Assembly: GCF_028867935.1 (NCBI RefSeq)
Contig: NZ_JAPQNS010000012.1
Coordinates: 178,883-242,882 of the forward strand
DNA from: Flavobacterium sp. SUN052
GTDB lineage: Bacteria > Bacteroidota > Bacteroidia > Flavobacteriales > Flavobacteriaceae
Reading direction: 5' to 3'
DNA: 64,000 nt
The translations under genes and the position numbers were made by a program. Position 1 is the stretch's first letter; every line of letters begins with the position of its first letter. A model generated the notes under the pieces. It searched no databases, was not told the DNA's origin, and saw nothing but the letters and a program-made list of their open reading frames with translations. Positions 1-64,000 of this stretch are shown in pieces.

Positions 1-516
1 CTGCTCCGCGAGGGGCTCGACTTACCCGAAGTCTCGCTCGTTGCCATTATGGATGCCGATAAAGAAGGCTTTTTGCGGGATATCCGTTCGCTGATTCAGA
101 CCATTGGTCGGGCTGCCCGGAATTCCAATGGTAAGGTGCTGATGTATGCAGATACCATTACGGGTTCAATGGCCAAAGCGATTGACGAAACAAACCGGCG
201 TCGGGAGGTGCAGAAGGAGTACAATATCGATCATGGTATCACGCCCAAAACAGTATTCAAATCACGTGAAGCTATTATGGGTCAAACCAAAGTAGCCGAC
301 TCTAAGCCTAAGCAGTTCTACGTGGAACCCGACGAAATTCGTATTGCAGCGGATCCCGTTGTGCAATACATGGGCAAAGGTGATTTGGAAAAAATGGTTC
401 GCGAAACGCAGAGCCGTATGGAAAAAGCGGCCAAAGAACTCGACTTTATGGAAGCAGCGCGACTGCGCGACGAGTTGTTTCAGTTACGGGACAAGTTGAA
501 GAAAGAGAAGGTGTAG
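1..516 (+). CDS. uvrB: Excinuclease ABC subunit B, C-terminal part
   Basis: This is the last 171 codons of UvrB, the damage-verifying helicase of nucleotide excision repair, which acts with UvrA and UvrC in the cytoplasm. The reading frame is open from base 1, so the gene starts outside the window. Visible are the end of the helicase core (REGLDLPEV, then motif VI as QTIGRAARN), the YNIDHGITPKT stretch that follows it in UvrB, and a C-terminal UVR coiled-coil motif over the last 35 or so residues (ELDFMEAARLRDEL), the part that binds UvrC. Nothing is unusual. The identification is firm because motif order and spacing are those of UvrB and not of other helicases. Confidence 0.97.
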   Translation: MLREGLDLPEVSLVAIMDADKEGFLRDIRSLIQTIGRAARNSNGKVLMYADTITGSMAKAIDETNRRREVQKEYNIDHGITPKTVFKSREAIMGQTKVADSKPKQFYVEPDEIRIAADPVVQYMGKGDLEKMVRETQSRMEKAAKELDFMEAARLRDELFQLRDKLKKEKV

Positions 517-561
517 GAATATATCTAACTTGCTGACCGTAAACCAAAACCATTCCGTACA

Positions 562-1089
562 ATGAAAAAAGTCCTCCGAATTGTTGCTATTGTAGTTGCC
601 GTATTGCTGGTAGCCTTCTTTGGCCTCCGCACATTTACAAAGTCAAAAAGCCCTGAAGCCGTTGTTGAAAATACGCACAACGGATTAAATGTAAAGGTCA
701 CTTATTGCCAGCCATCCAAGAAAGGGCGCGTTATTTTTGGCGAACTATTACCTTTTGGCAAAGTATGGCGGACCGGAGCCAATGAAGCCACCGTCATCAG
801 CTTTGGTCAGGATGTAAGTATTGCCGGTAAGCCGTTGGCAAAAGGTGACTACTCCTTGTGGACTATCCCTGACCAGAATGGCTGGACCGCGATCTTCAAT
901 AAAGAAACGGGGCAATGGGGAACAATGTATGACGAAAAACAAGATGCGCTGCGAGTTCCAATCGTTTCGCGGAAGCATTCTCCTATGGCAGAGCAATTCA
1001 CGATGACGTTTGCGCCAGACAGTGCCGGAACCAACCTAATTCTGTTTTGGGATGAGACTGAGGCTGTTGTCCCAATCAGCAAACAGTAA
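562..1089 (+). CDS. DUF2911 domain protein, membrane-anchored
   Basis: A 175-residue protein with one hydrophobic N-terminal segment (about residues 4-22), either an uncleaved anchor or a signal peptide, followed by a DUF2911 domain. The family signature is visible in GRVIFGELLPFGKVWRTGAN followed by GDYSLWTIP and a late FWDE. DUF2911 proteins are common exported proteins of Bacteroidetes with no assigned biochemical role, and the sequence gives no catalytic clue. The gene lies 45 bp after uvrB and ends just before a strong bidirectional terminator, so it may be the last gene of a uvrB transcript. Confidence 0.85.
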   Translation: MKKVLRIVAIVVAVLLVAFFGLRTFTKSKSPEAVVENTHNGLNVKVTYCQPSKKGRVIFGELLPFGKVWRTGANEATVISFGQDVSIAGKPLAKGDYSLWTIPDQNGWTAIFNKETGQWGTMYDEKQDALRVPIVSRKHSPMAEQFTMTFAPDSAGTNLILFWDETEAVVPISKQ

Positions 1090-1116
1090 AATAACGTATT
1101 TTAGACTATTCATTTT

Positions 1117-1159
1117 AAACCCGACTTATCCACAGTTCTCTTGTGGATAAGTCGGGTTT
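1117..1159. terminator. Bidirectional terminator with DnaA-box-like arms
   Basis: A perfect 18-bp inverted repeat (1117-1134 and 1142-1159) with a 7-base loop lies between two converging genes. The arms begin and end with AAA/TTT, giving a U-rich 3' side on either strand. Each arm contains TTATCCACA or its complement, identical to the consensus DnaA box. Terminator function is the simpler reading. Confidence 0.8.
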
Positions 1160-1193
1160 ATGTGCAAAACTTATAATATATTCCTTGATAATA

Positions 1194-2207
1194 TTATTCA
1201 ATGGCCAAAACAATTTTACCGAACTGTTTTCCTGAGTCAATTTTGCGTAAGGCTTGTTCTGCGTCGGCTAACGCAAACACTTCATCAACAACGGGTTTTA
1301 GCTGGTGCTGATTGACAAAAGCGACCATGTTAGCAAATTCTAAATCGCTGCCCATTGTGGTACCGAAGATGTTTAGTTGCTTAAAAAATACCTTTGATGG
1401 CACCACATTAGTGATGTTACCGGTAGTACCTCCAAACACAGCTATTCTCCCCCCAGGCGCAGATGTATCCATCAGTTTAGCAAAGTCTGGACCTGATGCG
1501 CTATCGATAGTCACGTCGAAATAACCGACTTTACCCCCTCCCGTTGCTTTCATTAAGTTTCGATGCCAATCTGGGTCTTTGTAATTGACACCGCCTTTAG
1601 CCCCAAGCGCAACGGCCCGCTCAATCTTGTCCTCGGAACCAGATGTTACCCAGACCTCGGCTCCAGCTGCCACCGCAAACTGTAGCGCAAACAAAGCGGC
1701 TCCCCCACCAATACCCGTGATAAGCACTTTTTCACCAGGTTTTAAAGCAGCTTTAGTCATTAATGCACGCCATGCAGTAAGGCCAACCAGAGGCACGGCG
1801 GCCGCTTCAATAAATGACAAGTGAGCTGGTTTGGCATACACATACTTCGCCGGAATAGCAATGTATTCGGCAAAAGTACCGTCGTCGGGCATCCCCAGAA
1901 TCCTGAATGAGGGTTGGTAAAACCGTGGATCTTCGCCCCAATCTAAGCCCGGATTAATAATGACTTCCTGGCCAATTAACGTTGCGTCAACTGATTCGCC
2001 CACGGTTTCAACAACACCGGCACCATCCGAACCAAGTACCACAGGCACAGCGATACCAGGATATAAACCTTTTTGTACAAATACATCGCGGTGATTCAGA
2101 GCAGCCGCTTTCAGTTTAATGAGTACATCTCCGGAACCAGCAACAGGTTGATCAACATCGGTCAGCGCAACAGGTTGATGCAGTTCAGTTAAGCGTATTG
2201 CTTTCAT
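1194..2207 (-). CDS. Zinc-type alcohol dehydrogenase / quinone oxidoreductase (MDR family)
   Basis: A 337-residue medium-chain dehydrogenase/reductase. It has an N-terminal GroES-like domain (GSDGAGVVE, residues about 60-70) and a Rossmann domain with a nucleotide-binding loop GIGGGAALFALQ near residue 165. Members reduce quinones or enones with NADPH. The start at 2207 (MKAIRL) is chosen because members begin with that kind of segment directly before the GroES fold; a longer frame reaches 2240 but adds 11 residues unlike the family. The catalytic-zinc cysteine is not evident, which favours a quinone oxidoreductase-like enzyme. The gene is monocistronic and converges with the DUF2911 gene. 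The substrate cannot be told from the sequence. Confidence 0.85.
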   Translation of the reverse strand: MKAIRLTELHQPVALTDVDQPVAGSGDVLIKLKAAALNHRDVFVQKGLYPGIAVPVVLGSDGAGVVETVGESVDATLIGQEVIINPGLDWGEDPRFYQPSFRILGMPDDGTFAEYIAIPAKYVYAKPAHLSFIEAAAVPLVGLTAWRALMTKAALKPGEKVLITGIGGGAALFALQFAVAAGAEVWVTSGSEDKIERAVALGAKGGVNYKDPDWHRNLMKATGGGKVGYFDVTIDSASGPDFAKLMDTSAPGGRIAVFGGTTGNITNVVPSKVFFKQLNIFGTTMGSDLEFANMVAFVNQHQLKPVVDEVFALADAEQALRKIDSGKQFGKIVLAIE

Positions 2208-2353
2208 AGAATAGTCTTCGTAGGTTTTGTGTACGTGCAAATTACAACGGCTTCCGTCGTTATTAACGGACTAACGGTTCAATTCTCTGATAGATGAATT
2301 AATCTACTGAGGTTAAGCGTTGTCTAAGCTATAAAAACAGCGTACCCCCAATC

Positions 2354-2974
2354 ATGAAAAAAAACCTTGGTCTGGCACTTTTTGCTTGTATGTTCATTGC
2401 CTCGCTGGCTATTCAGGCCCAGACCCCTGCTGCCAAAGGTTATGCCGTTGGCGACGCCGTTGCTGAGTTTCAGGTTCGGAATATCGACAATCAATTTGTG
2501 AATCTGACCAACTACACCAACCAGAAAGGTGTAGTAGTGGTTTTTATGGCAAACCATTGTCCGTTTTCCAAAGCCTACGAAGACCGATTGATGGCTATTC
2601 ATAACAAGTTTGCCACTCAGGGTTACCCAGTTTTGGCTGTGCAGACCTCCGACGTAACTATTTACCCCGAAGATGCATATGAAGTAGTGCAAAGCCGCTC
2701 GCGGGATCGGGGATTTCCATTCCCTTATACCATCGACGAAAGCCAGTCGGTAGCGCGCGCCTTTGGAGCAATTCGTACCCCCCAGGTATTTGTGTTGACC
2801 CGCACTGGCGGAAAATTCGTGGTGCAGTACATGGGTGCTATCGACGACAATCCGCAGGATGCTGCCGGCGTACAGAAACATTATTTAGACGATGCTCTTG
2901 TTAGTCTCACAACAGGACGGGCTATCCTCACCAGCACCACTCGGCCAATTGGTTGCGCCGTGAAATGGAAATAG
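2354..2974 (+). CDS. Exported thioredoxin-fold (AhpC/TSA-like) protein
   Basis: A 206-residue protein with a clear signal peptide (MKKNLGLALFACMFIASLAIQA) and a redoxin domain. The active-site region reads MANHCPFSK, with a single cysteine near residue 69 instead of CxxC, and a cis-proline loop occurs as RTPQVFV. The C-terminus ends in PIGCAVKWK, a second conserved cysteine with a GCxIKW-like ending that occurs in this thioredoxin-like family. The likely site is the periplasm, with a thiol redox or peroxidase-like role; the partner is unknown. The next gene starts 50 bp downstream on the same strand. Confidence 0.85.
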   Translation: MKKNLGLALFACMFIASLAIQAQTPAAKGYAVGDAVAEFQVRNIDNQFVNLTNYTNQKGVVVVFMANHCPFSKAYEDRLMAIHNKFATQGYPVLAVQTSDVTIYPEDAYEVVQSRSRDRGFPFPYTIDESQSVARAFGAIRTPQVFVLTRTGGKFVVQYMGAIDDNPQDAAGVQKHYLDDALVSLTTGRAILTSTTRPIGCAVKWK

Positions 2975-3024
2975 TGGCATCTGATTTGCAAACGTTCATG
3001 ACAGTATCAAACTACACAACAATT

Positions 3025-3585
3025 ATGAAACGGATTACCCTTGTCATGAAGCAGATTAAAAATGTAGCCGGTATCACCATGATGGTGGCCTCATTGGCCC
3101 TATTGCAGGCCTGCGGTTCTGACAACAAGAACGAGTCGCGCACCGAAGATGCATTGGAAAACACTGGTGACGCCATGAAAGCCGACGCTAAGGATGCTAC
3201 TGCCGAAGCTCGTGAGGACCTTGATCAAGCTGGCGACAAAGCCGAAGCTAAAGCAGACGAAGCCGCTGCCGATTTCAAGCGTGAACGCGATCAGGCGGTT
3301 GCCAATTTGAGAGAAGAACGCGATAAATTAGACGTTAAGCTGGATAAAATGCGGGCTGACATTAAAGCACAGGGCAACAAAGTGAAGGCTGAAAGCCGTG
3401 AGCAACTGGCAGAGATGGAAGAAAAACGCAAAGAGCTGGGCAACGATATTGACAAAGCACAGAACGCTTCGGCGGCTGCCTGGCAAGATATTAAAGCAGG
3501 ATTCAAGAAAGCGGGACGGAACATTGGTGATGCTTTCGATAAGGCTGAAGACAAAGTCGATCCTGACGGTAAAGACGATCAATAA
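3025..3585 (+). CDS. Alanine/lysine/glutamate-rich helical lipoprotein
   Basis: A 186-residue putative lipoprotein. The start at 3025 gives a signal peptide ending in a lipobox (LLQAC); an in-frame ATG at 3046 is also possible, while the longer frame from 2953 overlaps the preceding gene and hides the signal. The mature part is almost entirely A, K, E, D and R in heptad-like patterns (for example REERDKLDVKLDKMRADIK), so a long amphipathic helix or coiled coil is expected. It resembles YtxH-like or apolipoprotein-like helical envelope proteins in composition only. No function can be assigned. A strong terminator follows 20 bp after the stop. Confidence 0.8.
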   Translation: MKRITLVMKQIKNVAGITMMVASLALLQACGSDNKNESRTEDALENTGDAMKADAKDATAEAREDLDQAGDKAEAKADEAAADFKRERDQAVANLREERDKLDVKLDKMRADIKAQGNKVKAESREQLAEMEEKRKELGNDIDKAQNASAAAWQDIKAGFKKAGRNIGDAFDKAEDKVDPDGKDDQ

Positions 3586-3605
3586 CTCATTTAGTGGTGG
3601 TTTTC

Positions 3606-3640
3606 AAACGCCGGTTTGCTTTGCGAGCCGGCGTTTTTTT
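3606..3640 (+). terminator. Intrinsic terminator after the helical lipoprotein gene
   Basis: A perfect 9-bp stem AAACGCCGG/CCGGCGTTT (3606-3614, 3628-3636) with a 13-base loop runs into a T-run ending at 3640, located 20 bp after the stop codon. Confidence 0.88.
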
Positions 3641-3859
3641 ACAAATTCGGCTGTAGAAAAGAAACCACAGTACTGTAGAAAGCTTGTCAAACAAACTGCC
3701 TGTTCTTCAGCAGCTACAATAAATTCGATTGAAAAAGACACATTTTTTTACTGCTTCATAGACTGTGGCTAACAGGCTATCTGCCGAGCTCAAAAGATGG
3801 CCCATTAAACATTTTAGTGTGAACAGTTCGTTTGATAAACACTGGTTTATTTTCAAAGT

Positions 3860-4549
3860 ATGTCTGTTGTAACAGTTACAGTTCTGCATTATCGCCCTGA
3901 AGCTCGTTTCCGGGCGTTTGCCAACATGGGTCGGGCACTAATGACACCCTTTGTAGCAGCAGGACTGACGTTCCAGAAGCTCTTAGGTAGTGGTCATAAC
4001 TTCGGCTTGCTTCCTAATTTCTCCACGTATGTTTTTTTGGGCGTTTGGGATACCGAAATACAGGCAAATCAATTTCTAACGTCTCCTGACTTCAGCGTAA
4101 TAACGAAAGGCACCGATACCGTTCGTACACTGTATCTCGAACCTTACCAGTCTCATGGTCTTTGGGATGGTATTGATCCATTCGGTCAAACCATTACGTC
4201 GGTCAAAAACGAAACAGCGAAGGCAGACAGACCAATTGCCGTGTTGACCCGCGCAACGATCCGTTCGGGCGCATTACTTGATTTTTGGCGACACGTACCG
4301 GCAGCCCGGCAAAAGTTAACCGAGCATAAAGACAATCTGCTATTTGCCATCGGAGTAGGCGAAAAACCCATTGTGCAACAATGCACCATCAGCGTTTGGC
4401 GTAGTCGGGAAGCAGTGGAGCAGTTCGCCTACCGACAGAGCGGTCACAAAGAAGTAGTTCGCCAGTCGCGTGACCGCCATTGGTTTAACGAAGAGTTATT
4501 CGCTCGTTTTGCGGTAATTAAGGCAGAAGGCTTTGGTTTCCTCTTGTAA
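3860..4549 (+). CDS. crtA: Spheroidene monooxygenase-like protein (CrtA family)
   Basis: A 229-residue protein matching the CrtA family, haem-dependent oxygenases that add keto or hydroxyl groups to acyclic or 2-positions of carotenoids. Family hallmarks visible are NMGRALM near the N-terminus, the central LTRATIRSGALLDFWRHVPA region, GVGEKPIVQQCTISVWRS, FAYR..GHKEVVR, and a C-terminal WFNEELFARF. Length is normal for the family. No other carotenoid gene is adjacent, so it would act on carotenoids made from a locus elsewhere. The next gene starts 52 bp downstream on the same strand, but no functional link is apparent. Confidence 0.82.
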   Translation: MSVVTVTVLHYRPEARFRAFANMGRALMTPFVAAGLTFQKLLGSGHNFGLLPNFSTYVFLGVWDTEIQANQFLTSPDFSVITKGTDTVRTLYLEPYQSHGLWDGIDPFGQTITSVKNETAKADRPIAVLTRATIRSGALLDFWRHVPAARQKLTEHKDNLLFAIGVGEKPIVQQCTISVWRSREAVEQFAYRQSGHKEVVRQSRDRHWFNEELFARFAVIKAEGFGFLL

Positions 4550-4601
4550 TCCAACGGGAAAAATTGTTATTTTGCGGGTCAAAATTTCGTGTATACAGGA
4601 C

Positions 4602-6704
4602 ATGGCATTAATTACTAAGATTCGAGAACGATCTGGATTGACAGTGGGCATTATTGCAGTTAGCTTAATACTGTTCATTGTAGGAGGGGATTTGCTGGGA
4701 GGACAGAGCACGCTCTTCGGTGGAAATAATCAGAAGGTCGGCGAAATTGCCGGTCAAGATATTGAGTATCAAGATTTCAACCTCAAGGTTGACGAACTCC
4801 GCGCTCAGTTTGAGCAGCAGGCAGGTCGTGCTCCTGGTGAGGAAGACATGACTCAGATTCGGGAGCAAGCCTGGAATCAGTTCCTGTTCGATATAGCTTA
4901 CCAGAAAGAGTTTGATAAGTTGGGTCTGAAAGTGTCGCCTGAAGAATTGGTCGACATGGTACAGGGAAGTAACATCAGCCCACAGGTTCGTCAGGCATTT
5001 ACAAATCCCCAAACGGGCGTTTTCGATAAAAATCAGATTATAAATTACCTAAAAGGGTTGCGCAACCTGCCACCGCAGCAGCAGGCAGCCTGGGCTAATT
5101 TTGAAAAAAATCTGAGCCAGGACCGGATGCGTGAGAAATACGAGAACATGCTTCGTGTTTCGGTATTCGCTACCTCGGCCGAAGCTCAGAAAGAATACCA
5201 GGCGCAAAACAGCAAGGCCGATGTGAAGTTCCTCTTCGTACCTTACTACGCCATCAACGATACCACGGTGAAAGTATCAGACTCGCAACTGAGCGACTAT
5301 CTGAGCAAGCACAAAGACGAATATCCTGGTGCCGACACTCGTTCGCTCCAGTACGTAACCTTCTCGGTTGCTCCTTCGAAAGAAGATAGTGCATCGCTCT
5401 ATGCCGAGATTAAAACATTGGCTCGTGGCCTTGGTGCCGCCCAAAGCGACTCTTCGTTTGCTCAAATCAATAGCGATGTTCGGGTTCCTTTGTATATGAC
5501 TCTTGGCGAAATGCCAGAGCAGTTGCAGCAATCGGTTAGCACATTCTCTCCGGGCGGTATTTACGGTCCCTTCCGTGAAGGCAACACGTATTTCATCTAC
5601 AAGTACGGCGGCACCAAGCGCGATACTAGCTTTACCGTTCGTGCCAGCCACATTCTTATCCGGAGCGGTGCTGACTCATTGCAGGCTGAGCAGAAAGCTA
5701 ACGATCTGTTGAAGCAAATTCAGGGTGGTGCCAGTTTCGAGGCTTTGGCGCAGGCCAACAGTGCTGATGGCTCAGCTCAAAATGGTGGCGACCTGGGTTA
5801 TTTCAAGAATAACGGACAGATGGTGAAGCCTTTCGAGAAAGCTGTATTTGATTTCAATGGCGAAGGTCTGATTCCCCGCGTTGTTAAAACGGACTTTGGC
5901 TACCACATTATCAAAATCACCGAGCCAAAAACAAACCTGCTGTATCGTATTGCCGGTATTGGCAAAGCTATTACACCAAGTCAGGTAACTCGCGACGAAG
6001 CCCTCCGCAAAGCCGATCAGTTTGCTTCAGAAGCCCGCACAAAAGCAGAATTTGAGGCAAAAGTGAAAGAAGACAAGTCGATGGTGATGGCAACGGCGGA
6101 ACGTATTCCTGAAGGAGCCAACAACATCAATGCTCTCACCGAAGCCCGCCAACTAGTTCGCTGGGCCTTTGATGACAAGCAGAGTGTTGGCGATGTATCG
6201 GAACCATTCGAAGTAGGCGACCAGTATGTGGTGGCCGTGTTGACTGGTAAAACGGAGAAAGACAATGTAAAGGCGGAAGACTACAAACAGGAGTTAACTG
6301 CCAAAGTACGTAATGACCTGAAAGCAGAGCAGATTATTGCGAAATTGGGCAGCGCTAGTGGCTCTTTAGAAGCTATTGCTCAGAAATACGGTGCCGGTGC
6401 TTTGGTTGAAACCGCAACCGACATCAACCTGGCAACGGGCTTCCTTCGCAGCGCCGGTGTTGACCCCACTGCATTAGGTACAGCCTTTGGATTAAAGCCC
6501 GGCAAACGCTCGAAACCATTCGCGGGCGAAGCAGGAGTCCTCATTATGGAAACGACCAAATTGACTCCCGCCGGAACTGTTGCTGACTATGCTCAGTACA
6601 AGAACTTAATCCAGCAGAACACGGCCTCGCGCACCAGTTTCTACATTAATGAGGCCATTAAAGAGGCTTCTAAGGTAGAAGATCGTCGGGCGAAGTTCTT
6701 TTAA
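4602..6704 (+). CDS. PpiD/SurA-type periplasmic peptidyl-prolyl isomerase
   Basis: A 700-residue membrane-anchored foldase. The start at 4602 (MALITKIRERSG) matches the family; the frame extends 23 codons upstream into the crtA end, which is spurious. After a short cytoplasmic stretch comes one transmembrane helix (about residues 15-33), a SurA-like N-terminal chaperone region, and a parvulin (PpiC) domain with RASHILIR, NGGDLGYF and FGYHIIKI near the middle. A second degenerate parvulin-like repeat and a C-terminal helical region follow. It should help fold outer-membrane and secreted proteins on the periplasmic side of the inner membrane. A terminator follows the stop, and the gene converges with rdgB. 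Confidence 0.92.
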   Translation: MALITKIRERSGLTVGIIAVSLILFIVGGDLLGGQSTLFGGNNQKVGEIAGQDIEYQDFNLKVDELRAQFEQQAGRAPGEEDMTQIREQAWNQFLFDIAYQKEFDKLGLKVSPEELVDMVQGSNISPQVRQAFTNPQTGVFDKNQIINYLKGLRNLPPQQQAAWANFEKNLSQDRMREKYENMLRVSVFATSAEAQKEYQAQNSKADVKFLFVPYYAINDTTVKVSDSQLSDYLSKHKDEYPGADTRSLQYVTFSVAPSKEDSASLYAEIKTLARGLGAAQSDSSFAQINSDVRVPLYMTLGEMPEQLQQSVSTFSPGGIYGPFREGNTYFIYKYGGTKRDTSFTVRASHILIRSGADSLQAEQKANDLLKQIQGGASFEALAQANSADGSAQNGGDLGYFKNNGQMVKPFEKAVFDFNGEGLIPRVVKTDFGYHIIKITEPKTNLLYRIAGIGKAITPSQVTRDEALRKADQFASEARTKAEFEAKVKEDKSMVMATAERIPEGANNINALTEARQLVRWAFDDKQSVGDVSEPFEVGDQYVVAVLTGKTEKDNVKAEDYKQELTAKVRNDLKAEQIIAKLGSASGSLEAIAQKYGAGALVETATDINLATGFLRSAGVDPTALGTAFGLKPGKRSKPFAGEAGVLIMETTKLTPAGTVADYAQYKNLIQQNTASRTSFYINEAIKEASKVEDRRAKFF

Positions 6705-6730
6705 CAGTACGCACTACCAAGAAGCGAAAG

Positions 6731-6764
6731 CGCCCCTCATCAGCAATGGTGTTGGGGCGTTTTT
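6731..6764 (+). terminator. Intrinsic terminator after ppiD-like gene
   Basis: Stem CGCCCC (6731-6736) pairs with GGGGCG (6754-6759), extended inward by CATC/GGTG, and is followed by TTTTT. It lies 27 bp after the foldase stop. Confidence 0.8.
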
Positions 6765-6776
6765 GTTACAGAGCTT

Positions 6777-7346
6777 CTACGTCAGAAACTCTACTAACGC
6801 CCGCACTGCTTTGGCCCGGTGACTCATGCTGTTCTTTATTTCCATACTTAATTCTCCGAACGTCTGATCATAGCCTTCGGGAATAAAGATCGGATCATAA
6901 CCAAAGCCCTCTGCGCCATGGATTTCCGTGGCAATCCGGCCTTCAACAATGCCCTCGAATTGATGTTCGTTGCCGTTTTGGATCAGGGTAATAACCGAAC
7001 GAAAACGGGCTCGGCGATCCGTAACGCCGTCCAGCTTGGAGAGCAAAAAAGCCATGTTTTTGGCGTGATCGCGACTACCGGAATAGTAGGCCGTATCAAC
7101 ACCGGGTTCACCGTTGAGCGCATCGACCTCCAGGCCAGAGTCGTCGGCAAAACAATCAATCTCGAAATGATCAGTGACGTAACGGGCTTTCTGGCGTGAG
7201 TTGCCGGGGATTGTACCCGTCGTTTCGGGCAGCTCATCCATACAACCGATTTCGGCTAGAGTTAGAATCTCAAACGCCCCACCCAACGAGAAAGCGACTT
7301 CTTTGATCTTGTGGGCATTATTAGTAGCAAAGCAAAGTTGTTTCAT
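6777..7346 (-). CDS. rdgB: RdgB/HAM1 non-canonical purine NTP pyrophosphatase
   Basis: A 189-residue dITP/XTP pyrophosphatase that cleans inosine and xanthosine triphosphates out of the nucleotide pool. Motifs are the N-terminal ATNNAHKIKEV, the metal site FADDSGLEVDALNG, GEPGVDTAYYSG, and the C-terminal GFGYDPIFIPEG and MSHRAKAVR. The start at 7346 (MKQLCFATNN) is decisive, because a longer frame to 7391 would be translated through a terminator hairpin. That terminator, belonging to the upstream FKBP gene, lies only about 5 bp before the start codon, so rdgB is either transcribed by read-through or has a promoter overlapping the hairpin. Confidence 0.95.
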   Translation of the reverse strand: MKQLCFATNNAHKIKEVAFSLGGAFEILTLAEIGCMDELPETTGTIPGNSRQKARYVTDHFEIDCFADDSGLEVDALNGEPGVDTAYYSGSRDHAKNMAFLLSKLDGVTDRRARFRSVITLIQNGNEHQFEGIVEGRIATEIHGAEGFGYDPIFIPEGYDQTFGELSMEIKNSMSHRAKAVRALVEFLT

Positions 7347-7351
7347 AATGC

Positions 7352-7385
7352 AAAAAAAAGCCGTTCGGCAATAAGACGAACGGCT
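7352..7385 (-). terminator. Intrinsic terminator (minus strand) abutting the rdgB start
   Basis: A 9-bp perfect stem (7359-7367 with 7377-7385) has a 9-base loop. On the minus strand it is followed by a run of eight T. It lies just downstream of the FKBP gene stop at 7408 and ends about 5 bp before the rdgB ATG. Confidence 0.85.
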
Positions 7386-7407
7386 AGACATAATATTTTG
7401 TGATTTG

Positions 7408-8349
7408 CTATTTCACACTCGTTATGGTGACATCAAAAGCCAGAGGTGAATATGGAGGCACAGTGTACACGCCACTTGAGTTTCGGCTACCAGCTATTCC
7501 ATAACCAAGGGCTGACGGAAAAATAATGGTCGCTTTCTCACCTTGCTTAAGCTTTGAAAGGCCTTGGTCAAAACCAGGCACAACACTATTTGCTCCTATT
7601 TGAGCTGATATTGGCGAGGCCCCTGAATCAAAGACTTTACCATTCAGAAAATAGCCTTTGTAGGTCGCCGTAACTGTTTTACCGGTAGTGATCTGCACCG
7701 AATCGGGTTGCGCTTGTGTCACGATCACCCGCACACCTGTGGTCTCTGAAAAAGTTGGCGTCAGCTTGCCAGCCGCCAAAAATTCCTGAATCTGCTGTTC
7801 TTCAGTTCGCACATTTACTACCGTAACGTCGTACCGAACAGGTGAATACTGTGGTAACAACAACGTACCTGCCCGACCACTATTCAGATAGGAGGGAATC
7901 AGCAGGGTAGCGCTTTCGCCTTTCCGCAAACCAACTCGTTCTGTTCCGCTTTTTACAGCTCCAGAATTAACGATACCGTCGTATAGGCCCGCTGCCATGT
8001 TCAAATACACTCCCCTAGTAAAAATAAGGGGCACGTTAGCCGCAATATCAGTGCTGTCAACAATGAGGTTATCGAATAACCTACGGAGAACATAATGATA
8101 CTTGACCTCATCGCCAACGTTAGCAGCCTGCCCGGTTGGGTTAGCTTTTGTAATTATGTACGACGTGCCATTATCGGTTGTTTGAACTTGGCCAGTAAGG
8201 TTATTCGTCGCGATATACTGCGCAATCTCGGCCTCATTCTCACGCCTTTTACGGTCCGTGAGCGCTTCACCCGGCTGGGTGCAGCTACCAAGGCCGACTA
8301 GAGCAAGGCAACCAATCAAAAACCAATTTTTTAGTGATACTCGATTCAT
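7408..8349 (-). CDS. Tandem-domain FKBP-type peptidyl-prolyl isomerase lipoprotein
   Basis: A 313-residue lipoprotein (signal peptide with lipobox LGSC near residue 23) carrying two FKBP-like domains. The C-terminal one is canonical: VTATYKGYFLNGKVFDSG, VVPGFDQGLSKLKQGEKATIIFPS, LGYG and a final PLAFDVTI. The N-terminal one (about residues 50-180) keeps the framework (VGDEVKYHYV, LRKGESATLLIPS, YDVTVVNV) but lacks the GK.FDSS-type active-site segment, so it is probably non-catalytic. It is likely a periplasmic, outer-membrane-tethered folding factor. It lies downstream of a second FKBP lipoprotein gene on the same strand, separated by 218 bp with hairpins, and is probably a separate transcript. 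Confidence 0.9.
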   Translation of the reverse strand: MNRVSLKNWFLIGCLALVGLGSCTQPGEALTDRKRRENEAEIAQYIATNNLTGQVQTTDNGTSYIITKANPTGQAANVGDEVKYHYVLRRLFDNLIVDSTDIAANVPLIFTRGVYLNMAAGLYDGIVNSGAVKSGTERVGLRKGESATLLIPSYLNSGRAGTLLLPQYSPVRYDVTVVNVRTEEQQIQEFLAAGKLTPTFSETTGVRVIVTQAQPDSVQITTGKTVTATYKGYFLNGKVFDSGASPISAQIGANSVVPGFDQGLSKLKQGEKATIIFPSALGYGIAGSRNSSGVYTVPPYSPLAFDVTITSVK

Positions 8350-8415
8350 GCTACGATTGATACATGCCGTATTGGCATTGAGAAAACGCGATTCTGTACT
8401 TGTCCTAAATACAAC

Positions 8416-8452
8416 AAACCTGTAAGGCTTTTAGAAACCTTGCAGGTTTTTA
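8416..8452. terminator. Hairpin with T-rich flanks between the two FKBP genes
   Basis: A 12-bp stem with one G-U position (8416-8427 with 8438-8449) has a 10-base loop. T-runs follow on the plus side, and a weaker TTTGTTGTATTT tract follows on the minus side, where the upstream FKBP gene would need termination. Confidence 0.6.
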
Positions 8453-8530
8453 AACAACGCGATTTTACACGATTTGGTGTCCAGAGCGCGTTGGGACGAG
8501 CGTGTTAAAAAAGCTTAACAGCCCAAAATA

Positions 8531-8560
8531 CGTGTGGCACCCAAGAAAGAGTGCCACACG
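8531..8560 (-). terminator. Hairpin directly after the second FKBP gene
   Basis: A perfect 10-bp stem (8531-8540 with 8551-8560) and 10-base loop lie 8 bp after the stop of the 8568-9467 gene. Only a short T tract (TATTTT) follows on the minus strand, so termination may need the second hairpin further on. Confidence 0.6.
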
Positions 8561-8567
8561 AGAAATT

Positions 8568-9467
8568 TTATGGTTGCGGTTGTTGCGGTTGCTGAGGCTG
8601 TTGTGGATTCTTGCGAACGTCGAGCAGGCTCACATCGAACAGCAGAACAGCATTGGCTGGAATCACTGGTGGTGACCCCTGAGCGCCATAAGCCATTGTT
8701 GACGGAATAATCAATGTGGCTTTTTCGCCTTTGTGCAGTTTCAGAATAGCATCGTCCCATCCTGGAATCACCTGACCTACGCCAATAGGCAATTCAATAG
8801 GCTGCTTGCCCACAGATGAATCAAACGTTTTACCGTCGAGCAGTTTGCCAGTATAATCAACTTTAACAAGGTCTCCCCGGTTTGGTACGGCACCGGTTCC
8901 GGGTTGTGTAATCACGTAATACACGCCCTGCTCAGTTTTTTGAGTCTTGCCGGTCAAGCCGTTTTTAGCGATGTAGTCAGCGATAATTTTTTCGTCAACG
9001 CCCTTTTGTTTGCCGGCAGCGGCTGTTTCAGCCTTGCGGTATTCTTCTTCGTTCTGTACTTCGAGTACTTTCACGTTAAAGGTAATGTCGGAGCCTTTCA
9101 CCACGCCCGGAGGCATTTGCTGCATGGCTTTACCAAATAGCGAGTCGGCGCTAACATAGAACGTGGCACTGTCACCTTTCGAGAGCATAGCCAGACCTTC
9201 TTCAAACGATCCTTTGAATGGCGGCACCTGCAACATCAGCTTCAGGGGAGCAGGCTCCTTGTGTGTATCGCGCAGAACCGAATCTTTGGCGTTTTTCAGC
9301 AAAAGCTGAATCGTCATGATATCGCCTACTTTGGCTTTGCGGCTTTCCTCGTTATCGTCGTGGAGTTGGTATTTCAGGCCAGTCTCGCTGACCTCGACGC
9401 GGTTGCGCCCACAGGCGGCCAGGGTGGCCACGATCAACGCTGCTGTTGCCAGACGGTTAAAAAGCAT
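8568..9467 (-). CDS. FKBP-type peptidyl-prolyl isomerase lipoprotein with Q/P tail
   Basis: A 299-residue lipoprotein (MLFNRLATAALIVATLAAC, cysteine at residue 19). An N-terminal FKBP-like domain (about residues 40-140, with PFKGSFEEGLAMLSKGD) is degenerate. The C-terminal domain is canonical, with VKVDYTGKLLDGKTFDSS, VIPGWDDAILKLHKGEKATL, MAYGAQGSPPVIPANA and LLFDVSLLDV. The protein ends in a short QPQ-repeat tail. It is predicted to be a periplasmic proline isomerase attached to a lipid bilayer. The upstream DHH phosphoesterase ends 38 bp before, so the two are probably co-transcribed from the promoter at 10557. Confidence 0.92.
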   Translation of the reverse strand: MLFNRLATAALIVATLAACGRNRVEVSETGLKYQLHDDNEESRKAKVGDIMTIQLLLKNAKDSVLRDTHKEPAPLKLMLQVPPFKGSFEEGLAMLSKGDSATFYVSADSLFGKAMQQMPPGVVKGSDITFNVKVLEVQNEEEYRKAETAAAGKQKGVDEKIIADYIAKNGLTGKTQKTEQGVYYVITQPGTGAVPNRGDLVKVDYTGKLLDGKTFDSSVGKQPIELPIGVGQVIPGWDDAILKLHKGEKATLIIPSTMAYGAQGSPPVIPANAVLLFDVSLLDVRKNPQQPQQPQQPQP

Positions 9468-9505
9468 GTGTTGGGAGTTGTAGTTAAAGTATGACTTGGT
9501 AAAAA

Positions 9506-10522
9506 TTAAACTGCTTCGGCTAATTGGTGTTGGTAACGCGGAATGATGCTCAACAGCCAGTCTTCGGTTTCCCGTAATGATAATCGTGATCGTCCACCGG
9601 CGGCATTTCGGTGCCCGCCACCGTTGAAATGAGTACTGGCTAGTTCACGCACCGAAAACTCACCCACCGACCGGAACGACATGCGGATTTCTTCGCCCCG
9701 ATCAATCAATATAGCCGCCATTACTACACCCTCTACCGACAGTGCGTAGTTGACCAAACCCTCCGTATCACCGGTTTTGGAGCGAAACCGCTTCAATTCC
9801 TCAGCAGAGAGAGTAATATAGGCAAACTTGTATTCGGGCAGCACCACGAGTTTTTCGTTCAGTACGTAACCCAACATACGAAGTTTGTCGAGCGAGGTAT
9901 TGTCGAAAATGCGCCGGTGAATGCTACTTACGTCAATTTTCAGATCGAGCAGTTCAGCGGCCATCCGGTGTACATCGCCGGTGGTGTTGCCATGCCGAAA
10001 TGAACCCGTATCGGTCATCAGACCAGCATAAAGGCACTCAGCCATCGGCACATCGATCAGGTCTTTATCGCCCAATCCGACAATGAGCCGGAAAATTAAT
10101 TGAGCCGTTGCCGCTGCCGTGGGGTCCCAAAGACCGAGTTCGGCAAACGATTCTGGTTCGAGGTGATGGTCGATCAGAATCTTTTTGGCGCGGGCCTGCC
10201 GAACCATTGGACCCAACTCACGAATTCGGTCGAGCGTTGAAAAATCCAGACAAAAAATCAAATCGGCTTCCATCATCAATTGGATAACGGTAGTCCGAAT
10301 TTTTTCCTCAAACGCAATCACCTCGCTGTTCCCAGCCAACCAGTACAGATTCTGAGGGTAATCGGTAGGTGTAACGACCGTAACGCGGTGGCCGCGCTTT
10401 TTGAGATAAGCGGCCAATCCCAGCGATGATCCCATCGCATCGGCGTCGGGATTTTGGTGGGTCGTAATCAGAATTGTCTGCGGGTGCCGGAGCAACTCGC
10501 CAATAGCATCGAGATCTTGCAT
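9506..10522 (-). CDS. DHH/DHHA1 phosphoesterase (NrnA-like oligoribonuclease / pAp phosphatase)
   Basis: A 338-residue protein that hydrolyses short oligonucleotides and probably 3'-phosphoadenosine 5'-phosphate, using two metals. Motifs are [14 protein letters not shown] (motif I), CLDFSTLDR (motif II), the DHH motif in [19 protein letters not shown] (motif IV), and the DHHA1 substrate-binding loop [13 protein letters not shown] near the C-terminus. The ATG at 10522 is preferred over a TTG at 10552 because the -7 promoter box at 10557-10564 places the transcription start near 10550. The gene is divergent from ndk across a region holding a large inverted repeat. Confidence 0.9.
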
Positions 10523-10556
10523 GAGTGGTCGGCGAGGGTCGCCGAAAATCAAGCCA

Positions 10557-10564
10557 CAAAAGTA
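10557..10564 (-). promoter_or_regulatory. Bacteroidetes -7 box for the nrnA-like gene
   Basis: Reading on the minus strand gives TACTTTTG, an exact match to TAnnTTTG, 35 bp before the chosen start codon. No convincing -33 TTTG is seen. Confidence 0.6.
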
Positions 10565-10574
10565 CGAAACTTTT

Positions 10575-10661
10575 GGATATTGGATGCTGGATATTGGACA
10601 TTGACCACAGTCTACTCTGATTATCTACAGGCTAACATCCGATATCCAGCGTCCAATGTCC
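10575..10661. repeat. Inverted tandem-repeat element A (7-bp unit)
   Basis: The left arm (10575-10603) is four copies of a 7-bp unit (GGATATT, GGATGCT, GGATATT, GGACATT). The right arm (10636-10661) is an inverted copy, pairing over 24 positions with three G-U wobbles. The spacer is about 35 bp. The element lies between two divergent promoters, so it is not a terminator for either flanking gene. Confidence 0.85.
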
Positions 10662-10672
10662 GATTTCATCAC

Positions 10673-10680
10673 TACTTTTG
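10673..10680 (+). promoter_or_regulatory. Bacteroidetes -7 box for ndk
   Basis: TACTTTTG is an exact TAnnTTTG match, 29 bp before the ndk ATG. The predicted transcription start is near 10687. No clear -33 box is visible because the upstream sequence is the right arm of the inverted repeat. Confidence 0.65.
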
Positions 10681-10708
10681 CACAAAATTTTCTTTGGCAA
10701 CCAACCGA

Positions 10709-11128
10709 ATGGCAACTAATCGTACGTTCACCATGATCAAGCCCGACGCCGTAGAGGCCGGGAACACTGGTGCAATTATTAAAATGATTGAAGAGGCAGG
10801 GTTCCGCATCGTCGCGATGACGAAGACGCAGATGAGCAGCGAGCGGGCCGGTCAGTTTTATGAAGTTCACGCGGAGCGGCCTTTTTATCAGGGCTTGTGC
10901 AGCTACATGTCGTCGGGGGCAATTGTTCCGATGATTTTAGAAAAAGACAATGCCGTAGCTGATTTCCGTAAGTTGATCGGCGCAACCAACCCGGCTAACG
11001 CTGAGGAAGGCACCATCCGCAAACTGTATGCAACGTCGATCGAAGCCAATGCTATTCACGGTTCTGACTCCGACGAAAACGCGCAGATTGAAGGCAGCTT
11101 TTTCTTCTCACGGACAGAGCAGTTTTAA
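10709..11128 (+). CDS. ndk: Nucleoside diphosphate kinase
   Basis: A 139-residue enzyme that transfers the gamma-phosphate between nucleoside triphosphates through a phosphohistidine. The N-terminal [13 protein letters not shown], the [14 protein letters not shown] segment, the [14 protein letters not shown] loop and the active-site NAIHGSDS (phosphorylated histidine) are all present. The ATG at 10709 is chosen because it gives the family's normal length and follows the promoter box; the long upstream frame extension runs through the inverted repeat and is not coding. Transcription ends at an unusual pair of interleaved hairpins. Confidence 0.97.
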
Positions 11129-11138
11129 AAAACTAGTA

Positions 11139-11190
11139 ACTCGGTCATGCCAGGCTGATGCTCACCGAGTATCAGCCTATTTTTTTATTT
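11139..11190 (+). terminator. Terminator with two interleaved stems after ndk
   Basis: Stem 1 is ACTCGGT (11139-11145) with ACCGAGT (11164-11170). Stem 2 is AGGCTGAT (11152-11159) with ATCAGCCT (11171-11178), directly followed by a T-run from 11180. The stems interlock, so they are mutually exclusive or form a pseudoknot. Stem 2 is the terminator-like one. Confidence 0.7.
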
Positions 11191-11258
11191 TTATGGTCTC
11201 AATACCAGACGTACACTTACTTATATAGAAACCCCACAAACCCATCTATTGAACTATT

Positions 11259-12773
11259 ATGAACCGACTTCTCCTCTTTATTTCCCTCACCTTTTTTATC
11301 GGTTGCCGTACCTCTGCGCCAACCATTAAAACGGGCACCTCTACTCAGGCTGTTACCCTACTGCATATTAATGACGTTTACGAAATCGCTCCTCTCGACA
11401 ATGGGCGTGTGGGGGGTATGGCCCGCGTAGCCAACCTGTATCAGACACTCAAAAAGGCGAACCCCAATACTTACTTTTTTCACGCGGGTGATTTTCTGAG
11501 CCCATCAGTAATTGGCACCCTCAAAAACGATGGTAAGACCATTCGCGGCAAACAAATGGTCGACGTGATGAACGTGGCCGGGGTGCAGTATGTAACGTTT
11601 GGAAATCATGAATTTGATCTCGACGATAATGAGCCGACCAATCTTCAGGAGCGTATCAACGAATCAACGTTTCAGTGGTTTGTGGCCAACGCCCGCCAGA
11701 AACAGGGAGCCGATTTTGTGCCGTTTGCCAAAGTCAGCAATGGACAACGAGCTGAGTTTCCAACCTCGTTTGTGTTGCAAACGCCCGGTGGCAAGATTGG
11801 TGTGCTGGCCGTAACGATTCCCGTTAACAAGCCATACGTGCAGATCACCGATCCTATCGAAGTCGCTAAAGCGGAATATGAGCGACTGAAACCACAGTGC
11901 GACGCCGTCATTGCACTAACACATATTAACATCGCCGACGACCGCCGATTGGCGCAGGCCGTACCGGGGCTCGCCCTCATCATGGGCGGGCACGATCACG
12001 ACCACATGCTCGAACGAGTGGGTAACGTGGTCATTGCCAAGGCCGATGCCAATGCCCGGACGGTGTATATTCACCGGCTCTCTTTCAACGCCAGTAAACA
12101 ACTAAACGTAGTTTCCGAACTTAAAACTATTGACCCTACTACGCCCGACGACAGCCTGACCAATGCCGTAGTAACACGCTGGCAGCGGATTGCCGATCAG
12201 AGTTTCCGTAATCTGGGTTTCGACCCAAATGAGATTGTGACGGTGGCCAAAGAACCGTGGGATGGACGCGAGTCGGCGGTGCGTAACCAGCCTTCGCTCA
12301 TGACAGAAGCGATTGTGAAGTCGATGCACGCTGCCTACCCAACGGCCGATGTCGCCTTGTTCAATGGTGGGTCGGTTCGGATCGACGATGTGCTGAAAGG
12401 AAATATCACCCAGTATGACATTGTCCGCATGTTACCGTTTGGGGGCGGTATTCAGCAGGTAACAATGACCGGCTCCTTGTTGCAGCAAGTGCTTACCTCT
12501 GGCCGGTTGAATAAAGGGAAAGGGGGGTTTTTGCATATAGATGGCTCGCGGTATGACGACAAAACGCAAACCTGGTTCATCAAAGACAAAGCCCTACTCA
12601 GCGACAGTACGTACACCGTGGCTATTCCTGACTTTTTGATGACCGGTAAAGAGTTTGGAATGAGTTACCTGACGCCCGAAAACCCTGGCGTTAAAGCCAC
12701 TGAGAAACCAGCCGCCAACGATCCCCGGACGGACATTCGGAAAGTGCTGATCGCGTATCTGAAAAAATCATGA
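11259..12773 (+). CDS. 5'-nucleotidase / UDP-sugar hydrolase-type lipoprotein
   Basis: A 504-residue exported enzyme that should dephosphorylate extracellular nucleotides, feeding nucleoside salvage. The signal peptide ends in FFIGC, a lipobox. The N-terminal metallophosphoesterase domain carries the metal ligands in LLHINDVYEI, HAGDF, GNHEFD, ALTHI and GGHDHDH. The C-terminal 5'-nucleotidase domain has NGGSVRIDDVLKGNITQYD and MLPFGG, which form the substrate pocket. The stop codon overlaps the end of the converging histidine kinase gene by 6 bp, so there is no room for a separate terminator between them. Confidence 0.93.
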   Translation: MNRLLLFISLTFFIGCRTSAPTIKTGTSTQAVTLLHINDVYEIAPLDNGRVGGMARVANLYQTLKKANPNTYFFHAGDFLSPSVIGTLKNDGKTIRGKQMVDVMNVAGVQYVTFGNHEFDLDDNEPTNLQERINESTFQWFVANARQKQGADFVPFAKVSNGQRAEFPTSFVLQTPGGKIGVLAVTIPVNKPYVQITDPIEVAKAEYERLKPQCDAVIALTHINIADDRRLAQAVPGLALIMGGHDHDHMLERVGNVVIAKADANARTVYIHRLSFNASKQLNVVSELKTIDPTTPDDSLTNAVVTRWQRIADQSFRNLGFDPNEIVTVAKEPWDGRESAVRNQPSLMTEAIVKSMHAAYPTADVALFNGGSVRIDDVLKGNITQYDIVRMLPFGGGIQQVTMTGSLLQQVLTSGRLNKGKGGFLHIDGSRYDDKTQTWFIKDKALLSDSTYTVAIPDFLMTGKEFGMSYLTPENPGVKATEKPAANDPRTDIRKVLIAYLKKS

Positions 12774-14819
12774 AAACGCCAGCTTAAATTCGGTGCCAGC
12801 TCCCGGCGTCGAGCGGACGCTGATTTGACAGGCGATGGCTCGGGCCAGATCACGAATCAGGTGCAAGCCCAGGCCGCTTTTGCCGCTAATGGCTGCGTCG
12901 TCGTTGTAGAGGGCGGTCAACTGACTTTCCGACATACCGGGGCCATTGTCGGTGATGGTTAGCACAACTTGCCCGTTTTCGGAGCGTGCCTGCCAGTGAA
13001 TGTGGGCCGGTCGGACTGCCGCATCACCGCCGACGCGGTTGGACGTGTGTTTCAGGGCGTTGATGGCATTGCTGGTCAGGTTCTGCATGATGGTACGCAG
13101 ATAATCTTCGTCAGTGGCCACCTGAACACCTTCGGGCGCGTCGAAAGTGATCTGGACGTAAGGAACGCCCGCGAAAAACCGTTGCAAATAATCGAATAGG
13201 TTTGCGACGGGAACTGTCCTCACATCGGGTTTGAATTGCTGCATCTGGCCCTTGCTCCACAGCAGCATCGACTCCATTGTTTCGAGTAAACCCTCGGCCG
13301 CTTCGGTCACGGTTTGCTCGTGACGGGCCACCTGATCGGGAGGAAGCAAGTCGGGGCTTTCGCGCTGGAGATGCAGAAAACTAATCAGATTGGCGATGGG
13401 GCCGCGCAGGTCGTGGCTCAGGATAGCAAAGAATCTGGCTTTTACGCGGTTAGCTTCATCGAGCTCGCCATTCAAACGCAGCAAGGTGATATTGGTGCGT
13501 TTGCGTGTGCGATTTTGCCAGTAAAGCAGCGCTCCAATCACCAACAACAGGCCCAGCCCCAACAGCAAAGCGATCTGTTGCCGGTTTTGCCCGGCAATGG
13601 TTAGTCGGTTAATTTCCAGCTGTTTGTCACGAATTTCGATTTCGCGCTTTCCTTCCAGTTCAGCAATCTTATTTTTGTTTTCCTGCGAATACAACGAATC
13701 CTGTGCGGCCTGATACGCTCTAAAGTTTTCGTAAGCACCCTTATAATTGCCGGTTACTGCCTGTAACTCGGCCAGATTCCCCCGAAAACTGGCCAGATCG
13801 CTTACCTCACCCTTGTCGGCACTGAGTTGGATGGCTTCGGTCAAGTAACGCTGGGCTAGTTGCAGCCGAGCCAACCGGCTGGTGGGTTGAATGGTCTCTG
13901 TATTCGGGCCAGGGTGGCGCACCAGATCAAAATATGCCACGCCGAGGTTAGCCAGATTAGAGACCGCTTCGAGGTGGCGAGGATTGATAGCATTCCATAA
14001 CTGTTTGGCTTTAAGGGAATATTCGATTTTTTGGCGGTAATCGCGCTGCATCGCAACGGACAGGTTGCCATAGGTTTTAGCCAATCCGTCTTTGTTATCC
14101 ACGCGCTCATGAATAGCCAACGCCCGCAAACCGTATTGTCGAGCTTTAGGCCAATCTTCTATCTGGGTATAGAGGGCCGCCATACTAGTTAGTGAAGCGG
14201 CCAGTTCACGTTGAGCGTTAATATCAGGATTTCCCTGTTGTTGCCGGAGCGCTAAGGCCCGCTGTCCAAATTGTAGGGCTTTGGGGATGTTTTTCTGAAT
14301 CCGGTAGATCTCGGAGAGATTGTCTAAACAAAGACCAATGAGGTAATTATCACCCGTTTTTTCAGCATAGGTCAGCCCCTCAAAATAATGGCGCGTAGCG
14401 GCCGGGTAATTGGAGCGGATATTTTGCTCGGCGACCCCCAGATTATTAGTAGTACTAGCCAGATTCCAGGTATCATCCAGCGTTTTATAGATTGCAATGG
14501 CTTTCTCGAAGTAATACCGGCAGGAGTCATAATTGCCTTTGTCGCTGTAGGCCCGGCCAATGTACCCGTTGAAAACCCCAATACCTCGTTGCCACTTCAT
14601 AAGGGTGGTATGTTGTAGCCCCAACCGACTGTAATGCAATGCTTGATCGACATTGGTAAAGAACCATTCTTCAGCAATAACCCGATACAGTCGCCCCTTA
14701 GCGGTGTCGTTGGTGGTTTTGGGGAGTTCGGCTACCAGCGAATCAATAAGGGCGCGACCCTGCTTTTGCGCCAGGGCGGGGAGCGAGAAAAACAGTAAAA
14801 CAATGAATAGCCGGTTCAT
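12768..14819 (-). CDS. TPR-containing sensor histidine kinase
   Basis: A 683-residue kinase. A signal peptide (MNRLFIVLLFFSLPALA) leads a periplasmic sensor built of TPR units (about residues 30-370, e.g. LASTTNNLGVAEQN, AKTYGNLSVAMQ). A coiled coil, one transmembrane helix (LLGLGLLLVIGALLYW), a HisKA-like segment with the phospho-acceptor in ILSHDLRGPIANL, and a HATPase domain with N box (QNLTSNAINALKH), DNGPGMS and GKSGLGLHL follow. Its start overlaps the end of the LytTR regulator gene by 4 bp, so the two are translationally coupled and form a two-component pair. The signal is unknown; TPR sensors in this phylum may bind partner proteins. Confidence 0.93.
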   Translation of the reverse strand: MNRLFIVLLFFSLPALAQKQGRALIDSLVAELPKTTNDTAKGRLYRVIAEEWFFTNVDQALHYSRLGLQHTTLMKWQRGIGVFNGYIGRAYSDKGNYDSCRYYFEKAIAIYKTLDDTWNLASTTNNLGVAEQNIRSNYPAATRHYFEGLTYAEKTGDNYLIGLCLDNLSEIYRIQKNIPKALQFGQRALALRQQQGNPDINAQRELAASLTSMAALYTQIEDWPKARQYGLRALAIHERVDNKDGLAKTYGNLSVAMQRDYRQKIEYSLKAKQLWNAINPRHLEAVSNLANLGVAYFDLVRHPGPNTETIQPTSRLARLQLAQRYLTEAIQLSADKGEVSDLASFRGNLAELQAVTGNYKGAYENFRAYQAAQDSLYSQENKNKIAELEGKREIEIRDKQLEINRLTIAGQNRQQIALLLGLGLLLVIGALLYWQNRTRKRTNITLLRLNGELDEANRVKARFFAILSHDLRGPIANLISFLHLQRESPDLLPPDQVARHEQTVTEAAEGLLETMESMLLWSKGQMQQFKPDVRTVPVANLFDYLQRFFAGVPYVQITFDAPEGVQVATDEDYLRTIMQNLTSNAINALKHTSNRVGGDAAVRPAHIHWQARSENGQVVLTITDNGPGMSESQLTALYNDDAAISGKSGLGLHLIRDLARAIACQISVRSTPGAGTEFKLAFS

Positions 14820-15523
14820 TCAAGTCCGTTCAGCACCGATTTATAACTCCGCCCCACTGGCAGCATGAACTGCTGCACCTGCACTTGTTGCGCGCTAATC
14901 CGGTCGATGTAGTGGCGCTGCACGGCGTAACTCCGATGAATACGCAAAAACGATCCGAACGGTTTGCTTTGCAACAGGTTCCCGATAGATGAGAGCACCG
15001 TGTATTGATGCGTTGCGGTGACAATGCGCGTGTAGTCTTTTAAGCCTTCCAGATACATGATTTCGTGCAGGTTCAGCTTAATTTGCTCATGACCGTCTTT
15101 GATGTACACCGTATCCGCTCCCAGGCTCAGATCGAACAGTTTGGCCTTGTGCGTCAGCTCAAAGAAAGCCTCTACCCGACTCATGGTGTGGGCGAAGCGC
15201 TCGCGCCGGATGGGTTTGACCAAATAATCGAACGCATCGACTGAGAAACTCTCGGCGGCATAATCGGGATAAGACGTAATGAACACGCAGATGGGCACCT
15301 GCATCAAACTCGCTCGAAGCTCCAGCCCACTCAGGTTGGGCATATCAATATCGAGCAACAGCACATCTACGGGCCGGTTTTGCAGAAAGTGTAGAGCCTC
15401 GGTAGCCGACTCAAATACGCCTACTACGTTTAGGCTTGCATACTGGCGGGCGTGAGCCAGAGCCGTTAATCGGTCAATCTCATTGTCATCGACAATTACG
15501 CAGGGATGAGGGTTGGTGGGCAT
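14816..15523 (-). CDS. LytTR-family response regulator
   Basis: A 235-residue regulator. The receiver domain (residues 1-120) has the acidic pair DDNE near residue 12, the phospho-acceptor aspartate in LLLDIDMPNLSG (about D58), the switch threonine in FITSYPDYA and the lysine in YLVKPIRRERF. A C-terminal LytTR DNA-binding domain follows, with VYIKDGHEQIKLNLHEIMYLEGLKDYTRI and FLRIHRSYAV. It is the first gene of an operon with the kinase (ATGA overlap). A direct repeat upstream of its promoter is a plausible binding site for itself, implying autoregulation. Confidence 0.95.
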   Translation of the reverse strand: MPTNPHPCVIVDDNEIDRLTALAHARQYASLNVVGVFESATEALHFLQNRPVDVLLLDIDMPNLSGLELRASLMQVPICVFITSYPDYAAESFSVDAFDYLVKPIRRERFAHTMSRVEAFFELTHKAKLFDLSLGADTVYIKDGHEQIKLNLHEIMYLEGLKDYTRIVTATHQYTVLSSIGNLLQSKPFGSFLRIHRSYAVQRHYIDRISAQQVQVQQFMLPVGRSYKSVLNGLE

Positions 15524-15546
15524 CTCCTTACCGGATAGTCAGCAGC

Positions 15547-15577
15547 CAAATATATAGGCTTTGGCTCTACGAATCAA
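15547..15577 (-). promoter_or_regulatory. Promoter of the LytTR/kinase operon
   Basis: On the minus strand, TTG (15575-15577) is followed after 20 bp by TATATTTG (15547-15554), matching the Bacteroidetes TTTG-N19..21-TAnnTTTG promoter. The predicted start is near 15540, 17 bp before the ATG. Confidence 0.72.
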
Positions 15578-15597
15578 CCGCTCCCTCAATTGACCCT

Positions 15598-15629
15598 GTT
15601 GTTAGTCGATTCAAACGGTTGTTAGTCGA
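15598..15629. promoter_or_regulatory. 12-bp direct repeat, candidate LytTR operator
   Basis: GTTGTTAGTCGA occurs exactly twice, at 15598-15609 and 15618-15629, with a period of 20 bp. LytTR regulators bind pairs of about 9-bp direct repeats spaced roughly two helical turns apart. The pair sits about 20 bp upstream of the -33 element of the regulator's own promoter, an activator-type position, and also upstream of the divergent gene at 15719. Confidence 0.6.
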
Positions 15630-15718
15630 GGTTGGCTTGTGGGCACGGGGTAATCAGGGCAGTTTTGATTCGTCAACAGAATTTAAACTCAATACGGATT
15701 GTGTAAACCAGGTACGCT

Positions 15719-16594
15719 ATGAACCCTAAACTCATTCTTCTTTTCTTCTCATGTCTGCTGGCTTGCAGCCCCGCAGGAACGGCCGAGCCCGACCCAAACG
15801 CACCAAACCTGACCAATCCCACTCCAACCACACCAGGTGGAGCTACTCTTGGCGCAGGGCAACCTAGTGTGGTGGGACTAACCGGCATTAATGCCTGGGA
15901 CAACTTGTCGGTAACGGAAAAAGCCCGCGTAAAAAGCTGGAACAGCCTGTTTGTTCACGCGTCAGTGGGTGGCGACCTTGAAGATGGTTGTCAGAATAAC
16001 GGATTCAAATTCGAATTCTATGATGGTAACACGCTCTACGATGGGCCCAACGGTGCCGACTGGAACTCGATCAACAATGGCAATAATATCTCGAACGGAG
16101 AGCCGGACAAAAAAATGGCTGCCTTCAAACGCGAGGCCATCGAGCAGAAGAGCAAACTCCAGATCGCCATCTTCAAATTTGGTTACGCCGACATTTCCGA
16201 TGCCAATGTGGAAAGCGTAAAGACCGCTTACAAACAGATGATCGATGACCTGCGGGCGGCTGGCATCAAACGGTTCGTCCACATCACCCCGCCCTTCATC
16301 TACATTGTAACGAAAGACGACGGCAACGCGGCCAAAATGAAAGTGGGCCAATGGATGCGCGACACCTTCAAAGCGCAGGATGTGGTGTTCGACTTGCAGG
16401 AAATCGAATCGGACAATGGGGCCTGCAAACTCGGCTCAGTCTGGACTATCTGCGACAAATACCGCTCAACTACCAACTGCCCCAGTAAGGGCCAGGGTAT
16501 TGATGCGCTTGAGGGCCAGGGCCACTTCTGCGAGAAAGAGGCCAGCCGGATCAGCAAGGCGTTTTTGTACGCGATCTATCTAACTGGAAAATGA
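15719..16594 (+). CDS. SGNH-hydrolase-like lipoprotein
   Basis: A 291-residue exported protein: signal peptide with lipobox (LLACS), a proline/threonine/asparagine-rich linker to about residue 50, then a domain resembling SGNH hydrolases. The support is modest. LFVHASVGGDLEDG resembles the first block of that fold with the serine; a hydrophobic strand IAIFKFGYADI follows; then FVHITPPFIY, and a late GQGHFCEKEASR could carry the catalytic histidine. Cysteines in the second half may form disulphides. It is divergent from the LytTR operon and could be under the same operator. The substrate is unknown. Confidence 0.6.
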   Translation: MNPKLILLFFSCLLACSPAGTAEPDPNAPNLTNPTPTTPGGATLGAGQPSVVGLTGINAWDNLSVTEKARVKSWNSLFVHASVGGDLEDGCQNNGFKFEFYDGNTLYDGPNGADWNSINNGNNISNGEPDKKMAAFKREAIEQKSKLQIAIFKFGYADISDANVESVKTAYKQMIDDLRAAGIKRFVHITPPFIYIVTKDDGNAAKMKVGQWMRDTFKAQDVVFDLQEIESDNGACKLGSVWTICDKYRSTTNCPSKGQGIDALEGQGHFCEKEASRISKAFLYAIYLTGK

Positions 16595-16749
16595 CGGTTC
16601 ATCTCTGAAAAATGGCCATTTCTTACCACTGACTAAGCCCCAAAGTACAACACCTTTGGCCAGAAATTTTTGAACCATCGCCCGTACTTTATGAACTCAC
16701 AGAAAACCAACCTAAGATCAATTCGTCAAACTTCTCTTTTCCAGAAACC

Positions 16750-17226
16750 ATGAGAAAATTACTTATTTACAGCCTGTTATTGACTGTACTTTTCGGCAAT
16801 TCGGGAGCGGGTTGCAGCGGTACTAACGCGGGTGATCCGCAACCAGATAACAATGTCAAATTATTGGTTGGTGGCCTCTGGGAAGTAACAGAGACGTATA
16901 CCGTTGATCCCAACGACAGGGTTACCCTCAAAATAAAGAAGGGAGCGTTAGGCTTCAAGTTTCTGGCTGATGGCAAATTAGAAAGCTGCTCTTTCGGGAA
17001 GTGCGCACCTATAGGTCGCTGGACATTCCAACTCCGAAGTGCAGGTGACGGTGCGTTGGGAATGCTCTTTGACGACGTAGATCAACGGGCGCTATTTGGC
17101 AGTAAGCTGGAAGGCGGATTGGGTATCCTGGATGATAATCATGTTATTTGGACTATTGAGGGTTCTCCCACGATCGGCAGTACAGATGCGACTTACATGC
17201 GATGGAACATTGAACGAAATCCTTAG
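16750..17226 (+). CDS. Hypothetical lipoprotein
   Basis: A 158-residue protein with a signal peptide and a glycine-rich lipobox (SGAGC near residue 22). The mature part contains GGLWEVTETY, FLADGKLESC and GRWTFQL, a lipocalin-like beta pattern in which a 'W..' motif is followed by alternating hydrophobic strands. That makes a small beta-barrel plausible but not proven. It is followed after 20 bp by another lipocalin-like gene on the same strand, and the two probably form one transcript. I do not recognise a named family. Confidence 0.7.
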   Translation: MRKLLIYSLLLTVLFGNSGAGCSGTNAGDPQPDNNVKLLVGGLWEVTETYTVDPNDRVTLKIKKGALGFKFLADGKLESCSFGKCAPIGRWTFQLRSAGDGALGMLFDDVDQRALFGSKLEGGLGILDDNHVIWTIEGSPTIGSTDATYMRWNIERNP

Positions 17227-17246
17227 ACGAATAAACCACCTTCACA

Positions 17247-17699
17247 ATGAAACGATCCTTTAATTGCCTGATTCTCTTATTGATGCTCACCGCCAACGTG
17301 TTCGCTCAAAGTATGGTGGGCACCTGGAAACGCACAGCGATGGTGCTGACCGATGCCTCCGGCAAGAAAGAAGACATGATTCCGGTAATGACAAAGTCGA
17401 TGCCCTGCACACCCAATATTACGTATACATTTAACGCCGACGGATCATTCAGCGTTAACGTCCCCGATGCCTGTGGCTCCATGAAAAAGGCGATTCAGGA
17501 AATGAACAAACCCGCCCGCTGGACGCTAAGTGGCAACAAACTCAACGTAACGGTCAACGACAAAACGTACCCCGACTCGCAGTATGTGCTCACGGTCAGC
17601 GGCAATACCATGACCTGGGATTTTGATTATACTGCCAACAGGCAAGTCCCCAACCCCACCAACGCCAAACAAATACAGATCCGGTACACCAAGCTGTAA
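17247..17699 (+). CDS. Lipocalin-like exported protein
   Basis: A 150-residue protein with a signal peptide (cleavage after NVFAQ). The mature sequence begins with MVGTWKRTAMVL, the GxW signature typical of lipocalin-like domains, and continues with TYTFNADGSFSV and ARWTLSGNKLNV before ending in strands such as TMTWDFDY. Such proteins are frequent in Bacteroidetes and are thought to bind small hydrophobic molecules, although no ligand can be inferred. The gene sits 20 bp downstream of one small exported-protein gene and 14 bp upstream of the next. Confidence 0.78.
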   Translation: MKRSFNCLILLLMLTANVFAQSMVGTWKRTAMVLTDASGKKEDMIPVMTKSMPCTPNITYTFNADGSFSVNVPDACGSMKKAIQEMNKPARWTLSGNKLNVTVNDKTYPDSQYVLTVSGNTMTWDFDYTANRQVPNPTNAKQIQIRYTKL

Positions 17700-17713
17700 T
17701 CCTTCTATCTGAT

Positions 17714-18316
17714 ATGGCTTTAATGGCTACTCAACGCCGAGGTTGTTTGCCGTTATTGGCTCTTTTGCTGGTTACTGGCGGAGCTTTTGTGGCAATCAAA
17801 TTTTACGGCGGCAAATTCATTGATCGTTACCAGCGGCCCTGGGCCTACAGTACTACCGAACCGTTGCTGGTAGGAAAATGGCGAGGGAGGTTCAACGATC
17901 CCGACGGGGTTAACAAAACCATTGAGGTTCAGATTGATCTGCCTGAAACGGATGAAGAAAGACTGGAGCGAGCCAGCCGTAAACGACGTCGACGAACCTC
18001 TAATAAGCGGGCGTTTGGCGGCATTGCCGTGGTTACGAGCCGGTTGGGTCGCGAAGACTACGAAGTTCACGGGTCAGTTGATCGGGACGAAGATCACCAG
18101 TTCAGCCTGGAATTTTCCACCGTGGACGGCAAGTTTTCGATCACACCCAATTTTTACGTCAACGATACTGCACCCGGCAATCGCTGGGCAGGTGATCAAA
18201 TGAATCTCACGCTACGGTTTGCCTGGCACCGGCCCGATGGGTCAACCTTCTCCAGCAGCGCTGATCCCCGCTTCGACCGGGTGGCGGCCATTACCCTTAC
18301 TCGTATTACTCCCTAA
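17714..18316 (+). CDS. Membrane-anchored hypothetical protein
   Basis: A 200-residue protein with a single N-terminal transmembrane segment (about residues 11-28, LPLLALLLVTGGAFVAI) and an extracytoplasmic domain. A very basic patch (ERASRKRRRRTSNKR, about residues 86-100) interrupts the domain. The flanking strands (LVGKWRGRFNDPDG, EVHGSVDRDEDHQFSLEF) suggest a beta-rich fold. No family is recognised. An in-frame ATG at 17723 is an alternative start. Spacing of 14 bp to the previous gene and 23 bp to the next indicates a shared operon with the lipocalin-like and fibre genes. Confidence 0.7.
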   Translation: MALMATQRRGCLPLLALLLVTGGAFVAIKFYGGKFIDRYQRPWAYSTTEPLLVGKWRGRFNDPDGVNKTIEVQIDLPETDEERLERASRKRRRRTSNKRAFGGIAVVTSRLGREDYEVHGSVDRDEDHQFSLEFSTVDGKFSITPNFYVNDTAPGNRWAGDQMNLTLRFAWHRPDGSTFSSSADPRFDRVAAITLTRITP

Positions 18317-18339
18317 CAACCATTTTTTCTAGTCTGGTT

Positions 18340-19959
18340 ATGAAGCGCATCACCTTGTTGATCTTGCTGGCGACTGGTATTGGCCAAACGGCCGCCCAAA
18401 CGCTTCAGCTTAATAAAACCGGCGGCACTGTCGCCATTGGATCCGATGGGCAACCGGTTAATGCATCGGCTGCTTTAGACATAAAAAGTACAACGCAGGG
18501 CGTGTTATTACCACGACTTACCACGGCTCAACGAACAGCTATCAGCAACCCCACCAATGGGCTGCTGGTATTCGACTCCGACACGCAGAGTTTCTGGTTC
18601 CGGCAAAATGGGACCTGGGTATCGCTGTCGGGCGGAGGGGGCGGTTCGGCCGGTGTAGGCTGGCAGGCGATTGGGGCCAACATCAACAATACCAATACTG
18701 GAAACGTGGGCATTGGCACCAGTAATCCGCTTGCGAAGTTGAGTGTGGTGGGCAGTAGCACCAACGCATCGGGCACCAACACGGCCGATTTTGCCAACCA
18801 CAGCATTGGGCCAAATGTGAGCTTTTTTCACTTCGGCGATAAAGGGCACTGGCTCATTCGCTCGGCGGCTGACTCCGGTAATGTTGTCATGCAGGACATT
18901 AACCGGGGGCGAGTTGGAATCGGGACGGCCTTTCCAAGCTCAACGTTGAGCATAGTTGGTCGGCAGTACAGCCGCACCGCCACTAACACGGCCGACTTAT
19001 CCAATTTGTCTGCCGGTCCGAACATCAGTTATATTCATTACGGTGCCTACGGCGACTGGCTCATTCGCTCGGCTGCCAGTGCCGGTAAGGTAATTATGCA
19101 GGATATGACCGGTGCACAGGTCGGTATTGGAACAGCTTTTCCGGGAGCAACGCTGAGTGTTCAGGGGCGGCAAACGGGTTCGGGTAGCAATACCGCCGAT
19201 TTTTATCACCCTTCCATCGGGCCCAACTTAAGTCATATTCATTACGGACTTAAGGGGGATTGGTACATCCGCTCAGCCGCCAACGATGGCAATGTGGTGT
19301 TGCAGGACGTAAATACGGCCGGTAATGTGGGGATCGGCACGGGCCAACCTTCAGCCAAACTGAACGTGTCGACCCCCGGTGAAAATGCCGTACGTATCGA
19401 CGGAGCCAACCCCTACATGCTATTCCGAAAAGTGGGCGATAGTGGTACTGAGTACGGTTTTATCCGAACCTGGACTACCAATCCATTTAATCCAGCCACC
19501 TATCATGGACTAGAATTGGGGGTACCAACTTCATCGGCTGGTCAACCTGCCAAACATCTGATGTTTTCGACTAGCTACAACCTCCGCATGGTGATTTTAG
19601 ACAACGGCAATGTGGGCATTGGCATTAACAACCCGGCCCAGAAACTGGCGGTAAACGGCACCATCAGAGCTCGGGAATTAATTGTGGAAACCAGTGGCTG
19701 GCCCGATTACGTGTTTGCCCGAAACTATCGGTTGCGGCCGCTGGCCGAAGTTGAGCGATTCATTGATATGCATCACCACTTACCGGGTATGGCTCCAGCG
19801 GCCGATCTAGACAAAAATGGCGTGGCCCTGGCTGATGTAACGACTAAAATGATGGAGAAAATCGAAGAACTGACGCTCTATATTATCAATCAGCAGAAAC
19901 AAATTCAGGCATTGCAGCGGCAAGTAAAATCGACTCACAAACCATCGGCCCGGTTATGA
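18340..19959 (+). CDS. Tail-fibre-like repeat surface protein
   Basis: A 539-residue exported protein. A signal peptide is followed by ALDIKSTTQGVLLPRLTTAQ, a conserved opening of Bacteroidetes fibre proteins, then four homologous repeats of about 70 residues each, each starting near NVGIGT or RVGIGTAFPS and containing SIGPNxSxxHFG..GDWLIRSA...G.VxMQD. The C-terminal segment (FARNYRLRPLAEVERFIDMHHHLPG) and coiled coil (MMEKIEELTLYIINQQKQIQAL) resemble the trimerising end of phage-fibre-like proteins. It is probably a trimeric surface adhesin. Its stop overlaps the start of the following metalloprotease gene by 4 bp, so the two are translationally coupled. Confidence 0.85.
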   Translation: MKRITLLILLATGIGQTAAQTLQLNKTGGTVAIGSDGQPVNASAALDIKSTTQGVLLPRLTTAQRTAISNPTNGLLVFDSDTQSFWFRQNGTWVSLSGGGGGSAGVGWQAIGANINNTNTGNVGIGTSNPLAKLSVVGSSTNASGTNTADFANHSIGPNVSFFHFGDKGHWLIRSAADSGNVVMQDINRGRVGIGTAFPSSTLSIVGRQYSRTATNTADLSNLSAGPNISYIHYGAYGDWLIRSAASAGKVIMQDMTGAQVGIGTAFPGATLSVQGRQTGSGSNTADFYHPSIGPNLSHIHYGLKGDWYIRSAANDGNVVLQDVNTAGNVGIGTGQPSAKLNVSTPGENAVRIDGANPYMLFRKVGDSGTEYGFIRTWTTNPFNPATYHGLELGVPTSSAGQPAKHLMFSTSYNLRMVILDNGNVGIGINNPAQKLAVNGTIRARELIVETSGWPDYVFARNYRLRPLAEVERFIDMHHHLPGMAPAADLDKNGVALADVTTKMMEKIEELTLYIINQQKQIQALQRQVKSTHKPSARL

Positions 19960-21107
19960 AAAAGCTAGTAATTATTGGGTGGCTGATGAGTTGCTTCACC
20001 GCCGTTGCCCAAACGCCCGAAATGCCCCGTCCGTTTGGTTTTCCGGGTCGTTCTTTTTCCTGTGGTACAAAGCCCCGGTCAGCCCCGGTGAAGGTAGCTG
20101 AAAATGGACAGGATCGATTAGCCCGGAAAGCGGGCGTGCTGCCCTACTGTATCAAGGTCTATCTGACCGTCTTTGCCGACAACGATGGCTCAAATCGGGC
20201 GTCAACAGATGCCGATCAACTTCGACATTTCAATGCGATGGTGAGCCAATATGCTCCACATGGTATTTGCTTCGTGTTACTGGGATTACGACAAATAAAT
20301 AACAGCGACCTGAATATTCAGGATACAGACGATGAAGAAGCTGAGTTAGAGCCATATCTGATACCGGGAGCCTTCAATATTTTCACCCATGCAGTTTTAC
20401 TGTCCGGGAGTCAGGCCATAGGGGGAAGTGCGTATGATATTCCAAACACAGGGGCGTATGCCAGTCTGGTCCGGGGTAATATTTCTAATCCACAGGATTT
20501 TAACACCATGGCGCACGAGGTAGGTCATGCCCTCGGACTATACCATACCTTTACAACCTCAAACGGAGTTGAAAATGTAGCCCGCTCAGGTTCCTGCAAA
20601 GATTGTGAAGATGATGGTGACCTACTTTGTGATACTCCCGCCGACCCTGATCAGCAAAATTCCAATAATTTACTTGGGTCTTATTTAGCGGCCAACACCA
20701 ATGCCGCCTGCATTTACACAGGCAACCGGGTAGACGACTGTGGGGTTATGTTTGCCCCGGCAACCAACAACATTATGAGTTACGGGTCTAATCCGTGCAT
20801 TACGCAATTCACCGCTGGGCAGGGAACCCGAATGCGCTATTTTCTGGCCAACGAGTCGGACTTCGCGTCGATTCTGGCTCCAGAGTCAAGTTTCGCACCT
20901 GTATTGGGGGCTACTCTTTATACTTCAGGTACTTTGTTTGAAGTCGCCCGAGATATACTAACCGTCGGCGAGTTCAGTCCTTATCAGGTTGGTCAGTCAG
21001 CCACAATAGGAATGCATGCTAAGCGGGTTGTGCTGAAGCCAGGTGTTCGGTTTTCGCCGGGTACGGGCGGGCGGGTTCAGGTTACGGCTAACCCAAACTG
21101 TAATTAG
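19956..21107 (+). CDS. M43 (pappalysin-type) zinc metalloprotease
   Basis: A 383-residue secreted protease with a signal peptide ending at AVAQ. The zinc site is HEVGHALGLYH (about residues 187-197), the extended HExxHxxGxxH motif of metzincins. The following CKDCEDDGDLLCDTPADP is characteristic of M43 pappalysin-like proteases, and NNIMSYGSNPC supplies the Met-turn. A short C-terminal domain (about 80 residues) ends in VLKPGVRFSPGTGG, typical of a carbohydrate/adhesion-like end in this phylum. Translational coupling to the fibre gene suggests the pair works together at the cell surface. A convergent terminator follows. Confidence 0.9.
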   Translation: MKKLVIIGWLMSCFTAVAQTPEMPRPFGFPGRSFSCGTKPRSAPVKVAENGQDRLARKAGVLPYCIKVYLTVFADNDGSNRASTDADQLRHFNAMVSQYAPHGICFVLLGLRQINNSDLNIQDTDDEEAELEPYLIPGAFNIFTHAVLLSGSQAIGGSAYDIPNTGAYASLVRGNISNPQDFNTMAHEVGHALGLYHTFTTSNGVENVARSGSCKDCEDDGDLLCDTPADPDQQNSNNLLGSYLAANTNAACIYTGNRVDDCGVMFAPATNNIMSYGSNPCITQFTAGQGTRMRYFLANESDFASILAPESSFAPVLGATLYTSGTLFEVARDILTVGEFSPYQVGQSATIGMHAKRVVLKPGVRFSPGTGGRVQVTANPNCN

Positions 21108-21133
21108 TTGAAAGGGGGTTGGGCAATAAAGAA

Positions 21134-21178
21134 ACCTGGATAACGGAGGTAATTGGATATCACCTCCGCTAACCAGGT
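21134..21178. terminator. Convergent-gene terminator
   Basis: A 17-bp stem with two mismatches (21134-21150 with 21162-21178) and an 11-base loop lies between the M43 gene stop (21107) and the stop of the opposing protease gene (21188). Confidence 0.7.
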
Positions 21179-21187
21179 GCCAATTTT

Positions 21188-23878
21188 CTAAATATCAATC
21201 ACCTTCGAATACGCATCGCTTAATTCAGGACCGGGGACGTAGTAGCCCTGTAACGTTTTGAACTCGATTCGGCGAGCTTCATCGGTCACTTTCGTTACAA
21301 ACCGACCATCCATGTCCAGCTTGGTTTCGCTATAGACAACCAACGGCTTTTCGGGATTGCTGTCGTTGCGGAAAATCAGCAGCACCTTGCCCGTTGTCAC
21401 ACCGGGTGGGTTACGGCCACTATCTTCTACTACGCGTCCGGCAATGCGTCCCCCCTCCGTTACAAATGACTCGAACCTGGTTTTGCGGCCCCGAACCACT
21501 TCAACTTCGGCTCCGCCCAGCAAATTCACAGCATGACGCGGCTCATCGTGCGGATCTTCGGCAAAGCACGCCAGGCCCACCTTATTCGGAACGGTGCGGA
21601 ATTTTTCGATGACTCGTTTCAGATTTCGCTCGTCAGCTGGCTTGTTAATTAAGTCAATCACATCTTTCCCCCCTAGCGAAACGGGCGTTTTGAACAGGTT
21701 GGTGTGGTCGTATTCGAACATAACCTGCACTTTGCGGGTCTCACCCGGTTCCAGCCAAAGGGAGGTATTCTGCACGTAAGTCCGGTAAAGTGGATTACTC
21801 TGACCGGGCCGGATAAACACCCGAGTGGCTTTGTTGTAGGGGTTGCCAACCTCCACAAAAGTCATCTCACGGCTAGCAGGTGATGCCTCGCCCGAAATAA
21901 ACCGGGTGTAATTCGATTGGGCCAGGTTGTTATGCGGAGACATCTCGACCACCACTGGCGGACCCGTGATCACGTAGGTTGGAATACGAACAATTACGCA
22001 ATAGTGACCGTTTCCGGGCGGGTTCCAGTTGGTGGTGAACTCCACCGTACCCAACGCCGGAATAGAACGAACGTCGGCTCCCAAAGGCGTTTCGGGGGCA
22101 CCTCCCACGTTGAAATTCTTCACAAAAAACTCAACCCGCACGTTTGGCGCGGCCAGATTACCGTTGTTTTTCACCTTCGCTACCACCGTGTTGGGGTGGC
22201 CAGCCCAGGGCACATTGAACCAGGCTGAATCGGTCGCATTCCGAGCATTGCGCACCTCGATATCGGGGCTTTGCCATTGCCGGTCGGGTCCAGCGGGCCA
22301 AGGCCGAATGGATGGATCGGGACGGCTGTTTACACCATACTGCACCCGAATATCAGCTTTGTTACCGTCGATTCCGCTGGCACTCAGTTGAAAATCGGTG
22401 GGAAATGTAGGGTCCGACGAGTCGGTTTCGCGGTAATTTAGCCCATTCACCAACACACTGCCATCGTTGTCGGGGTCGTTCGGTACCAGCAGAATAACCG
22501 GACGGCTAATGGGTGCATCGCCGGGCGTTGAGTCTACATCCGTCACCAGCACGGCACTGTCAGTATCGAGCGTTTGGTCACCTACCTGCCCGGCCTGCCG
22601 CTTGCGGTATTCCACGTAATAATTCCAGCCATCGGCAATTCGAATTTCAATACCGCTTTTCCGGCCCGACGGGGGTGCACCTGCAGCAATTGGATGGAGT
22701 GTCACAGTTTCGTCGATAGGGGTACCGCCATTGGCAAAATTGTATGTTTTGAGCCAACTCGGCTGCACCCAGCCAAGCATCATCCTGTGAGCCAGCGAAA
22801 AATGCGACAGTTCGCCATCCCAGTGCATCATCTCCCAGTTACCGGCATTACGACCGGGTACGTCGGGAGTATATTGATCGCCCATACCGAGGTTATGCCC
22901 CAATTCGTGGGCAAATGTCTCGTGAATTTCGCGGTCGCCCACCACGCCCCAACGTTGCGGCATCGAAATAACGCCAAATGAACGGTTACCTTCAGCCGTC
23001 GAAAACGTACCGCCATTGGCATAGGGCCAGGCATTCAACATCACTCCGCCATCGCCCGTGGCCTGCTCCGAAATAAACACTACCGAATCGAAGTTGGTGT
23101 AATTAATCAGTGAATCACCCGCCGTAACAGCTGCTTGCCAGAACCCGCCTTTGGGCGCACCACCCGCATCGAAATAGTCCAGAAAAGCCCCGGAGAGGCT
23201 CACCGGGCCAAACACCTGCGCCGAAATGTCAAATCCGTTGTATGATACCTCCCGGTAATATTGCCGGGTACTGCGCACCTGCCCCCCCACTGATACTCCA
23301 TTGATCACCTCGTTTAACCAGCGGTTACGCACTTCATTCTGAGTAGCGGCATCAGTGGGGTACCGTCCGTTCGATGTGTCGATCAGCAACAGGGCAATAC
23401 GTCGGGTGCCGGTAGCCGGAATCACGTTTATGTTCTGCGGACCAGCCGGTCCGCCCCCCCAGGCAGCGCCGGTGGCAAACCGCTCGGCAACACCTGTAAA
23501 CGACAAGCTGGGACCGTTCACATCGTCGCTCCAGTTGGTATGCACCTCAAATTTTTGTTCAGCCAACAGAACGTTGGTACTTCGTTCTACTACTTCCAGT
23601 TTGTACGTGCCCGGCTCGTAGCCAGCACAAAACATAATGTCAGGCCGAGCTGGATCAAAGTCAGCATCGCGACATAATGAGATGACACCCGCTTTGGGAC
23701 CATCGGGCAAGCGAAATTCTAAATCGTCTATTGTGACGCTCCGTAATTTCAGAAACACCTTGCTGTATGAACCAACAAAGTGCGATTTCTCCATGTCGAT
23801 AGTAACGCGCTTACGAAGCAAGACCCCGGAGAGATCAGGGCGAAGGATTTTTTTGGGAGGAATAACTAACATGACCAA
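21188..23878 (-). CDS. Large M6-like zinc metalloprotease
   Basis: An 896-residue protein with a zinc site HETFAHELGHNLGMGDQY (HExxH at about residues 324-328, with the aspartate spacing of immune-inhibitor-A/M6-type proteases). The N-terminal 150 residues look like a beta-sandwich (GTYKLEVVERS). After the catalytic domain comes a CARDB-like segment (NTVVAKVKNNGNLAAPNVRVEFF) around residues 550-640, then further beta domains. No signal peptide is visible, which is unusual for this family; the N-terminus is either wrong or the protein is exported another way. Two start codons (23878, 23872) fit equally. The gene is preceded by 518 bp without any convincing gene. Confidence 0.8.
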   Translation of the reverse strand: MVMLVIPPKKILRPDLSGVLLRKRVTIDMEKSHFVGSYSKVFLKLRSVTIDDLEFRLPDGPKAGVISLCRDADFDPARPDIMFCAGYEPGTYKLEVVERSTNVLLAEQKFEVHTNWSDDVNGPSLSFTGVAERFATGAAWGGGPAGPQNINVIPATGTRRIALLLIDTSNGRYPTDAATQNEVRNRWLNEVINGVSVGGQVRSTRQYYREVSYNGFDISAQVFGPVSLSGAFLDYFDAGGAPKGGFWQAAVTAGDSLINYTNFDSVVFISEQATGDGGVMLNAWPYANGGTFSTAEGNRSFGVISMPQRWGVVGDREIHETFAHELGHNLGMGDQYTPDVPGRNAGNWEMMHWDGELSHFSLAHRMMLGWVQPSWLKTYNFANGGTPIDETVTLHPIAAGAPPSGRKSGIEIRIADGWNYYVEYRKRQAGQVGDQTLDTDSAVLVTDVDSTPGDAPISRPVILLVPNDPDNDGSVLVNGLNYRETDSSDPTFPTDFQLSASGIDGNKADIRVQYGVNSRPDPSIRPWPAGPDRQWQSPDIEVRNARNATDSAWFNVPWAGHPNTVVAKVKNNGNLAAPNVRVEFFVKNFNVGGAPETPLGADVRSIPALGTVEFTTNWNPPGNGHYCVIVRIPTYVITGPPVVVEMSPHNNLAQSNYTRFISGEASPASREMTFVEVGNPYNKATRVFIRPGQSNPLYRTYVQNTSLWLEPGETRKVQVMFEYDHTNLFKTPVSLGGKDVIDLINKPADERNLKRVIEKFRTVPNKVGLACFAEDPHDEPRHAVNLLGGAEVEVVRGRKTRFESFVTEGGRIAGRVVEDSGRNPPGVTTGKVLLIFRNDSNPEKPLVVYSETKLDMDGRFVTKVTDEARRIEFKTLQGYYVPGPELSDAYSKVIDI

Positions 23879-24157
23879 ACAGTTTTTTTGTGCAGGCTTG
23901 GGTGCCTCTGTTCGGATAGTCGTGTAAATGGCTCGGGCCGTTAACAGGCCATTGATTTAACGGTAATCATTTTGACAAAACGATTGATTTACATTAAATG
24001 ACAATAAAAACCGGCTTCAATTTGGCGCTGTGGCGACATTATCATTAAATAGCTATTAACCAAGTAATGTAGTATAGTTTATTTTTGAACGATCATGAGT
24101 AGCTTTGTACACAATCCGTTCCACAAATACGTAGAATTCTTTACTCACTGTAGCTAT

Positions 24158-24188
24158 AAAAAGAGCCGCCCCATTAGGAGCGGCTCTT
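24158..24188 (-). terminator. Hairpin with minus-strand T tail
   Basis: Stem AAGAGCCGC/GCGGCTCTT (24161-24169, 24180-24188), 9 bp, has a 10-base loop. On the minus strand it runs into CTTTTTATAG. It is a second terminator for the upstream permease gene or the middle of a plus-strand RNA. Confidence 0.6.
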
Positions 24189-24251
24189 GCCTTTTCAGGC
24201 CATTTATGTTGTCTATTATCTGTATTTGGGCAAAAACCTTGAAAAAAGGGC

Positions 24252-24287
24252 AAAAAAATAAGCTGGTCAATCCGCCAGCTCTTTTTT
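24252..24287. terminator. Bidirectional terminator after the permease gene
   Basis: A 6-bp stem AGCTGG/CCAGCT (24261-24266, 24275-24280) is flanked by A-rich and T-rich tracts on the left and right, giving a T tail on both strands. It lies about 110 bp after the permease stop. Confidence 0.75.
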
Positions 24288-24397
24288 ACCCACCGTAACT
24301 TGTACTATTGTACAGGTTCTTTTCTCAAAGAACGTGCCACAAATAAAAAAGGAATTAAAATCACAAACAAGCTTTGATCTTCTTTTTTGTTGTGTTG

Positions 24398-25858
24398 CTA
24401 GTTTTTACCGCGTTGAGTCAGGTAATAAACAGGAACGCCAATACCAGCAATGAGTAGTCCCATGCCCGTATTGAAGGTTTTCTCCGTCAACAGAATCACG
24501 CAGATCACGATAGCCGCAATCATGTATAGAGCCGGAACCACGGGGTAGCCAAAAGCCCTGTAAGGCCGCTCGGCTTGGGGCTCTTTCCGACGAAGCAGAA
24601 ACAAACCCCCGATGGTGACAATGTAAAACAGCAAGGATGCAAATGTGCAGTAGTCGAGTAAGTCGCCATAGGTTCCTGACAAACAAAGCAACGATGCCCA
24701 GAGACATTGCAACCACAGCGCTTTCGATGGAACAGAATTCTCATTGAGAACAGCCGCCTGCTTAATAAACAGACCATCTTTAGCCATAGCATAATAGAGT
24801 CGAGCTCCGGCCAGAATCAGACCGTTGTTGCAGCCAAACGTGGAAATCATGATCAACACCGCCATAATAGCTACGGCTACATTGCCGAAAATGGTCGAAA
24901 CGGCAGCCGTGGCTACCCGGTCCTGGTCAGCAAACTGAATTCCCCGGCCAATCACATCAGCGACATCCGCTCCGGGCGAGCCGTGCAACGGCAACAGCGA
25001 CAGATAAGCAACATTGGCCAGTGCGTAGATCGTAGTCACGATAAGCGTTCCGAAGAACAACGCCAGCGGAATATTTTTGCGTGGGTTTTTGATCTCACCC
25101 GCGATAAAGGTTACGTTGTTCCATGAGTCAGCCGAAAACAGCGACCCAATCATCGACGTTCCAAACGCCAGCAGCAGCGCCATTCCCGCCAGCGGAACCA
25201 CCGATCCATCTGCGCTGGTCCGTGTTGCTTCCCAGGCATTTTGAAAGTTGGCCGACAGCGTGCCGTTGCTCATACCAATGCCAATACCTAATAAAATGAC
25301 GCCAAACAGAGCCAGCAGTTTGGTTGATGTGAAGATGTTCTGAATAATTTTACCGCTCTGGACACCCCGGCTGTTGAGCCACGTGAGCAAGATCAGACTG
25401 CTGACGGCATAAAGCGAACCCAGTGAGAGTTTGAGGGGCCCCAGTGTGTAAAAGGCATTTTGGGGGTTGAGCGCCGGAATAAAAACGGCGGAGTATTTAG
25501 TGAAAGCCACGGCTACAGCGGCAATGGTTCCGGTCTGGATTACGGTGAAGACCGTCCAGCCGTATACAAACCCCAGCAGCTTTCCGTATGCTCGTTGAAT
25601 ATACACATACTGGCCCCCGGCTTTGGGCATCATGCCAGCAAGTTCGCCATAGCTCAGAGCGGCCGAAACAGTCAGCACACCCGTTACTACCCAAAGCATT
25701 AGCAACCAACCCGATGAGCCGAGGTTGCGGGCCATATCTGCTGAAACAATAAAAATGCCCGATCCAATCATCGACCCCGAAACAATCAGAGTAGAGTCGG
25801 TCAGGCCAAGCGAGCGTTTAAATTCGGTTTTTTCGTCAGCGACGGTCGGTTGTTCCAT
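24398..25858 (-). CDS. APC-family amino-acid permease
   Basis: A 486-residue inner-membrane transporter with about twelve hydrophobic segments. The amino acid/polyamine/organocation signature is clear: SMIGSGIFIVSADMARN in the first helix (the broken substrate-binding helix), YGELAGMMPKAGGQYVYI in helices 2-3, and GEIKNPRKNIPLAL in the middle loop. The final RAFGYPVVPALYM is typical of the LAT/cationic or neutral amino-acid subgroup. Substrate specificity cannot be read from the sequence. The gene is monocistronic, with a near-match -7 box (TATCTTTC) about 48 bp upstream of the ATG. Confidence 0.92.
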   Translation of the reverse strand: MEQPTVADEKTEFKRSLGLTDSTLIVSGSMIGSGIFIVSADMARNLGSSGWLLMLWVVTGVLTVSAALSYGELAGMMPKAGGQYVYIQRAYGKLLGFVYGWTVFTVIQTGTIAAVAVAFTKYSAVFIPALNPQNAFYTLGPLKLSLGSLYAVSSLILLTWLNSRGVQSGKIIQNIFTSTKLLALFGVILLGIGIGMSNGTLSANFQNAWEATRTSADGSVVPLAGMALLLAFGTSMIGSLFSADSWNNVTFIAGEIKNPRKNIPLALFFGTLIVTTIYALANVAYLSLLPLHGSPGADVADVIGRGIQFADQDRVATAAVSTIFGNVAVAIMAVLIMISTFGCNNGLILAGARLYYAMAKDGLFIKQAAVLNENSVPSKALWLQCLWASLLCLSGTYGDLLDYCTFASLLFYIVTIGGLFLLRRKEPQAERPYRAFGYPVVPALYMIAAIVICVILLTEKTFNTGMGLLIAGIGVPVYYLTQRGKN

Positions 25859-26003
25859 GTAGGTTTGGGGATAAAAAATCTGAGCGCTTTATTTGCTTCG
25901 GTTGCGAAAGATACCGACAAACTGAAAAAGCGAAAAACTTAGGCATGCAGTTTCTTTGTATTGAAAAGGTCGCTTCCTCGTTTTTGCGTAACTCTGCTAT
26001 CAT

Positions 26004-27884
26004 TTGTCAGTTGTAGTCCGTAGTTTGGCCCAACTTTTCAGCCACCCCCCTCTTAACCCCCGTCCGAATACTTTGGAATCAATCTTTTCAGCAACAAAAC
26101 GCAAACTGCTCATCGAAATAGCCTGGGAGGTTTGTAATCAGGTTGGCGGCATTTACACCGTTATCCGGTCAAAAGTCCCGGCCATGGTCGAAAAATGGGA
26201 CGACAATTACCTGTTGCTAGGGCCTTATTTCCCACAAAAAGCAGCTGCCGAATTTGAACCCATTACAGAGCCCGATGAAACCGAAATTGGTCAAACGGTC
26301 CGCAAAATGCGGCAACTGGGCTATGAGGTCGAGTATGGTTACTGGCTTATTACGGGCCGTCCCCGAGTGGTATTATTTAATTTACCCAGTGTTTATCCGC
26401 AGCTCGATGCTATTAAAGCTGGTTTATGGGAGAACCACCGCCTACCTACACTGGGCGTAGAAGACCTTGTTAATCAGACTATTGCCTTCGGCGAGATGGT
26501 CCGCGTTTTCCTGGCACTTCTGGCTGATGGGCATGCCAAACGAGTCGATTTCTGTGCCCATTTTCACGAGTGGATGGCCAGCACCGGCCTCCCCGATCTC
26601 CGGCGCGAGAATGTAAAGGTAGCTACCGTGTTCACCACCCACGCCACTATGCTGGGGCGGTATCTGGCGCAGAACGAGGCTGGTTTCTACGGAAAGCTGC
26701 CCTTTTTCGACTGGCAGAAAGAAGCCCGGCATTACGGCATCGAAGCGCAGGCAACCATCGAGCGACTGGCGGCCATCAACAGCCATACGTTCACGACGGT
26801 GAGCGACGTGACAGCCCGCGAGTGTGAAGTTTTTCTGGGTCGTAACCCCGATCTGGTTCTTCCCAACGGACTCAATATTACCCGCTTTGCAGCTACCCAC
26901 GAGTTTCAGAATCTACACGTCAAATACAAGGAAAATATCCACGAGTTTGTGATGGGCCATTTCTTCCATAACTACTCATTCGACCTCGAAAAGACGCTGT
27001 ATTTCTTTACATCGGGCCGGTTTGAATTTTCAAATAAGGGGTACGACCTGACGCTGGAAGCTCTTGCCCGCCTGAACTGGCGAATGCGCGAAGCCAACAT
27101 GGATACAACGGTGGTGATGTTTATGGTTACCAAACAGCCCTACCACTCCATCGACCCCGAGGTTTTGCACACCCGCGCACTTTTGGACGAGATTCGCGAT
27201 ACCTGCGAGAGCATCGAGGCCCAGGTGGGTGAGCGGCTGTTTCAGGCAGCGGCTGCCAGCAAAGACAACAACTTACCCGACCTCAACAAATTTGTGGACG
27301 AATACTGGCGGCTCCGGCTCCGGCGGACGGTACAAAGCTGGAAAACCAAGAATTTGCCGCCTTTCGTAACGCACGATCTGGTGCAGGAAGACGACATGAC
27401 GCGGTTCATTCGGCAGGCAAACCTCGTCAACAACGAGTATGACCGGGTTAAGATCGTGTACCACCCCGATTTCATTGCCTCTACTAACCCGCTGTTCAAA
27501 CTTGATTACAGTCAGTTTGTGCGCGGTTGCCACCTCGGTGTGTTCCCTAGCTACTACGAGCCCTGGGGCTACACCCCACTTGAATGCGTGGTACGCGGCA
27601 TTCCAACCGTTACCAGTGACCAATCTGGCTTTGGAGATTTTATCATGCAAATCATGCGTGACTACGAAAACCGGGGTATTTACGTAGTCGATCGACGCAA
27701 TCAGAACTTCAACGAAGCTGCCGATCAGTTGGCTAATATTCTCTGGCGGTTCGTTAAAATGAGTCAGCGCGATCGGATTCAGCAACGGAACCGCGTCGAG
27801 AGTATCGCCGAGGTTTTCGATTGGACCAACCTCCGCTCGTATTACGACACGGCGCACGATCTGGCAATGAAGAGAAGAAAATAG
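26004..27884 (+). CDS. Glycogen synthase, GT3 (eukaryotic-type) family
   Basis: A protein of about 600 residues matching GT3 glycogen synthases, the eukaryotic/fungal-type enzymes that add glucose from UDP-glucose to glycogen. Visible are LIEIAWEVCNQVGGIYTVI, FTTHATMLGRY, FTTVSDVTARE, FVMGHFFHNY, TSGRFEFSNKGYD and the C-terminal FPSYYEPWGYTPLE acceptor-site region. No ATG is available near the beginning. TTG codons at 26004, 26025 and 26073 are candidate starts, and the last gives the N-terminus closest to the conserved block, so 26004 is the maximum extent. The following RqcH-like gene is separated by an inverted repeat. Confidence 0.88.
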   Translation: MSVVVRSLAQLFSHPPLNPRPNTLESIFSATKRKLLIEIAWEVCNQVGGIYTVIRSKVPAMVEKWDDNYLLLGPYFPQKAAAEFEPITEPDETEIGQTVRKMRQLGYEVEYGYWLITGRPRVVLFNLPSVYPQLDAIKAGLWENHRLPTLGVEDLVNQTIAFGEMVRVFLALLADGHAKRVDFCAHFHEWMASTGLPDLRRENVKVATVFTTHATMLGRYLAQNEAGFYGKLPFFDWQKEARHYGIEAQATIERLAAINSHTFTTVSDVTARECEVFLGRNPDLVLPNGLNITRFAATHEFQNLHVKYKENIHEFVMGHFFHNYSFDLEKTLYFFTSGRFEFSNKGYDLTLEALARLNWRMREANMDTTVVMFMVTKQPYHSIDPEVLHTRALLDEIRDTCESIEAQVGERLFQAAAASKDNNLPDLNKFVDEYWRLRLRRTVQSWKTKNLPPFVTHDLVQEDDMTRFIRQANLVNNEYDRVKIVYHPDFIASTNPLFKLDYSQFVRGCHLGVFPSYYEPWGYTPLECVVRGIPTVTSDQSGFGDFIMQIMRDYENRGIYVVDRRNQNFNEAADQLANILWRFVKMSQRDRIQQRNRVESIAEVFDWTNLRSYYDTAHDLAMKRRK

Positions 27885-27893
27885 GGTTCCTTA

Positions 27894-27987
27894 GGTTCAA
27901 GTTTCATAATTACGCCGTTTCAGGTTTCATGCCATGCTGTTACAAAGCGGTCAGCTGGAAATCTGAAACGGCGTAGTCATTGAAACC
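27894..27987. repeat. Inverted tandem-repeat element B (7-bp GTTTCAN units)
   Basis: The left tract (27894-27930) has GGTTCAA, GTTTCAT, then GTTTCAG, GTTTCAT. The right tract (27963-27987) is its inverted copy. Core pairing is a perfect 13 bp (27911-27923 with 27963-27975) plus outer GTTTCA/TGAAAC. It lies between two co-directional genes and lacks a T tail. Confidence 0.75.
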
Positions 27988-28014
27988 AGAAACGATATTC
28001 CGTGTTGTCTTGCT

Positions 28015-29670
28015 GTGCATACCAACTACTATTTTCTTCGGCAACTCGCCCCGGCTCTCGAACCGCATATAAAAGGATTGCGCCTGATGGAGTGTTTCAG
28101 TCAGGATCGCGACGAGCTGGTAATGGTGTTTGCTCAAGCCAAAGGCAAAGCCAATTATTACCGCCCTTTTTACCTCAAGACTACGCTTCGTCCAGAATTT
28201 TCAGGTTTACTATTCCCAGACGTGATTCAACGAGCACGTACCAACAGTATCGACCTGTTTGGGCAGGTTATTGGTGTTGATCCCGACGATGCTGAAGCCA
28301 TTGCCGAGGGCGAAACTGCCGGTCGAGTTGTGACGGGCGTTCGGTCGTTTTTAAACGAACGGTGTCTGGGCATCGAGCTAGAAGACGGCTTTACGCTGGT
28401 GTTCAAGTTCTTTGGCAATCGGCCTAATTTGGTCGCATTTCAGGGTAACGACGTAGTGGAGTCGTTTAACCAAAAACTCGTTTCAGATCAAAACCTTAAA
28501 CTCGATGCTATTGACCGCCCCATCGACCAGTCGTATGAAGCGTTTGAGCGGGCTGGTTTCGATCACAAAAAGCTGTTCCCGACCTTTGGGAAAGAAGTGA
28601 ATGCGTATTTAACGGGGCAGTTCGCCGTTACAGAAAAAGAGGAAAGTAGCGCTGAGATTGAAGGGCCGGCAAAATGGGCACTGATTCAATCGACGTTGGC
28701 TTTGCTGGAAAAGCCAACCTACTACCTCACTACGTTTGACCACCACCCTACCCTATCGCTGGTGCCCGTTGGTGAGATTCGGCAAACATTCGACAGCCCA
28801 ATTGAAGCCCTGAATCGATTCTACGTCAACTACGCCGGCCTGAATTTTTTTGAACGCGAAAAGGGGGAGGTTTTACGTCTGTTGGATAAACGGCTGAAAC
28901 GCGCCGAGAGCCAGATTGAAGCCAATCTGCAACGACTCATCGGCCATGAGGAAGGCGCTAGTCATGAAGAAATCGCCAATATTCTGATGGCGAACCTACA
29001 TGCTATTGAGGAGCAACCCGGCCAACGATCGCCCGAACGAGTGGAGTTGTATGATTTTTACCGCGATCAGCCCATCCAGATCAAGTTAAAAACGGATCTA
29101 AGCCCCCAGCGAAATGCCGAGGGGTATTACCGAAAGGCTAAAAACGAGAAAATCGAACTGGATTATATTCAGCAACAGATCGAGCAACGCGAACGGGAGC
29201 TAATCGACATTCAACAGCACAAGCTGGCCATCGCTGAAATTGCCAGTCTGAAAGCCTTCCGGAAGTACGCCAAACAACATAACATTCTGGCCGATGGTGG
29301 CCCGGCTGCTACCCCATCCGAGTTATTCAAAATTGTGAATCACGAAGGTTACACCATCCTGATTGGCAAAAACGCCAAAAACAACGACCTCCTCACCCAA
29401 CGTTACGCCTTCAAAGAAGACCTTTGGCTTCATGCCCGCGACGTTTCAGGCTCCCACGTTGTCGTGAAGTACCAAGCCGGAAAACGTTTCCCCAAAACGG
29501 TCATTGAGCGGGCCGCTGAGCTGGCTGCCTGGAATTCCAAACGCCGAACCGATAGCCTTTGCCCGGTTATAATGACCCCTAAGAAATTTGTCCGTAAACC
29601 CAAAGGCCTCGCCGAAGGGCAGGTAGTCGTAGAAAAAGAAGAGGTTGTGATGGTGGTGCCTCGGGGGTAG
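28015..29670 (+). CDS. rqcH: NFACT-family protein, RqcH/NEMF homologue
   Basis: A 551-residue protein of the NFACT family, whose bacterial members (RqcH) bind split 50S ribosomes and add alanine tails to stalled chains. The N-terminal NFACT-N region includes NYYFLRQLAPALEPHIKG, a RCLGIELEDGFTLVF segment and FGNRPNLVAF. A long coiled coil (about residues 290-410) follows, then the NFACT-R domain with DLWLHARDVSGSHVVVKY and KFVRKPKGLAEGQV. The active Asp-Arg pair of RqcH appears here as Glu-Arg in LNERCLG if that alignment is right. Start is a GTG at 28015; no in-frame ATG precedes it. Confidence 0.85.
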   Translation: MHTNYYFLRQLAPALEPHIKGLRLMECFSQDRDELVMVFAQAKGKANYYRPFYLKTTLRPEFSGLLFPDVIQRARTNSIDLFGQVIGVDPDDAEAIAEGETAGRVVTGVRSFLNERCLGIELEDGFTLVFKFFGNRPNLVAFQGNDVVESFNQKLVSDQNLKLDAIDRPIDQSYEAFERAGFDHKKLFPTFGKEVNAYLTGQFAVTEKEESSAEIEGPAKWALIQSTLALLEKPTYYLTTFDHHPTLSLVPVGEIRQTFDSPIEALNRFYVNYAGLNFFEREKGEVLRLLDKRLKRAESQIEANLQRLIGHEEGASHEEIANILMANLHAIEEQPGQRSPERVELYDFYRDQPIQIKLKTDLSPQRNAEGYYRKAKNEKIELDYIQQQIEQRERELIDIQQHKLAIAEIASLKAFRKYAKQHNILADGGPAATPSELFKIVNHEGYTILIGKNAKNNDLLTQRYAFKEDLWLHARDVSGSHVVVKYQAGKRFPKTVIERAAELAAWNSKRRTDSLCPVIMTPKKFVRKPKGLAEGQVVVEKEEVVMVVPRG

Positions 29671-29682
29671 TTTTCTCCTCTG

Positions 29683-32600
29683 TTACAGTCCAAGCCGCAG
29701 TGTTGAACCTGCTTCTGTCAAAATTCCTCCTCCACTTGCATAGCGTATATGCTGAGCATTAGCTGTTTCATTGGTAGCTATTGTAATGGCGTGCCGAATT
29801 TCAACCGAATCAGTGTGAGTTGGTACACGATTACAGGACCAAACAGAAGGATCGAACCAACTACCAGCCTTTACTGATACTATGTTACAACTGTCAGTAG
29901 TAAAGTTTATCAAATTAGTGAAATTTGACGTAGCCGTGCTCGAGCACATGGCGCGTAGCTGACATTCGTAAGTGGTTCCACTTAATAGCCCTAAAAGTTC
30001 GTAGTTCGTATAGAGTACTGTAGAAGAAACTGGTGTTGTGGACCATTCAGTAGTTCCGACTGGACGCCACCGAAGTTCATAACCAACATCCGACCAACCG
30101 ATCCAGGATAGCTGAGCCGCATTATTAGTAACAGTACCTACACCAAGGCCGAAGGGAGTATTACAACGCGTATTGAAGTAAGCAGAAGCGGAATAAGAAG
30201 AGCTTTCCGTTGGCGAACAAACAGCACGAACCTGCCATTGATAAGTATTATTATTGACTAACCCGGTAATAATTGTTTCCTGAGTACCACTGATAGCAGA
30301 ACTTTCTATCCATGCATCAACAGGGGAAGCATTTAATAATCTCCATCGTAGTTGCACTGTACTGTTAGGAACGCTACGCCAAGATACGCGAACAGTACTA
30401 GCCGTCTGACCTGTCCAGCCTCTTGGCAGTGGATTCCCACAATTTGCGGTAAAAGAGCGCGGGGCAGAGTAAGAAGACATTACTCCATTCAAACAGTATG
30501 TCCGTAGCCGCCATTCATAAACCTTACCAGCTGTTAACCCTGTCAGATCGTAACTGCTACAACAAATATTCTGCTGACTCAGCCAATTAGATGCACCTGC
30601 TTCACGCCATTGCAATTGATAGTACATACTACCATATTCATTACTCATGTATTCCCAACTTAACACAGCTCGGGTAGGAGCAACCATTTCAGATTGATTA
30701 AATGGAGTTGGACAATCCATCAGGAAGGTTCTTGGAGACGAAAAATCGGATAACGTTGCTGTGCTACCACAACGGGCGGCAATTTGCCATTCATAGCTTT
30801 TACCATGAACTACACTATAGTTAGAGAAACTACCCGCACAGCAGGTAAAGGTTGTATTCCAAGTAGTTGTGCCAACCTCACGCCACCGAATCAGATAACC
30901 AGTAGCTCCATTGACTGCTTCCCAGCGATGAACAGCGAATGTATAGGCCACAGATTCTTCTACACCAGTGGGAATAGCACAGGGGGTAGTCGTAAATGAA
31001 GCAATAGCGGAGTAGTCGGAAAAAGTTTGGGAAGAGCAGACCGTTCGGACACGCCATTCGTAAGCTGTTCCAAGAGCCAGGCTGGGGGCAAAAAAACTGT
31101 TGATTGTGGAAATTGCCGTATTTGACCATGGGCCTGCACCCGCCACCCGCCATTGTACTTCATGAGATACCTGGCCAGGTATGTATGTCCATTCTAACAT
31201 GACGGTGCTAAGATCAGTTGTATTTCTCTGTGTTAACCCGGTGGGTGCTGGACAAGAAGATGTTGTAAATAAACCAGGTGACGTGTAAGCGGACTCGCCA
31301 TTGTTACCGCATAGTGTCCGAACACGCCACTCATAGGCCGTATTGGGAGAAAGTCCTGTTAAGCTAGTTATGCTTGCTGTTAGCGTTAACGAATTAGTCC
31401 AGGTCTGACTAGTGGCCAATCGATATTGTACCTCATACGTTGTACCAGTACCTACCGTTTCCCAAAATACATCCGCAAAAGTGGCTCCGTAAAAATTAAC
31501 TACGGCATAGGAAGGTGGGTAACAACCCGTAGTTAGGGAACGGGCTATCGACACCTCAGACGGAATGCCATCTAAGCATACGGTCTGTAATTGAACCTGA
31601 TATACGGTATTGGGAGTTAGTCCTGTTAATGAATAGTTAGTCGAGGTCAATGAGGAAATAATTGACGATGTAGTAGCACCAGCTACTCGCCATAGCAAAT
31701 TGTAACGAATGCCCTCGCCAAGATCCTCCCATTGGATTATAGCTAGATTTGTACGTGCAACAAGAAAATCAATTCTAGGCGCGTAACAATTTGTAGTAAA
31801 GGAATAAGACACAAACGAACTGCTTTGTGTGGCCGAACAAACAGACCTTAGTCTGACCTCATAACTGGTTTGATGGCTTAATCCAGTAAGTGAATAAGGA
31901 GATGTGCTCAACCCTGTTACCGAAGTATACGGAATAGAGTTATCCCCTAAAGGTCGCCATTGCAGTTCATAGAATGTATTAGGTGTGGTTCTCCATCCTA
32001 TTTGTATAGCTGTCGAAGTTATTCGAAAACCATTGATTGATTCGGGTAGGGGACAATTTGTCGTAAAACTTCGCGGGGTGGAAAATGCTGAAGAGCTACC
32101 ATCTGGACAAACTGCCTGCAACCGCCATTCATAAGCTTGCCCAATGGTTAAGTTGGTCAGGTCGTAGGAAAAGCAACAAATATTTGTTAAGCTATTCCAA
32201 GTGGTCACTTCAGCAGGGCGCCATTGCAATGTATAGTTGAGTGGAATTCCATTAGATTGATTGGTTGCATACCACTGTAGGGCTACAGATGTTAATGAAA
32301 CCTGTTCTGTTAAACCAAAGGGAACGGGACAATTCATTGTGAAGTCTCTAGTAGTTGACCAGTCCGAGACTAATCCATCAGGACATAAAGTACGAATTTG
32401 CCATTGGTATGTTTTACCCAGTTGCAAACCACCTAATAAATACGGTGAGCAACAAAGGCTAGTCGTTTGATTCCAGGTAGCTGCTACATTTTCTTTCCAT
32501 TGAATCTGATAGGTGTTACCCTGTAATCCTTCCCAGTTAAGTTGAATAGCACTGGCTATCTGCGTTGTTTCAGTCACACTGACAGGAGGTGAACAGGGAA

Positions 32601-34128
32601 CGGTGATATTGACTGTACCAATTGCCGATAATGAACCACAACTATTTGTAACACTGGCTATTGCCAATGTACTTGAACTATAAACAGTAAGCGGGAACGT
32701 ATAAGAAGTTGAAGACAAAGTAAACATAAGTGCAAATGTCCCGTTGCGGCTTATGCTAACCTGATAAGGCGGCTGGCCTTGTGCGGTTATGGTCAACCAT
32801 ACTAACTGTCCAGCAGCAAGCGTTTGCGAAGTACCCGACAAAGTAGCTGTACCGCAGGAAGCTGTTTGGAAAAGCGACGATGGGGTCCAGTCCGATGGCT
32901 TTCCGTTAGTACAATCTGCAGCTACCTGCCATTCATACCTAGCGGACGTTACTAAATCGTTTAGAAAGTAGTTGGGAGAGAGAATGTTGTTAACTGTTAG
33001 CCAGTTGGTGGTTCCCTGTCTTCGCCACCGGAGTGAGTAAGTTGATACGCTGGCATCGCAAACCCAGGATAATTTTGCTCTTCTCCCAGTCAGATCAGTA
33101 GTAGCCAACGAAGTAGGAACTGGACAACTACAAGTAGGACTGATACGGATAGAGACATTAGGATTGTCTATCGTTGTAGGATCGGAAGACGTCACGCGAA
33201 GGCGATAAGAACCTTCAGCTGAGATAGATGCAGGAATACTGATTGCCAGGGAGCCACCTACTCTTGATGCGACTGTGCCTAAAGTGGTTGAAGAAGACCC
33301 AAATAGGCCACTCTTGTCGGAAAGTTGTATCGTAAAAACGTTGTTTGCCGCAAAGACACCGGTTGTTGCAAAGGCAAGAGGCAGCGGAACTTGCAAACAG
33401 GCGGGATCAGCATATTTTGTAACTTGTACTGTCTCTGTCGCGTAAACGTTCAGAAAATAGTCCTCGACCTCCCCCCAATTCAGTGTAGCACAAGCATTAT
33501 TGGGGAAATACTCAAAAGCTGTATAAATGCGCATCCCAATAACCCCAGGCGTAACGGAAGCAGGAATAGTTAAACTTCCTGAAAACGTATCTGTTACAAA
33601 GTCTGACGACACGAAGAGACGTTCACTGCTATCAAATGTTCCATTTCTATCCAGATCGAGCCAAATCGCAATTCCTTCTTTATAGAAGTTACTCAAAAGT
33701 GTACCACTAAATGAATAAGTTCTTCCTGCCATTACAGGAGCAACCGGGCTATTATACATTTGGTAGCCTTCTCCCGAACACCCACTATTTAAACTCATTG
33801 GCACTCCGTTAAAGATAAAACCATCTAACCCATCATAATCTATACAGCCGTAGTTGAAACGAGGTATACAGGAATTGACCTTATCTTTTATAGACGAAGG
33901 AATGGTATTCCAAAGGCTATCAGCAAGCTTATTAGATTGTTGGCGTTTGGTTGATTCAACAGTGGAAAGTCGGGTTGAATCCGTACCTTTTAAATTCTGT
34001 GCTGTGGCTAGTGGACTGACAAGGCATAATAAGGCTACAGTTCCAAGAAGCAAAGCAGCAACAAATCGAAAAAGAGACGTAATCAAAAAAGATAAAAAAT
34101 GAAAAATGGTGGATACACGTAGCTGCAT
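29683..34128 (-). CDS. Giant secreted Fn3-repeat protein with GEVED domain
   Basis: A 1481-residue surface protein. A long signal peptide (LLLGTVALLCLVSPLATA) precedes a GEVED domain (about residues 115-235, ending GEVEDYFL), an Ig-like segment, then eleven fibronectin type III-like units, each opening with a Cys-x-x-Pro motif and closing with a cysteine, with YEWRVRT-type strands. The C-terminal about 70 residues (VKAGSWFDPSVWSCNRVPTH) look like the start of a beta-helix (G8-like) domain, and no T9SS tail is recognised. Several lines are clearly AT-richer than the neighbouring giant gene. It is an adjacent paralogue of the 34327-39225 gene and lacks its protease domain. Confidence 0.82.
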   Translation of the reverse strand: MQLRVSTIFHFLSFLITSLFRFVAALLLGTVALLCLVSPLATAQNLKGTDSTRLSTVESTKRQQSNKLADSLWNTIPSSIKDKVNSCIPRFNYGCIDYDGLDGFIFNGVPMSLNSGCSGEGYQMYNSPVAPVMAGRTYSFSGTLLSNFYKEGIAIWLDLDRNGTFDSSERLFVSSDFVTDTFSGSLTIPASVTPGVIGMRIYTAFEYFPNNACATLNWGEVEDYFLNVYATETVQVTKYADPACLQVPLPLAFATTGVFAANNVFTIQLSDKSGLFGSSSTTLGTVASRVGGSLAISIPASISAEGSYRLRVTSSDPTTIDNPNVSIRISPTCSCPVPTSLATTDLTGRRAKLSWVCDASVSTYSLRWRRQGTTNWLTVNNILSPNYFLNDLVTSARYEWQVAADCTNGKPSDWTPSSLFQTASCGTATLSGTSQTLAAGQLVWLTITAQGQPPYQVSISRNGTFALMFTLSSTSYTFPLTVYSSSTLAIASVTNSCGSLSAIGTVNITVPCSPPVSVTETTQIASAIQLNWEGLQGNTYQIQWKENVAATWNQTTSLCCSPYLLGGLQLGKTYQWQIRTLCPDGLVSDWSTTRDFTMNCPVPFGLTEQVSLTSVALQWYATNQSNGIPLNYTLQWRPAEVTTWNSLTNICCFSYDLTNLTIGQAYEWRLQAVCPDGSSSAFSTPRSFTTNCPLPESINGFRITSTAIQIGWRTTPNTFYELQWRPLGDNSIPYTSVTGLSTSPYSLTGLSHQTSYEVRLRSVCSATQSSSFVSYSFTTNCYAPRIDFLVARTNLAIIQWEDLGEGIRYNLLWRVAGATTSSIISSLTSTNYSLTGLTPNTVYQVQLQTVCLDGIPSEVSIARSLTTGCYPPSYAVVNFYGATFADVFWETVGTGTTYEVQYRLATSQTWTNSLTLTASITSLTGLSPNTAYEWRVRTLCGNNGESAYTSPGLFTTSSCPAPTGLTQRNTTDLSTVMLEWTYIPGQVSHEVQWRVAGAGPWSNTAISTINSFFAPSLALGTAYEWRVRTVCSSQTFSDYSAIASFTTTPCAIPTGVEESVAYTFAVHRWEAVNGATGYLIRWREVGTTTWNTTFTCCAGSFSNYSVVHGKSYEWQIAARCGSTATLSDFSSPRTFLMDCPTPFNQSEMVAPTRAVLSWEYMSNEYGSMYYQLQWREAGASNWLSQQNICCSSYDLTGLTAGKVYEWRLRTYCLNGVMSSYSAPRSFTANCGNPLPRGWTGQTASTVRVSWRSVPNSTVQLRWRLLNASPVDAWIESSAISGTQETIITGLVNNNTYQWQVRAVCSPTESSSYSASAYFNTRCNTPFGLGVGTVTNNAAQLSWIGWSDVGYELRWRPVGTTEWSTTPVSSTVLYTNYELLGLLSGTTYECQLRAMCSSTATSNFTNLINFTTDSCNIVSVKAGSWFDPSVWSCNRVPTHTDSVEIRHAITIATNETANAQHIRYASGGGILTEAGSTLRLGL

Positions 34129-34150
34129 AAAATTTAGGTTTACGGAACCT

Positions 34151-34181
34151 CAAAGCTATGACTATAAAGCAAACCGACAAA
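34151..34181 (-). promoter_or_regulatory. Consensus promoter of the first Fn3 giant
   Basis: On the minus strand TTTG (34178-34181), exactly 19 bp, then TAGCTTTG (34151-34158): a full match to the Bacteroidetes TTTG-N19-TAnnTTTG promoter. The predicted start is near 34145, so the leader is about 17 bases. Confidence 0.8.
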
Positions 34182-34326
34182 AAGGTCACGTATTTTTCCT
34201 AAGTATAAACTCAACCCAAAACTAAACCATTAACCATATCCACGCCATTTTTAGCTATTATTAGTAAGAATAGCGGCAATACAAAAGGTCTTTTTGGCTT
34301 AGACAAACAGTAGATAATACTTAATT

Positions 34327-37300
34327 TCAGCGAGGTCCTTCACGCACTTGTGCATTCGGAGTCAGACCATCTAGTATCGGAGTGCCCAGCCGTAATACCG
34401 AATTAGGTGAGATAAACATCAGTATTCCCTGTTTTTTCAGACTTGCCGCGTAAGCAATTGTATTCGTTGGAATAGTAATCATGTGGCCCGCCAAAATCGT
34501 GACGACATCGGCTTCGGTAGGAACCCGGTTGCACGACCAGACGGTTGGATCGGTCCACAGGCCGGTTTTGACCGAAATCATTGTCAAACAGGACACGTTG
34601 GCGTTGGCAGTAGTTGTCAGTACAGCTGAGTTGCTGAAAGCAGAGCTGGCCGTTCCCGAACAAACCGCACGAATCTGCCACTCGTATGTGGTTCCGCCGG
34701 ATAAGCCCGTAAGCGTGTAGGTTGGGCTGGCCGATGCGGATGCTACCGAGGCTGTTATCCAGGTGGTAGCTCCCGTTTGACGGTGACGCACCTCGTACCC
34801 TAAGTCGGTAGCGCCCTGCCAAATCAATTTTGCCGATGTGGTGCCAACAGCTATTGCACTAAGACTATGTGGAACCGTACAGGCGGTGGTGAAATACGAT
34901 GATGCTGAATAGGTGGAACTGCCCGAAGGTGAGCAAACTGCCCGGACCTGCCATTCATAACTGGTATCATTAGTTAGCCCATTTATATCAACGAAAGTTG
35001 CCCCCGCAACGGTGGTTCCACTCTCGGCCCAGGTGGTGGTACCGGTAAGCCGCAGCCGAATCTGGGCAGCACTGCCCGGTGTGCTAGTCCAATACAACCG
35101 AATGGAACTGGCCGTCTGATTACCGGAGCCATTGATTAGGGGAGTGCCACATTGCGTTGTAAACGAACGGGGAGCGGAGTAAGCCGAGGTACTTGAATTG
35201 GGGCAACTTGTCTGAATTTTCCACTCATAGGACTGACCCATCGCCAGATTAGACAGGGTATAGTCGGAGCAACACGTATTACTAACTGTTACCCAGGTAG
35301 CGGCTCCTACTGCTCGCCATTGCAAATTGTATAGAAGCGAGGTGTTACCTCCGTTACTCATATAACTCCACCGCAACACCGCCTGATTGGGGGCAACTAA
35401 CTCCGACTGGCCCAAAGGAATAGGACAATTCATGGTAAACGTCCGCTCGGCTGACCAATCGGAACTGGCCCCATCGGAGCAAATGGTACGGATTCGCCAC
35501 TGGTACGTTTTCCCTAATTCAAGCCCTCTGACGTAGTACGGAGAACAGCACGAAGCTGGCGCCTGGGTCCAGTTTGCGGCCGAATTTTCTTTCCACCCAA
35601 TCTGATACGAATTCCCCGTAGTAGTCGCCCACCGGACTTCAATGGAGTTTGTGGTCTGGTTGGCTTCGGTTAAACTGCTGGGTATGGTACACGGCACCGT
35701 CACTAATACGGTTCCGCTGGCAGGCAAGGTGCCACATGCATTCGAAACGGCACCAAATAGTAGTGTACTCGAACTGGGTACTGATGTGGTGAACATAACG
35801 GGTGAGGTTGTGATACCGTTGTATCCGGTCAGGTAGGTACCATTTCGGTATACCGTAAAATTCCAGGGTGTTTGTCCAGTTAAAGCCACCGTAAGCGAAA
35901 CGGGCTGGCCAGCGGCTACCGTCTGAGATAGTCCCAACAAAGTAGCAGTACCACACGAAACGGTCTGAAACGTAGCCGAACTCGCCCAGTCAGATGCCTG
36001 TCCATTCAGGCAGTTGGCCTGTACCTGCCATTCGTAGGTGGTTCCCGACAGCAGGTTAGTCATGAAATACGCGGGCGACGTAAGGTCGGTAACGGTTGTC
36101 CAGCCAAGGCTACCCTGCGGCCGCCAGCGCAACGAATACGAATTTACCGTGGCATCGCATGTCCACGACAAGCCAGCCACGCTGCCTGTCAGATTCGAGG
36201 CAGCTAGTGAAACGGGAATAGGGCAACTACAGGTAGCAGTTATTCTAATGGGGACGCTGGGTGTATTGTTTGTGGCGGGGCTCGACGATACCACCCGCAT
36301 CTGATACCCATTACCGACTGGCACAGAACCAGGAATGCTTATTGTGAGCGAACTACCCGCCGAAGCCGTCACCGAACCAAGCTGAGTTGGCAGGAGTGAA
36401 AATACCCCAGCCGCATCCGACAGTTCTACGGTAAAAACGTTAGCAGGACCAAAATCACCTGTCGTTCCAAACGTGAGCGGGAGGGCTGTATTCAGACAGG
36501 CCGGGTTGGCAACCTGCGTAATCTGAACAATGTTGGCCGGATACACCGTCAACCCGTAATCTTCGGTTTCGCTATATTGATAATTTCCACAGGCATCGGT
36601 AGGCACTGTGCTATAGGCCACAATGACCCGCATCGCCAACGGCCCCGGTGTAACGGTTGCTGGAATAATCAGGCTTCCCGAAAAAGAAGCGGTGAGGGTA
36701 TTCGGAGTGAAGAATAGTCGCTCACTGGCTTCAAAAGCATCATTCCGGTTTACGTCAAGCCACACGCCTACGCCTTCATTGTACACCGTACTCAACAACG
36801 TTCCGCTAAATGAATAGGGTTGGCCCGCTATTACTGGCGCCATCGGGCTGGTGTATTGCTGGTACCCTTCCACCGAACAACCGCTACTTGCACTCATAGG
36901 CACACTGTTAAACATGAAACTGTCGAGCCCGTCTGAATCGGCACAGCCCCGCAACGTCACTGGTCGGCAGGTGCCCCTAGTTGAAAACGCAGTGCCGGGT
37001 ACGTACGTCAGGCTACCTGTTGCGGTGCAAACACTCCGAACCTGCCATACATAGGTTGTACCTTCAGTAAGGCCGGTTAGCACATACGTCGGTACGGTCA
37101 GACCATTCACAGTCTGCCATACGTTGGCACTCTCCGCCCGCCAGATCAGATCGTACGTACGGCCAACACCTAGATTTGACCAGTTCAGCACTGCCGACGT
37201 GCCGGTGACGGTTGCTGAAACCAGACCCGTTGGGGCCGGGCAACTGGTGGTGAACGTTTGCCCCGCATAGGCCGAGTTTCCAGTGGCGCACACGGTCCGA

Positions 37301-39225
37301 ACCTGCCATTGGTATCCCCCACCGGTTATCAGGTTTGAGAGCGCGTAATTCGGCGAGGTCAAGCCAGCTACCGTTGTCCAGGTGTTACTGTCCTGAGCTT
37401 TCCAGCGCAATTCATACGACGAAGCATCGGCACTGGTTGCCCACTTCAATTGAGCCGAGTTCGTTGTCAAACTGGTCGATGATAGGCCCGTCGGTGCCAC
37501 ACACCCATTTTCTAGAACGGTAATGGTATAGTCTTCTGTTTCACCATAGGTCGTTGTTAAACAGTTACTGAACGTATCGAAATTCTTCGTGATAACCACC
37601 CGCATACCCATTGGCCCGGCGGTTAGAGTTGTGGGCAAGGTAAGGCTCCCTGAAAACGCGCCCGTGCCAATAGCTCCAAAATAGCGCTCTGTGGTGGCAT
37701 AGAATCCATCGCGGTTCAGGTCGAACCAAACAGCAATACCTTCGGGCTGATAACTATTCAGAAATTGCCCCGACAGATTACAGACTTGTCCTGGTGTCAC
37801 CGTCAAGCTCGACAATTGAAACTCATGGTACGAATTAGGCGAACACCCTGACTGTTGACTCAGGATCTGCCCATTCAGAAACAGAGAATTCAACCCGTCG
37901 CCCTGGGAGCAACCCAGGGTCATTTTGGGCATACAACCAGACAACGTAACCACCGTTACGCTAGCCACATTGCTGATGGCCCCAATAGTCGTGTTGGAAG
38001 GGCGGACACGGTAAAAATAGCCACCGGGCGATGTTGCTTTCGTATCTGTAAAAAACGTTACATCGGGTGCTGTGCCGCCAATAGCTACAAACGGACCGCT
38101 TGCAGCTGTGGCCCGCTCCACAAAATACCCCATCTCGTTGGTGCTATTGTCCTGCCACGTCACGATCACATTTTTCGACGTGCCAATGGTAGCCTGTAGG
38201 TTGGTGGGCGCATTAACTACGGAGGGCGGAAACGTTAAGGAATAAGCCGTGTGGGTTTGTCGCAGCGCCAGCCCCGCCTGCATTCTATCGTATTGGCCCG
38301 GCGTGAAATCATGCGTACAGGGAAAATAGTACGACATGATGTTAGAGATTGAGGGCGTATAGAGCGTACCAGTCGGGTCGGTAGCCGTGCCTTTGTACAC
38401 CGGACAACCATTCACGGTAGTTAGTGATACACCGGCCCGCCCGTACGGATCAGCGGGCGTATCGCATATGAGGTCGCCAGCGGTTGTACAGTTGGCTCCT
38501 GCGCCCCGCGTAACCAGTTCGGGCGTGAAGCCGGTAGCCCCCTGAAATGTGTGGTACAAATTGAAAAGGTGGCCAAATTCGTGCGGAATAAGCCGGTTAC
38601 CCATGTCGTTTTCGGTCGATGTGGGGCTGGTAAGTAAAAAGGAACGGGTCGAAATAATCGAGTTAGCCGGGAAATAGGAGTATCCCCCCAAGCCAATGTC
38701 TGAAAAGGCATTGACGAAGTACGCGTTGAGCGCGTTGAGCGCATCACGCCCGTCTACACTTGATTCGTCATTCGCAGGAAACGCCTGAAAAAGCGCGTCA
38801 TTGTCGATATAATCGGGCGATGTTCCAGCCAGATAAAACTGAATACCGACCCCGTTGATCAGGTAATAACTATTGGTAAGGGCAATTACGTTGTTGAGCC
38901 GGGCTAGATCGAAGCCCCCCTTTCCGTTGGTTTGTCTGAAAATGTGGGGTCGGACGGGTATGTGTGTAATGTCGGCAAACACTTTACCAGAGGCCTTTTT
39001 GAGTTCAAAAGCCAGCTTAGCCATTTCGCTCAGTTCATGCCGTTGATTATCTGTCAGTTCGGGAGAGGCACAATAGATAGAATCTGTATGTTTAAAACCC
39101 TGGCCCCATGCCAACTGCACACTGCCTACACCGATGATTATCACCAAAAGGGCTACAACCAGGCGAGAAAGTTTGCTTAAAGAGACACTGGAAACCGTAG
39201 AGCATGTAAATAAATATAGATTCAT
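34327..39225 (-). CDS. Giant M43 metalloprotease with GEVED and Fn3 repeats
   Basis: A 1632-residue surface protease. After a signal peptide comes a catalytic M43-type domain with the zinc site HEFGHLFNLYH, CTTAGDLICDTPADP and NIMSYYFPC (Met-turn). It is followed by an Fn3 unit with a metal-free GYFVERA pattern, a GEVED domain (ending GETEDYTI), two Fn3 units, a second GEVED domain (GETEDYGL), further Fn3 units with an Ig-like insert, and the same C-terminal G8-like segment as its paralogue (VKTGLWTDPTVWSCNRVP). It is likely a secreted or cell-surface multidomain protease/adhesin. It lies immediately upstream of, and in the same orientation as, the 29683-34128 gene. Confidence 0.85.
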   Translation of the reverse strand: MNLYLFTCSTVSSVSLSKLSRLVVALLVIIIGVGSVQLAWGQGFKHTDSIYCASPELTDNQRHELSEMAKLAFELKKASGKVFADITHIPVRPHIFRQTNGKGGFDLARLNNVIALTNSYYLINGVGIQFYLAGTSPDYIDNDALFQAFPANDESSVDGRDALNALNAYFVNAFSDIGLGGYSYFPANSIISTRSFLLTSPTSTENDMGNRLIPHEFGHLFNLYHTFQGATGFTPELVTRGAGANCTTAGDLICDTPADPYGRAGVSLTTVNGCPVYKGTATDPTGTLYTPSISNIMSYYFPCTHDFTPGQYDRMQAGLALRQTHTAYSLTFPPSVVNAPTNLQATIGTSKNVIVTWQDNSTNEMGYFVERATAASGPFVAIGGTAPDVTFFTDTKATSPGGYFYRVRPSNTTIGAISNVASVTVVTLSGCMPKMTLGCSQGDGLNSLFLNGQILSQQSGCSPNSYHEFQLSSLTVTPGQVCNLSGQFLNSYQPEGIAVWFDLNRDGFYATTERYFGAIGTGAFSGSLTLPTTLTAGPMGMRVVITKNFDTFSNCLTTTYGETEDYTITVLENGCVAPTGLSSTSLTTNSAQLKWATSADASSYELRWKAQDSNTWTTVAGLTSPNYALSNLITGGGYQWQVRTVCATGNSAYAGQTFTTSCPAPTGLVSATVTGTSAVLNWSNLGVGRTYDLIWRAESANVWQTVNGLTVPTYVLTGLTEGTTYVWQVRSVCTATGSLTYVPGTAFSTRGTCRPVTLRGCADSDGLDSFMFNSVPMSASSGCSVEGYQQYTSPMAPVIAGQPYSFSGTLLSTVYNEGVGVWLDVNRNDAFEASERLFFTPNTLTASFSGSLIIPATVTPGPLAMRVIVAYSTVPTDACGNYQYSETEDYGLTVYPANIVQITQVANPACLNTALPLTFGTTGDFGPANVFTVELSDAAGVFSLLPTQLGSVTASAGSSLTISIPGSVPVGNGYQMRVVSSSPATNNTPSVPIRITATCSCPIPVSLAASNLTGSVAGLSWTCDATVNSYSLRWRPQGSLGWTTVTDLTSPAYFMTNLLSGTTYEWQVQANCLNGQASDWASSATFQTVSCGTATLLGLSQTVAAGQPVSLTVALTGQTPWNFTVYRNGTYLTGYNGITTSPVMFTTSVPSSSTLLFGAVSNACGTLPASGTVLVTVPCTIPSSLTEANQTTNSIEVRWATTTGNSYQIGWKENSAANWTQAPASCCSPYYVRGLELGKTYQWRIRTICSDGASSDWSAERTFTMNCPIPLGQSELVAPNQAVLRWSYMSNGGNTSLLYNLQWRAVGAATWVTVSNTCCSDYTLSNLAMGQSYEWKIQTSCPNSSTSAYSAPRSFTTQCGTPLINGSGNQTASSIRLYWTSTPGSAAQIRLRLTGTTTWAESGTTVAGATFVDINGLTNDTSYEWQVRAVCSPSGSSTYSASSYFTTACTVPHSLSAIAVGTTSAKLIWQGATDLGYEVRHRQTGATTWITASVASASASPTYTLTGLSGGTTYEWQIRAVCSGTASSAFSNSAVLTTTANANVSCLTMISVKTGLWTDPTVWSCNRVPTEADVVTILAGHMITIPTNTIAYAASLKKQGILMFISPNSVLRLGTPILDGLTPNAQVREGPR

Positions 39226-39441
39226 AGAAACAAAAGTTACGGAAAATCCAGAAATATGTTAACAACGTCATGCTGCAAATTGGATACCACTTTTGTTTCT
39301 GTTGGCGTAGTTGAAATTATTCGATAGATTGTTTCGGAAGTAAGTTCAGTAGTGGCCCAGCCTTTGTTCACTACACACATTGGTGCCCCAAATACCCTAC
39401 TTAGTTTCCGATATAAATACCCGATAAAGACCGCTTAAACA

Positions 39442-40287
39442 ATGAACAAACTACTTTTAGCCGCCTTTCTGGTTGCTGGCTCAGTGAACACCCTGCTCGC
39501 TCAAAAAGGGCCTGTGTCGCCTGTAGGCCTTCAACTATACAGTTTTCGTAATCAGTTTGAGAAGGATGTTCCAGGCACGATGGCCAAAGTTCGGGAGATG
39601 GGCTTCCGCGAAGTCGAACTGGCGGGGACGTATGGTCTATCTAATGCCGACTTTAAAAAACTACTCGACCAAAATGGTCTTAAAGCCATTAGTATGGGAG
39701 CCGGGTTTGAGCAGTTGGAAAACGATGTTCCCAAGATAATTAATGATGCTAAAGCGTTTGGCGTCAAATATGTTATGTGCGCCTGGATACCTCATCAGGG
39801 CGATACGTTTACGCTCAACGATGCTAATGTGGCCGTGGAAGCATTCAACACGGCGGGGAAGCTGCTGGCTGAGCATGGATTAACGTTCTGCTACCACATT
39901 CATGGCTACGAATTTCAGAAGATGCCCGATGGCAACACGTATTTTGACTATCTGGCCAAGAATCTCAACCCCAAATACGCCAATTTTCAACTAGATGTTT
40001 TCTGGGCTAAAATGCCGGGTGAAGATCCGGTAGCTCTGCTGCAAAAATACCCAAAACGGTTTCTGCTCTCCCACCTGAAAGACCGTAAGTCCGGTACGCC
40101 CGGCACACAAAGCGGCCATGCCGACGTGGAAACGAATGTAACCCTCGGTCAGGGCGACATTGGGATTGCTGCGTTTATGAAAGCTGCCCGGAAAGCCGGA
40201 GTACGGCATCACTTTATTGAAGATGAATCATCGCGCTCGATGGAGCAGATGCCGCCGAGTATCGCGTTTTTGCGGGAAGCGAAATAG
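39442..40287 (+). CDS. Sugar phosphate isomerase/epimerase-like TIM barrel
   Basis: A 281-residue exported member of the xylose-isomerase-like TIM-barrel family. A signal peptide (ending LLAQK) is followed by GLQLYSFRNQF, VREMGFREVELAG, YVMCAWIPHQ, FCYHIHGYEF (metal-binding His), FQLDVFWAK, LSHLKDRK and a final HHFIEDESS (metal-binding Glu and Asp). Metal ligands expected for this fold are present in these blocks, so isomerase or epimerase activity on a sugar is plausible, but the substrate is not identifiable. A large palindrome lies between it and the converging gene at 40477. Confidence 0.85.
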   Translation: MNKLLLAAFLVAGSVNTLLAQKGPVSPVGLQLYSFRNQFEKDVPGTMAKVREMGFREVELAGTYGLSNADFKKLLDQNGLKAISMGAGFEQLENDVPKIINDAKAFGVKYVMCAWIPHQGDTFTLNDANVAVEAFNTAGKLLAEHGLTFCYHIHGYEFQKMPDGNTYFDYLAKNLNPKYANFQLDVFWAKMPGEDPVALLQKYPKRFLLSHLKDRKSGTPGTQSGHADVETNVTLGQGDIGIAAFMKAARKAGVRHHFIEDESSRSMEQMPPSIAFLREAK

Positions 40288-40352
40288 CAAAGGGAATAGC
40301 TGTTCAGCTTCGATGTATAACAAGTGCGTACTTGCTTAACAAGCCTACCTTG

Positions 40353-40455
40353 ATTGCTGGCGCTTTAGGCCTTCGACTCCGCTCAGGCTGACAGGAAACG
40401 CTAAAACTCGTTGTCAGCCTGAGCGGAGTCGAAGGCCCATGCGTCAGCAATTTTT
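40353..40455. repeat. Long palindrome C (26-bp perfect arms), putative terminator
   Basis: Perfect 26-bp inverted repeat (40368-40393 with 40412-40437), extended outward by TTGCTG.CGC/GCGTCAGCAA, and followed by TTTTT. It lies between convergent genes. The core CTTCGACTCCGCTCAGG is, to my recollection, a palindrome sequence found dispersed in many bacterial genomes; a search is needed to confirm that. Unlike elements A, B, D, E and F it has no obvious internal tandem unit. Confidence 0.7.
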
Positions 40456-40476
40456 AAAAATAATCCTACACTTCTG

Positions 40477-40746
40477 TCAATGTATACTCGACCAGATTTG
40501 CGGGAAATAATAGATCCTAACGGGACCGTTATCGTCCATTTTCCAGCCTTCACTCTGGGCTACTTCAAATAATCTCTTGGCTACTTCGGCCTGGTACACA
40601 TTGTAGCCCCGCTCTCGAAGCGCAACCTTCACAATGGTGGTTGTGGTGCAGCCCTGCGCCAGAATTAATGTGGTGGCTGCCAGCCGAACCGCTTGTCGGC
40701 TTAGCTTGCCCTCGTTAGTTGGGATAGAATGCGAAGTAGGGTTCAT
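40477..40746 (-). CDS. Small hypothetical protein, HTH-like
   Basis: An 89-residue protein. The sequence has a helix-rich segment (LSRQAVRLAATTLILAQGCTTT) followed by TIVKVALRERGYNVYQAEVAKRLFEVAQSEGW, which resembles a winged-helix or antitoxin-like DNA-binding motif, and a final IYYFPQIW. The reading frame begins at an ATG and ends cleanly next to a converging gene, so it is likely real, but no family is recognised. It is separated by 58 bp from the NlpC/P60 gene on the same strand. Confidence 0.6.
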   Translation of the reverse strand: MNPTSHSIPTNEGKLSRQAVRLAATTLILAQGCTTTTIVKVALRERGYNVYQAEVAKRLFEVAQSEGWKMDDNGPVRIYYFPQIWSSIH

Positions 40747-40804
40747 TGCTCTCTATTTTTAATCAAAGAAAACACTGGCAGAACGTAACCTTTGTACGTT
40801 GTAT

Positions 40805-41920
40805 TTATTTTTTTACCCTTTTTGCTCGTAAAAATCGCTTCAATTCAAACTCGTTAAAATTAGCCGCTTTTGGGTCAAGACTGGCAACCCGAATATGGCC
40901 AGATGCATGCATAAACTCATTGTTTCCCAGCCACATACCAACGTGAACAACCCGCTCTGCTTTTTCTCCGGTAGCCGGTGTTCCAAAGAATAACAGATCG
41001 CCGGGGCGCAGCTGCGAAAAATCGTTATCAGGCGTAGGAACCAGGGTTCCCATATTCACCTGCTGCGACGCATCGCGGGCAAGGGTTTGACCATTCAGAA
41101 AATAGACCGTTTTGGTAAAGCCGCTACAATCCATTCCTTTCACCGATGTGCCACCCCACAGATACGGAATGCCCATCAGCCGACGCGCCGTACTGACCAG
41201 CGATTCTTCAGTTGTAACTACTTTGGCTTTCCATTGTTCAAACAGCTGAGCATCAGCTCTGTTAACAAACCCGATTCGGCCATCGGGGTAGCGTACGCCG
41301 TAAAATGCTGGCGACTCGCTCACAAGCGCCAATACGTCGCCCGCGACCAAATCTGAAACGGTTTGAGACTCCCGGTCGGGATTACTATAACAAAAGCCTA
41401 CGGGTTGGGTGAAAATTAGTTTACGCGCCCCTTCCCAAGCATCAAACTGGGCTTTGGTCATCCGCTCAAAACCGCCAAAATCCATCCAGGCAATATAGCC
41501 ATCGGGCGTTTGTACCTGGTACCAGCCGCGATCTTTGTCCCATACCCGAAGTGGCATCCCGAGCAATGCCTGCGTAGCGAGTTCAGCCGCATCGCGCGGA
41601 TCGGAGCGGAGATTGGCTACCGAAACCGTTACAACTCCGTATGTTTTATCCTCTAAGGTTGAGGAAGGCAATACCTGAATCTGGTCATTGTAGGGCACTT
41701 TCTGGGCATCGAGCCGGGCCAGTAAATCACGTTTTGCCTCGGGCAGGTTGGTTTTACCGACAAGCGCCCCCGTAGAATCGGCTTTAACACGGAATAAAGC
41801 AACCCGGCCATCGAGTGCATACTGTTGACGAACAGCCTCGATAACTGAAGCAGACGTTTGAGAAAAGCCCGTTCCAGCAAGCAACCAAAGCGCCAAAAAT
41901 CCTAAAAGTCGAGTAATCAT
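40805..41920 (-). CDS. NlpC/P60 family cell-wall hydrolase with SH3 domains
   Basis: A 371-residue exported peptidoglycan hydrolase. The ATG at 41920 (MITRLLGFLALWLL) gives a proper signal peptide; the frame extends 9 codons further upstream but without a signal. Two SH3-like segments (YGVVTVSVANLRSDP, and VLALVSESPAFYGVRY) occupy roughly residues 70-230. The catalytic NlpC/P60 domain follows, with the nucleophilic cysteine in GMDCSGF, the histidine in VVHVGMWL and a third residue in FMHASGH. It would cleave cell-wall peptides in the periplasm. It lies 33 bp after the serine-hydrolase gene on the same strand. Confidence 0.9.
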   Translation of the reverse strand: MITRLLGFLALWLLAGTGFSQTSASVIEAVRQQYALDGRVALFRVKADSTGALVGKTNLPEAKRDLLARLDAQKVPYNDQIQVLPSSTLEDKTYGVVTVSVANLRSDPRDAAELATQALLGMPLRVWDKDRGWYQVQTPDGYIAWMDFGGFERMTKAQFDAWEGARKLIFTQPVGFCYSNPDRESQTVSDLVAGDVLALVSESPAFYGVRYPDGRIGFVNRADAQLFEQWKAKVVTTEESLVSTARRLMGIPYLWGGTSVKGMDCSGFTKTVYFLNGQTLARDASQQVNMGTLVPTPDNDFSQLRPGDLLFFGTPATGEKAERVVHVGMWLGNNEFMHASGHIRVASLDPKAANFNEFELKRFLRAKRVKK

Positions 41921-41952
41921 GTTGCAATATAAAAAAAGGCATGACACTTCTA

Positions 41953-43194
41953 TTACCGGTCATACTTAACCTGGAATTTTCGCAGATCGGGTCGCCAGGG
42001 ACGTTTCCGCTGGGCATCATAATCGAAAATCACCCGGCCTAAATTGCCCAGAAACGGAGTGCCAATTTTATCGTAATCATAGGCATCATCATTGAAAACC
42101 CCGTCGGAGTTACACGAGATGACGGCCGATAGCATAAACTCTACACCGCGTTCAAAGTCAACGATATAGGCGTTATCAATCATATACCCATAAGCATCGC
42201 CAACCTTATTAAAAATCCGGATTGACTTAGGGACTGCCGTTTTCTGATCGCCTACTAACAAGAACTTGCAATAGCTGTCGTAGAACGTAGAGTCGTAAAA
42301 AGGGTGAGTTGTCTCGCGGGGCAACTGCGACATATATTGGTATAAAAACTGGTAATCGTCGGGATTCAGATTGAACCGACTTCGGGCTGGAACAGCTTCG
42401 GGAAACAGTACAGCCTTCAGCATAGCCTGCTGTTCTTCGAGAGCAAAAAAGTTCTTATCCGTAAAATCGAATGGTTGCCGAATGAGCGAATCGTTCCGCA
42501 TGAAACCAATGCCGCGCCGAATGAGACTATCTGAACGGAACGTTTGCTCACACACCTGAGCTGGTTGCTCATAAATAACCTTGCCATCCTGCACAAACCG
42601 CACCGGATTAGTGTGCCGGTTCTGGTCGGCGTTCATAGCCGTCGACAACCGATGAATAATTCGCAGATTTCGATACCCTTTGCGGTACAACCGCTCATTC
42701 ATATCACATTGCCCAACAAACTCATACAGCCGGTTAAACGCGTCATTGTCGCTCACCAGCAGTATCTTTTTGGCGTAGTGCGCAACTGAAGGCAAGTCAT
42801 TGGCGGCTGTTGTATCAACTCGAACGCGGGTTTGCCGGACGTAGGCCGAATCAGTCAGCATGGGTGTGTCACGGCTGATTTTCAACTCATTGAGTTTTTC
42901 CAGGGCGAGCAAAACGCCCGGCAGTTTCACCGTGCTGGCCGGATAGAAATACCGCTTTTTGTCCAGTTTATAGCTATAGGACCGGAACACAGGCCTATTC
43001 TGCGCATCGCGGTCAATCTGGGTGTAGAGAATCTGAACGTCGTACGCATCGGGGCGGCTCGTCACGGCACGAAACAGCTCCGGCGATTTCTGGAGTAAAT
43101 CGTTGATGAGGTTTTTGCGCTGGGCCAGCGTATCAACAGGCAAGTAGAGGGTGAGCATCAGGGCCAGCAATGACCCGACTAGGCGTTGATTCAT
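41953..43194 (-). CDS. Penicillin-binding-type serine hydrolase (class A beta-lactamase-like)
   Basis: A 413-residue exported serine hydrolase. After a signal peptide (MNQRLVGSLLALMLTLYLPVDTLAQ) it carries the SxxK motif as PASTVKLP, an SDN motif as VSDNDAFN, and a KxG triad element as FNKVGDAYGY. The order and spacing match class-A beta-lactamase-fold proteins; KVG instead of KTG argues against a classic beta-lactamase. It is probably a periplasmic carboxypeptidase or esterase. The ceramidase-like gene lies 16 bp upstream and the NlpC/P60 gene follows 33 bp downstream on the same strand, so a cell-envelope operon is likely. Confidence 0.82.
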   Translation of the reverse strand: MNQRLVGSLLALMLTLYLPVDTLAQRKNLINDLLQKSPELFRAVTSRPDAYDVQILYTQIDRDAQNRPVFRSYSYKLDKKRYFYPASTVKLPGVLLALEKLNELKISRDTPMLTDSAYVRQTRVRVDTTAANDLPSVAHYAKKILLVSDNDAFNRLYEFVGQCDMNERLYRKGYRNLRIIHRLSTAMNADQNRHTNPVRFVQDGKVIYEQPAQVCEQTFRSDSLIRRGIGFMRNDSLIRQPFDFTDKNFFALEEQQAMLKAVLFPEAVPARSRFNLNPDDYQFLYQYMSQLPRETTHPFYDSTFYDSYCKFLLVGDQKTAVPKSIRIFNKVGDAYGYMIDNAYIVDFERGVEFMLSAVISCNSDGVFNDDAYDYDKIGTPFLGNLGRVIFDYDAQRKRPWRPDLRKFQVKYDR

Positions 43195-43210
43195 GCTCCA
43201 ATTTACCGCA

Positions 43211-44572
43211 TTACTGCTTACTATCAGTCAGTTTACGGATCAATTTTCGGCCCAGTTCATCAAAATAGGCTCCATTTTGTGGTCCGAACCAATTCATATC
43301 GCGGGTTTCATAACGGGTTTCGTGGTAGTAGGCATCGGGCGTCACGTAGCCAATGTACCCTCCGCTAAAGCTAGTCACCATTCCGTTCAAACCTAGCCGC
43401 GAGGCTTCGCGGGTCAGGTCCATTGCCAGTTCACCCGAATAATCGGCTGGCATGCCCAGTAGCACCGTTTGACCAATGCGTAATGCCTTAATTTCGGCTG
43501 GATAATCGCCGTAAAGGCTTAAAAACAGCCAGGGGCGCAACCGCCAGCCGTCGGATACGCGCACGTGTGCGTCGCGAAGGGTCACGGGCAATGTAAACAG
43601 AGTTAGTGTCGAGTCGGTTTTGGGCTGAATGGATGATAGAGAGGCCTTAATTTTAGTAGCCAGACTGTCGGCAATAAAATGGAGTTGAGCGTCTTCGGTC
43701 GACCCAGTTTCGGTGGGACCCATACTGCCTACTGCGCCAGCCATATACATGGCAAAATCGCCCGTCTGCTTCTCCAGATCGTCAACCAGCACACCCGGCC
43801 AATCGCGGCTAAGCCAGCTCGGAATATCTGAATTGATAATGGTAGAATGGGCGGCAAAACTGGCTAGCAGAGCTACCTTTCCAGATTGTTTGCGAAACTG
43901 TAATACCCGAACGCGATCGTCTTCGGGGCCGTTGGTATGCAGCCGATTATACACCAACTCAGGGGCTGGGGTTTCTACATAACCAACTGAGACGGGTTCC
44001 ATCCGCTGCCCAGCCTGCCGAATAGCCTTGAGCACGGCATCGGTGATATGGGTCACAATTCGTTCCTCAAAATCGCCCGCGATCAGAGTACCCACCAAGC
44101 CCGGTGCCCAGCCGCCAAGCGAGTTGTGCGAGTGCGTTGCACCCATATACACCTGCTCCCAGCGAAGGCCAACTTCGGGCAAACGCTTTTTCAGTGACTC
44201 CACCACCGTTGGCGGAATAATCAGCAAATCCAGGGCAACAAGAGCCACCCGCGAACCACCATTATCGAGCACAACGGCCCGCGCAAAAATAGAGTCGTGT
44301 ACCGTTGACCAATGTTTACCCCGTCGCACACCGTAGCCGCCGGTGGGCGTAGTGAAGCCAGGCGTCATGTTAACCTTTGCCCAACCCCCGCTCAAGCCTT
44401 GTTTCGGGCGATTGGGTTGAGTTAACTGGGCCAGCCGAGCGGTGGTTTGGCGGTAAAAATCAGTTTGGCTATACGGTGTGTCATCAACCGGAATCAGATT
44501 CAGACCAATAAACAACACCAAAACAACGATAAGACTAACCAGGGCAAGGAGGAAAAGGCGAAGGATTTTCAT
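43211..44572 (-). CDS. Neutral/alkaline ceramidase-like protein
   Basis: A 453-residue protein with an N-terminal membrane anchor or signal segment (about residues 5-25) and the neutral/alkaline ceramidase N-terminal domain: WAKVNMTPG, GYGVRRGKHW, RAVVLDNGGSRVALVALDLL, and the zinc-binding block MGATHSHNSLGG. The family hydrolyses ceramide-like amides; many bacterial members have other lipid or amide substrates. It has the N-terminal catalytic domain but not the C-terminal beta domain typical of full-length ceramidases. It precedes the serine hydrolase by 16 bp on the same strand. Confidence 0.82.
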   Translation of the reverse strand: MKILRLFLLALVSLIVVLVLFIGLNLIPVDDTPYSQTDFYRQTTARLAQLTQPNRPKQGLSGGWAKVNMTPGFTTPTGGYGVRRGKHWSTVHDSIFARAVVLDNGGSRVALVALDLLIIPPTVVESLKKRLPEVGLRWEQVYMGATHSHNSLGGWAPGLVGTLIAGDFEERIVTHITDAVLKAIRQAGQRMEPVSVGYVETPAPELVYNRLHTNGPEDDRVRVLQFRKQSGKVALLASFAAHSTIINSDIPSWLSRDWPGVLVDDLEKQTGDFAMYMAGAVGSMGPTETGSTEDAQLHFIADSLATKIKASLSSIQPKTDSTLTLFTLPVTLRDAHVRVSDGWRLRPWLFLSLYGDYPAEIKALRIGQTVLLGMPADYSGELAMDLTREASRLGLNGMVTSFSGGYIGYVTPDAYYHETRYETRDMNWFGPQNGAYFDELGRKLIRKLTDSKQ

Positions 44573-44598
44573 ACGACAAAGATAACTTTGTCAGGCGA

Positions 44599-45450
44599 CT
44601 AAAAACTCAGCCCGAGGCCAAACGCGAAGTGCTGACTGATAGACCACATATTGCTGGAAATGGCATTGTTAGTCAAACTCCGCTGATATTGCATGGTCAT
44701 AATAAGGTCGTTGGTAGGCCCCATTCGATGCATATACCCTACGGCCAGCAACATGCTCAGACCTGCCGAGGTAAATTGATCAATACCACCATCACGCTGA
44801 TAAATGTAGTTGTTCCGATAATCAATGGCGTTCTCAACCAATTTAAAATCCAGTACACCCCCATACTGAATAAACGACCGCCCGGTTCGGAACAGCGTGT
44901 TGCTAATCAGTTTCATGGTGAGCGGTACCTGGAGGTATTGTACATTGAAAGCTGACGTTCTGATTAATCCACTCTGACTCGAAAACCGGTCAGGGGGCGA
45001 ATTGTAGCCCATTCGTTTGGTTGTGTACCAAAGGCCTGTACCAAACGCGTACCGGTCCCGAAAAAAATACAGGTCCACATTTGGTCCGACGGTTGTCCGC
45101 AAGCCGCTCCCAAGATTAGTAGTGAAGGCCGCTGAGCCACTTCCAGACGCACTATTCCACGACATAGAAGCCAGCCACTGAAAACTCATTTCAGGGGGAT
45201 GAAATCGCCGAACCTCCACCACTGGCTTTTCAGGTTCAGGCTCTTTGGGAGGGTCAGGAGGATATACGTTTACCTATACAGTAGGTTTTGGCGGATGAGG
45301 TTTGGGTTTTGGCGGAACGGCGTGGGGAGGATGGGGTGGCTTATTGTCTTTGGGTTTTGGCGGATGCTTTTGCTGCGCCCAACTACTGATACTGAATATA
45401 CTCAGTAACAGAAGTGTTCGAAAAGCAGTTGGTAAGTAAGAGAGTATCAT
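44599..45450 (-). pseudogene. PorT-like outer-membrane beta-barrel gene, interrupted by TAG
   Basis: The continuous 207-codon frame (44599-45222, from a GTG) lacks a signal peptide. The same frame continues upstream to an ATG at 45450 that encodes a good signal peptide (RTLLLLSIFSISSWAQ) and a proline/lysine-rich linker (PPKPKPHPPKP), but codon 59 is TAG (45274-45276). Both halves are clearly one protein: exported signal, linker, then a beta-barrel with GLRTTVGPNVDLYFF, ATGLWYTTKRMGY-like strands and a C-terminal AFGLGLSF. The gene is either a nonsense pseudogene or the site of a base-calling error. Confidence 0.75.
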
Positions 45451-45537
45451 GTTGGGTTAAGGCTGTAATGCAGACAAAAATCAATTGTTATTACTCCTTT
45501 CGCAAATTATATGCCTGATTTTTTGTTGATTACGTTT

Positions 45538-46374
45538 ATGCACCCTATTGGTATTTTTGATTCGGGCTATGGTGGGTTGACTATTATGCGCGAAATCGTG
45601 CGGGCTCTACCTCAGTATGATTACGTATATCTGGGTGATAATGCCCGTACGCCCTACGGTACCCGCTCCTTCGAGACAGTTTACCATTATACGCTCGAAT
45701 GTGTGCAGCGGCTGTTTACAATGGGATGCCCGTTGGTCGTGTTGGCCTGCAACACCGCTTCTGCAAAAGCACTTCGCAATATTCAGCAGTTGGATTTGCC
45801 CAAAATGTATCCGGATAGCAGCACTCCTCCGGTTCGGGTATTAGGCGTAATTCGGCCTACCACCGAAGTAATTGGACAATACTCTAAAACGGGCGAGGTA
45901 GGTATTCTGGCCACCAAAGGCACGGTAGTGTCGGAATCGTACGTGGTTGAGATCGAGAAGTTTTTCCCGGAGGTACGGGTGTTTCAGGAAGCCTGCCCGA
46001 TGTGGGTTCCGTTGGTAGAGAATGGCGAATACGACCATGCCGGAGCCGATTTTTTTGTCAAACAGCACATCGACCGGTTATTAGCGAAATCGCCCCAGAT
46101 TGACACGATCCTGCTGGCTTGCACGCATTACCCCTTGTTGCTCCCCAAAATCCGGCAACACACCCCCGCTAACATTACCATTCTGAGTCAGGGCGAAATA
46201 GTGGCCCGAAGCCTTACCGACTACCTGAATCGCCACCCCGACATAGCCGCCCGGTGCACCCAAACCGGTCAGCGTCAGTTCTTGACGACCGATTCTCCCG
46301 AGGATTTCAGTCGGCAAGCCACTGTTTTTTGGGGTGAGACTGTTGTGGCAGAACATTTGTCGTTAAGTCAGTGA
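45538..46374 (+). CDS. murI: Glutamate racemase
   Basis: A 278-residue enzyme that makes D-glutamate for peptidoglycan. Catalytic blocks are IGIFDSGYGGLTI at the N-terminus, VYLGDNARTPYG, VVLACNTASAK with the first catalytic cysteine, and ILLACTHYPLL with the second. ATG at 45538 (MHPIGIFDSG) is chosen since family members begin just before the GIFDSG block; a frame extending to 45511 adds nine residues of unclear relevance. It is divergent from the interrupted barrel gene. Confidence 0.96.
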   Translation: MHPIGIFDSGYGGLTIMREIVRALPQYDYVYLGDNARTPYGTRSFETVYHYTLECVQRLFTMGCPLVVLACNTASAKALRNIQQLDLPKMYPDSSTPPVRVLGVIRPTTEVIGQYSKTGEVGILATKGTVVSESYVVEIEKFFPEVRVFQEACPMWVPLVENGEYDHAGADFFVKQHIDRLLAKSPQIDTILLACTHYPLLLPKIRQHTPANITILSQGEIVARSLTDYLNRHPDIAARCTQTGQRQFLTTDSPEDFSRQATVFWGETVVAEHLSLSQ

Positions 46375-46450
46375 TGCGGGCAGTGCTAATAAAAACCTCA
46401 ATTTATCATTTTTGAAACAACAGCGCCCTGTACCTAATTAATGATACCAA

Positions 46451-46954
46451 ATGATCACAAATGACGTGAAGCAAAACGACAGCAATTTCGTACTTCGAAC
46501 AGTACAACCTGCCTTGCTTGGCCTGATGGACGGCTCGGTTTCGACGCTGGCTCCGTTATTTGCAGCGGCCGAAATCTCTCAAAATACCCATTCTGCTTTT
46601 TTTGTTGGGCTTGCAGCCTCCATCGGTGCCGGTATCAGCATGGGTCTTGCCGAAGCACTTTCTGACGATGGTACCGTAACGGGTCGGGGAACGCCCCTTT
46701 GGCGGGGTGTCGTGACGGGTGCAGCCACCGTTTTGGGTGGTATGTTGCACACATTGCCCTTCCTGATCGAGCAGCTCGATCTGGCTCTCAAGCTTGCTTA
46801 TGCCGTTGTCATTATTGAATTGCTGGCCATTGCCTGGATTCGATACCGGTTCATGAAAACGCCTTTACTTACCACCATTGTGCAGGTTATTATTGGCGGA
46901 GGTATCGTGTTTGCTATTGGGCTTTGGCTAGGAGGCCTGGGCGCTGGTGGGTAG
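46451..46954 (+). CDS. VIT1/CCC1-family membrane protein
   Basis: A 167-residue inner-membrane protein with about four or five hydrophobic segments. [19 protein letters not shown] matches the first helix of the VIT1/CCC1 family, which carries Fe2+ or Mn2+ against a proton gradient, and [16 protein letters not shown] corresponds to the conserved second block. The protein is shorter than full-length VIT1 (roughly 230 residues), so it may be a compact member with only part of the fold. The metal cannot be identified. An MFS gene follows 112 bp downstream on the same strand. Confidence 0.72.
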
Positions 46955-47066
46955 CTATCAACATTCCTCTGGCTCGCATAGGGAGATTTTTTTCGTTTTT
47001 TGAAATCAATCAGGTCAAACATCGTGTATTAGTAAGGCCGCTTATTAATCAACGAAAATCCTGATT

Positions 47067-48305
47067 ATGTTTAAAAACAAACAGCTTTGGCTGATTTATG
47101 CCATCATACTGGTTGATATAGTGGTAGCCAACGGACTGGGGCCATTAGTTGCCAAATACGTAGAAGATCTCCCGGCAAAAGCTGTTTTCATTACTGGCGG
47201 CACGGCCATTGCCATCGGTGCGCAATTGGCCACAGCGCCCGCCCTGGGCGCTTATTCCGACAAACGCGGCCGACGACCCGTCGTCTTTCTGACGGCCTTT
47301 GTCTCACTAATAGCCAGCCTTTTTCTTTTACCCGTTAAGGCATGGGGCTTCATAACCAACCGCGTAACTGAAGGCTCTACCAACTCGATGTATTCCGTAT
47401 TGAAGTCTGCCGTTACGGATCTGACACCAAAAGAGGATCTGATGCGTACAACGGGAGTTACCACGTTTATTTTGGGAGCAGCCGGAATACTAGGCCCTAT
47501 GTTAACGGCGGGCCTGCTCATTGCCTTTCCCGAGACCCGCAAAGACCCTCAGCCCGTTGTACTGGTTATGATTTCACTGGCCGTGCTGAACATTATCCTT
47601 GCTTTCTTCTTTCGGGAAACTCAGGATAAAAAGGAAGACATCAGCAAAAAAGAACTCAAAGAAAAAGCAGTCAGCGCGCTAAAAATCAAAGCCTTGTGGA
47701 AAAAGTTGGATAAAGTTAATGAGCAGGTACCTGGTTTTAAATCTATTTTCACGCTGAGTTTATTAGGCAGTTTAGGCACGGGTTATTTCAACTATTTTAT
47801 CGCCTTTCTGACTCAAAGTGAGCTAAAAATGGAGCCTCTCCAAACGGCTTATTTCTTTATTTTCTACGGTCTACTGTCCTTAGCGGCCAACTTCGCCTTT
47901 TTCACCTATTTCGTTCAGCGAATCAACAAACGCATCACCCTCCTGATTCTGGCAGTGACAGGGATTGCTACGCAGGTTCTGTTCGCCTTCTCCGAACACT
48001 CCGAAACCATGCTTTATACAGTGGCGGGCGTCGATGCCGTTACGGTAACCCTTATTGGTGGGCTGGTTGGCGGACTGCTCTCAAAAATGGTCAATGAAAG
48101 CGACGGACAGGGCGAACTTTTCGGTGATGTGCAGGGCCTGGGCGGGGTTGCCAGCTTCTACACCACCGTTGTTAACAGCGCATTGGCGGGTGTCAGTGCT
48201 AAAGCGCCTTTCTTCTGGTTTGCGGCCTGTATGGCCGTTTTAGCGGTCCTATGTATCCGCTTACCCGCCGACGCCCGCAAAGTTACCGACACCAACGGCA
48301 ACTGA
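47067..48305 (+). CDS. MFS transporter (TetA-like)
   Basis: A 412-residue inner-membrane transporter with about twelve transmembrane segments. The MFS loop motif between helices 2 and 3 is GAYSDKRGRRPVVF, a match for GxxxDxxGRRxxL. The central loop between the two halves is rich in lysine and glutamate (KKELKEKAVSALKIKALWKKL). The TetA-like drug-efflux subgroup is the closest match, but the substrate is not identifiable. The gene ends 113 bp before the thrA start; the spacer carries the thrA promoter and an inverted repeat. Confidence 0.88.
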   Translation: MFKNKQLWLIYAIILVDIVVANGLGPLVAKYVEDLPAKAVFITGGTAIAIGAQLATAPALGAYSDKRGRRPVVFLTAFVSLIASLFLLPVKAWGFITNRVTEGSTNSMYSVLKSAVTDLTPKEDLMRTTGVTTFILGAAGILGPMLTAGLLIAFPETRKDPQPVVLVMISLAVLNIILAFFFRETQDKKEDISKKELKEKAVSALKIKALWKKLDKVNEQVPGFKSIFTLSLLGSLGTGYFNYFIAFLTQSELKMEPLQTAYFFIFYGLLSLAANFAFFTYFVQRINKRITLLILAVTGIATQVLFAFSEHSETMLYTVAGVDAVTVTLIGGLVGGLLSKMVNESDGQGELFGDVQGLGGVASFYTTVVNSALAGVSAKAPFFWFAACMAVLAVLCIRLPADARKVTDTNGN

Positions 48306-48320
48306 AATGCGGCTAAGGTG

Positions 48321-48328
48321 TATCTTTG
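48321..48328 (+). promoter_or_regulatory. -7 box of the thrA promoter
   Basis: TATCTTTG is an exact TAnnTTTG match. The predicted transcription start is around 48335, which is the first base of inverted repeat D; no -33 TTTG is visible. Confidence 0.65.
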
Positions 48329-48334
48329 CCCCTT

Positions 48335-48407
48335 AGTGAAAGAGCGAAAGAGTGAAAGAGCGTTCACCTTTTGGATTGTCACTCTTTCACCCTTTCGCTC
48401 TTTCACT
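48335..48407 (+). repeat. Inverted tandem-repeat element D (8-bp unit), 5' UTR of thrA
   Basis: The left arm (48335-48362) is GTGAAAGA, GCGAAAGA, GTGAAAGA plus GCG. The right arm (48380-48407) is its inverted copy, pairing 26 of 28 positions with a 17-base loop. The right arm ends 11 bp before the thrA ATG, and the left arm begins at the predicted transcription start, so the mRNA would start with this hairpin. Confidence 0.85.
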
Positions 48408-48418
48408 CATTACCGTAC

Positions 48419-50890
48419 ATGAACGTTTTAAAGTTTGGCGGCACGTCCGTAGGCTCCGTTGAGAGTATAAAGCAGGTTATTCAGATTATTGATGATGCCT
48501 CACGCGGCACCGAAACCACCGTAGGTCGCAATATTGCCGTTGTGTTCTCCGCAATGGGGGGTGTTACCAACCAACTGATCGAAATTGGCCGGATGGCCGC
48601 TAGTGTAAATTTAGATTACCTCGATCTGGTACGGCGCATCGAAGACCGGCACTTTAATGTGGTGAAAGCGTTGATTCCAATAAAGGAACAGAGTAAAGTG
48701 TTCGCCAACATTCGGGGGGTAATCAACGAACTCGAAGACCTGCTTCGGGGCGTTTCATTGATTCGCGAACTCTCTCCCCGCACGCTCGACCTGATCACCA
48801 GCTTTGGCGAACGCCTGTCAACCCTGGCGATTTCGGAGTGTATTCGCTCGCGGGGCTTATCGGCCCGGTATTGCGATGCCCGCAACCTGATAAAAACTGA
48901 CGCTCAGTTTGGGCAAGCCGAAGTAAACTATACGCTTACCAACCAACTAATTCGCGACTATTTCGCCAGTTCAAACAGCATCGAACTGATAACGGGCTTC
49001 ATTGGCTCTACCGAGAAGGGAGAAACTACCACGTTAGGTCGCGGTGGCTCCGACTATACAGCCAGTATTGTGGCAGCAGCCCTGGACGCCGACATGATCG
49101 ACATCTGGACCGATGTAGACGGTATGATGACGGCTGACCCGCGCAAAGTGACTAACGCGTTTAATATTCCGACCATTACCTACGCCGAAGCCATGGAGTT
49201 GAGCCACTTCGGCGCCAAGGTAATTTACCCGCCAAGCCTGCAACCAGCCTTTGCGCGCAACATTCCAATTCGGGTCCTCAACACCTTTAATCCAACCCAC
49301 GCCGGCACGGTGGTGAGCCGCACCGCCGACCGTCGACAATACACCATCACGGGTATTTCGAGTATCGACGATGTGGCGCTGGTAAACGTGCAGGGTTCAG
49401 GTATGATTGGCGTGGCCGGTGTATCAGCTAAATTATTCGGTGTACTGGCCCAGCACCGGATCAGTGTGATTTTGATCTCGCAGGCATCATCGGAGCATTC
49501 CATCTGTTTTGCAATCGATCCACGCTCTGCTGATCGGGTTAAAGCTATTCTGGACGATGAGTTTGCGATTGATATTGCCAGCGGTCACGTAGACAATATC
49601 AGCATTGAGCGCGAGTTGTCAATTATAGCAACGGTGGGCGAAGGTATGCGTAAATCATCGGGTATTGCGGGGAAACTGTTTTCGGTTTTGGGTAAAAACG
49701 GGGTCAATATTGTGGCCGTAGCCCAGGGATCATCGGAGATCAATATCTCGATCGTTATTGCCAAAACAAACATCTCAAAGGCCTTAAACGCGCTTCACAA
49801 CGTGTTTTTCCAGTCGGAAGCCCGTATGTTGAACATATTCCTGGTCGGAACAGGTCTGATTGGCCGGACGCTGCTCACCCAGATTCACAACCAGTTCGGC
49901 TACCTCCGCGATGAGAAAATGCTGAAGATTTGCCTGGTTGGCGTGTCAAATACCAAAAAGATGCTGCTCGACCCCAAAGGCATCGACCTCGACGATTGGC
50001 GCGAACGGCAACTGACGGAAGGAGTTACCACCTCATTGCCCGCTTTTGTTGAGAAAATAAAATCGTACAACCTGCCCAACTCGGTCTTCATCGACTGCAC
50101 GTCAGACAAGGACATTGTACAGTTTTACGACTCGTTGCTGGATGCCAACGTATCAGTGGTAACACCCAACAAAGTAGCCAATTCCGGCTCCTACGCCGAA
50201 TACCGCCGACTGCAACGCACCGCCCTAAACCGGGGTGTCAAGTTCCTGTATGAAACGAATGTGGGTGCAGGTCTGCCAATCATCAATACCATTCAGGGTC
50301 TGATGCTGGCTGGTGACCGGTTTATCAAGATCGAAGCCATTCTGTCAGGAACGCTCTCGTATATCTTCAACTCGTTTAAATCGGGGACGAAATTCGTCGA
50401 TGTAGTGCGCGAGGCCAAAGAGAAAGGCTATACTGAACCAGATCCACGCGACGACCTCAGCGGACAGGATGTTGGCCGTAAAATCCTGATTCTGGCTCGC
50501 GAAGCCGGCTTCGCCCTCGAACCAGACGATGTAACGATTAACAATTTGCTGCCGCAAGCCTGCATCGACGCGCCTACCATCCCCGCTTTTTTCGATGAGC
50601 TAGAAGCGAACAACGCCTATTTTGAGAGCCTGTTGACCGAGGCCGAAGCAAATGGCCAGAAACTTCGCTACGTGGCTACCTTCGAGAACGGCAAGGTTAC
50701 CATTGAACTTCGGGCCGTTAGCGCTGATCACCCTTTCTATACACTTTCGGGGGCCGACAACATCATTTCGTTCATCACCGAGCGCTACAAAGAGCGCCCT
50801 TTAGTGATCAAAGGCCCTGGTGCCGGTGCCGAAGTGACAGCCTCCGGCGTGTTCGCCGACATGGTAAGCATTGGTAGTTATTTGGGCTGA
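48419..50890 (+). CDS. thrA: Bifunctional aspartokinase / homoserine dehydrogenase
   Basis: An 823-residue fusion catalysing two steps of the aspartate pathway to threonine and methionine. The ATG at 48419 (MNVLKFGGTSVGS) is the family start; a longer frame runs back through the repeat. The aspartokinase domain has KFGGTSVGS, GGVTN, FGERLS, GRGGSDYTAS and MTADPRKV. Two ACT domains in the middle (GVSAKLFGVLAQH, GIAGKLFSVLGKN) bind the feedback regulators. The C-terminal homoserine dehydrogenase has GTGLIG, TPNKVANSG, YETNVGAGLPI and EPDPRDDLSGQD. Other threonine genes are not adjacent here. Confidence 0.96.
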   Translation: MNVLKFGGTSVGSVESIKQVIQIIDDASRGTETTVGRNIAVVFSAMGGVTNQLIEIGRMAASVNLDYLDLVRRIEDRHFNVVKALIPIKEQSKVFANIRGVINELEDLLRGVSLIRELSPRTLDLITSFGERLSTLAISECIRSRGLSARYCDARNLIKTDAQFGQAEVNYTLTNQLIRDYFASSNSIELITGFIGSTEKGETTTLGRGGSDYTASIVAAALDADMIDIWTDVDGMMTADPRKVTNAFNIPTITYAEAMELSHFGAKVIYPPSLQPAFARNIPIRVLNTFNPTHAGTVVSRTADRRQYTITGISSIDDVALVNVQGSGMIGVAGVSAKLFGVLAQHRISVILISQASSEHSICFAIDPRSADRVKAILDDEFAIDIASGHVDNISIERELSIIATVGEGMRKSSGIAGKLFSVLGKNGVNIVAVAQGSSEINISIVIAKTNISKALNALHNVFFQSEARMLNIFLVGTGLIGRTLLTQIHNQFGYLRDEKMLKICLVGVSNTKKMLLDPKGIDLDDWRERQLTEGVTTSLPAFVEKIKSYNLPNSVFIDCTSDKDIVQFYDSLLDANVSVVTPNKVANSGSYAEYRRLQRTALNRGVKFLYETNVGAGLPIINTIQGLMLAGDRFIKIEAILSGTLSYIFNSFKSGTKFVDVVREAKEKGYTEPDPRDDLSGQDVGRKILILAREAGFALEPDDVTINNLLPQACIDAPTIPAFFDELEANNAYFESLLTEAEANGQKLRYVATFENGKVTIELRAVSADHPFYTLSGADNIISFITERYKERPLVIKGPGAGAEVTASGVFADMVSIGSYLG

Positions 50891-50932
50891 GAAACGTCTA
50901 TTTAGCCGTATCTTTACACAAACAACGAATCA

Positions 50933-51598
50933 ATGGATCTTGGTGCCTGTACTCTCGAAAACTTAGAAAAGTCGTTTGGGCTGATTCCAAATCGCCGGGC
51001 AGATTTCTTACAAGAATGGCTAACCAAATCAGAGCCATTAACCGAATTAGAACAACTTGAAGCGATTGGGTTACGCGAGTTACTAGCTGACAATGCTCTC
51101 CATTGGAACGAGCAGGAACTTTCGTTGCATTTTATTGGACCCCTATTCAGTATCGTTCACTTTACCATCGTAACGAAAATGAACCTGTTTGCCCAACGGT
51201 TCATCAGTGCCCAAGTGCCCGACCGGCACGGTAACCTCATTCTATTATCAGGCAAACCAGACGGTGTTCTTGCTTCCGGCTATCGAGGCCCTGAAATTCC
51301 ATATTTCGCATTTCAAGAATACAAACGGGAAAAAGACCCCGATGGTGACCCAGGCGGGCAGTGTCTTGCAGCTATGCTTGCTGGACAAACGCTCAATGGT
51401 GAGCCGAGCCAGCCTATGTACGGTTGTTATGTAGTAGGTCAGAACTGGTATTTCCTGATGTTATTAGGCCGTGAGTATGCCATTAGTGCAGCTTACTCTG
51501 CTGTCACGGACGAAGTATTTTATATTCTAGGGCTTCTCAAAACACTGAAAACTAGAGTATCGGCCATGATTGATGAAAAGGCTGCGGCCCGACAATAA
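50933..51598 (+). CDS. Hypothetical protein, possible PD-(D/E)XK nuclease fold
   Basis: A 221-residue protein of unknown function. The centre contains GKPDGVLAS followed by YFAFQEYKREKDPDGDPGGQ, an arrangement compatible with the D...(D/E)xK core of PD-(D/E)XK nucleases (aspartate at KPDG, glutamate and lysine in QEYK, then a conserved Gln). The N-terminal SFGLIPNRRADFLQEWL and this core resemble proteins I associate with Bacteroidetes accessory genes, but I cannot name a family with certainty. It might be a structural relative and not an active nuclease. It follows thrA by 42 bp; a near-match -7 box (TATCTTTA, 50909-50916) suggests its own promoter. Confidence 0.6.
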   Translation: MDLGACTLENLEKSFGLIPNRRADFLQEWLTKSEPLTELEQLEAIGLRELLADNALHWNEQELSLHFIGPLFSIVHFTIVTKMNLFAQRFISAQVPDRHGNLILLSGKPDGVLASGYRGPEIPYFAFQEYKREKDPDGDPGGQCLAAMLAGQTLNGEPSQPMYGCYVVGQNWYFLMLLGREYAISAAYSAVTDEVFYILGLLKTLKTRVSAMIDEKAAARQ

Positions 51599-51602
51599 CA
51601 AT

Positions 51603-52250
51603 ATGCCTTCCAACTCTTCCACCCTTCCTCTCTCCTATTACGAGAACCACGACACCCTTACATTAGCCCAACTGTTGCTGGGCTGTGAACTCGTGCACGA
51701 ATCCAGTGAAGGGCGCACAGCGGGAATTATTGTTGAAACAGAAGGCTACATCACCGGTGACCCCGCTTGTCATGCGTATCGGCGGGAGACCAAACGGAAT
51801 GCAGCCATGTTTGGCTCGGCCGGAACGCTCTACGTATATCAGATTTACAACCACTACAACTGCATCAATGTAGTGACAGGGCCGGCAGGCGTAGGAGAGG
51901 CTGTGTTGATCCGTGCCCTCGAACCGACTGATGGTATCGACTTGATGGCTCACCGACGCAATGAAGCGTTTAAAACCGGCTTTGAGCGCTATCGCAACAA
52001 CAGCATTGATCCTGCCACTGCCGATGGGTTTCGTAACCTCTGCAATGGCCCCGGCAAATTGACCATTGCTCTTGGCATCAGTCGCCATGAACACAATTTC
52101 ACGTCGCTCGTCACCGGGCCAATCACGATCACTCCCCGCGTGCTGACCGATTTTGATATGGTCACTACCACCCGCATTGGCATTACGCAGGGGGTAGACC
52201 TGCCTTATCGGTATTATATAAAGGAGAATCGGTTTGTGAGTAAGAAATAA
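51603..52250 (+). CDS. DNA-3-methyladenine glycosylase (AAG/MPG family)
   Basis: A 215-residue base-excision enzyme removing alkylated and deaminated purines. Family blocks are GIIVETEGYITGDPACHAY, RETKRNAAMFGSAGTLYVYQIYNHYNCINVV, GEAVLIRALEP and LCNGPGKLTIALGI. ATG at 51603 is used because the longer start at 51570 would overlap the preceding gene by 29 bp; both are in frame. The protein is single-domain and of normal length. Confidence 0.92.
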   Translation: MPSNSSTLPLSYYENHDTLTLAQLLLGCELVHESSEGRTAGIIVETEGYITGDPACHAYRRETKRNAAMFGSAGTLYVYQIYNHYNCINVVTGPAGVGEAVLIRALEPTDGIDLMAHRRNEAFKTGFERYRNNSIDPATADGFRNLCNGPGKLTIALGISRHEHNFTSLVTGPITITPRVLTDFDMVTTTRIGITQGVDLPYRYYIKENRFVSKK

Positions 52251-52253
52251 TCG

Positions 52254-52808
52254 TTACTTCCAGTCCCAAACCACCAGCGCCCATTCCTCCCCAGCATCAG
52301 GTTCGTAGAAATTATGGACCGCACGGAATCCTACCCGTTCGTGAGCGCGGAGAGAGCGTGTGTTCCGAGCCGAAATATCGGTGATAAACAGCCGGAACTG
52401 ATCGCTGTAGATACTGCGATGGTGTTGATAGAGTTTATCGAAAAGCCCCTGCCCCCGATAGCCGTCGGCTACGCACACTTGCCCAACAACATAGTGAGCG
52501 TGTTCGCTTAGCGGTTTACCCTCGTAATGAACTGCTTCAAGCATGGTAAACAGGGTTTGCAGCTCTGGGATAAATTCACGGGCTTCAGGCATAGCCGTGA
52601 TTGCATAGCCCACAACCCGGTCGCCATCCTTTGCAATTACACTTGGCCCTAACTTGTGCATCTGCTGCATTTGGTCCAGTGTGTATTGCAGCGTTACAAA
52701 GCCCTGCTCGCGCTGGATTTCGGGTGGGAGATTGCGCGACAGGTTCTGTTGTTGTAGTGTTAAAATCCCTTGTAAATCGGCAGTAGTCTGAGCGGTGGTT
52801 ATTTGCAT
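52254..52808 (-). CDS. GNAT-family N-acetyltransferase
   Basis: A 184-residue acetyltransferase with a GNAT fold. The acetyl-CoA loop appears as VCVADGYRGQGLFDKLY (motif A, Q/RxxGxG/A variant), and ITDISARNTRSLRAHERVGFRAV is motif B, with a preceding VVGYAITAM strand. The substrate is unknown; related proteins acetylate amino groups of small molecules or protein N-termini. It converges with the alkyladenine glycosylase gene, with stops only 3 bp apart. Confidence 0.85.
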   Translation of the reverse strand: MQITTAQTTADLQGILTLQQQNLSRNLPPEIQREQGFVTLQYTLDQMQQMHKLGPSVIAKDGDRVVGYAITAMPEAREFIPELQTLFTMLEAVHYEGKPLSEHAHYVVGQVCVADGYRGQGLFDKLYQHHRSIYSDQFRLFITDISARNTRSLRAHERVGFRAVHNFYEPDAGEEWALVVWDWK

Positions 52809-52929
52809 AGTTTTGTCAATTTCAACGATAGAGTAACGACGTAAAAAGTTCCTCTAAATGGCCTAAAAATGGCCCAGGACGGCTTATTTACATGGCCTCC
52901 ATACACGAGCAAATATCTTCAAAAATTAG

Positions 52930-52960
52930 TTGGCAAATCGAACAAAAAAACGTAATTTTA
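52930..52960 (+). promoter_or_regulatory. Probable recA promoter
   Basis: TTGG (52930-52933), 19 bp, TAATTTTA (52953-52960): near-consensus Bacteroidetes promoter, one base off in each box. It lies about 22 bp before the recA ATG. Confidence 0.55.
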
Positions 52961-52981
52961 TAGGCTAATCAAACACAACAA

Positions 52982-54067
52982 ATGGCTAAATCTGATACGG
53001 CGCAAGCCACAGCCAGTGCGACTGATAACAAGTTAAAAGCACTGCAAACAACCATTGAGAAACTCGATAAAGCCTATGGCAAAGGAACCGTAATGCGACT
53101 TAGCGATAGCAAAGTGGTAGACGTTCCGGTCATCTCGACGGGTTCGCTGGGCCTTGATCTCGCACTCGGAATTGGTGGTCTGCCACGCGGGCGTGTCGTT
53201 GAAATTTACGGACCTGAATCGTCTGGTAAAACCACACTAACGCTGCATTGCATTGCCGAAGCACAAAAATCAGGCGGCATCGCAGCATTTATTGACGCCG
53301 AACACGCTTTTGACCGGACCTACGCTGAGAAACTAGGTATCGACGTTAAAAACCTTCTTATTGCCCAGCCTGACAATGGCGAGCAGGCACTCGAAATTGC
53401 CGAACACCTGATCAGTTCGGGAGCTATCGACATTATCGTAATTGACTCTGTAGCGGCTCTTGTACCAAAAGCGGAGATCGAAGGCGAAATGGGCGAAAGC
53501 AAAATGGGTCTTCAGGCTCGTTTGATGTCGCAGGCCCTGCGGAAACTGACCGGCGTAATCAACAAAACTGGATGTTGCTGTATTTTTATCAACCAGTTGC
53601 GGGAGAAAATCGGTGTGATGTTCGGTAACCCCGAAACAACTACAGGCGGTAATGCTTTGAAATTCTATGCATCGGTTCGTTTGGACATCCGCCGGATTGG
53701 CCAGATCAAAGAAGGAGCCGACAACGTAATTGGTAACCGCGCCAAAGTGAAGGTAGTAAAGAACAAAATGGCTGCTCCGTTCAAAGTGATCGAGTTCGAC
53801 ATTATGTACGGCCTGGGTATCTCTAAAGTTGGTGAGATTCTCGACCTCGCTGTCGAAATGGAGATTGTGAAGAAGTCGGGTTCCTGGTTCTCATACGGCA
53901 CCAGCCGACTGGCTCAGGGTCGTGATGCGGTGAAAGAACTTCTGCTCGATAACCCCGAACTGATGGGCGAAATCGAAGCCAAGATCCGCGCCAAGATCAA
54001 CGAAGACGAAAACGCTCTTCTTGATCCTATTGGTGCAGCCGAGGAAGAAGAAGCGCTTGACGATTAA
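52982..54067 (+). CDS. recA: RecA recombinase
   Basis: A 361-residue strand-exchange and SOS co-protease protein. The Walker A site is [11 protein letters not shown], the Walker B strand is [13 protein letters not shown], and the L2/ATP-binding regions include [27 protein letters not shown] and [20 protein letters not shown]. The C-terminal acidic tail ([10 protein letters not shown]) is typical. The gene is followed by a very long perfect hairpin. No LexA-like operator was recognised in the upstream region. Confidence 0.98.
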
Positions 54068-54077
54068 TAGCATTCAT

Positions 54078-54151
54078 TAGGGAATAAAAGGAGAAGGGTG
54101 GCTATCGCAAACAAAAACGTGCGATAGCCACCCTTCTCCTTTTATTCCCTA
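54078..54151. terminator. 32-bp perfect hairpin between recA and the hydroxylase gene
   Basis: Perfect 32-bp inverted repeat (54078-54109 with 54120-54151), loop of 10 bases (AACAAAAACG). The arms hold AAAAGGAG/CTCCTTTT, so on both strands the 3' arm ends in a T-run. It lies between convergent genes (stop codons at 54067 and 54156) and fits a bidirectional terminator, though the stem is unusually long and perfect. Confidence 0.8.
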
Positions 54152-54155
54152 TTTG

Positions 54156-54794
54156 TTATTTCTGATAAGTTCCGAAAATGTAGTCCCATAACGGCGACGA
54201 TACACCGTAGTTGCTATCGTGGTTCTTGTAATGATGAACGCTGTGGTTAATCCAGAGTTTCTTGAAGAAGTTCTTTGGGGGTGGGTACGCATGCACAATG
54301 AAGTGTACACCCAGATACGCCGAATAACCAACCAGGAAACCAGGGAAAAATGAGTAAGCAGCCTCACCCATAATCACGAAAAACATCCCAAAAAAGGCTA
54401 ATCCAACAATAATGGCCAATGCAGGAGGCATGGCAAGCCGGGTCTTGTCTTTCGGAAACTCGTGGTGTACGCCATGAAACGTATACTGAATCTTGGCACG
54501 CTGAGGTGTTTTAGGCTCTAAATGATACAAATACCGGTGTAATACGTATTCGAATAGTGTAAAGCCGAAAAGCCCTGTTAGAAACAGGCCACCAATAGCT
54601 CCATTCGAGAAATTGGTATAGTTGAACGCATACCAAACCAACACTGCTGATGAAACCAACCACATACTGATTGGAACCATAATGTGCGTACGAGAAAGGG
54701 CCTCTAAAATCGGATTCTCGAAAAGTTGCTTGGTACCGTTGTTTTTTGGCCGGGCGTGATAGCCTGGCCTAAAATCGTCAATCTTAGCTTGCAT
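54156..54794 (-). CDS. Fatty acid hydroxylase / sterol desaturase family protein
   Basis: A 212-residue inner-membrane di-iron enzyme, closest in pattern to fatty acid 2-hydroxylases. Three to four transmembrane segments flank the histidine clusters: HRYLYH, HGVHHEFPKD, HAYPPP and NHSVHHYKNHDSNYGVSSPLWD. These bind two irons and set the oxygen chemistry. Likely role: hydroxylating fatty acyl chains of membrane lipids such as sphingolipids or ornithine lipids, a feature of many Cytophagales; the substrate is inferred. It lies downstream of the NDH-2 gene on the same strand. Confidence 0.85.
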   Translation of the reverse strand: MQAKIDDFRPGYHARPKNNGTKQLFENPILEALSRTHIMVPISMWLVSSAVLVWYAFNYTNFSNGAIGGLFLTGLFGFTLFEYVLHRYLYHLEPKTPQRAKIQYTFHGVHHEFPKDKTRLAMPPALAIIVGLAFFGMFFVIMGEAAYSFFPGFLVGYSAYLGVHFIVHAYPPPKNFFKKLWINHSVHHYKNHDSNYGVSSPLWDYIFGTYQK

Positions 54795-54930
54795 AACGTA
54801 AATTAGTACGATGTTGAATAGTGCGAAAAACTATATAGTAAACCCACTTGACGTTTACAGGGTTCACCAAGATTAGGGAATGGGAAAAGTGTCTAAGTTA
54901 ACCTTCCTTTAATCCTACAACCACGTAATG

Positions 54931-56274
54931 TCAATTCTGTTTATTGACAACTAAAGTGTCTGCTACCCTCTCCTGCATATGGGCAAAATTTCCGGCGGGC
55001 AGTTTTTGACGAATAATGAGCCGGAGTGAGTTGTCGTAACTGAGGTAATTCCACATCCAGTTGATGAGAATCAGGAGCCGGTTTTTAACGCCTACAATGG
55101 CCATCAGGTGAACCATCAACCAGGTAAGCCAGGCTAAAACACCGCTAAACTTCAGAAAAGGCAAATCGACTACGGCCAAACCACGCCCGATGGTGGCCAT
55201 AGTGCCAAGGTCTTTGTATGTAAATTCCTGCATGGGCTCGCTTTTTAGGAGTTTCATCAGGTTTTTACCCAGCAATTTCCCCTGTTGAATGGCTGGCTGG
55301 GCTATTTGCGGATGTCCATTCGGCCATACATCACCCTCAGCCATCATGGCTACGTCGCCAATGGCAAACACATCCGTAAAGCCCTGAACCTGATTGAACC
55401 GGTTGACTGTTACACGCCCTCCGCGACCAATTACCTCAGCTGGTAAACCGGCCAACGGACTAGCTTTCACTCCGGCGGCCCAAATCAGGTTATTCGACCT
55501 GATGGTTGTCCCATCGTTCATGTACACCATTTTCCCGTCAAAATCTTTCACACGGGTGTTCAGGCGCACAATCACCCCAAGATCGCGCAAATAAGCTTCC
55601 GATTTTTTGTGCGAATTCTCTGACATTGGCCCCAGCAATTCACCACCTGATTCAATCAGGTAGATTTGCATCATTTCAAAGTCTAATTCGGGGTAATCGC
55701 TGGGTAGCACCGTCCGTTTCATTTCGGCAAGGGTACCGCACAACTCAACACCGGTTGGCCCCCCACCTACCACAACCACATCCATCAGCCCGTCTCGCTC
55801 GTCGTTGGTCTCGACGCTTAGGGCATCCTCGAAGTTTTGCAGAATCCGGTTTCGCAACGCAATGGCCTCCGAAACCGATTTCATGGGCAAAGCCTTCTCA
55901 ATGATGTTTTGCTGGCCAAAAAAGTTGGTATCCGCACCGGTCGCCATTACCAGATAATCGTAGGGTATTGGCCCAAGGTCGGTATCTACTGCTTTGTCGG
56001 CCGTGCGCACACCGGTCACGTTAGTAACCCGGATGTGTACGTTCTCGCAATCACCAAAAACAGCCCGCAGTGGAAACAAAATTGAGTTTGCCTCCAAACC
56101 TGCCGTGGCAACCTGATAATAGAGGGGTTGAAATTCGTGGTAGTTAGTCCGGTTGATGATCACAACCTGAAACTCACGGCGATTGGCCAACATGCGGGCT
56201 AGCCGCAGTCCGCCAAAACCTGCACCAACGATAACCACCCGCGTCCGGTCGGTTTGGGGAATATTTGGATTCAT
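54931..56274 (-). CDS. Type II NADH dehydrogenase / FAD-dependent oxidoreductase
   Basis: A 447-residue membrane-associated flavoprotein. Two Rossmann GxGxxG sites are present, one for FAD (VIVGAGFGGLRLARM) and one for NADH (VVVGGGPTGVELCGT). Further family marks are FAIGDVAM, LIWAAGVKASPL and a C-terminal hydrophobic region (GVLAWLTWLMVHLMAIVGV) for membrane attachment. It should pass electrons from NADH to quinone without pumping protons. The upstream bshA gene lies 98 bp before it on the same strand, with inverted repeat E in between. Confidence 0.92.
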   Translation of the reverse strand: MNPNIPQTDRTRVVIVGAGFGGLRLARMLANRREFQVVIINRTNYHEFQPLYYQVATAGLEANSILFPLRAVFGDCENVHIRVTNVTGVRTADKAVDTDLGPIPYDYLVMATGADTNFFGQQNIIEKALPMKSVSEAIALRNRILQNFEDALSVETNDERDGLMDVVVVGGGPTGVELCGTLAEMKRTVLPSDYPELDFEMMQIYLIESGGELLGPMSENSHKKSEAYLRDLGVIVRLNTRVKDFDGKMVYMNDGTTIRSNNLIWAAGVKASPLAGLPAEVIGRGGRVTVNRFNQVQGFTDVFAIGDVAMMAEGDVWPNGHPQIAQPAIQQGKLLGKNLMKLLKSEPMQEFTYKDLGTMATIGRGLAVVDLPFLKFSGVLAWLTWLMVHLMAIVGVKNRLLILINWMWNYLSYDNSLRLIIRQKLPAGNFAHMQERVADTLVVNKQN

Positions 56275-56283
56275 AAAAGCAGT

Positions 56284-56434
56284 TAACAGTGATCAGCTAA
56301 CAGCCAACAGTACCAGTCGCGAACTGTAAGGGCGTATAACCAGCCTAACTCGTTTTTCTTGTGGATAACTCTTTATACGTGCAAACGGTTACGATTCTCC
56401 GCTGCTACTGTTGGCTGCTCACTGTTCGCTGTTA
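56284..56434. repeat. Inverted tandem-repeat element E (7-bp unit), overlapping bshA
   Basis: The left arm (56284-56314) reads TAACAGT, GATCAGC, TAACAGC, CAACAGT plus ACC. The right arm (56404-56434) is its inverted copy, matching 25 of 31 positions, and lies inside the last codons of the bshA frame. The spacer is about 90 bp and contains a DnaA-box-like TGTGGATAA at 56360-56368. Confidence 0.75.
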
Positions 56435-57545
56435 AAACCCGCTCGTAATGATGCTCGTACATAGGCAGGATTTTAGAAAGCTCAAAATCTTTGGCCCGTG
56501 CCAGAGCGTTTTCCTTAAAACGGGGCAAATTGGCGTCATCTAGCACGTACAGGGCGTTCTTTACCATATCAGCGACATCGCCCACAGGGCTCAGGAAACC
56601 CGTAACGCCTGGTATGTTCAGTTCGGGGAGGCCACCCGCATTTGACGTAATCAGAGGCACTTCGCAGGCTAGCGCTTCGAGGGCAGCCAGACCAAAGCTC
56701 TCGTTCTCAGATGGCATCAAAAACAAATCGGCTACGGACAGAATCTCCTCAACCGCATCGAGCTTACCTAGAAAACGCACATCCTCACTGATACCCAATT
56801 CCCGGCAAAGCTGCTGAATACGAGTCCGTTCGGGCCCGTCACCAGCCAGCAGCAATTTCACGGGGGTTTGCTGACGAAGATGATAAAAGACCATCACGGC
56901 ATCGTCGATCCGCTTTACCCGGCGAAAATTGGATGTGTGAACAACCAGTTTCTCGCCGTTAGGGCAAATGGCTGTTTTGAAATGGTCTTTGTTCTGGCGT
57001 TTGAAGCGTGTCAGATCAATGAAGTTCGGAATTACCTCCACTTCCCGGGTGATGGCAAAGTGATTATAGGTGTCCTGACGGAGGTTTTCCGACACCGCCG
57101 TAACGCCGTCAGACTCGTTAATGCTAAAGGTAACAACTGGCTCGTACGAAGCATCTTTACCAACTAGCGTAATATCGGTGCCATGGAGCGTGGTTACTAC
57201 CGGCACATGCCGACCCTGCGTTCGCAAAATCATTTTGGCCATATAAGCCGCCGATGCGTGGGGAATAGCATAATGCACATGCAACAAATCCACGTTTTCG
57301 TTCATCACTACATTCACCATTTCGCTGGCCAAAGCCGTTTCGTAAGGCGGAAACTGAAACAATGGGTATGATGGAATATTGACCTCGTGGTAGAAAACGT
57401 TCTCGTTGAAAAAGTCGAGCCGGGGTGGCTGCTGATACGTGATAAAGTGAATCTGATGGCCGAGTTGGGCCAATGCTTTGCCCAACTCGGTAGCGACAAC
57501 GCCACTTCCGCCAAATGTCGGGTAACAAACAATACCAATTTTCAT
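56373..57545 (-). CDS. bshA: N-acetyl-alpha-D-glucosaminyl L-malate synthase
   Basis: A 390-residue GT4 glycosyltransferase that makes GlcNAc-malate, the first step of bacillithiol synthesis. Family features: MKIGIVCYPTFGGSGVVATELG, HVHYAIPHASAAY, TTLHGTDITLVG, the acceptor-side SENLRQDTYN and the donor site MPSENESFGLAALEALACEVP. It acts in the cytoplasm on UDP-GlcNAc and L-malate. The last residues (about 18, ANSEQPTVAAENRNRLHV) are encoded by the right arm of inverted repeat E, so the C-terminus appears to have been extended into a repeat. Start at 57545 is the family start. Confidence 0.93.
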   Translation of the reverse strand: MKIGIVCYPTFGGSGVVATELGKALAQLGHQIHFITYQQPPRLDFFNENVFYHEVNIPSYPLFQFPPYETALASEMVNVVMNENVDLLHVHYAIPHASAAYMAKMILRTQGRHVPVVTTLHGTDITLVGKDASYEPVVTFSINESDGVTAVSENLRQDTYNHFAITREVEVIPNFIDLTRFKRQNKDHFKTAICPNGEKLVVHTSNFRRVKRIDDAVMVFYHLRQQTPVKLLLAGDGPERTRIQQLCRELGISEDVRFLGKLDAVEEILSVADLFLMPSENESFGLAALEALACEVPLITSNAGGLPELNIPGVTGFLSPVGDVADMVKNALYVLDDANLPRFKENALARAKDFELSKILPMYEHHYERVLTANSEQPTVAAENRNRLHV

Positions 57546-57714
57546 AGAGAACGAACGGGCCGTATATGCGAACGGTTTTAGTCAGAACATCAGTTGGATA
57601 CCAAATGATTTCCCGCACCCTCAAAACAATACCCGGAATCTGCCCTATAGCGCTTGTCGACGCACCGATACTGCCCGCTTTTTGTTAGTTTTACCGCTCT
57701 CCTGTTACGCTGTT

Positions 57715-58587
57715 ATGACACGACGTTTGCCTTTTTCGGCTTTTGTAGGTGGTTTTTTACGCCTGATTCGCGTACAGAACCTGCTGATCGTTGTGCTTAC
57801 ACAATACTTAGCCCGCATCTGCCTCGTCGACCCGCCCGGATCGTCGTTGGTCCATTCTCTGCTTGATCCAGCGATGTTGCTGCTGACCTTTTCAACCGTT
57901 TGCATTGCCGCGGCAGGCTACATCATCAACGACTATTTTGATGTTAAAATCGACATTATCAATAAGCCAGAACGCGTTGTGATCGGCCGTTATTTAAAAC
58001 GGCGCGTGGCTATGGGAGCCCATCAGGTACTTAACGTAATGGGGTGTGCCGTGGGGCTATATTTGAGCCGGTGGATCTTTGCGCTCGATCTTCTGTCTGT
58101 TACCTTACTTTGGTTTTACTCTGTACGCTTTAAACGACAACCCTTTATTGGCAACTTTGTAGTCTCCTTTCTGACAGCTCTGTCCTTATTAGTTTTGGCC
58201 GTTTATTACCGCCAGAATGTCGACTTATTGTTGATCTATGCCTCATTTGCGTTTGTGATTACGCTTGTTCGGGAGATTATCAAAGACATGGAAGATGTTC
58301 GGGGTGATGCTCGCTTCGGGTGCCGAACGCTGCCCATTGTTTGGGGTATCCGCCGAACCAAAGTGTTTTTATACATTCTGATTGCCAGCTTCATCGCCAC
58401 GCTATTTATTGCAGCAGGTGACCTCCACAACCAAAACCTAAACATCATTTTCTTTGCTATTCTAGCCCCTATCGCCTGGCTCATTTACCGACTCGTCTAT
58501 GCCGATACCCGGCGCGACTTTGGCTTCCTGAGTCAGTTATGCAAGGCAATTATGCTGCTGGGCGTTGGCAGTATGATCTGGGCCTAA
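57715..58587 (+). CDS. UbiA-family prenyltransferase
   Basis: A 290-residue inner-membrane prenyltransferase with about eight hydrophobic segments. Motif 1 is NDYFDVKIDIINKPERVV, with the NDxxD prenyl-diphosphate site, and motif 2 is KDMEDVRGDARFGCRTLPI. It resembles geranylgeranylglycerol-phosphate geranylgeranyltransferase-like members of Bacteroidetes; other UbiA roles (quinone or haem biosynthesis) cannot be excluded. ATG at 57715 (MTRRLPFSAF) is preferred; a TTG at 57682 extends the frame without a family match. It starts close to bshA but on the opposite strand. Confidence 0.85.
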   Translation: MTRRLPFSAFVGGFLRLIRVQNLLIVVLTQYLARICLVDPPGSSLVHSLLDPAMLLLTFSTVCIAAAGYIINDYFDVKIDIINKPERVVIGRYLKRRVAMGAHQVLNVMGCAVGLYLSRWIFALDLLSVTLLWFYSVRFKRQPFIGNFVVSFLTALSLLVLAVYYRQNVDLLLIYASFAFVITLVREIIKDMEDVRGDARFGCRTLPIVWGIRRTKVFLYILIASFIATLFIAAGDLHNQNLNIIFFAILAPIAWLIYRLVYADTRRDFGFLSQLCKAIMLLGVGSMIWA

Positions 58588-58624
58588 TGAAAAATTTAAT
58601 CAATCAATCACCCGTTTCTACACT

Positions 58625-59317
58625 ATGAAAAATCTGCTTCTTCTGATCTTCTTATTGCCTGTACGGTTGCTGGCTCAGGACTGTATGGGGGTGACTTTAA
58701 AACCCGGTATGGGCTACGAAATGCAAAGTTTCTCGGCTAAAGACAAACCCAACGGACGATTGACGTATTTAGTCAAGAACGTCCGTAAAGAGGGCGGTGC
58801 TACGGTAATTGATATTGAGTTTCAGTCGTTCGATGAACAAAATAAAACACGGCAGGCTCCCTCTCAAATCAGCTACACCTGCACTGGCGACGAACTCGTA
58901 GCCGACCTTTCGGGTATGGCGATGGGGAACGGTCAGGCTCCCAAGGATACCGAAATGAAGATGAAGGTTAACAAACTCCAGTATCCACGCACGCTTACGG
59001 CGGGGCAAAAGCTGCCCGACGGCCAGATGGAAGCTGATTTTTACAAGGGTGGCTCGCTAATGGTTGAAATGACGATGCAGATCGTGAATCGGATGGTTGG
59101 ACCCAAGGAATCAATGACTACGCCCGCCGGGACATTCGAGGTCAACAAGGTATCGGCAGACATGGATATGAAAAGCCGGATCATGGGTATGGGCATTCCA
59201 ATGAGCATGAAAAGTGTCAGCTACCGGGCCAGCAACACCATTTTCGACGTTCGGACGGAGACCTATAACAAGAGCGGAAAGCTGATGGGATACACAGTAC
59301 TGACCAAGGTTTATTGA
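58625..59317 (+). CDS. TapB-like exported protein
   Basis: A 230-residue exported protein. Signal peptide MKNLLLLIFLLPVRLLAQD, then a beta-rich domain with GMGYEMQSFSAKDKPNGRL, YKGGSLMVEMTMQIVNRM, TPAGTFEVNKVSADM and a C-terminal VRTETYNKSGKLMGYTVLTKVY. The pattern fits the TapB/DUF3108-type exported proteins seen in Bacteroidetes, whose function is unknown. It lies 38 bp after the UbiA gene on the same strand and could share its transcript. Confidence 0.72.
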   Translation: MKNLLLLIFLLPVRLLAQDCMGVTLKPGMGYEMQSFSAKDKPNGRLTYLVKNVRKEGGATVIDIEFQSFDEQNKTRQAPSQISYTCTGDELVADLSGMAMGNGQAPKDTEMKMKVNKLQYPRTLTAGQKLPDGQMEADFYKGGSLMVEMTMQIVNRMVGPKESMTTPAGTFEVNKVSADMDMKSRIMGMGIPMSMKSVSYRASNTIFDVRTETYNKSGKLMGYTVLTKVY

Positions 59318-59331
59318 GCTTTTAAAAAGTT

Positions 59332-59350
59332 TTTGCAACTTTGCTGCAAA
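59332..59350. promoter_or_regulatory. Fur-family-like palindrome upstream of merC
   Basis: TTTGCAACTTTGCTGCAAA is a 19-bp near-perfect palindrome (arms TTTGCA/TGCAAA) about 50 bp before the MerC start. The TTGCA..TGCAA core resembles Fur/Zur-type operators. Identity of the regulator is an inference. Confidence 0.55.
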
Positions 59351-59403
59351 TAACGGCGTTGGGGATTTACGTGTCCAACAAACCAGATTAGCAGCGGTTG
59401 TTT

Positions 59404-59781
59404 ATGAAAAGTAGCCTGACTTCACACAAAGCTGATTATGTAGGTATCACAGGTTCGGTCTTGTGCCTGATTCACTGCCTTATTACCCCCGTATTATTGG
59501 TAACATCCACGTTGCTGAAAGACGAAATTGTGCGGACAAGCTACCTTAGCCTGGACTACGTTTTTATTGTAGTTAACATTGTGGCCGTTTATTCAGCCAC
59601 CCGCCACGCACCAACCAATATCCGCACATCGCTGTGGGGATTTCTGGCGCTTTTTGCCGTTTGTATTATCCTGGAAGATGTGAGTACTGTATTTGAGTAT
59701 GCTGCCTACGTGGCTTCATTAGGACTGGTTGGCTCGCACCTTTACAATATCTGGTACTGCCGGATGCGCCACGCGCACTAA
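59404..59781 (+). CDS. MerC-domain membrane protein
   Basis: A 125-residue inner-membrane protein with about four transmembrane segments and the MerC-type motif GSVLCLIHCLITPVLL, where two cysteines could handle a metal ion. MerC is best known for mercury uptake, but chromosomal Bacteroidetes members are often found beside metal-homeostasis genes. The palindrome upstream suggests metal-dependent control, for example by Zur. ATG at 59404 is preferred over a TTG at 59398. Its stop overlaps the converging Rieske gene by 4 bp. Confidence 0.82.
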   Translation: MKSSLTSHKADYVGITGSVLCLIHCLITPVLLVTSTLLKDEIVRTSYLSLDYVFIVVNIVAVYSATRHAPTNIRTSLWGFLALFAVCIILEDVSTVFEYAAYVASLGLVGSHLYNIWYCRMRHAH

Positions 59782-60185
59782 GAATACACTCGTAATGTGT
59801 CGCCTGTACGCTCAATCTTATAGGTAGTCAGACCATTTTTCCCCTCGGTATTCAATCCCTGACCCATCAAATCAAAGCGGGCACCGTGGGCAGGGCAGTA
59901 AAATTCACCGTTCTGAAACATAACCTGTTGCTGCTTTTCGTGGCTACAGGTGCGCGTTACAGCTACAAATTTTTGAAAGCCTACTCTGGCTACCACTACC
60001 CCATAACGAACTATATAACCGCCAATTCGGGAAAGATGAATATTGGCAGGATCATCGAGTTCAACGTCAAAATCAACCGGTCCGGTAGGCGTAACCTGCT
60101 CCCGTTGGCACGCGGTCAGAGTAGCCATCAGTGCTGCACCCGACAGACCAAGCGCTTTCAGAAAATCTAGCCGGTTCATAGTCAT
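59778..60185 (-). CDS. Rieske [2Fe-2S] lipoprotein
   Basis: A 135-residue Rieske-fold protein. An N-terminal signal (MNRLDFLKALGLSGAALMATLTAC) ends in a lipobox cysteine. The iron-sulfur ligands are the CxH in TRTCSHEKQ and CxxH in YCPAHGARFD, as in Rieske domains, here in a stand-alone small protein with no attached transmembrane cytochrome partner. It may be an electron carrier or part of an unrecognised complex. An in-frame ATG at 60179 is an alternative start. It lies 9 bp after the SGNH-like gene on the same strand. Confidence 0.85.
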   Translation of the reverse strand: MTMNRLDFLKALGLSGAALMATLTACQREQVTPTGPVDFDVELDDPANIHLSRIGGYIVRYGVVVARVGFQKFVAVTRTCSHEKQQQVMFQNGEFYCPAHGARFDLMGQGLNTEGKNGLTTYKIERTGDTLRVYS

Positions 60186-60194
60186 TAGTAATTT

Positions 60195-60917
60195 CTAATA
60201 GCCTCGGCGCTGTCGCAGTTCGGGACGAGCAGGCAGCAACGCGTTGGTTTGGATGTATTCAAATAACGTTTGGCCTAGCAAATCTCCGGCCACGGGACTA
60301 AGTTGCCCCAACTGTGCATCAACGAAAAACTCTTCGCCTTGACCAATCACTGTTGTTGTATCGAAAACCGGGACCATGTGCCGCCGACCGTATTGCCGGA
60401 ACAAGTCCTGGCCTTTTTGACGAAGCCAGTTTGTTACTGGGTTCGGATGAGGCATGGGCGTTAGCACTACCAGCCGCCGACGGTAGGGCTGTAAGTAACA
60501 AGCCAAATTAGCTAGTTGAGCCTCGACCTCCCTGAGCAAACCAATCTGACCAATTGATGCCAACAGCCAGAGAGCGGCCATTTTACTATACGATCTGATT
60601 CTATCGTACAAGGTGTTGCTATACGAAGGCAAATAACTCGTAACACGGCCATTTGATGGCTGTTGCAGCCGGGTATGGCCAAGCTCAAGTAAAATCAGAT
60701 CGAATCGACTTAGATTCAGTCGTTGTAATAAGGGCAGGGCAACGTGAATATCAACAGGAGCATGGCATTCGATATGGACCTGCCAACCCGCCCGCTGCAA
60801 TTTCCCAACAAGCTGAGGGACATAACCCCGACTGCCACCCCGCACCGAATGCCCCGAATAGGCCTCAGCGGAGTTCTCTCCTCCCAAGATAAGTATCGAA
60901 AGTACTTTTGATGTCAT
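60195..60917 (-). CDS. Possible SGNH/GDSL-hydrolase-like protein
   Basis: A 240-residue protein with an N-terminal block LSILILGGENSAEAYSGHSVRGG that resembles the SGNH nucleophile block (serine in an ENS or HSV context), then FDLILLELGHTRLQQP similar to the block with the conserved Asn/Gly. A matching catalytic histidine block is not obvious, so the family assignment is weak. No signal peptide. It is in an operon with the Rieske gene (9 bp apart). Confidence 0.5.
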   Translation of the reverse strand: MTSKVLSILILGGENSAEAYSGHSVRGGSRGYVPQLVGKLQRAGWQVHIECHAPVDIHVALPLLQRLNLSRFDLILLELGHTRLQQPSNGRVTSYLPSYSNTLYDRIRSYSKMAALWLLASIGQIGLLREVEAQLANLACYLQPYRRRLVVLTPMPHPNPVTNWLRQKGQDLFRQYGRRHMVPVFDTTTVIGQGEEFFVDAQLGQLSPVAGDLLGQTLFEYIQTNALLPARPELRQRRGY

Positions 60918-61111
60918 ATAAACCGGGCATTCAGGCCAAATAACCAGTCCCGTTAATGATCAATACGTCAGTCGATTTGGGAGTGTTGCAAGCAATGCAG
61001 AAATGCGCTCCTTGCAGCCTTTTTTTCTAAAAAACGAAACCATTGCAACAATCTATCCACGTACTGCGTATCTAGAATAGAATACACTCTACACTCTTAA
61101 ACGTCAGACTG

Positions 61112-61708
61112 TTGCTATTCCGTAAGCGATTATTCACGGACGATGACCTGGTTAGCGTCATCGAAGCCTGCCGGATGCAAAATCCGCAGGCGCAACGTGT
61201 GCTGTTCAAACAATTTTTCGGATACGCCAAGAGTATTTGCCTTCGGTATTCGGCCACAACGGAAGAAGCCGAGGAAGTACTAAATGAGGGTTTCCTGAAA
61301 GTGTTTCAACACCTACATCAGTACGATGTGTCGTTGCCGTTCAAAGCATGGTTGCGAACAATTATGGTTAATACGGCCATTAGTAACTACCGTAAATATC
61401 ATAAACACGCGGCCAATTTTGCCTTAGAAGATGTTCCTGAAGCCCCCTTTGACGATCAGGTAGTGGATCGGATTACAGCAGATGAAATTCTGGCTATTGT
61501 GCAGCTGCTTCCTCCGGCCTGGCGAACGACGTTTAACCTTCATGTGGTGGACGGTTACAGTCTTCGCGAGATTGCCGAGATGCTCGATGCCAACGAAGCC
61601 ACAATCCGGTCTCACTTTTTGCGAGGTCGGCAACGATTACAGCAACTGATAAAACAACATTACCCACACATCACATCAACTAACTTTGGCTACTATGAAA
61701 CCCGATGA
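61112..61708 (+). CDS. ECF-family RNA polymerase sigma factor
   Basis: A 198-residue sigma-70 factor of the extracytoplasmic function group. Region 2 is NPQAQRVLFKQFFGYAKSICLRY through LNEGFLKVFQHLHQYD (region 2.2/2.3), and region 4 has the HTH VVDGYSLREIAEMLDANEATIRSHFLRGRQRL. The start is a TTG at 61112, since no in-frame ATG follows an upstream stop at 61073 before the first conserved block. Its stop overlaps the next gene by 14 bp, so the two are coupled. The partner is expected to control its activity. Confidence 0.92.
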   Translation: MLFRKRLFTDDDLVSVIEACRMQNPQAQRVLFKQFFGYAKSICLRYSATTEEAEEVLNEGFLKVFQHLHQYDVSLPFKAWLRTIMVNTAISNYRKYHKHAANFALEDVPEAPFDDQVVDRITADEILAIVQLLPPAWRTTFNLHVVDGYSLREIAEMLDANEATIRSHFLRGRQRLQQLIKQHYPHITSTNFGYYETR

Positions 61709-63323
61709 TTTCTCCGACCAGATCAGGCGGAAATTAGAGAGCGTCGAGCCTGAATTTCGTGAAAAAGACTGGACCCGGATGCAACAGGCATTGGGCCATT
61801 CGACGCCGGTGTTTGCTATTGGTACGAAAGCCGGATTGATGGCTGCCGCCAGTATTGCGGCTGTGATGGCATTTGGGGGCGTCGCATACCAGCAATATCA
61901 CGCCAATAAGCAACTCCAGGAGCAGGTTCGAACCTTGAATCAAACTGTTAAAATGCTTCGGCAATCAGCCGATGTGGCACACACACAGGTCAAGCCGGCC
62001 TCCGCAGTTCCACCCGACACGGTTTACCTGACCCGCGACGTGGTTCGGTATGTGGCTGTGCCCGTTGAGCGAAAAAACACCGACGAAATTGCTGAAACAA
62101 ATTCACCATCAAACCCTAACGCTACCGAAGCACCCTCTACTTTCAACCATCGTCCGTCGGCTGACATTACGTCAACAGGTGGTAATCGGCAATTCGCGAA
62201 CCCGAACAGTTCTCTGAATTCGTCTGAAAGCCGCCCAACGAATAGCCAGAATCGGACCAATACGGGCTACGATACCCAGACTGGTACGGCTCAAACTAAC
62301 GAAGCAACAGACGTGGCTGGCAACAGCGGGGGGTCGGGCATTAACAAAGGTAACCGAATTGCGGGCAACAGCCGAAGCAACACCAGGGGCGTTACTGGCG
62401 GTAACAGCAGAAACGGAAACGGATCTGTTGGAATGAACGGGGCAAACAATAGCGATTATACGGTTCAGAACGGCAACATCGTGTCTGGCTCTCCAGAGAC
62501 GAACAACACCGGCTCAGCTCCTGAAAGTGCCGCAACAAACAGTAACAACACGGTTCAGTTGTCATTGCTGTCAGGTCGGCCCTTCATACACGACACGACA
62601 TACTACCAGGAAGGCATGGCCCGCACAGCTCGCCGAATACGCCGATTGCTGAGTACGCCTTCGCCATCGGGCGCGGCATTGGCTAAAGTGGTCATCAACC
62701 GAAATGAACCTAACTGGCTATTCCGAATTGGTCCCGGCGGTAATGTAGGCGGGCAACAGTTGGGTGTAGGCGTCTTCGGAGAATTTCGGTTAAACAGCCA
62801 CTGGCGTATTGGTGTGGGACTCACATCGCTGAAGCTCGAAGGAGAATCGTACCTGACCGATATAGACTACGGCAAACGGACCAAACAGGACTTCAGGAAC
62901 AACTTCGCCCCCTCTATTGATCCACGTCACGATATTATCAACATTACCCCCAAGGGTTCGTCCTGGCAGGTGCCTATTATGTTGAGTTATCGGTTTGGGC
63001 TAGGCAGTGGCTGGTCGCTGGTACCTTCGGCCGGAGTTAATCTGAGCTTGAGCAATCACGAGGAAATTGGGTACGCCTATTTTCGTGGCCCTGGATTAAT
63101 CCAACCGGTAACCCTGATCAGAAAGCTGCCTCAGCAAATGCTACATGCCGGTTCAGCCGCTATTTATTTGGAAAAAAACTGGGGCGACTGGGCCTTGCAA
63201 CTCGGTCCATATGCCTCAACACCAGTGAGTAGCGAACCAAGTCGGTTAAACACAACCACAGCGGGTGCTGCTGCAAGGCTTTATTATCAGTTCGACTGGA
63301 AAAAGAAGTCATCGCTTCGGTAA
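61695..63323 (+). CDS. Sigma-factor-linked trans-envelope protein with beta-barrel C-terminus
   Basis: A 542-residue protein coupled to the ECF sigma gene (14-bp overlap, ATG at 61695). Order of domains: a cytoplasmic N-terminus (MKPDDFSDQIRRKL) with a possible sigma-binding helix, one transmembrane segment (about residues 42-59), a coiled coil, a very long linker rich in N, S, T, G (about residues 120-290), and a C-terminal domain with alternating beta strands typical of outer-membrane PorT-like proteins (FRIGPGGNVGGQQLGVGVFG, LHAGSAAIYLEKNWGDWALQLGPYA, LYYQFDW). Proteins with this mixed topology are known in Bacteroidetes but their mode of action is not settled. Confidence 0.7.
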   Translation: MKPDDFSDQIRRKLESVEPEFREKDWTRMQQALGHSTPVFAIGTKAGLMAAASIAAVMAFGGVAYQQYHANKQLQEQVRTLNQTVKMLRQSADVAHTQVKPASAVPPDTVYLTRDVVRYVAVPVERKNTDEIAETNSPSNPNATEAPSTFNHRPSADITSTGGNRQFANPNSSLNSSESRPTNSQNRTNTGYDTQTGTAQTNEATDVAGNSGGSGINKGNRIAGNSRSNTRGVTGGNSRNGNGSVGMNGANNSDYTVQNGNIVSGSPETNNTGSAPESAATNSNNTVQLSLLSGRPFIHDTTYYQEGMARTARRIRRLLSTPSPSGAALAKVVINRNEPNWLFRIGPGGNVGGQQLGVGVFGEFRLNSHWRIGVGLTSLKLEGESYLTDIDYGKRTKQDFRNNFAPSIDPRHDIINITPKGSSWQVPIMLSYRFGLGSGWSLVPSAGVNLSLSNHEEIGYAYFRGPGLIQPVTLIRKLPQQMLHAGSAAIYLEKNWGDWALQLGPYASTPVSSEPSRLNTTTAGAAARLYYQFDWKKKSSLR

Positions 63324-63341
63324 TACAGTTGCTTTTTAGTG

Positions 63342-63386
63342 AAACGGCCCCAAATCGTTGTTATTTACGATTTGGGGCCGTTTTTT
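63342..63386 (+). terminator. Strong intrinsic terminator
   Basis: Perfect 16-bp stem (63342-63357 with 63368-63383) with a 10-base loop, followed by TTTTTT, 19 bp after the end of the trans-envelope gene. Confidence 0.92.
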
Positions 63387-63404
63387 GCATGATAAAGTTT
63401 CACT

Positions 63405-63767
63405 ATGCCTAAAAATGTTCTTGGCGGCTCGCTCACCTGCTGCTGCACCAAACCCATGACGGGTTTTTACCGCGATGGATTCTGTCGTACCGACGAGCAA
63501 GATCAGGGCCGGCATGTGGTATGTGCCATCATGACTGAATCGTTTCTGAATTTCACTCGTTCGCGCGGCAATGATCTTTCGACACCCAGACCCGAGTACC
63601 AGTTTCCCGGCCTGAAACCCGGCGACCGCTGGTGTTTGTGTGCCCTACGCTGGCGTGAGGCTTATGACGCGGGCAAGGCTCCCCCCGTATTACTGTCCTG
63701 CACGCATGAGCGGGCACTGCAATACATTGACTTAGAAGCGTTAAAGAGCTTGGCATTTGAGGAATGA
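63405..63767 (+). CDS. DUF2237 family protein
   Basis: A 120-residue protein that matches DUF2237 along its whole length: NVLGGSLTCCCTKPMTGFYRDG, VVCAIMTESFLNFTRSRGNDLSTP, FPGLKPGDRWCLCALRW and the terminal PPVLLSCTHERAL. Function is unknown. The conserved cysteines (CCCTK near the N-terminus; CLC in the centre) suggest metal binding. It is preceded by a terminator and followed by inverted repeat F. Confidence 0.88.
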   Translation: MPKNVLGGSLTCCCTKPMTGFYRDGFCRTDEQDQGRHVVCAIMTESFLNFTRSRGNDLSTPRPEYQFPGLKPGDRWCLCALRWREAYDAGKAPPVLLSCTHERALQYIDLEALKSLAFEE

Positions 63768-63771
63768 GATG

Positions 63772-63875
63772 ATTGGGGTAATTGGGGTAAATAGGTAACT
63801 CGAATTATCTACTTACCACAAGCACCTATTTACCCAATTACTGCAATTACCCAATTGCCTCTTTACCAATTACTT
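63772..63875. repeat. Inverted tandem-repeat element F (9-bp unit)
   Basis: The left tract has ATTGGGGTA twice (63772-63789) followed by AATAGGTAA. The right tract (63824-63875) is an inverted, degenerate series of 9-bp units on the minus strand (TTGGGTAAA, TTGCAGTAA, ATTGGGTAA and others), pairing with one indel. It lies between the DUF2237 stop and the end of an opposing gene. Confidence 0.7.
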
Positions 63876-63891
63876 ATTTGAGGGGTGGGCA

Positions 63892-64000
63892 TTATTGGAA
63901 ATTGGTTCTGAATGTTTCCATGCTGCCCAACTCTCGCTGATTGGTGTAATTATCGTACATCATCAATTGAACCGTACAGGTAGCCGTCAGTAAGTAACTA
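63892..64000 (-). CDS. C-terminal end of an unidentified protein
   Basis: The last 35 or so codons of a minus-strand gene run off the window. The frame ends ...TCTVQLMMYDN, YTNQRELGSMETFRTNFQ, then TAA at 63892-63894. The segment is hydrophilic with a mixed pattern, and no family can be named from it. It is likely real because it is open to the edge and converges with the DUF2237 gene across repeat F. Confidence 0.5.
   Translation of the reverse strand, partial: SYLLTATCTVQLMMYDNYTNQRELGSMETFRTNFQ

Follow-up and report, generated by a model that had tools for sequence, protein, structure and literature searches.

Intergenic hairpins with periodic arms at gene junctions: a shared design with differing sequences

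The window examined in the present study (the whole stretch of DNA analyzed, 64,000 nucleotides) contains five intergenic loci at which a tract of short units was read as being followed, across a spacer, by its own inverted copy. The units differ among the loci, which raises the question of how a design may be shared by elements that do not share a sequence. The sequence-only reading proposed either a common generating process, such as fold-back DNA synthesis on slipped short repeats, or a protein that recognizes the structure. We herein describe the five loci, their counterparts in the genome that carries the window (the home genome) and in its relatives, and the explanations that may account for them.

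The five hairpins of the window

All five inverted repeats were present; none is assigned to a strand. The hairpin at 10575..10661 has arms of period 7 (GGATATT) and a loop of 39 nt, and is flanked by a DHH phosphoesterase ORF (9506-10552, minus strand) and an NDK gene (plus strand). The NDK ORF is listed from 10454; however, its true start is probably behind the element. The hairpin at 48335..48407 (arms of period 8, GTGAAAGA; loop of 21 nt) has ahead of it a TATCTTTG motif, which we take to be a putative Bacteroidetes -7 box, and the ATG of the aspartokinase-homoserine dehydrogenase gene (48419) is 11 nt further on. At 56283..56435, arms of period 7 (AACAGTN) enclose a long interior; a minus-strand glycosyltransferase ORF ends within this element at 56373, and an NDH2-type oxidoreductase ORF (54931-56274, minus strand) flanks it. 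The hairpin at 63772..63875, with arms of period 8-9 (ATTGGGGTA), is behind the stop of a DUF2237 gene (63767). The hairpin at 27894..27987, which is flanked by the stop of the glycogen synthase gene (27884) and by an NFACT-type gene, has no significant internal period, and its tandem part comprises only two adjacent copies of GTTTCAN (GTTTCAG GTTTCAT).

Self-match over the first 30 nt of each element was 74% at lag 7 for 10575, 77% at lag 8 for 48335, 65% at lag 7 for 56283, and 67% at lag 9 for 63772, whereas that of 27894 was at most 36% at every lag from 6 to 11. Therefore, the claimed design of tandem units within inverted arms fits four of the five loci (internal period 7-9), and the locus at 27894 is a hairpin only. 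Predicted RNA folding was more stable at each locus than in all 200 dinucleotide shuffles, with z scores of -7.9, -7.9, -9.8, -4.1, and -5.2 in locus order, the fourth being folded over 56280-56429 only. A strict ungapped scan of the window yielded five inverted repeats and none in each of three shuffles. This set includes 10575, 48335, and 56284, together with two inverted repeats with non-periodic arms (40368-40437 and 54078-54151); 27894 and 63772 were below its cut. The window had no Rfam match at the gathering score. A terminator scan of 48200-48500, which is limited to loops of 3-8 nt and blind to the 48335 hairpin, made no call.

Abundance, placement, and units of periodic hairpins

The scan covered 1.24 Mb of the home genome and, for every genome used as a comparison, 0.15-0.4 Mb. 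The home sample contained 130 inverted repeats, versus none in matching shuffles and one in an earlier shuffle, and 36 of them had periodic arms, while 4.5 were expected. Shuffled intergenic DNA of the home genome retains 61 tracts of period 7-10, as chance or base composition would allow; however, the real DNA has 210, and an inverted partner was present for 78 of these versus 2 in the control. With both excesses, chance or base composition is a most improbable origin of the period-armed hairpins. The periods at which both arms reached z >= 3.3 were 7 (22), 8 (13), 9 (3), 10 (3), 5 (1), 13 (2), and 14 (6). Later counts refer to 67 rather than 73 elements, after five period-6 elements (two of which are CCCCTCTCC elements) and one period-11 element were dropped. 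The common design with differing sequence was far above chance in the home genome, R. paleaurantiibacter, and Fibrella, as the sequence-only reading supposed. Its proposed check against shuffled and unrelated DNA revealed unequal rates; the enrichment was absent or nearly so in Larkinella, E. coli (no period-armed inverted repeats in the 150 kb scanned), and two low-GC genomes.

The 67 elements are placed at gene junctions, with median distances of 5 bp to neighboring stops and 15 bp to starts, and 13 contain a neighboring stop codon. Forty-five are between co-directional genes, and 7 are in divergent gaps, which make up 191 of the 651 intergenic regions of at least 100 bp. We considered that a period not divisible by three brings stops in all frames, but a search restricted to intergenic DNA would yield the same pattern, and this candidate was rejected. 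The 5' arms are G-rich in 32 of the 36 periodic elements of the home genome; the excess is weaker in Fibrella (9 to 3 of 16). In element-free background, base composition is C-leaning near starts, and G-leaning near stops in R. paleaurantiibacter. A exceeds T in the 5' arms of the home and R. paleaurantiibacter elements.

Within the window the units are, as stated, completely different; across the genome, however, several units form recurring families. GGATNTT-, AACAGTN-, and AATTGGGT-like units each occur at several loci of the 1.24 Mb sample. A 141-base stretch around the 48335 element gave at least 64 BLAST matches in the home genome (40 of 85 candidates scored), corresponding to at least 39 distinct places, itself included, when matches within 300 nt were merged. 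In 296 genomes sampled as "phylum", the exact 25-mer pattern of this type was present in two, one being the home genome. Polarity was the same in 74 and opposite in 13 pairs within unit families.

When an arm was compared with those of every periodic locus, its best match was the partner arm in 27 of 33 home, 15 of 18 R. paleaurantiibacter, and all 16 Fibrella elements, a result that is partly ascertained because elements were detected by arm identity. A less biased test, with a weaker signal, was based on the 163 tracts that have an inverted partner at the unit level. Paired positions carried the same unit variant in 416 of 868 cases, versus 982 of 4652 when the register was displaced by whole units, the former figure being somewhat favored by the choice of the best register. 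The comparison of arms within and between species was mixed overall; at 10575, the arms of one genome resembled each other no more closely than did those of relative G031 and the home genome. Loops were independent of units, except in one R. paleaurantiibacter trio with common, MITE-like loops. We also tried GCT[GT]ACGC as an inner core common to the unit families. Among periodic elements with loops of at least 8 nt, it was present in 1/32 home, 3/18 R. paleaurantiibacter, and 2/15 Fibrella elements (expected 0.5, 0.3, and 0.2), and among non-periodic elements in 5/68, 2/19, and 2/17, respectively (expected 0.6, 0.5, and 0.3). It is enriched, but in few elements, and is therefore not their common denominator.

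Turnover at orthologous sites

The sequence-only reading suggested examining whether orthologous spacers hold the same unit, a different unit, or none, and all three outcomes were found. At the 10575 site, relative G031 has a hairpin of the same unit, G033 an empty site of 7 nt, and G032 147 nt of other sequence. At 27894, G031 and G033 have empty sites of 12 and 4 nt, respectively, and G032 has other hairpins. The 56283 site in G032 holds a shorter element of the same unit, which was paired by gapped alignment and missed by the ungapped finder. Of 16 site-by-relative comparisons, 4 revealed the same unit, 4 an empty site, 5 another hairpin, and 3 either other sequence or a tract lacking a partner. 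For 63772, no orthologous site was anchorable in relatives, only 125 bp being left between position 63875 and the contig end.

Among 23 relatives from the Rudanella, Spirosoma, and Fibrella groups, 15 have a tract of period 7 or 8 within the last 75 nt before the aspartokinase gene, compared with 1 of 23 for a control stretch (L027, in which the contig starts at the gene, was omitted from the leader count, leaving 79 of 80 loci). When that of the window is added, an inverted partner is present for 6 of 16 such tracts (300 shuffles; p <= 0.01, uncorrected). Tract-only and hairpin states are both present at this orthologous site. The unit in both arms is GTGAAAGA in the home genome, AATGAATAATGG in R. 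paleaurantiibacter, and AATGAGTG in Fibrella. The design may outlast the sequence, the same gap holding another repeat or none in a sister species.

Origin of the hairpins

The hairpins may be MITE- or REP-like mobile elements that one or several transposases move in trans and whose arms diverge fast. The recurrence of the 48335-type unit in the home genome and its rarity elsewhere, the empty sites among relatives, and the loop-sharing trio are consistent with mobility. So is a loop-side core common to 18 of 32 Fibrella elements, compared with 2.5% of random intergenic 22-mers, although the expression for it was composed after the elements were viewed. However, direct repeats at the edges of 67 elements were no commoner than with shuffled partners, a single 7-nt abutting case excepted, and the empty-site alignments revealed no clear target-site duplication, which argues against a MITE with such duplications. 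Loops are mostly unrelated, and no full-length copies in the manner of a MITE were found among 46 same-unit pairs, strong loop similarity being confined to the trio. RAYT-driven REPs were also rejected. Y1 transposase matches were present in 12 of 12 genomes searched, but the GTAG and CGTC tags at the palindrome foot were found in only 3 and 2 of 67 periodic elements, respectively (random, 4.5 and 3.2%), and the REP core from beside three RAYT genes in none of 74. The elements are, as anticipated, not degenerate copies of tagged REPs. Plasmid-borne copies gave no match (E <= 0.01) for the two of the five elements searched in a plasmid collection. We regard mobile elements as a rather unlikely explanation.

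The elements may instead be RNA elements selected for a stable intercistronic hairpin, for example in mRNA 3'-end protection, processing, or termination, and reached repeatedly with whatever sequence was available. Their closeness to stops and starts, preference for co-directional genes, strong predicted folding, and replacement by other hairpins at the same orthologous site point in this direction. A T/A run (five or more T in the 8 nt after the stem, or A in the 8 nt preceding it) was present in 21 of 67 elements, over a background of 7.2% in random intergenic 8-mers with one side counted; however, 46 lack one. Four of the 16 comparisons revealed an empty orthologous site, which can therefore do without the hairpin, and selection on RNA alone leaves the internal periodicity unexplained. 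Such selection appears improbable as the origin of the hairpins.

We tentatively favor slippage and fold-back copying of short tandem tracts at gene junctions, combined with a spread of units from locus to locus, and consider the chance of this reading to be not quite even. A tandem tract of short units, mostly of 7-8 bp, would arise or lengthen at a junction through slippage; the nascent strand would then fold back or switch template and leave an inverted copy, such that both arms carry the same unit-by-unit irregularities. The hairpin may afterwards be repaired or lengthened, acquire a different unit, or disappear. It would survive where harm is small or some benefit exists, right behind stops and before starts, and between co-directional genes it would be transcribed as an intercistronic hairpin. 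We propose that units move between loci of one genome and that lineages, therefore, favor different units. This reading is supported by the above-chance match of partner arms, the independence of loops from units, the tracts before the aspartokinase gene with their differing units and partial pairing, the turnover at orthologous sites, and the published template-switch mechanism. The occurrence of the same units at many loci counts against local slippage by itself, and an inter-locus copying step is therefore needed. Also counted against fold-back copying are the excess of A over T in 5' arms, where the template-switch model predicts a 5' U excess, the weaker G excess in Fibrella, the mixed arm comparison, and the loop-sharing trio. 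Fold-back copying is tentatively preferred over a structure-recognizing protein. We further speculate, with considerable doubt, that hairpins at the gene junctions of Rudanella and related Spirosomataceae are continually remade from short, G-rich tandem tracts by a general process that is blind to sequence. The architecture, position, and strand polarity would be inherited while the unit is exchanged, and the homology would therefore be one of design, not of sequence. If so, bacterial intergenic hairpins may be born and renewed without a transposon, these sites would provide natural before-and-after cases of fold-back DNA synthesis, and sequence-based searches for repeats or RNA families may miss elements that are alike in design alone.

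The sequence-only reading knew of no described family with this property. However, the architecture is already in print for one unit, the GGGNATC heptamer repeats of Xanthomonas, which also occur in Nostoc (Rehm et al. 2015, PMC4692102); the sections of that paper drawn on here report 70 and 75 convergent tract pairs forming an inverted repeat in two Xanthomonas genomes. Like the present elements, these repeats are short, G-rich, intergenic tandem tracts close to ORF ends, mostly between aligned ORFs and under-represented in divergent gaps, with the G-rich unit in the sense strand behind stops and in the antisense strand before starts, and their length and sequence at the same place vary among species. 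The same sections describe one unit type per organism, read it in terms of G-quadruplexes, and report few inverted pairs in Nostoc. In contrast, the home genome combines many units of periods 7-10 with prominent inverted pairs, and orthologous sites show replacement of the unit or of the entire element.

TAACTGA repeats, which five Bacteroidetes also carry, are similarly intergenic heptamer tracts, many close to start codons (MacGregor 2015, PMC4679880). In the parts of that paper relevant here, they show indels in 7-nt steps between two Cyanothece strains, and the corresponding spacer of a close relative lacks obvious repeats; however, they comprise one unit in direct repeats, with a single inverted case reported in the main genome. 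The families of Cozzuto et al. (2008, PMC2267715) are likewise repeated intergenic stem-loops that possibly act as RNA, but in the portion of that work cited here they are clustered by sequence, whereas the present elements have tandem arms and mostly locus-specific loops. A published template-switch mechanism makes and mends hairpins (Monttinen and Loytynoja 2022, PMC8794818). It writes and mends inverted copies in one event, as the process proposed here would, and of the predicted excesses of 5' G and 5' U, that of G was found. The hairpins differ in that those sections concern RNA genes and make no mention of tandem units within arms, and the 5' U excess was missing in two of three genomes here. 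REP/RAYT systems (Di Nocera et al. 2013, PMC3733652) are alike, as far as the cited sections go, in that they are short, intergenic, and palindromic and lie mostly where the neighboring genes are unidirectional or convergent, but lack of tag enrichment separates the present elements from them, and RAYT-flanking hairpins in this group are of another type. The tags were present in 12 (GTAG) and 4 (CGTC) of 77 non-periodic elements. Among 14 Y1 loci viewed, TCGCG(T)TAGCGACC-type hairpins were present at L294, L295, and L301, the last in the home genome, and the others had other hairpins or none (none at L291 of the home genome).

Periodic hairpins in the window and in sampled genomes

Intergenic hairpins in which each arm is a short tandem tract, inverted in the partner arm, are a real class that is frequent in the genome of strain SUN052, Rudanella paleaurantiibacter, and Fibrella. 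The sequence-only reading had proposed five such inverted repeats (10575-10661, 27894-27987, 48335-48407, 56284-56434, and 63772-63875). All five are present and fold far better than shuffled sequences; the internal period of the arms was recovered at four loci, but not at 27894-27987. A strict scan of the window yielded five inverted repeats, three of them from this set, and none in three shuffles. Two other structures were noted in the window. A perfect 26-bp inverted repeat, GGCCTTCGACTCCGCTCAGGCTGACA, at 40368-40437 is dispersed and non-periodic, and close relatives of it lie elsewhere in the genome (e.g., C33:350321 and C1:487063). Two convergent ORFs flank the hairpin at 54078-54151, which has perfect 32-bp arms and a loop of 10 nt and is perhaps a bidirectional terminator.

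The SUN052 genome (8.1 Mb in 38 contigs) was regarded as Rudanella-like because the best segments of its aspartokinase-homoserine dehydrogenase were 96% identical to Rudanella sp. CAN_BIN22 (locus L025, genome G031) and 93% to R. paleaurantiibacter (L053, G032) and a Cytophagales MAG (L071, G033). Genomes labelled as the same genus were 2.2-5.7 Mb; two of the 30 others matched the window glycogen synthase, weakly, and 28 had no match. Since this label conflicts with the protein identity to Rudanella, kinship labels were left unused. Further loci were from Fibrella forsythiae (L033, G034), Spirosoma 48-14 (L031, G035), Arsenicibacter rosenii (L051, G036), and Larkinella soli (L045, G038).

Inverted repeats with arms of at least 18 bases were counted in 1.244 Mb (about 15%) of the SUN052 genome. 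There were 130, with none in shuffles of the same analysis and one in an earlier 400-kb shuffle; 36 had periodic arms (period 6-11), versus 4.5 with column-shuffled arms. Periodic arms were found in 21/47 inverted repeats of R. paleaurantiibacter (400 kb; 4.5 expected; one inverted repeat in the shuffle), 16/40 of Fibrella (200 kb; 1.7 expected), 1/14 of Larkinella (200 kb; 0.3 expected), and, in 200 kb of each of two 35%-GC genomes, 0/9 of G010 (0.5 expected) and 2/7 of G022 (0.8 expected). The only inverted repeat in 150 kb of Escherichia coli K-12 was non-periodic. Thus, the comparison with shuffles and relatives proposed in the sequence-only reading placed periodic inverted repeats above expectation in SUN052, R. 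paleaurantiibacter, and Fibrella.

Counting from the tandem side gave 210 tracts of period 7-10 in SUN052 intergenic DNA versus 61 after shuffling. An inverted partner within 220 nt was detected for 78/210 (control, 2), and the majority of SUN052 tracts therefore had no detected partner. The corresponding values were 52/116 in R. paleaurantiibacter (control, 3), 33/39 in Fibrella (0), 2/17 in Larkinella (0), 15/63 in G010 (6), and 9/69 in G022 (8). For the aspartokinase neighbourhood, the counts of periodic inverted repeats were 1 in 3 Rudanella loci, 2 in 6 of the Fibrella group, 2 in 8 of Larkinella, 0 in 29 of Dyadobacter, 1 in 20 others, and 1 in 14 of Spirosoma, in which density at those loci is therefore low.

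Arm matching, strand composition, and placement

The arms of one element match each other above chance level. When each arm was compared with every other arm from the corresponding genome sample, its partner was the best match in 58/67 elements. Unit variants were common to both arms at the paired position in 416/868 cases (48%), with arm identity not required, versus 982/4652 (21%) when registers were shifted by whole units. Loops of periodic elements were unrelated, except in one trio, and target duplications showed no excess at element edges. Comparing arm similarity within and between species gave a mixed outcome.

The 5' arm of periodic elements was richer in G than C in 32 versus 4 of 36 in SUN052, 18 versus 2 of 21 in R. 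paleaurantiibacter, and 9 versus 3 of 16 in Fibrella. Among non-periodic elements with loops of at least 14, these values were 25 versus 21 of 49, 9 versus 3 of 14, and 6 versus 6 of 14, respectively. In 5' arms, A exceeded T in SUN052 and R. paleaurantiibacter, and T exceeded A in Fibrella. Solitary tracts near stops were G-rich in 19 versus 7, the sense of periodic elements; element-free windows behind stops were even in SUN052 (165 G, 172 C) and Fibrella and G-leaning in R. paleaurantiibacter (106 to 68). Solitary tracts near starts were C-rich in 32 versus 7, a matching sense, with element-free windows before SUN052 start codons also C-rich (441 versus 185 G-rich). Solitary tracts far from genes had no strand bias (27 to 32).

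Placement was scored with a simple purpose-written ORF caller. The 67 elements of period 7-10 lay between tandem (45), convergent (13), or divergent (7) genes, within a gene (1), or at an edge (1), at median distances of 5 bp to stops and 15 bp to starts. For 144 non-periodic elements, the numbers were 81 tandem, 55 convergent, 5 divergent, and 3 intragenic, with medians of 20 and 115 bp. The neighbouring stop codon fell inside the element in 13/67 periodic versus 9/144 non-periodic cases. At C1:195987-196112 of SUN052, an element occupies a site where G033 has two tightly joined genes; in an alignment read by eye, the tandem unit seems to provide the stop codon.

Replacement at orthologous sites and the proposed mechanism

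Eight SUN052 sites (the first four window loci and C1:115013, 195987, 205586, and 206416) were compared with the three Rudanella relatives wherever both flanks or the gene anchored, giving 16 comparisons (non-periodic 27894-27987 included; other non-periodic and period-6 sites excluded). Anchoring was attempted for 175 elements and yielded 44 element-by-genome rows. The sequence-only reading had envisaged the same unit, a different unit, or none in orthologous spacers, and all three situations occur: a same-unit hairpin in four (one, 56283 in R. paleaurantiibacter, by gapped alignment only), a different hairpin in five (one a 12-bp stem), nothing (0-12 nt) in four, and other sequence or a tract without a significant partner in three. 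C1:205586 carries a GGATTTT hairpin in SUN052; two relatives have GAGACGC hairpins at this site, and Fibrella has one of period 7 with the unit GAAAGGG. In the reverse direction, SUN052 has 18 nt, still resembling one arm, opposite R. paleaurantiibacter 294806 (period 7), 5 nt opposite 265058 (period 11), and 8 nt opposite 359978 (below the periodicity cut).

A period-7/8 tract was present in the 75 nt before the aspartokinase ATG in 15/23 Rudanella, Spirosoma, and Fibrella-group relatives (control stretch, 1/23), 3/8 Larkinella (0), 2/29 Dyadobacter (2), and 4/19 others (0). Six of 16 leader tracts, SUN052 counted, had an inverted partner at an uncorrected p≤0.01 (SUN052, L028, L031, L033, L036, and L053), with one further at 0.027. 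Therefore, a tract may be solitary or half of a hairpin at one place.

Slippage of tandem tracts with fold-back copying is proposed as the most likely of the mechanisms weighed. In PMC8794818, template switching is described as making and mending hairpins, with a 5' G excess predicted. Among the matches listed in a literature search covering few subscription journals, no title concerned multi-unit tandem-in-hairpin families in Spirosomataceae. The closest match listed was the GGGNATC heptamer of Xanthomonas, for which PMC4692102 describes inverted pairs, with an orientation rule as here; TAACTGA heptamers (PMC4679880) were next. The basic architecture is thus already known, and the number of units and same-site replacement are new here.

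Unit families and dispersed elements

Repeat units fall into recurring families, whose representation differs between lineages. With loose clustering, some undetermined unit positions, and samples of unequal size, the counts in SUN052, R. paleaurantiibacter, and Fibrella were 7, 2, and 1 for GAGTGAAA-like units, 5, 1, and 1 for GGATNTT-like, 1, 4, and 0 for AATGTAN-like, and 1, 1, and 5 for GTTTACT-like units. Of the locus pairs with near-identical units, 74 agreed in polarity and 13 were opposed. The sequence around 48335 occurs at 39 distinct places in SUN052, itself counted. The exact 25-mer GTGAAAGAGNGAAAGAGNGAAAGAG was found in 2/296 sampled genomes, SUN052 and G289; in the latter, 5/6 matches coincide with periodic hairpins whose loops differ.

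Three AATGAACAATGTAAAATG-type hairpins of R. paleaurantiibacter (G032:C26, scan positions 36658, 48142, and 216149; L229-L248 joined) have related loops and are a MITE-like family among periodic elements. In Fibrella (G034:C44, L269-L278), 18/32 hairpins with loops of at least 8 have in common a TTGCGCTGCT / GCTTCGCT-type core on the loop side, with differing outer units; the search expression, composed after viewing the elements, matches 2.5% of random intergenic 22-mers. Long CCCCTCTCC arms mark a second dispersed element, represented by C1:210240-210388 of SUN052 and relatives; it is missing from that site in G031 and has many matching places in G033. Near 156882 on C12 of SUN052 (L301), a RAYT-like gene adjoins clustered hairpins of the TCGCGTTAGCGACC type, whose ends read CTAC/GTAG; this is a typical REP-RAYT arrangement.
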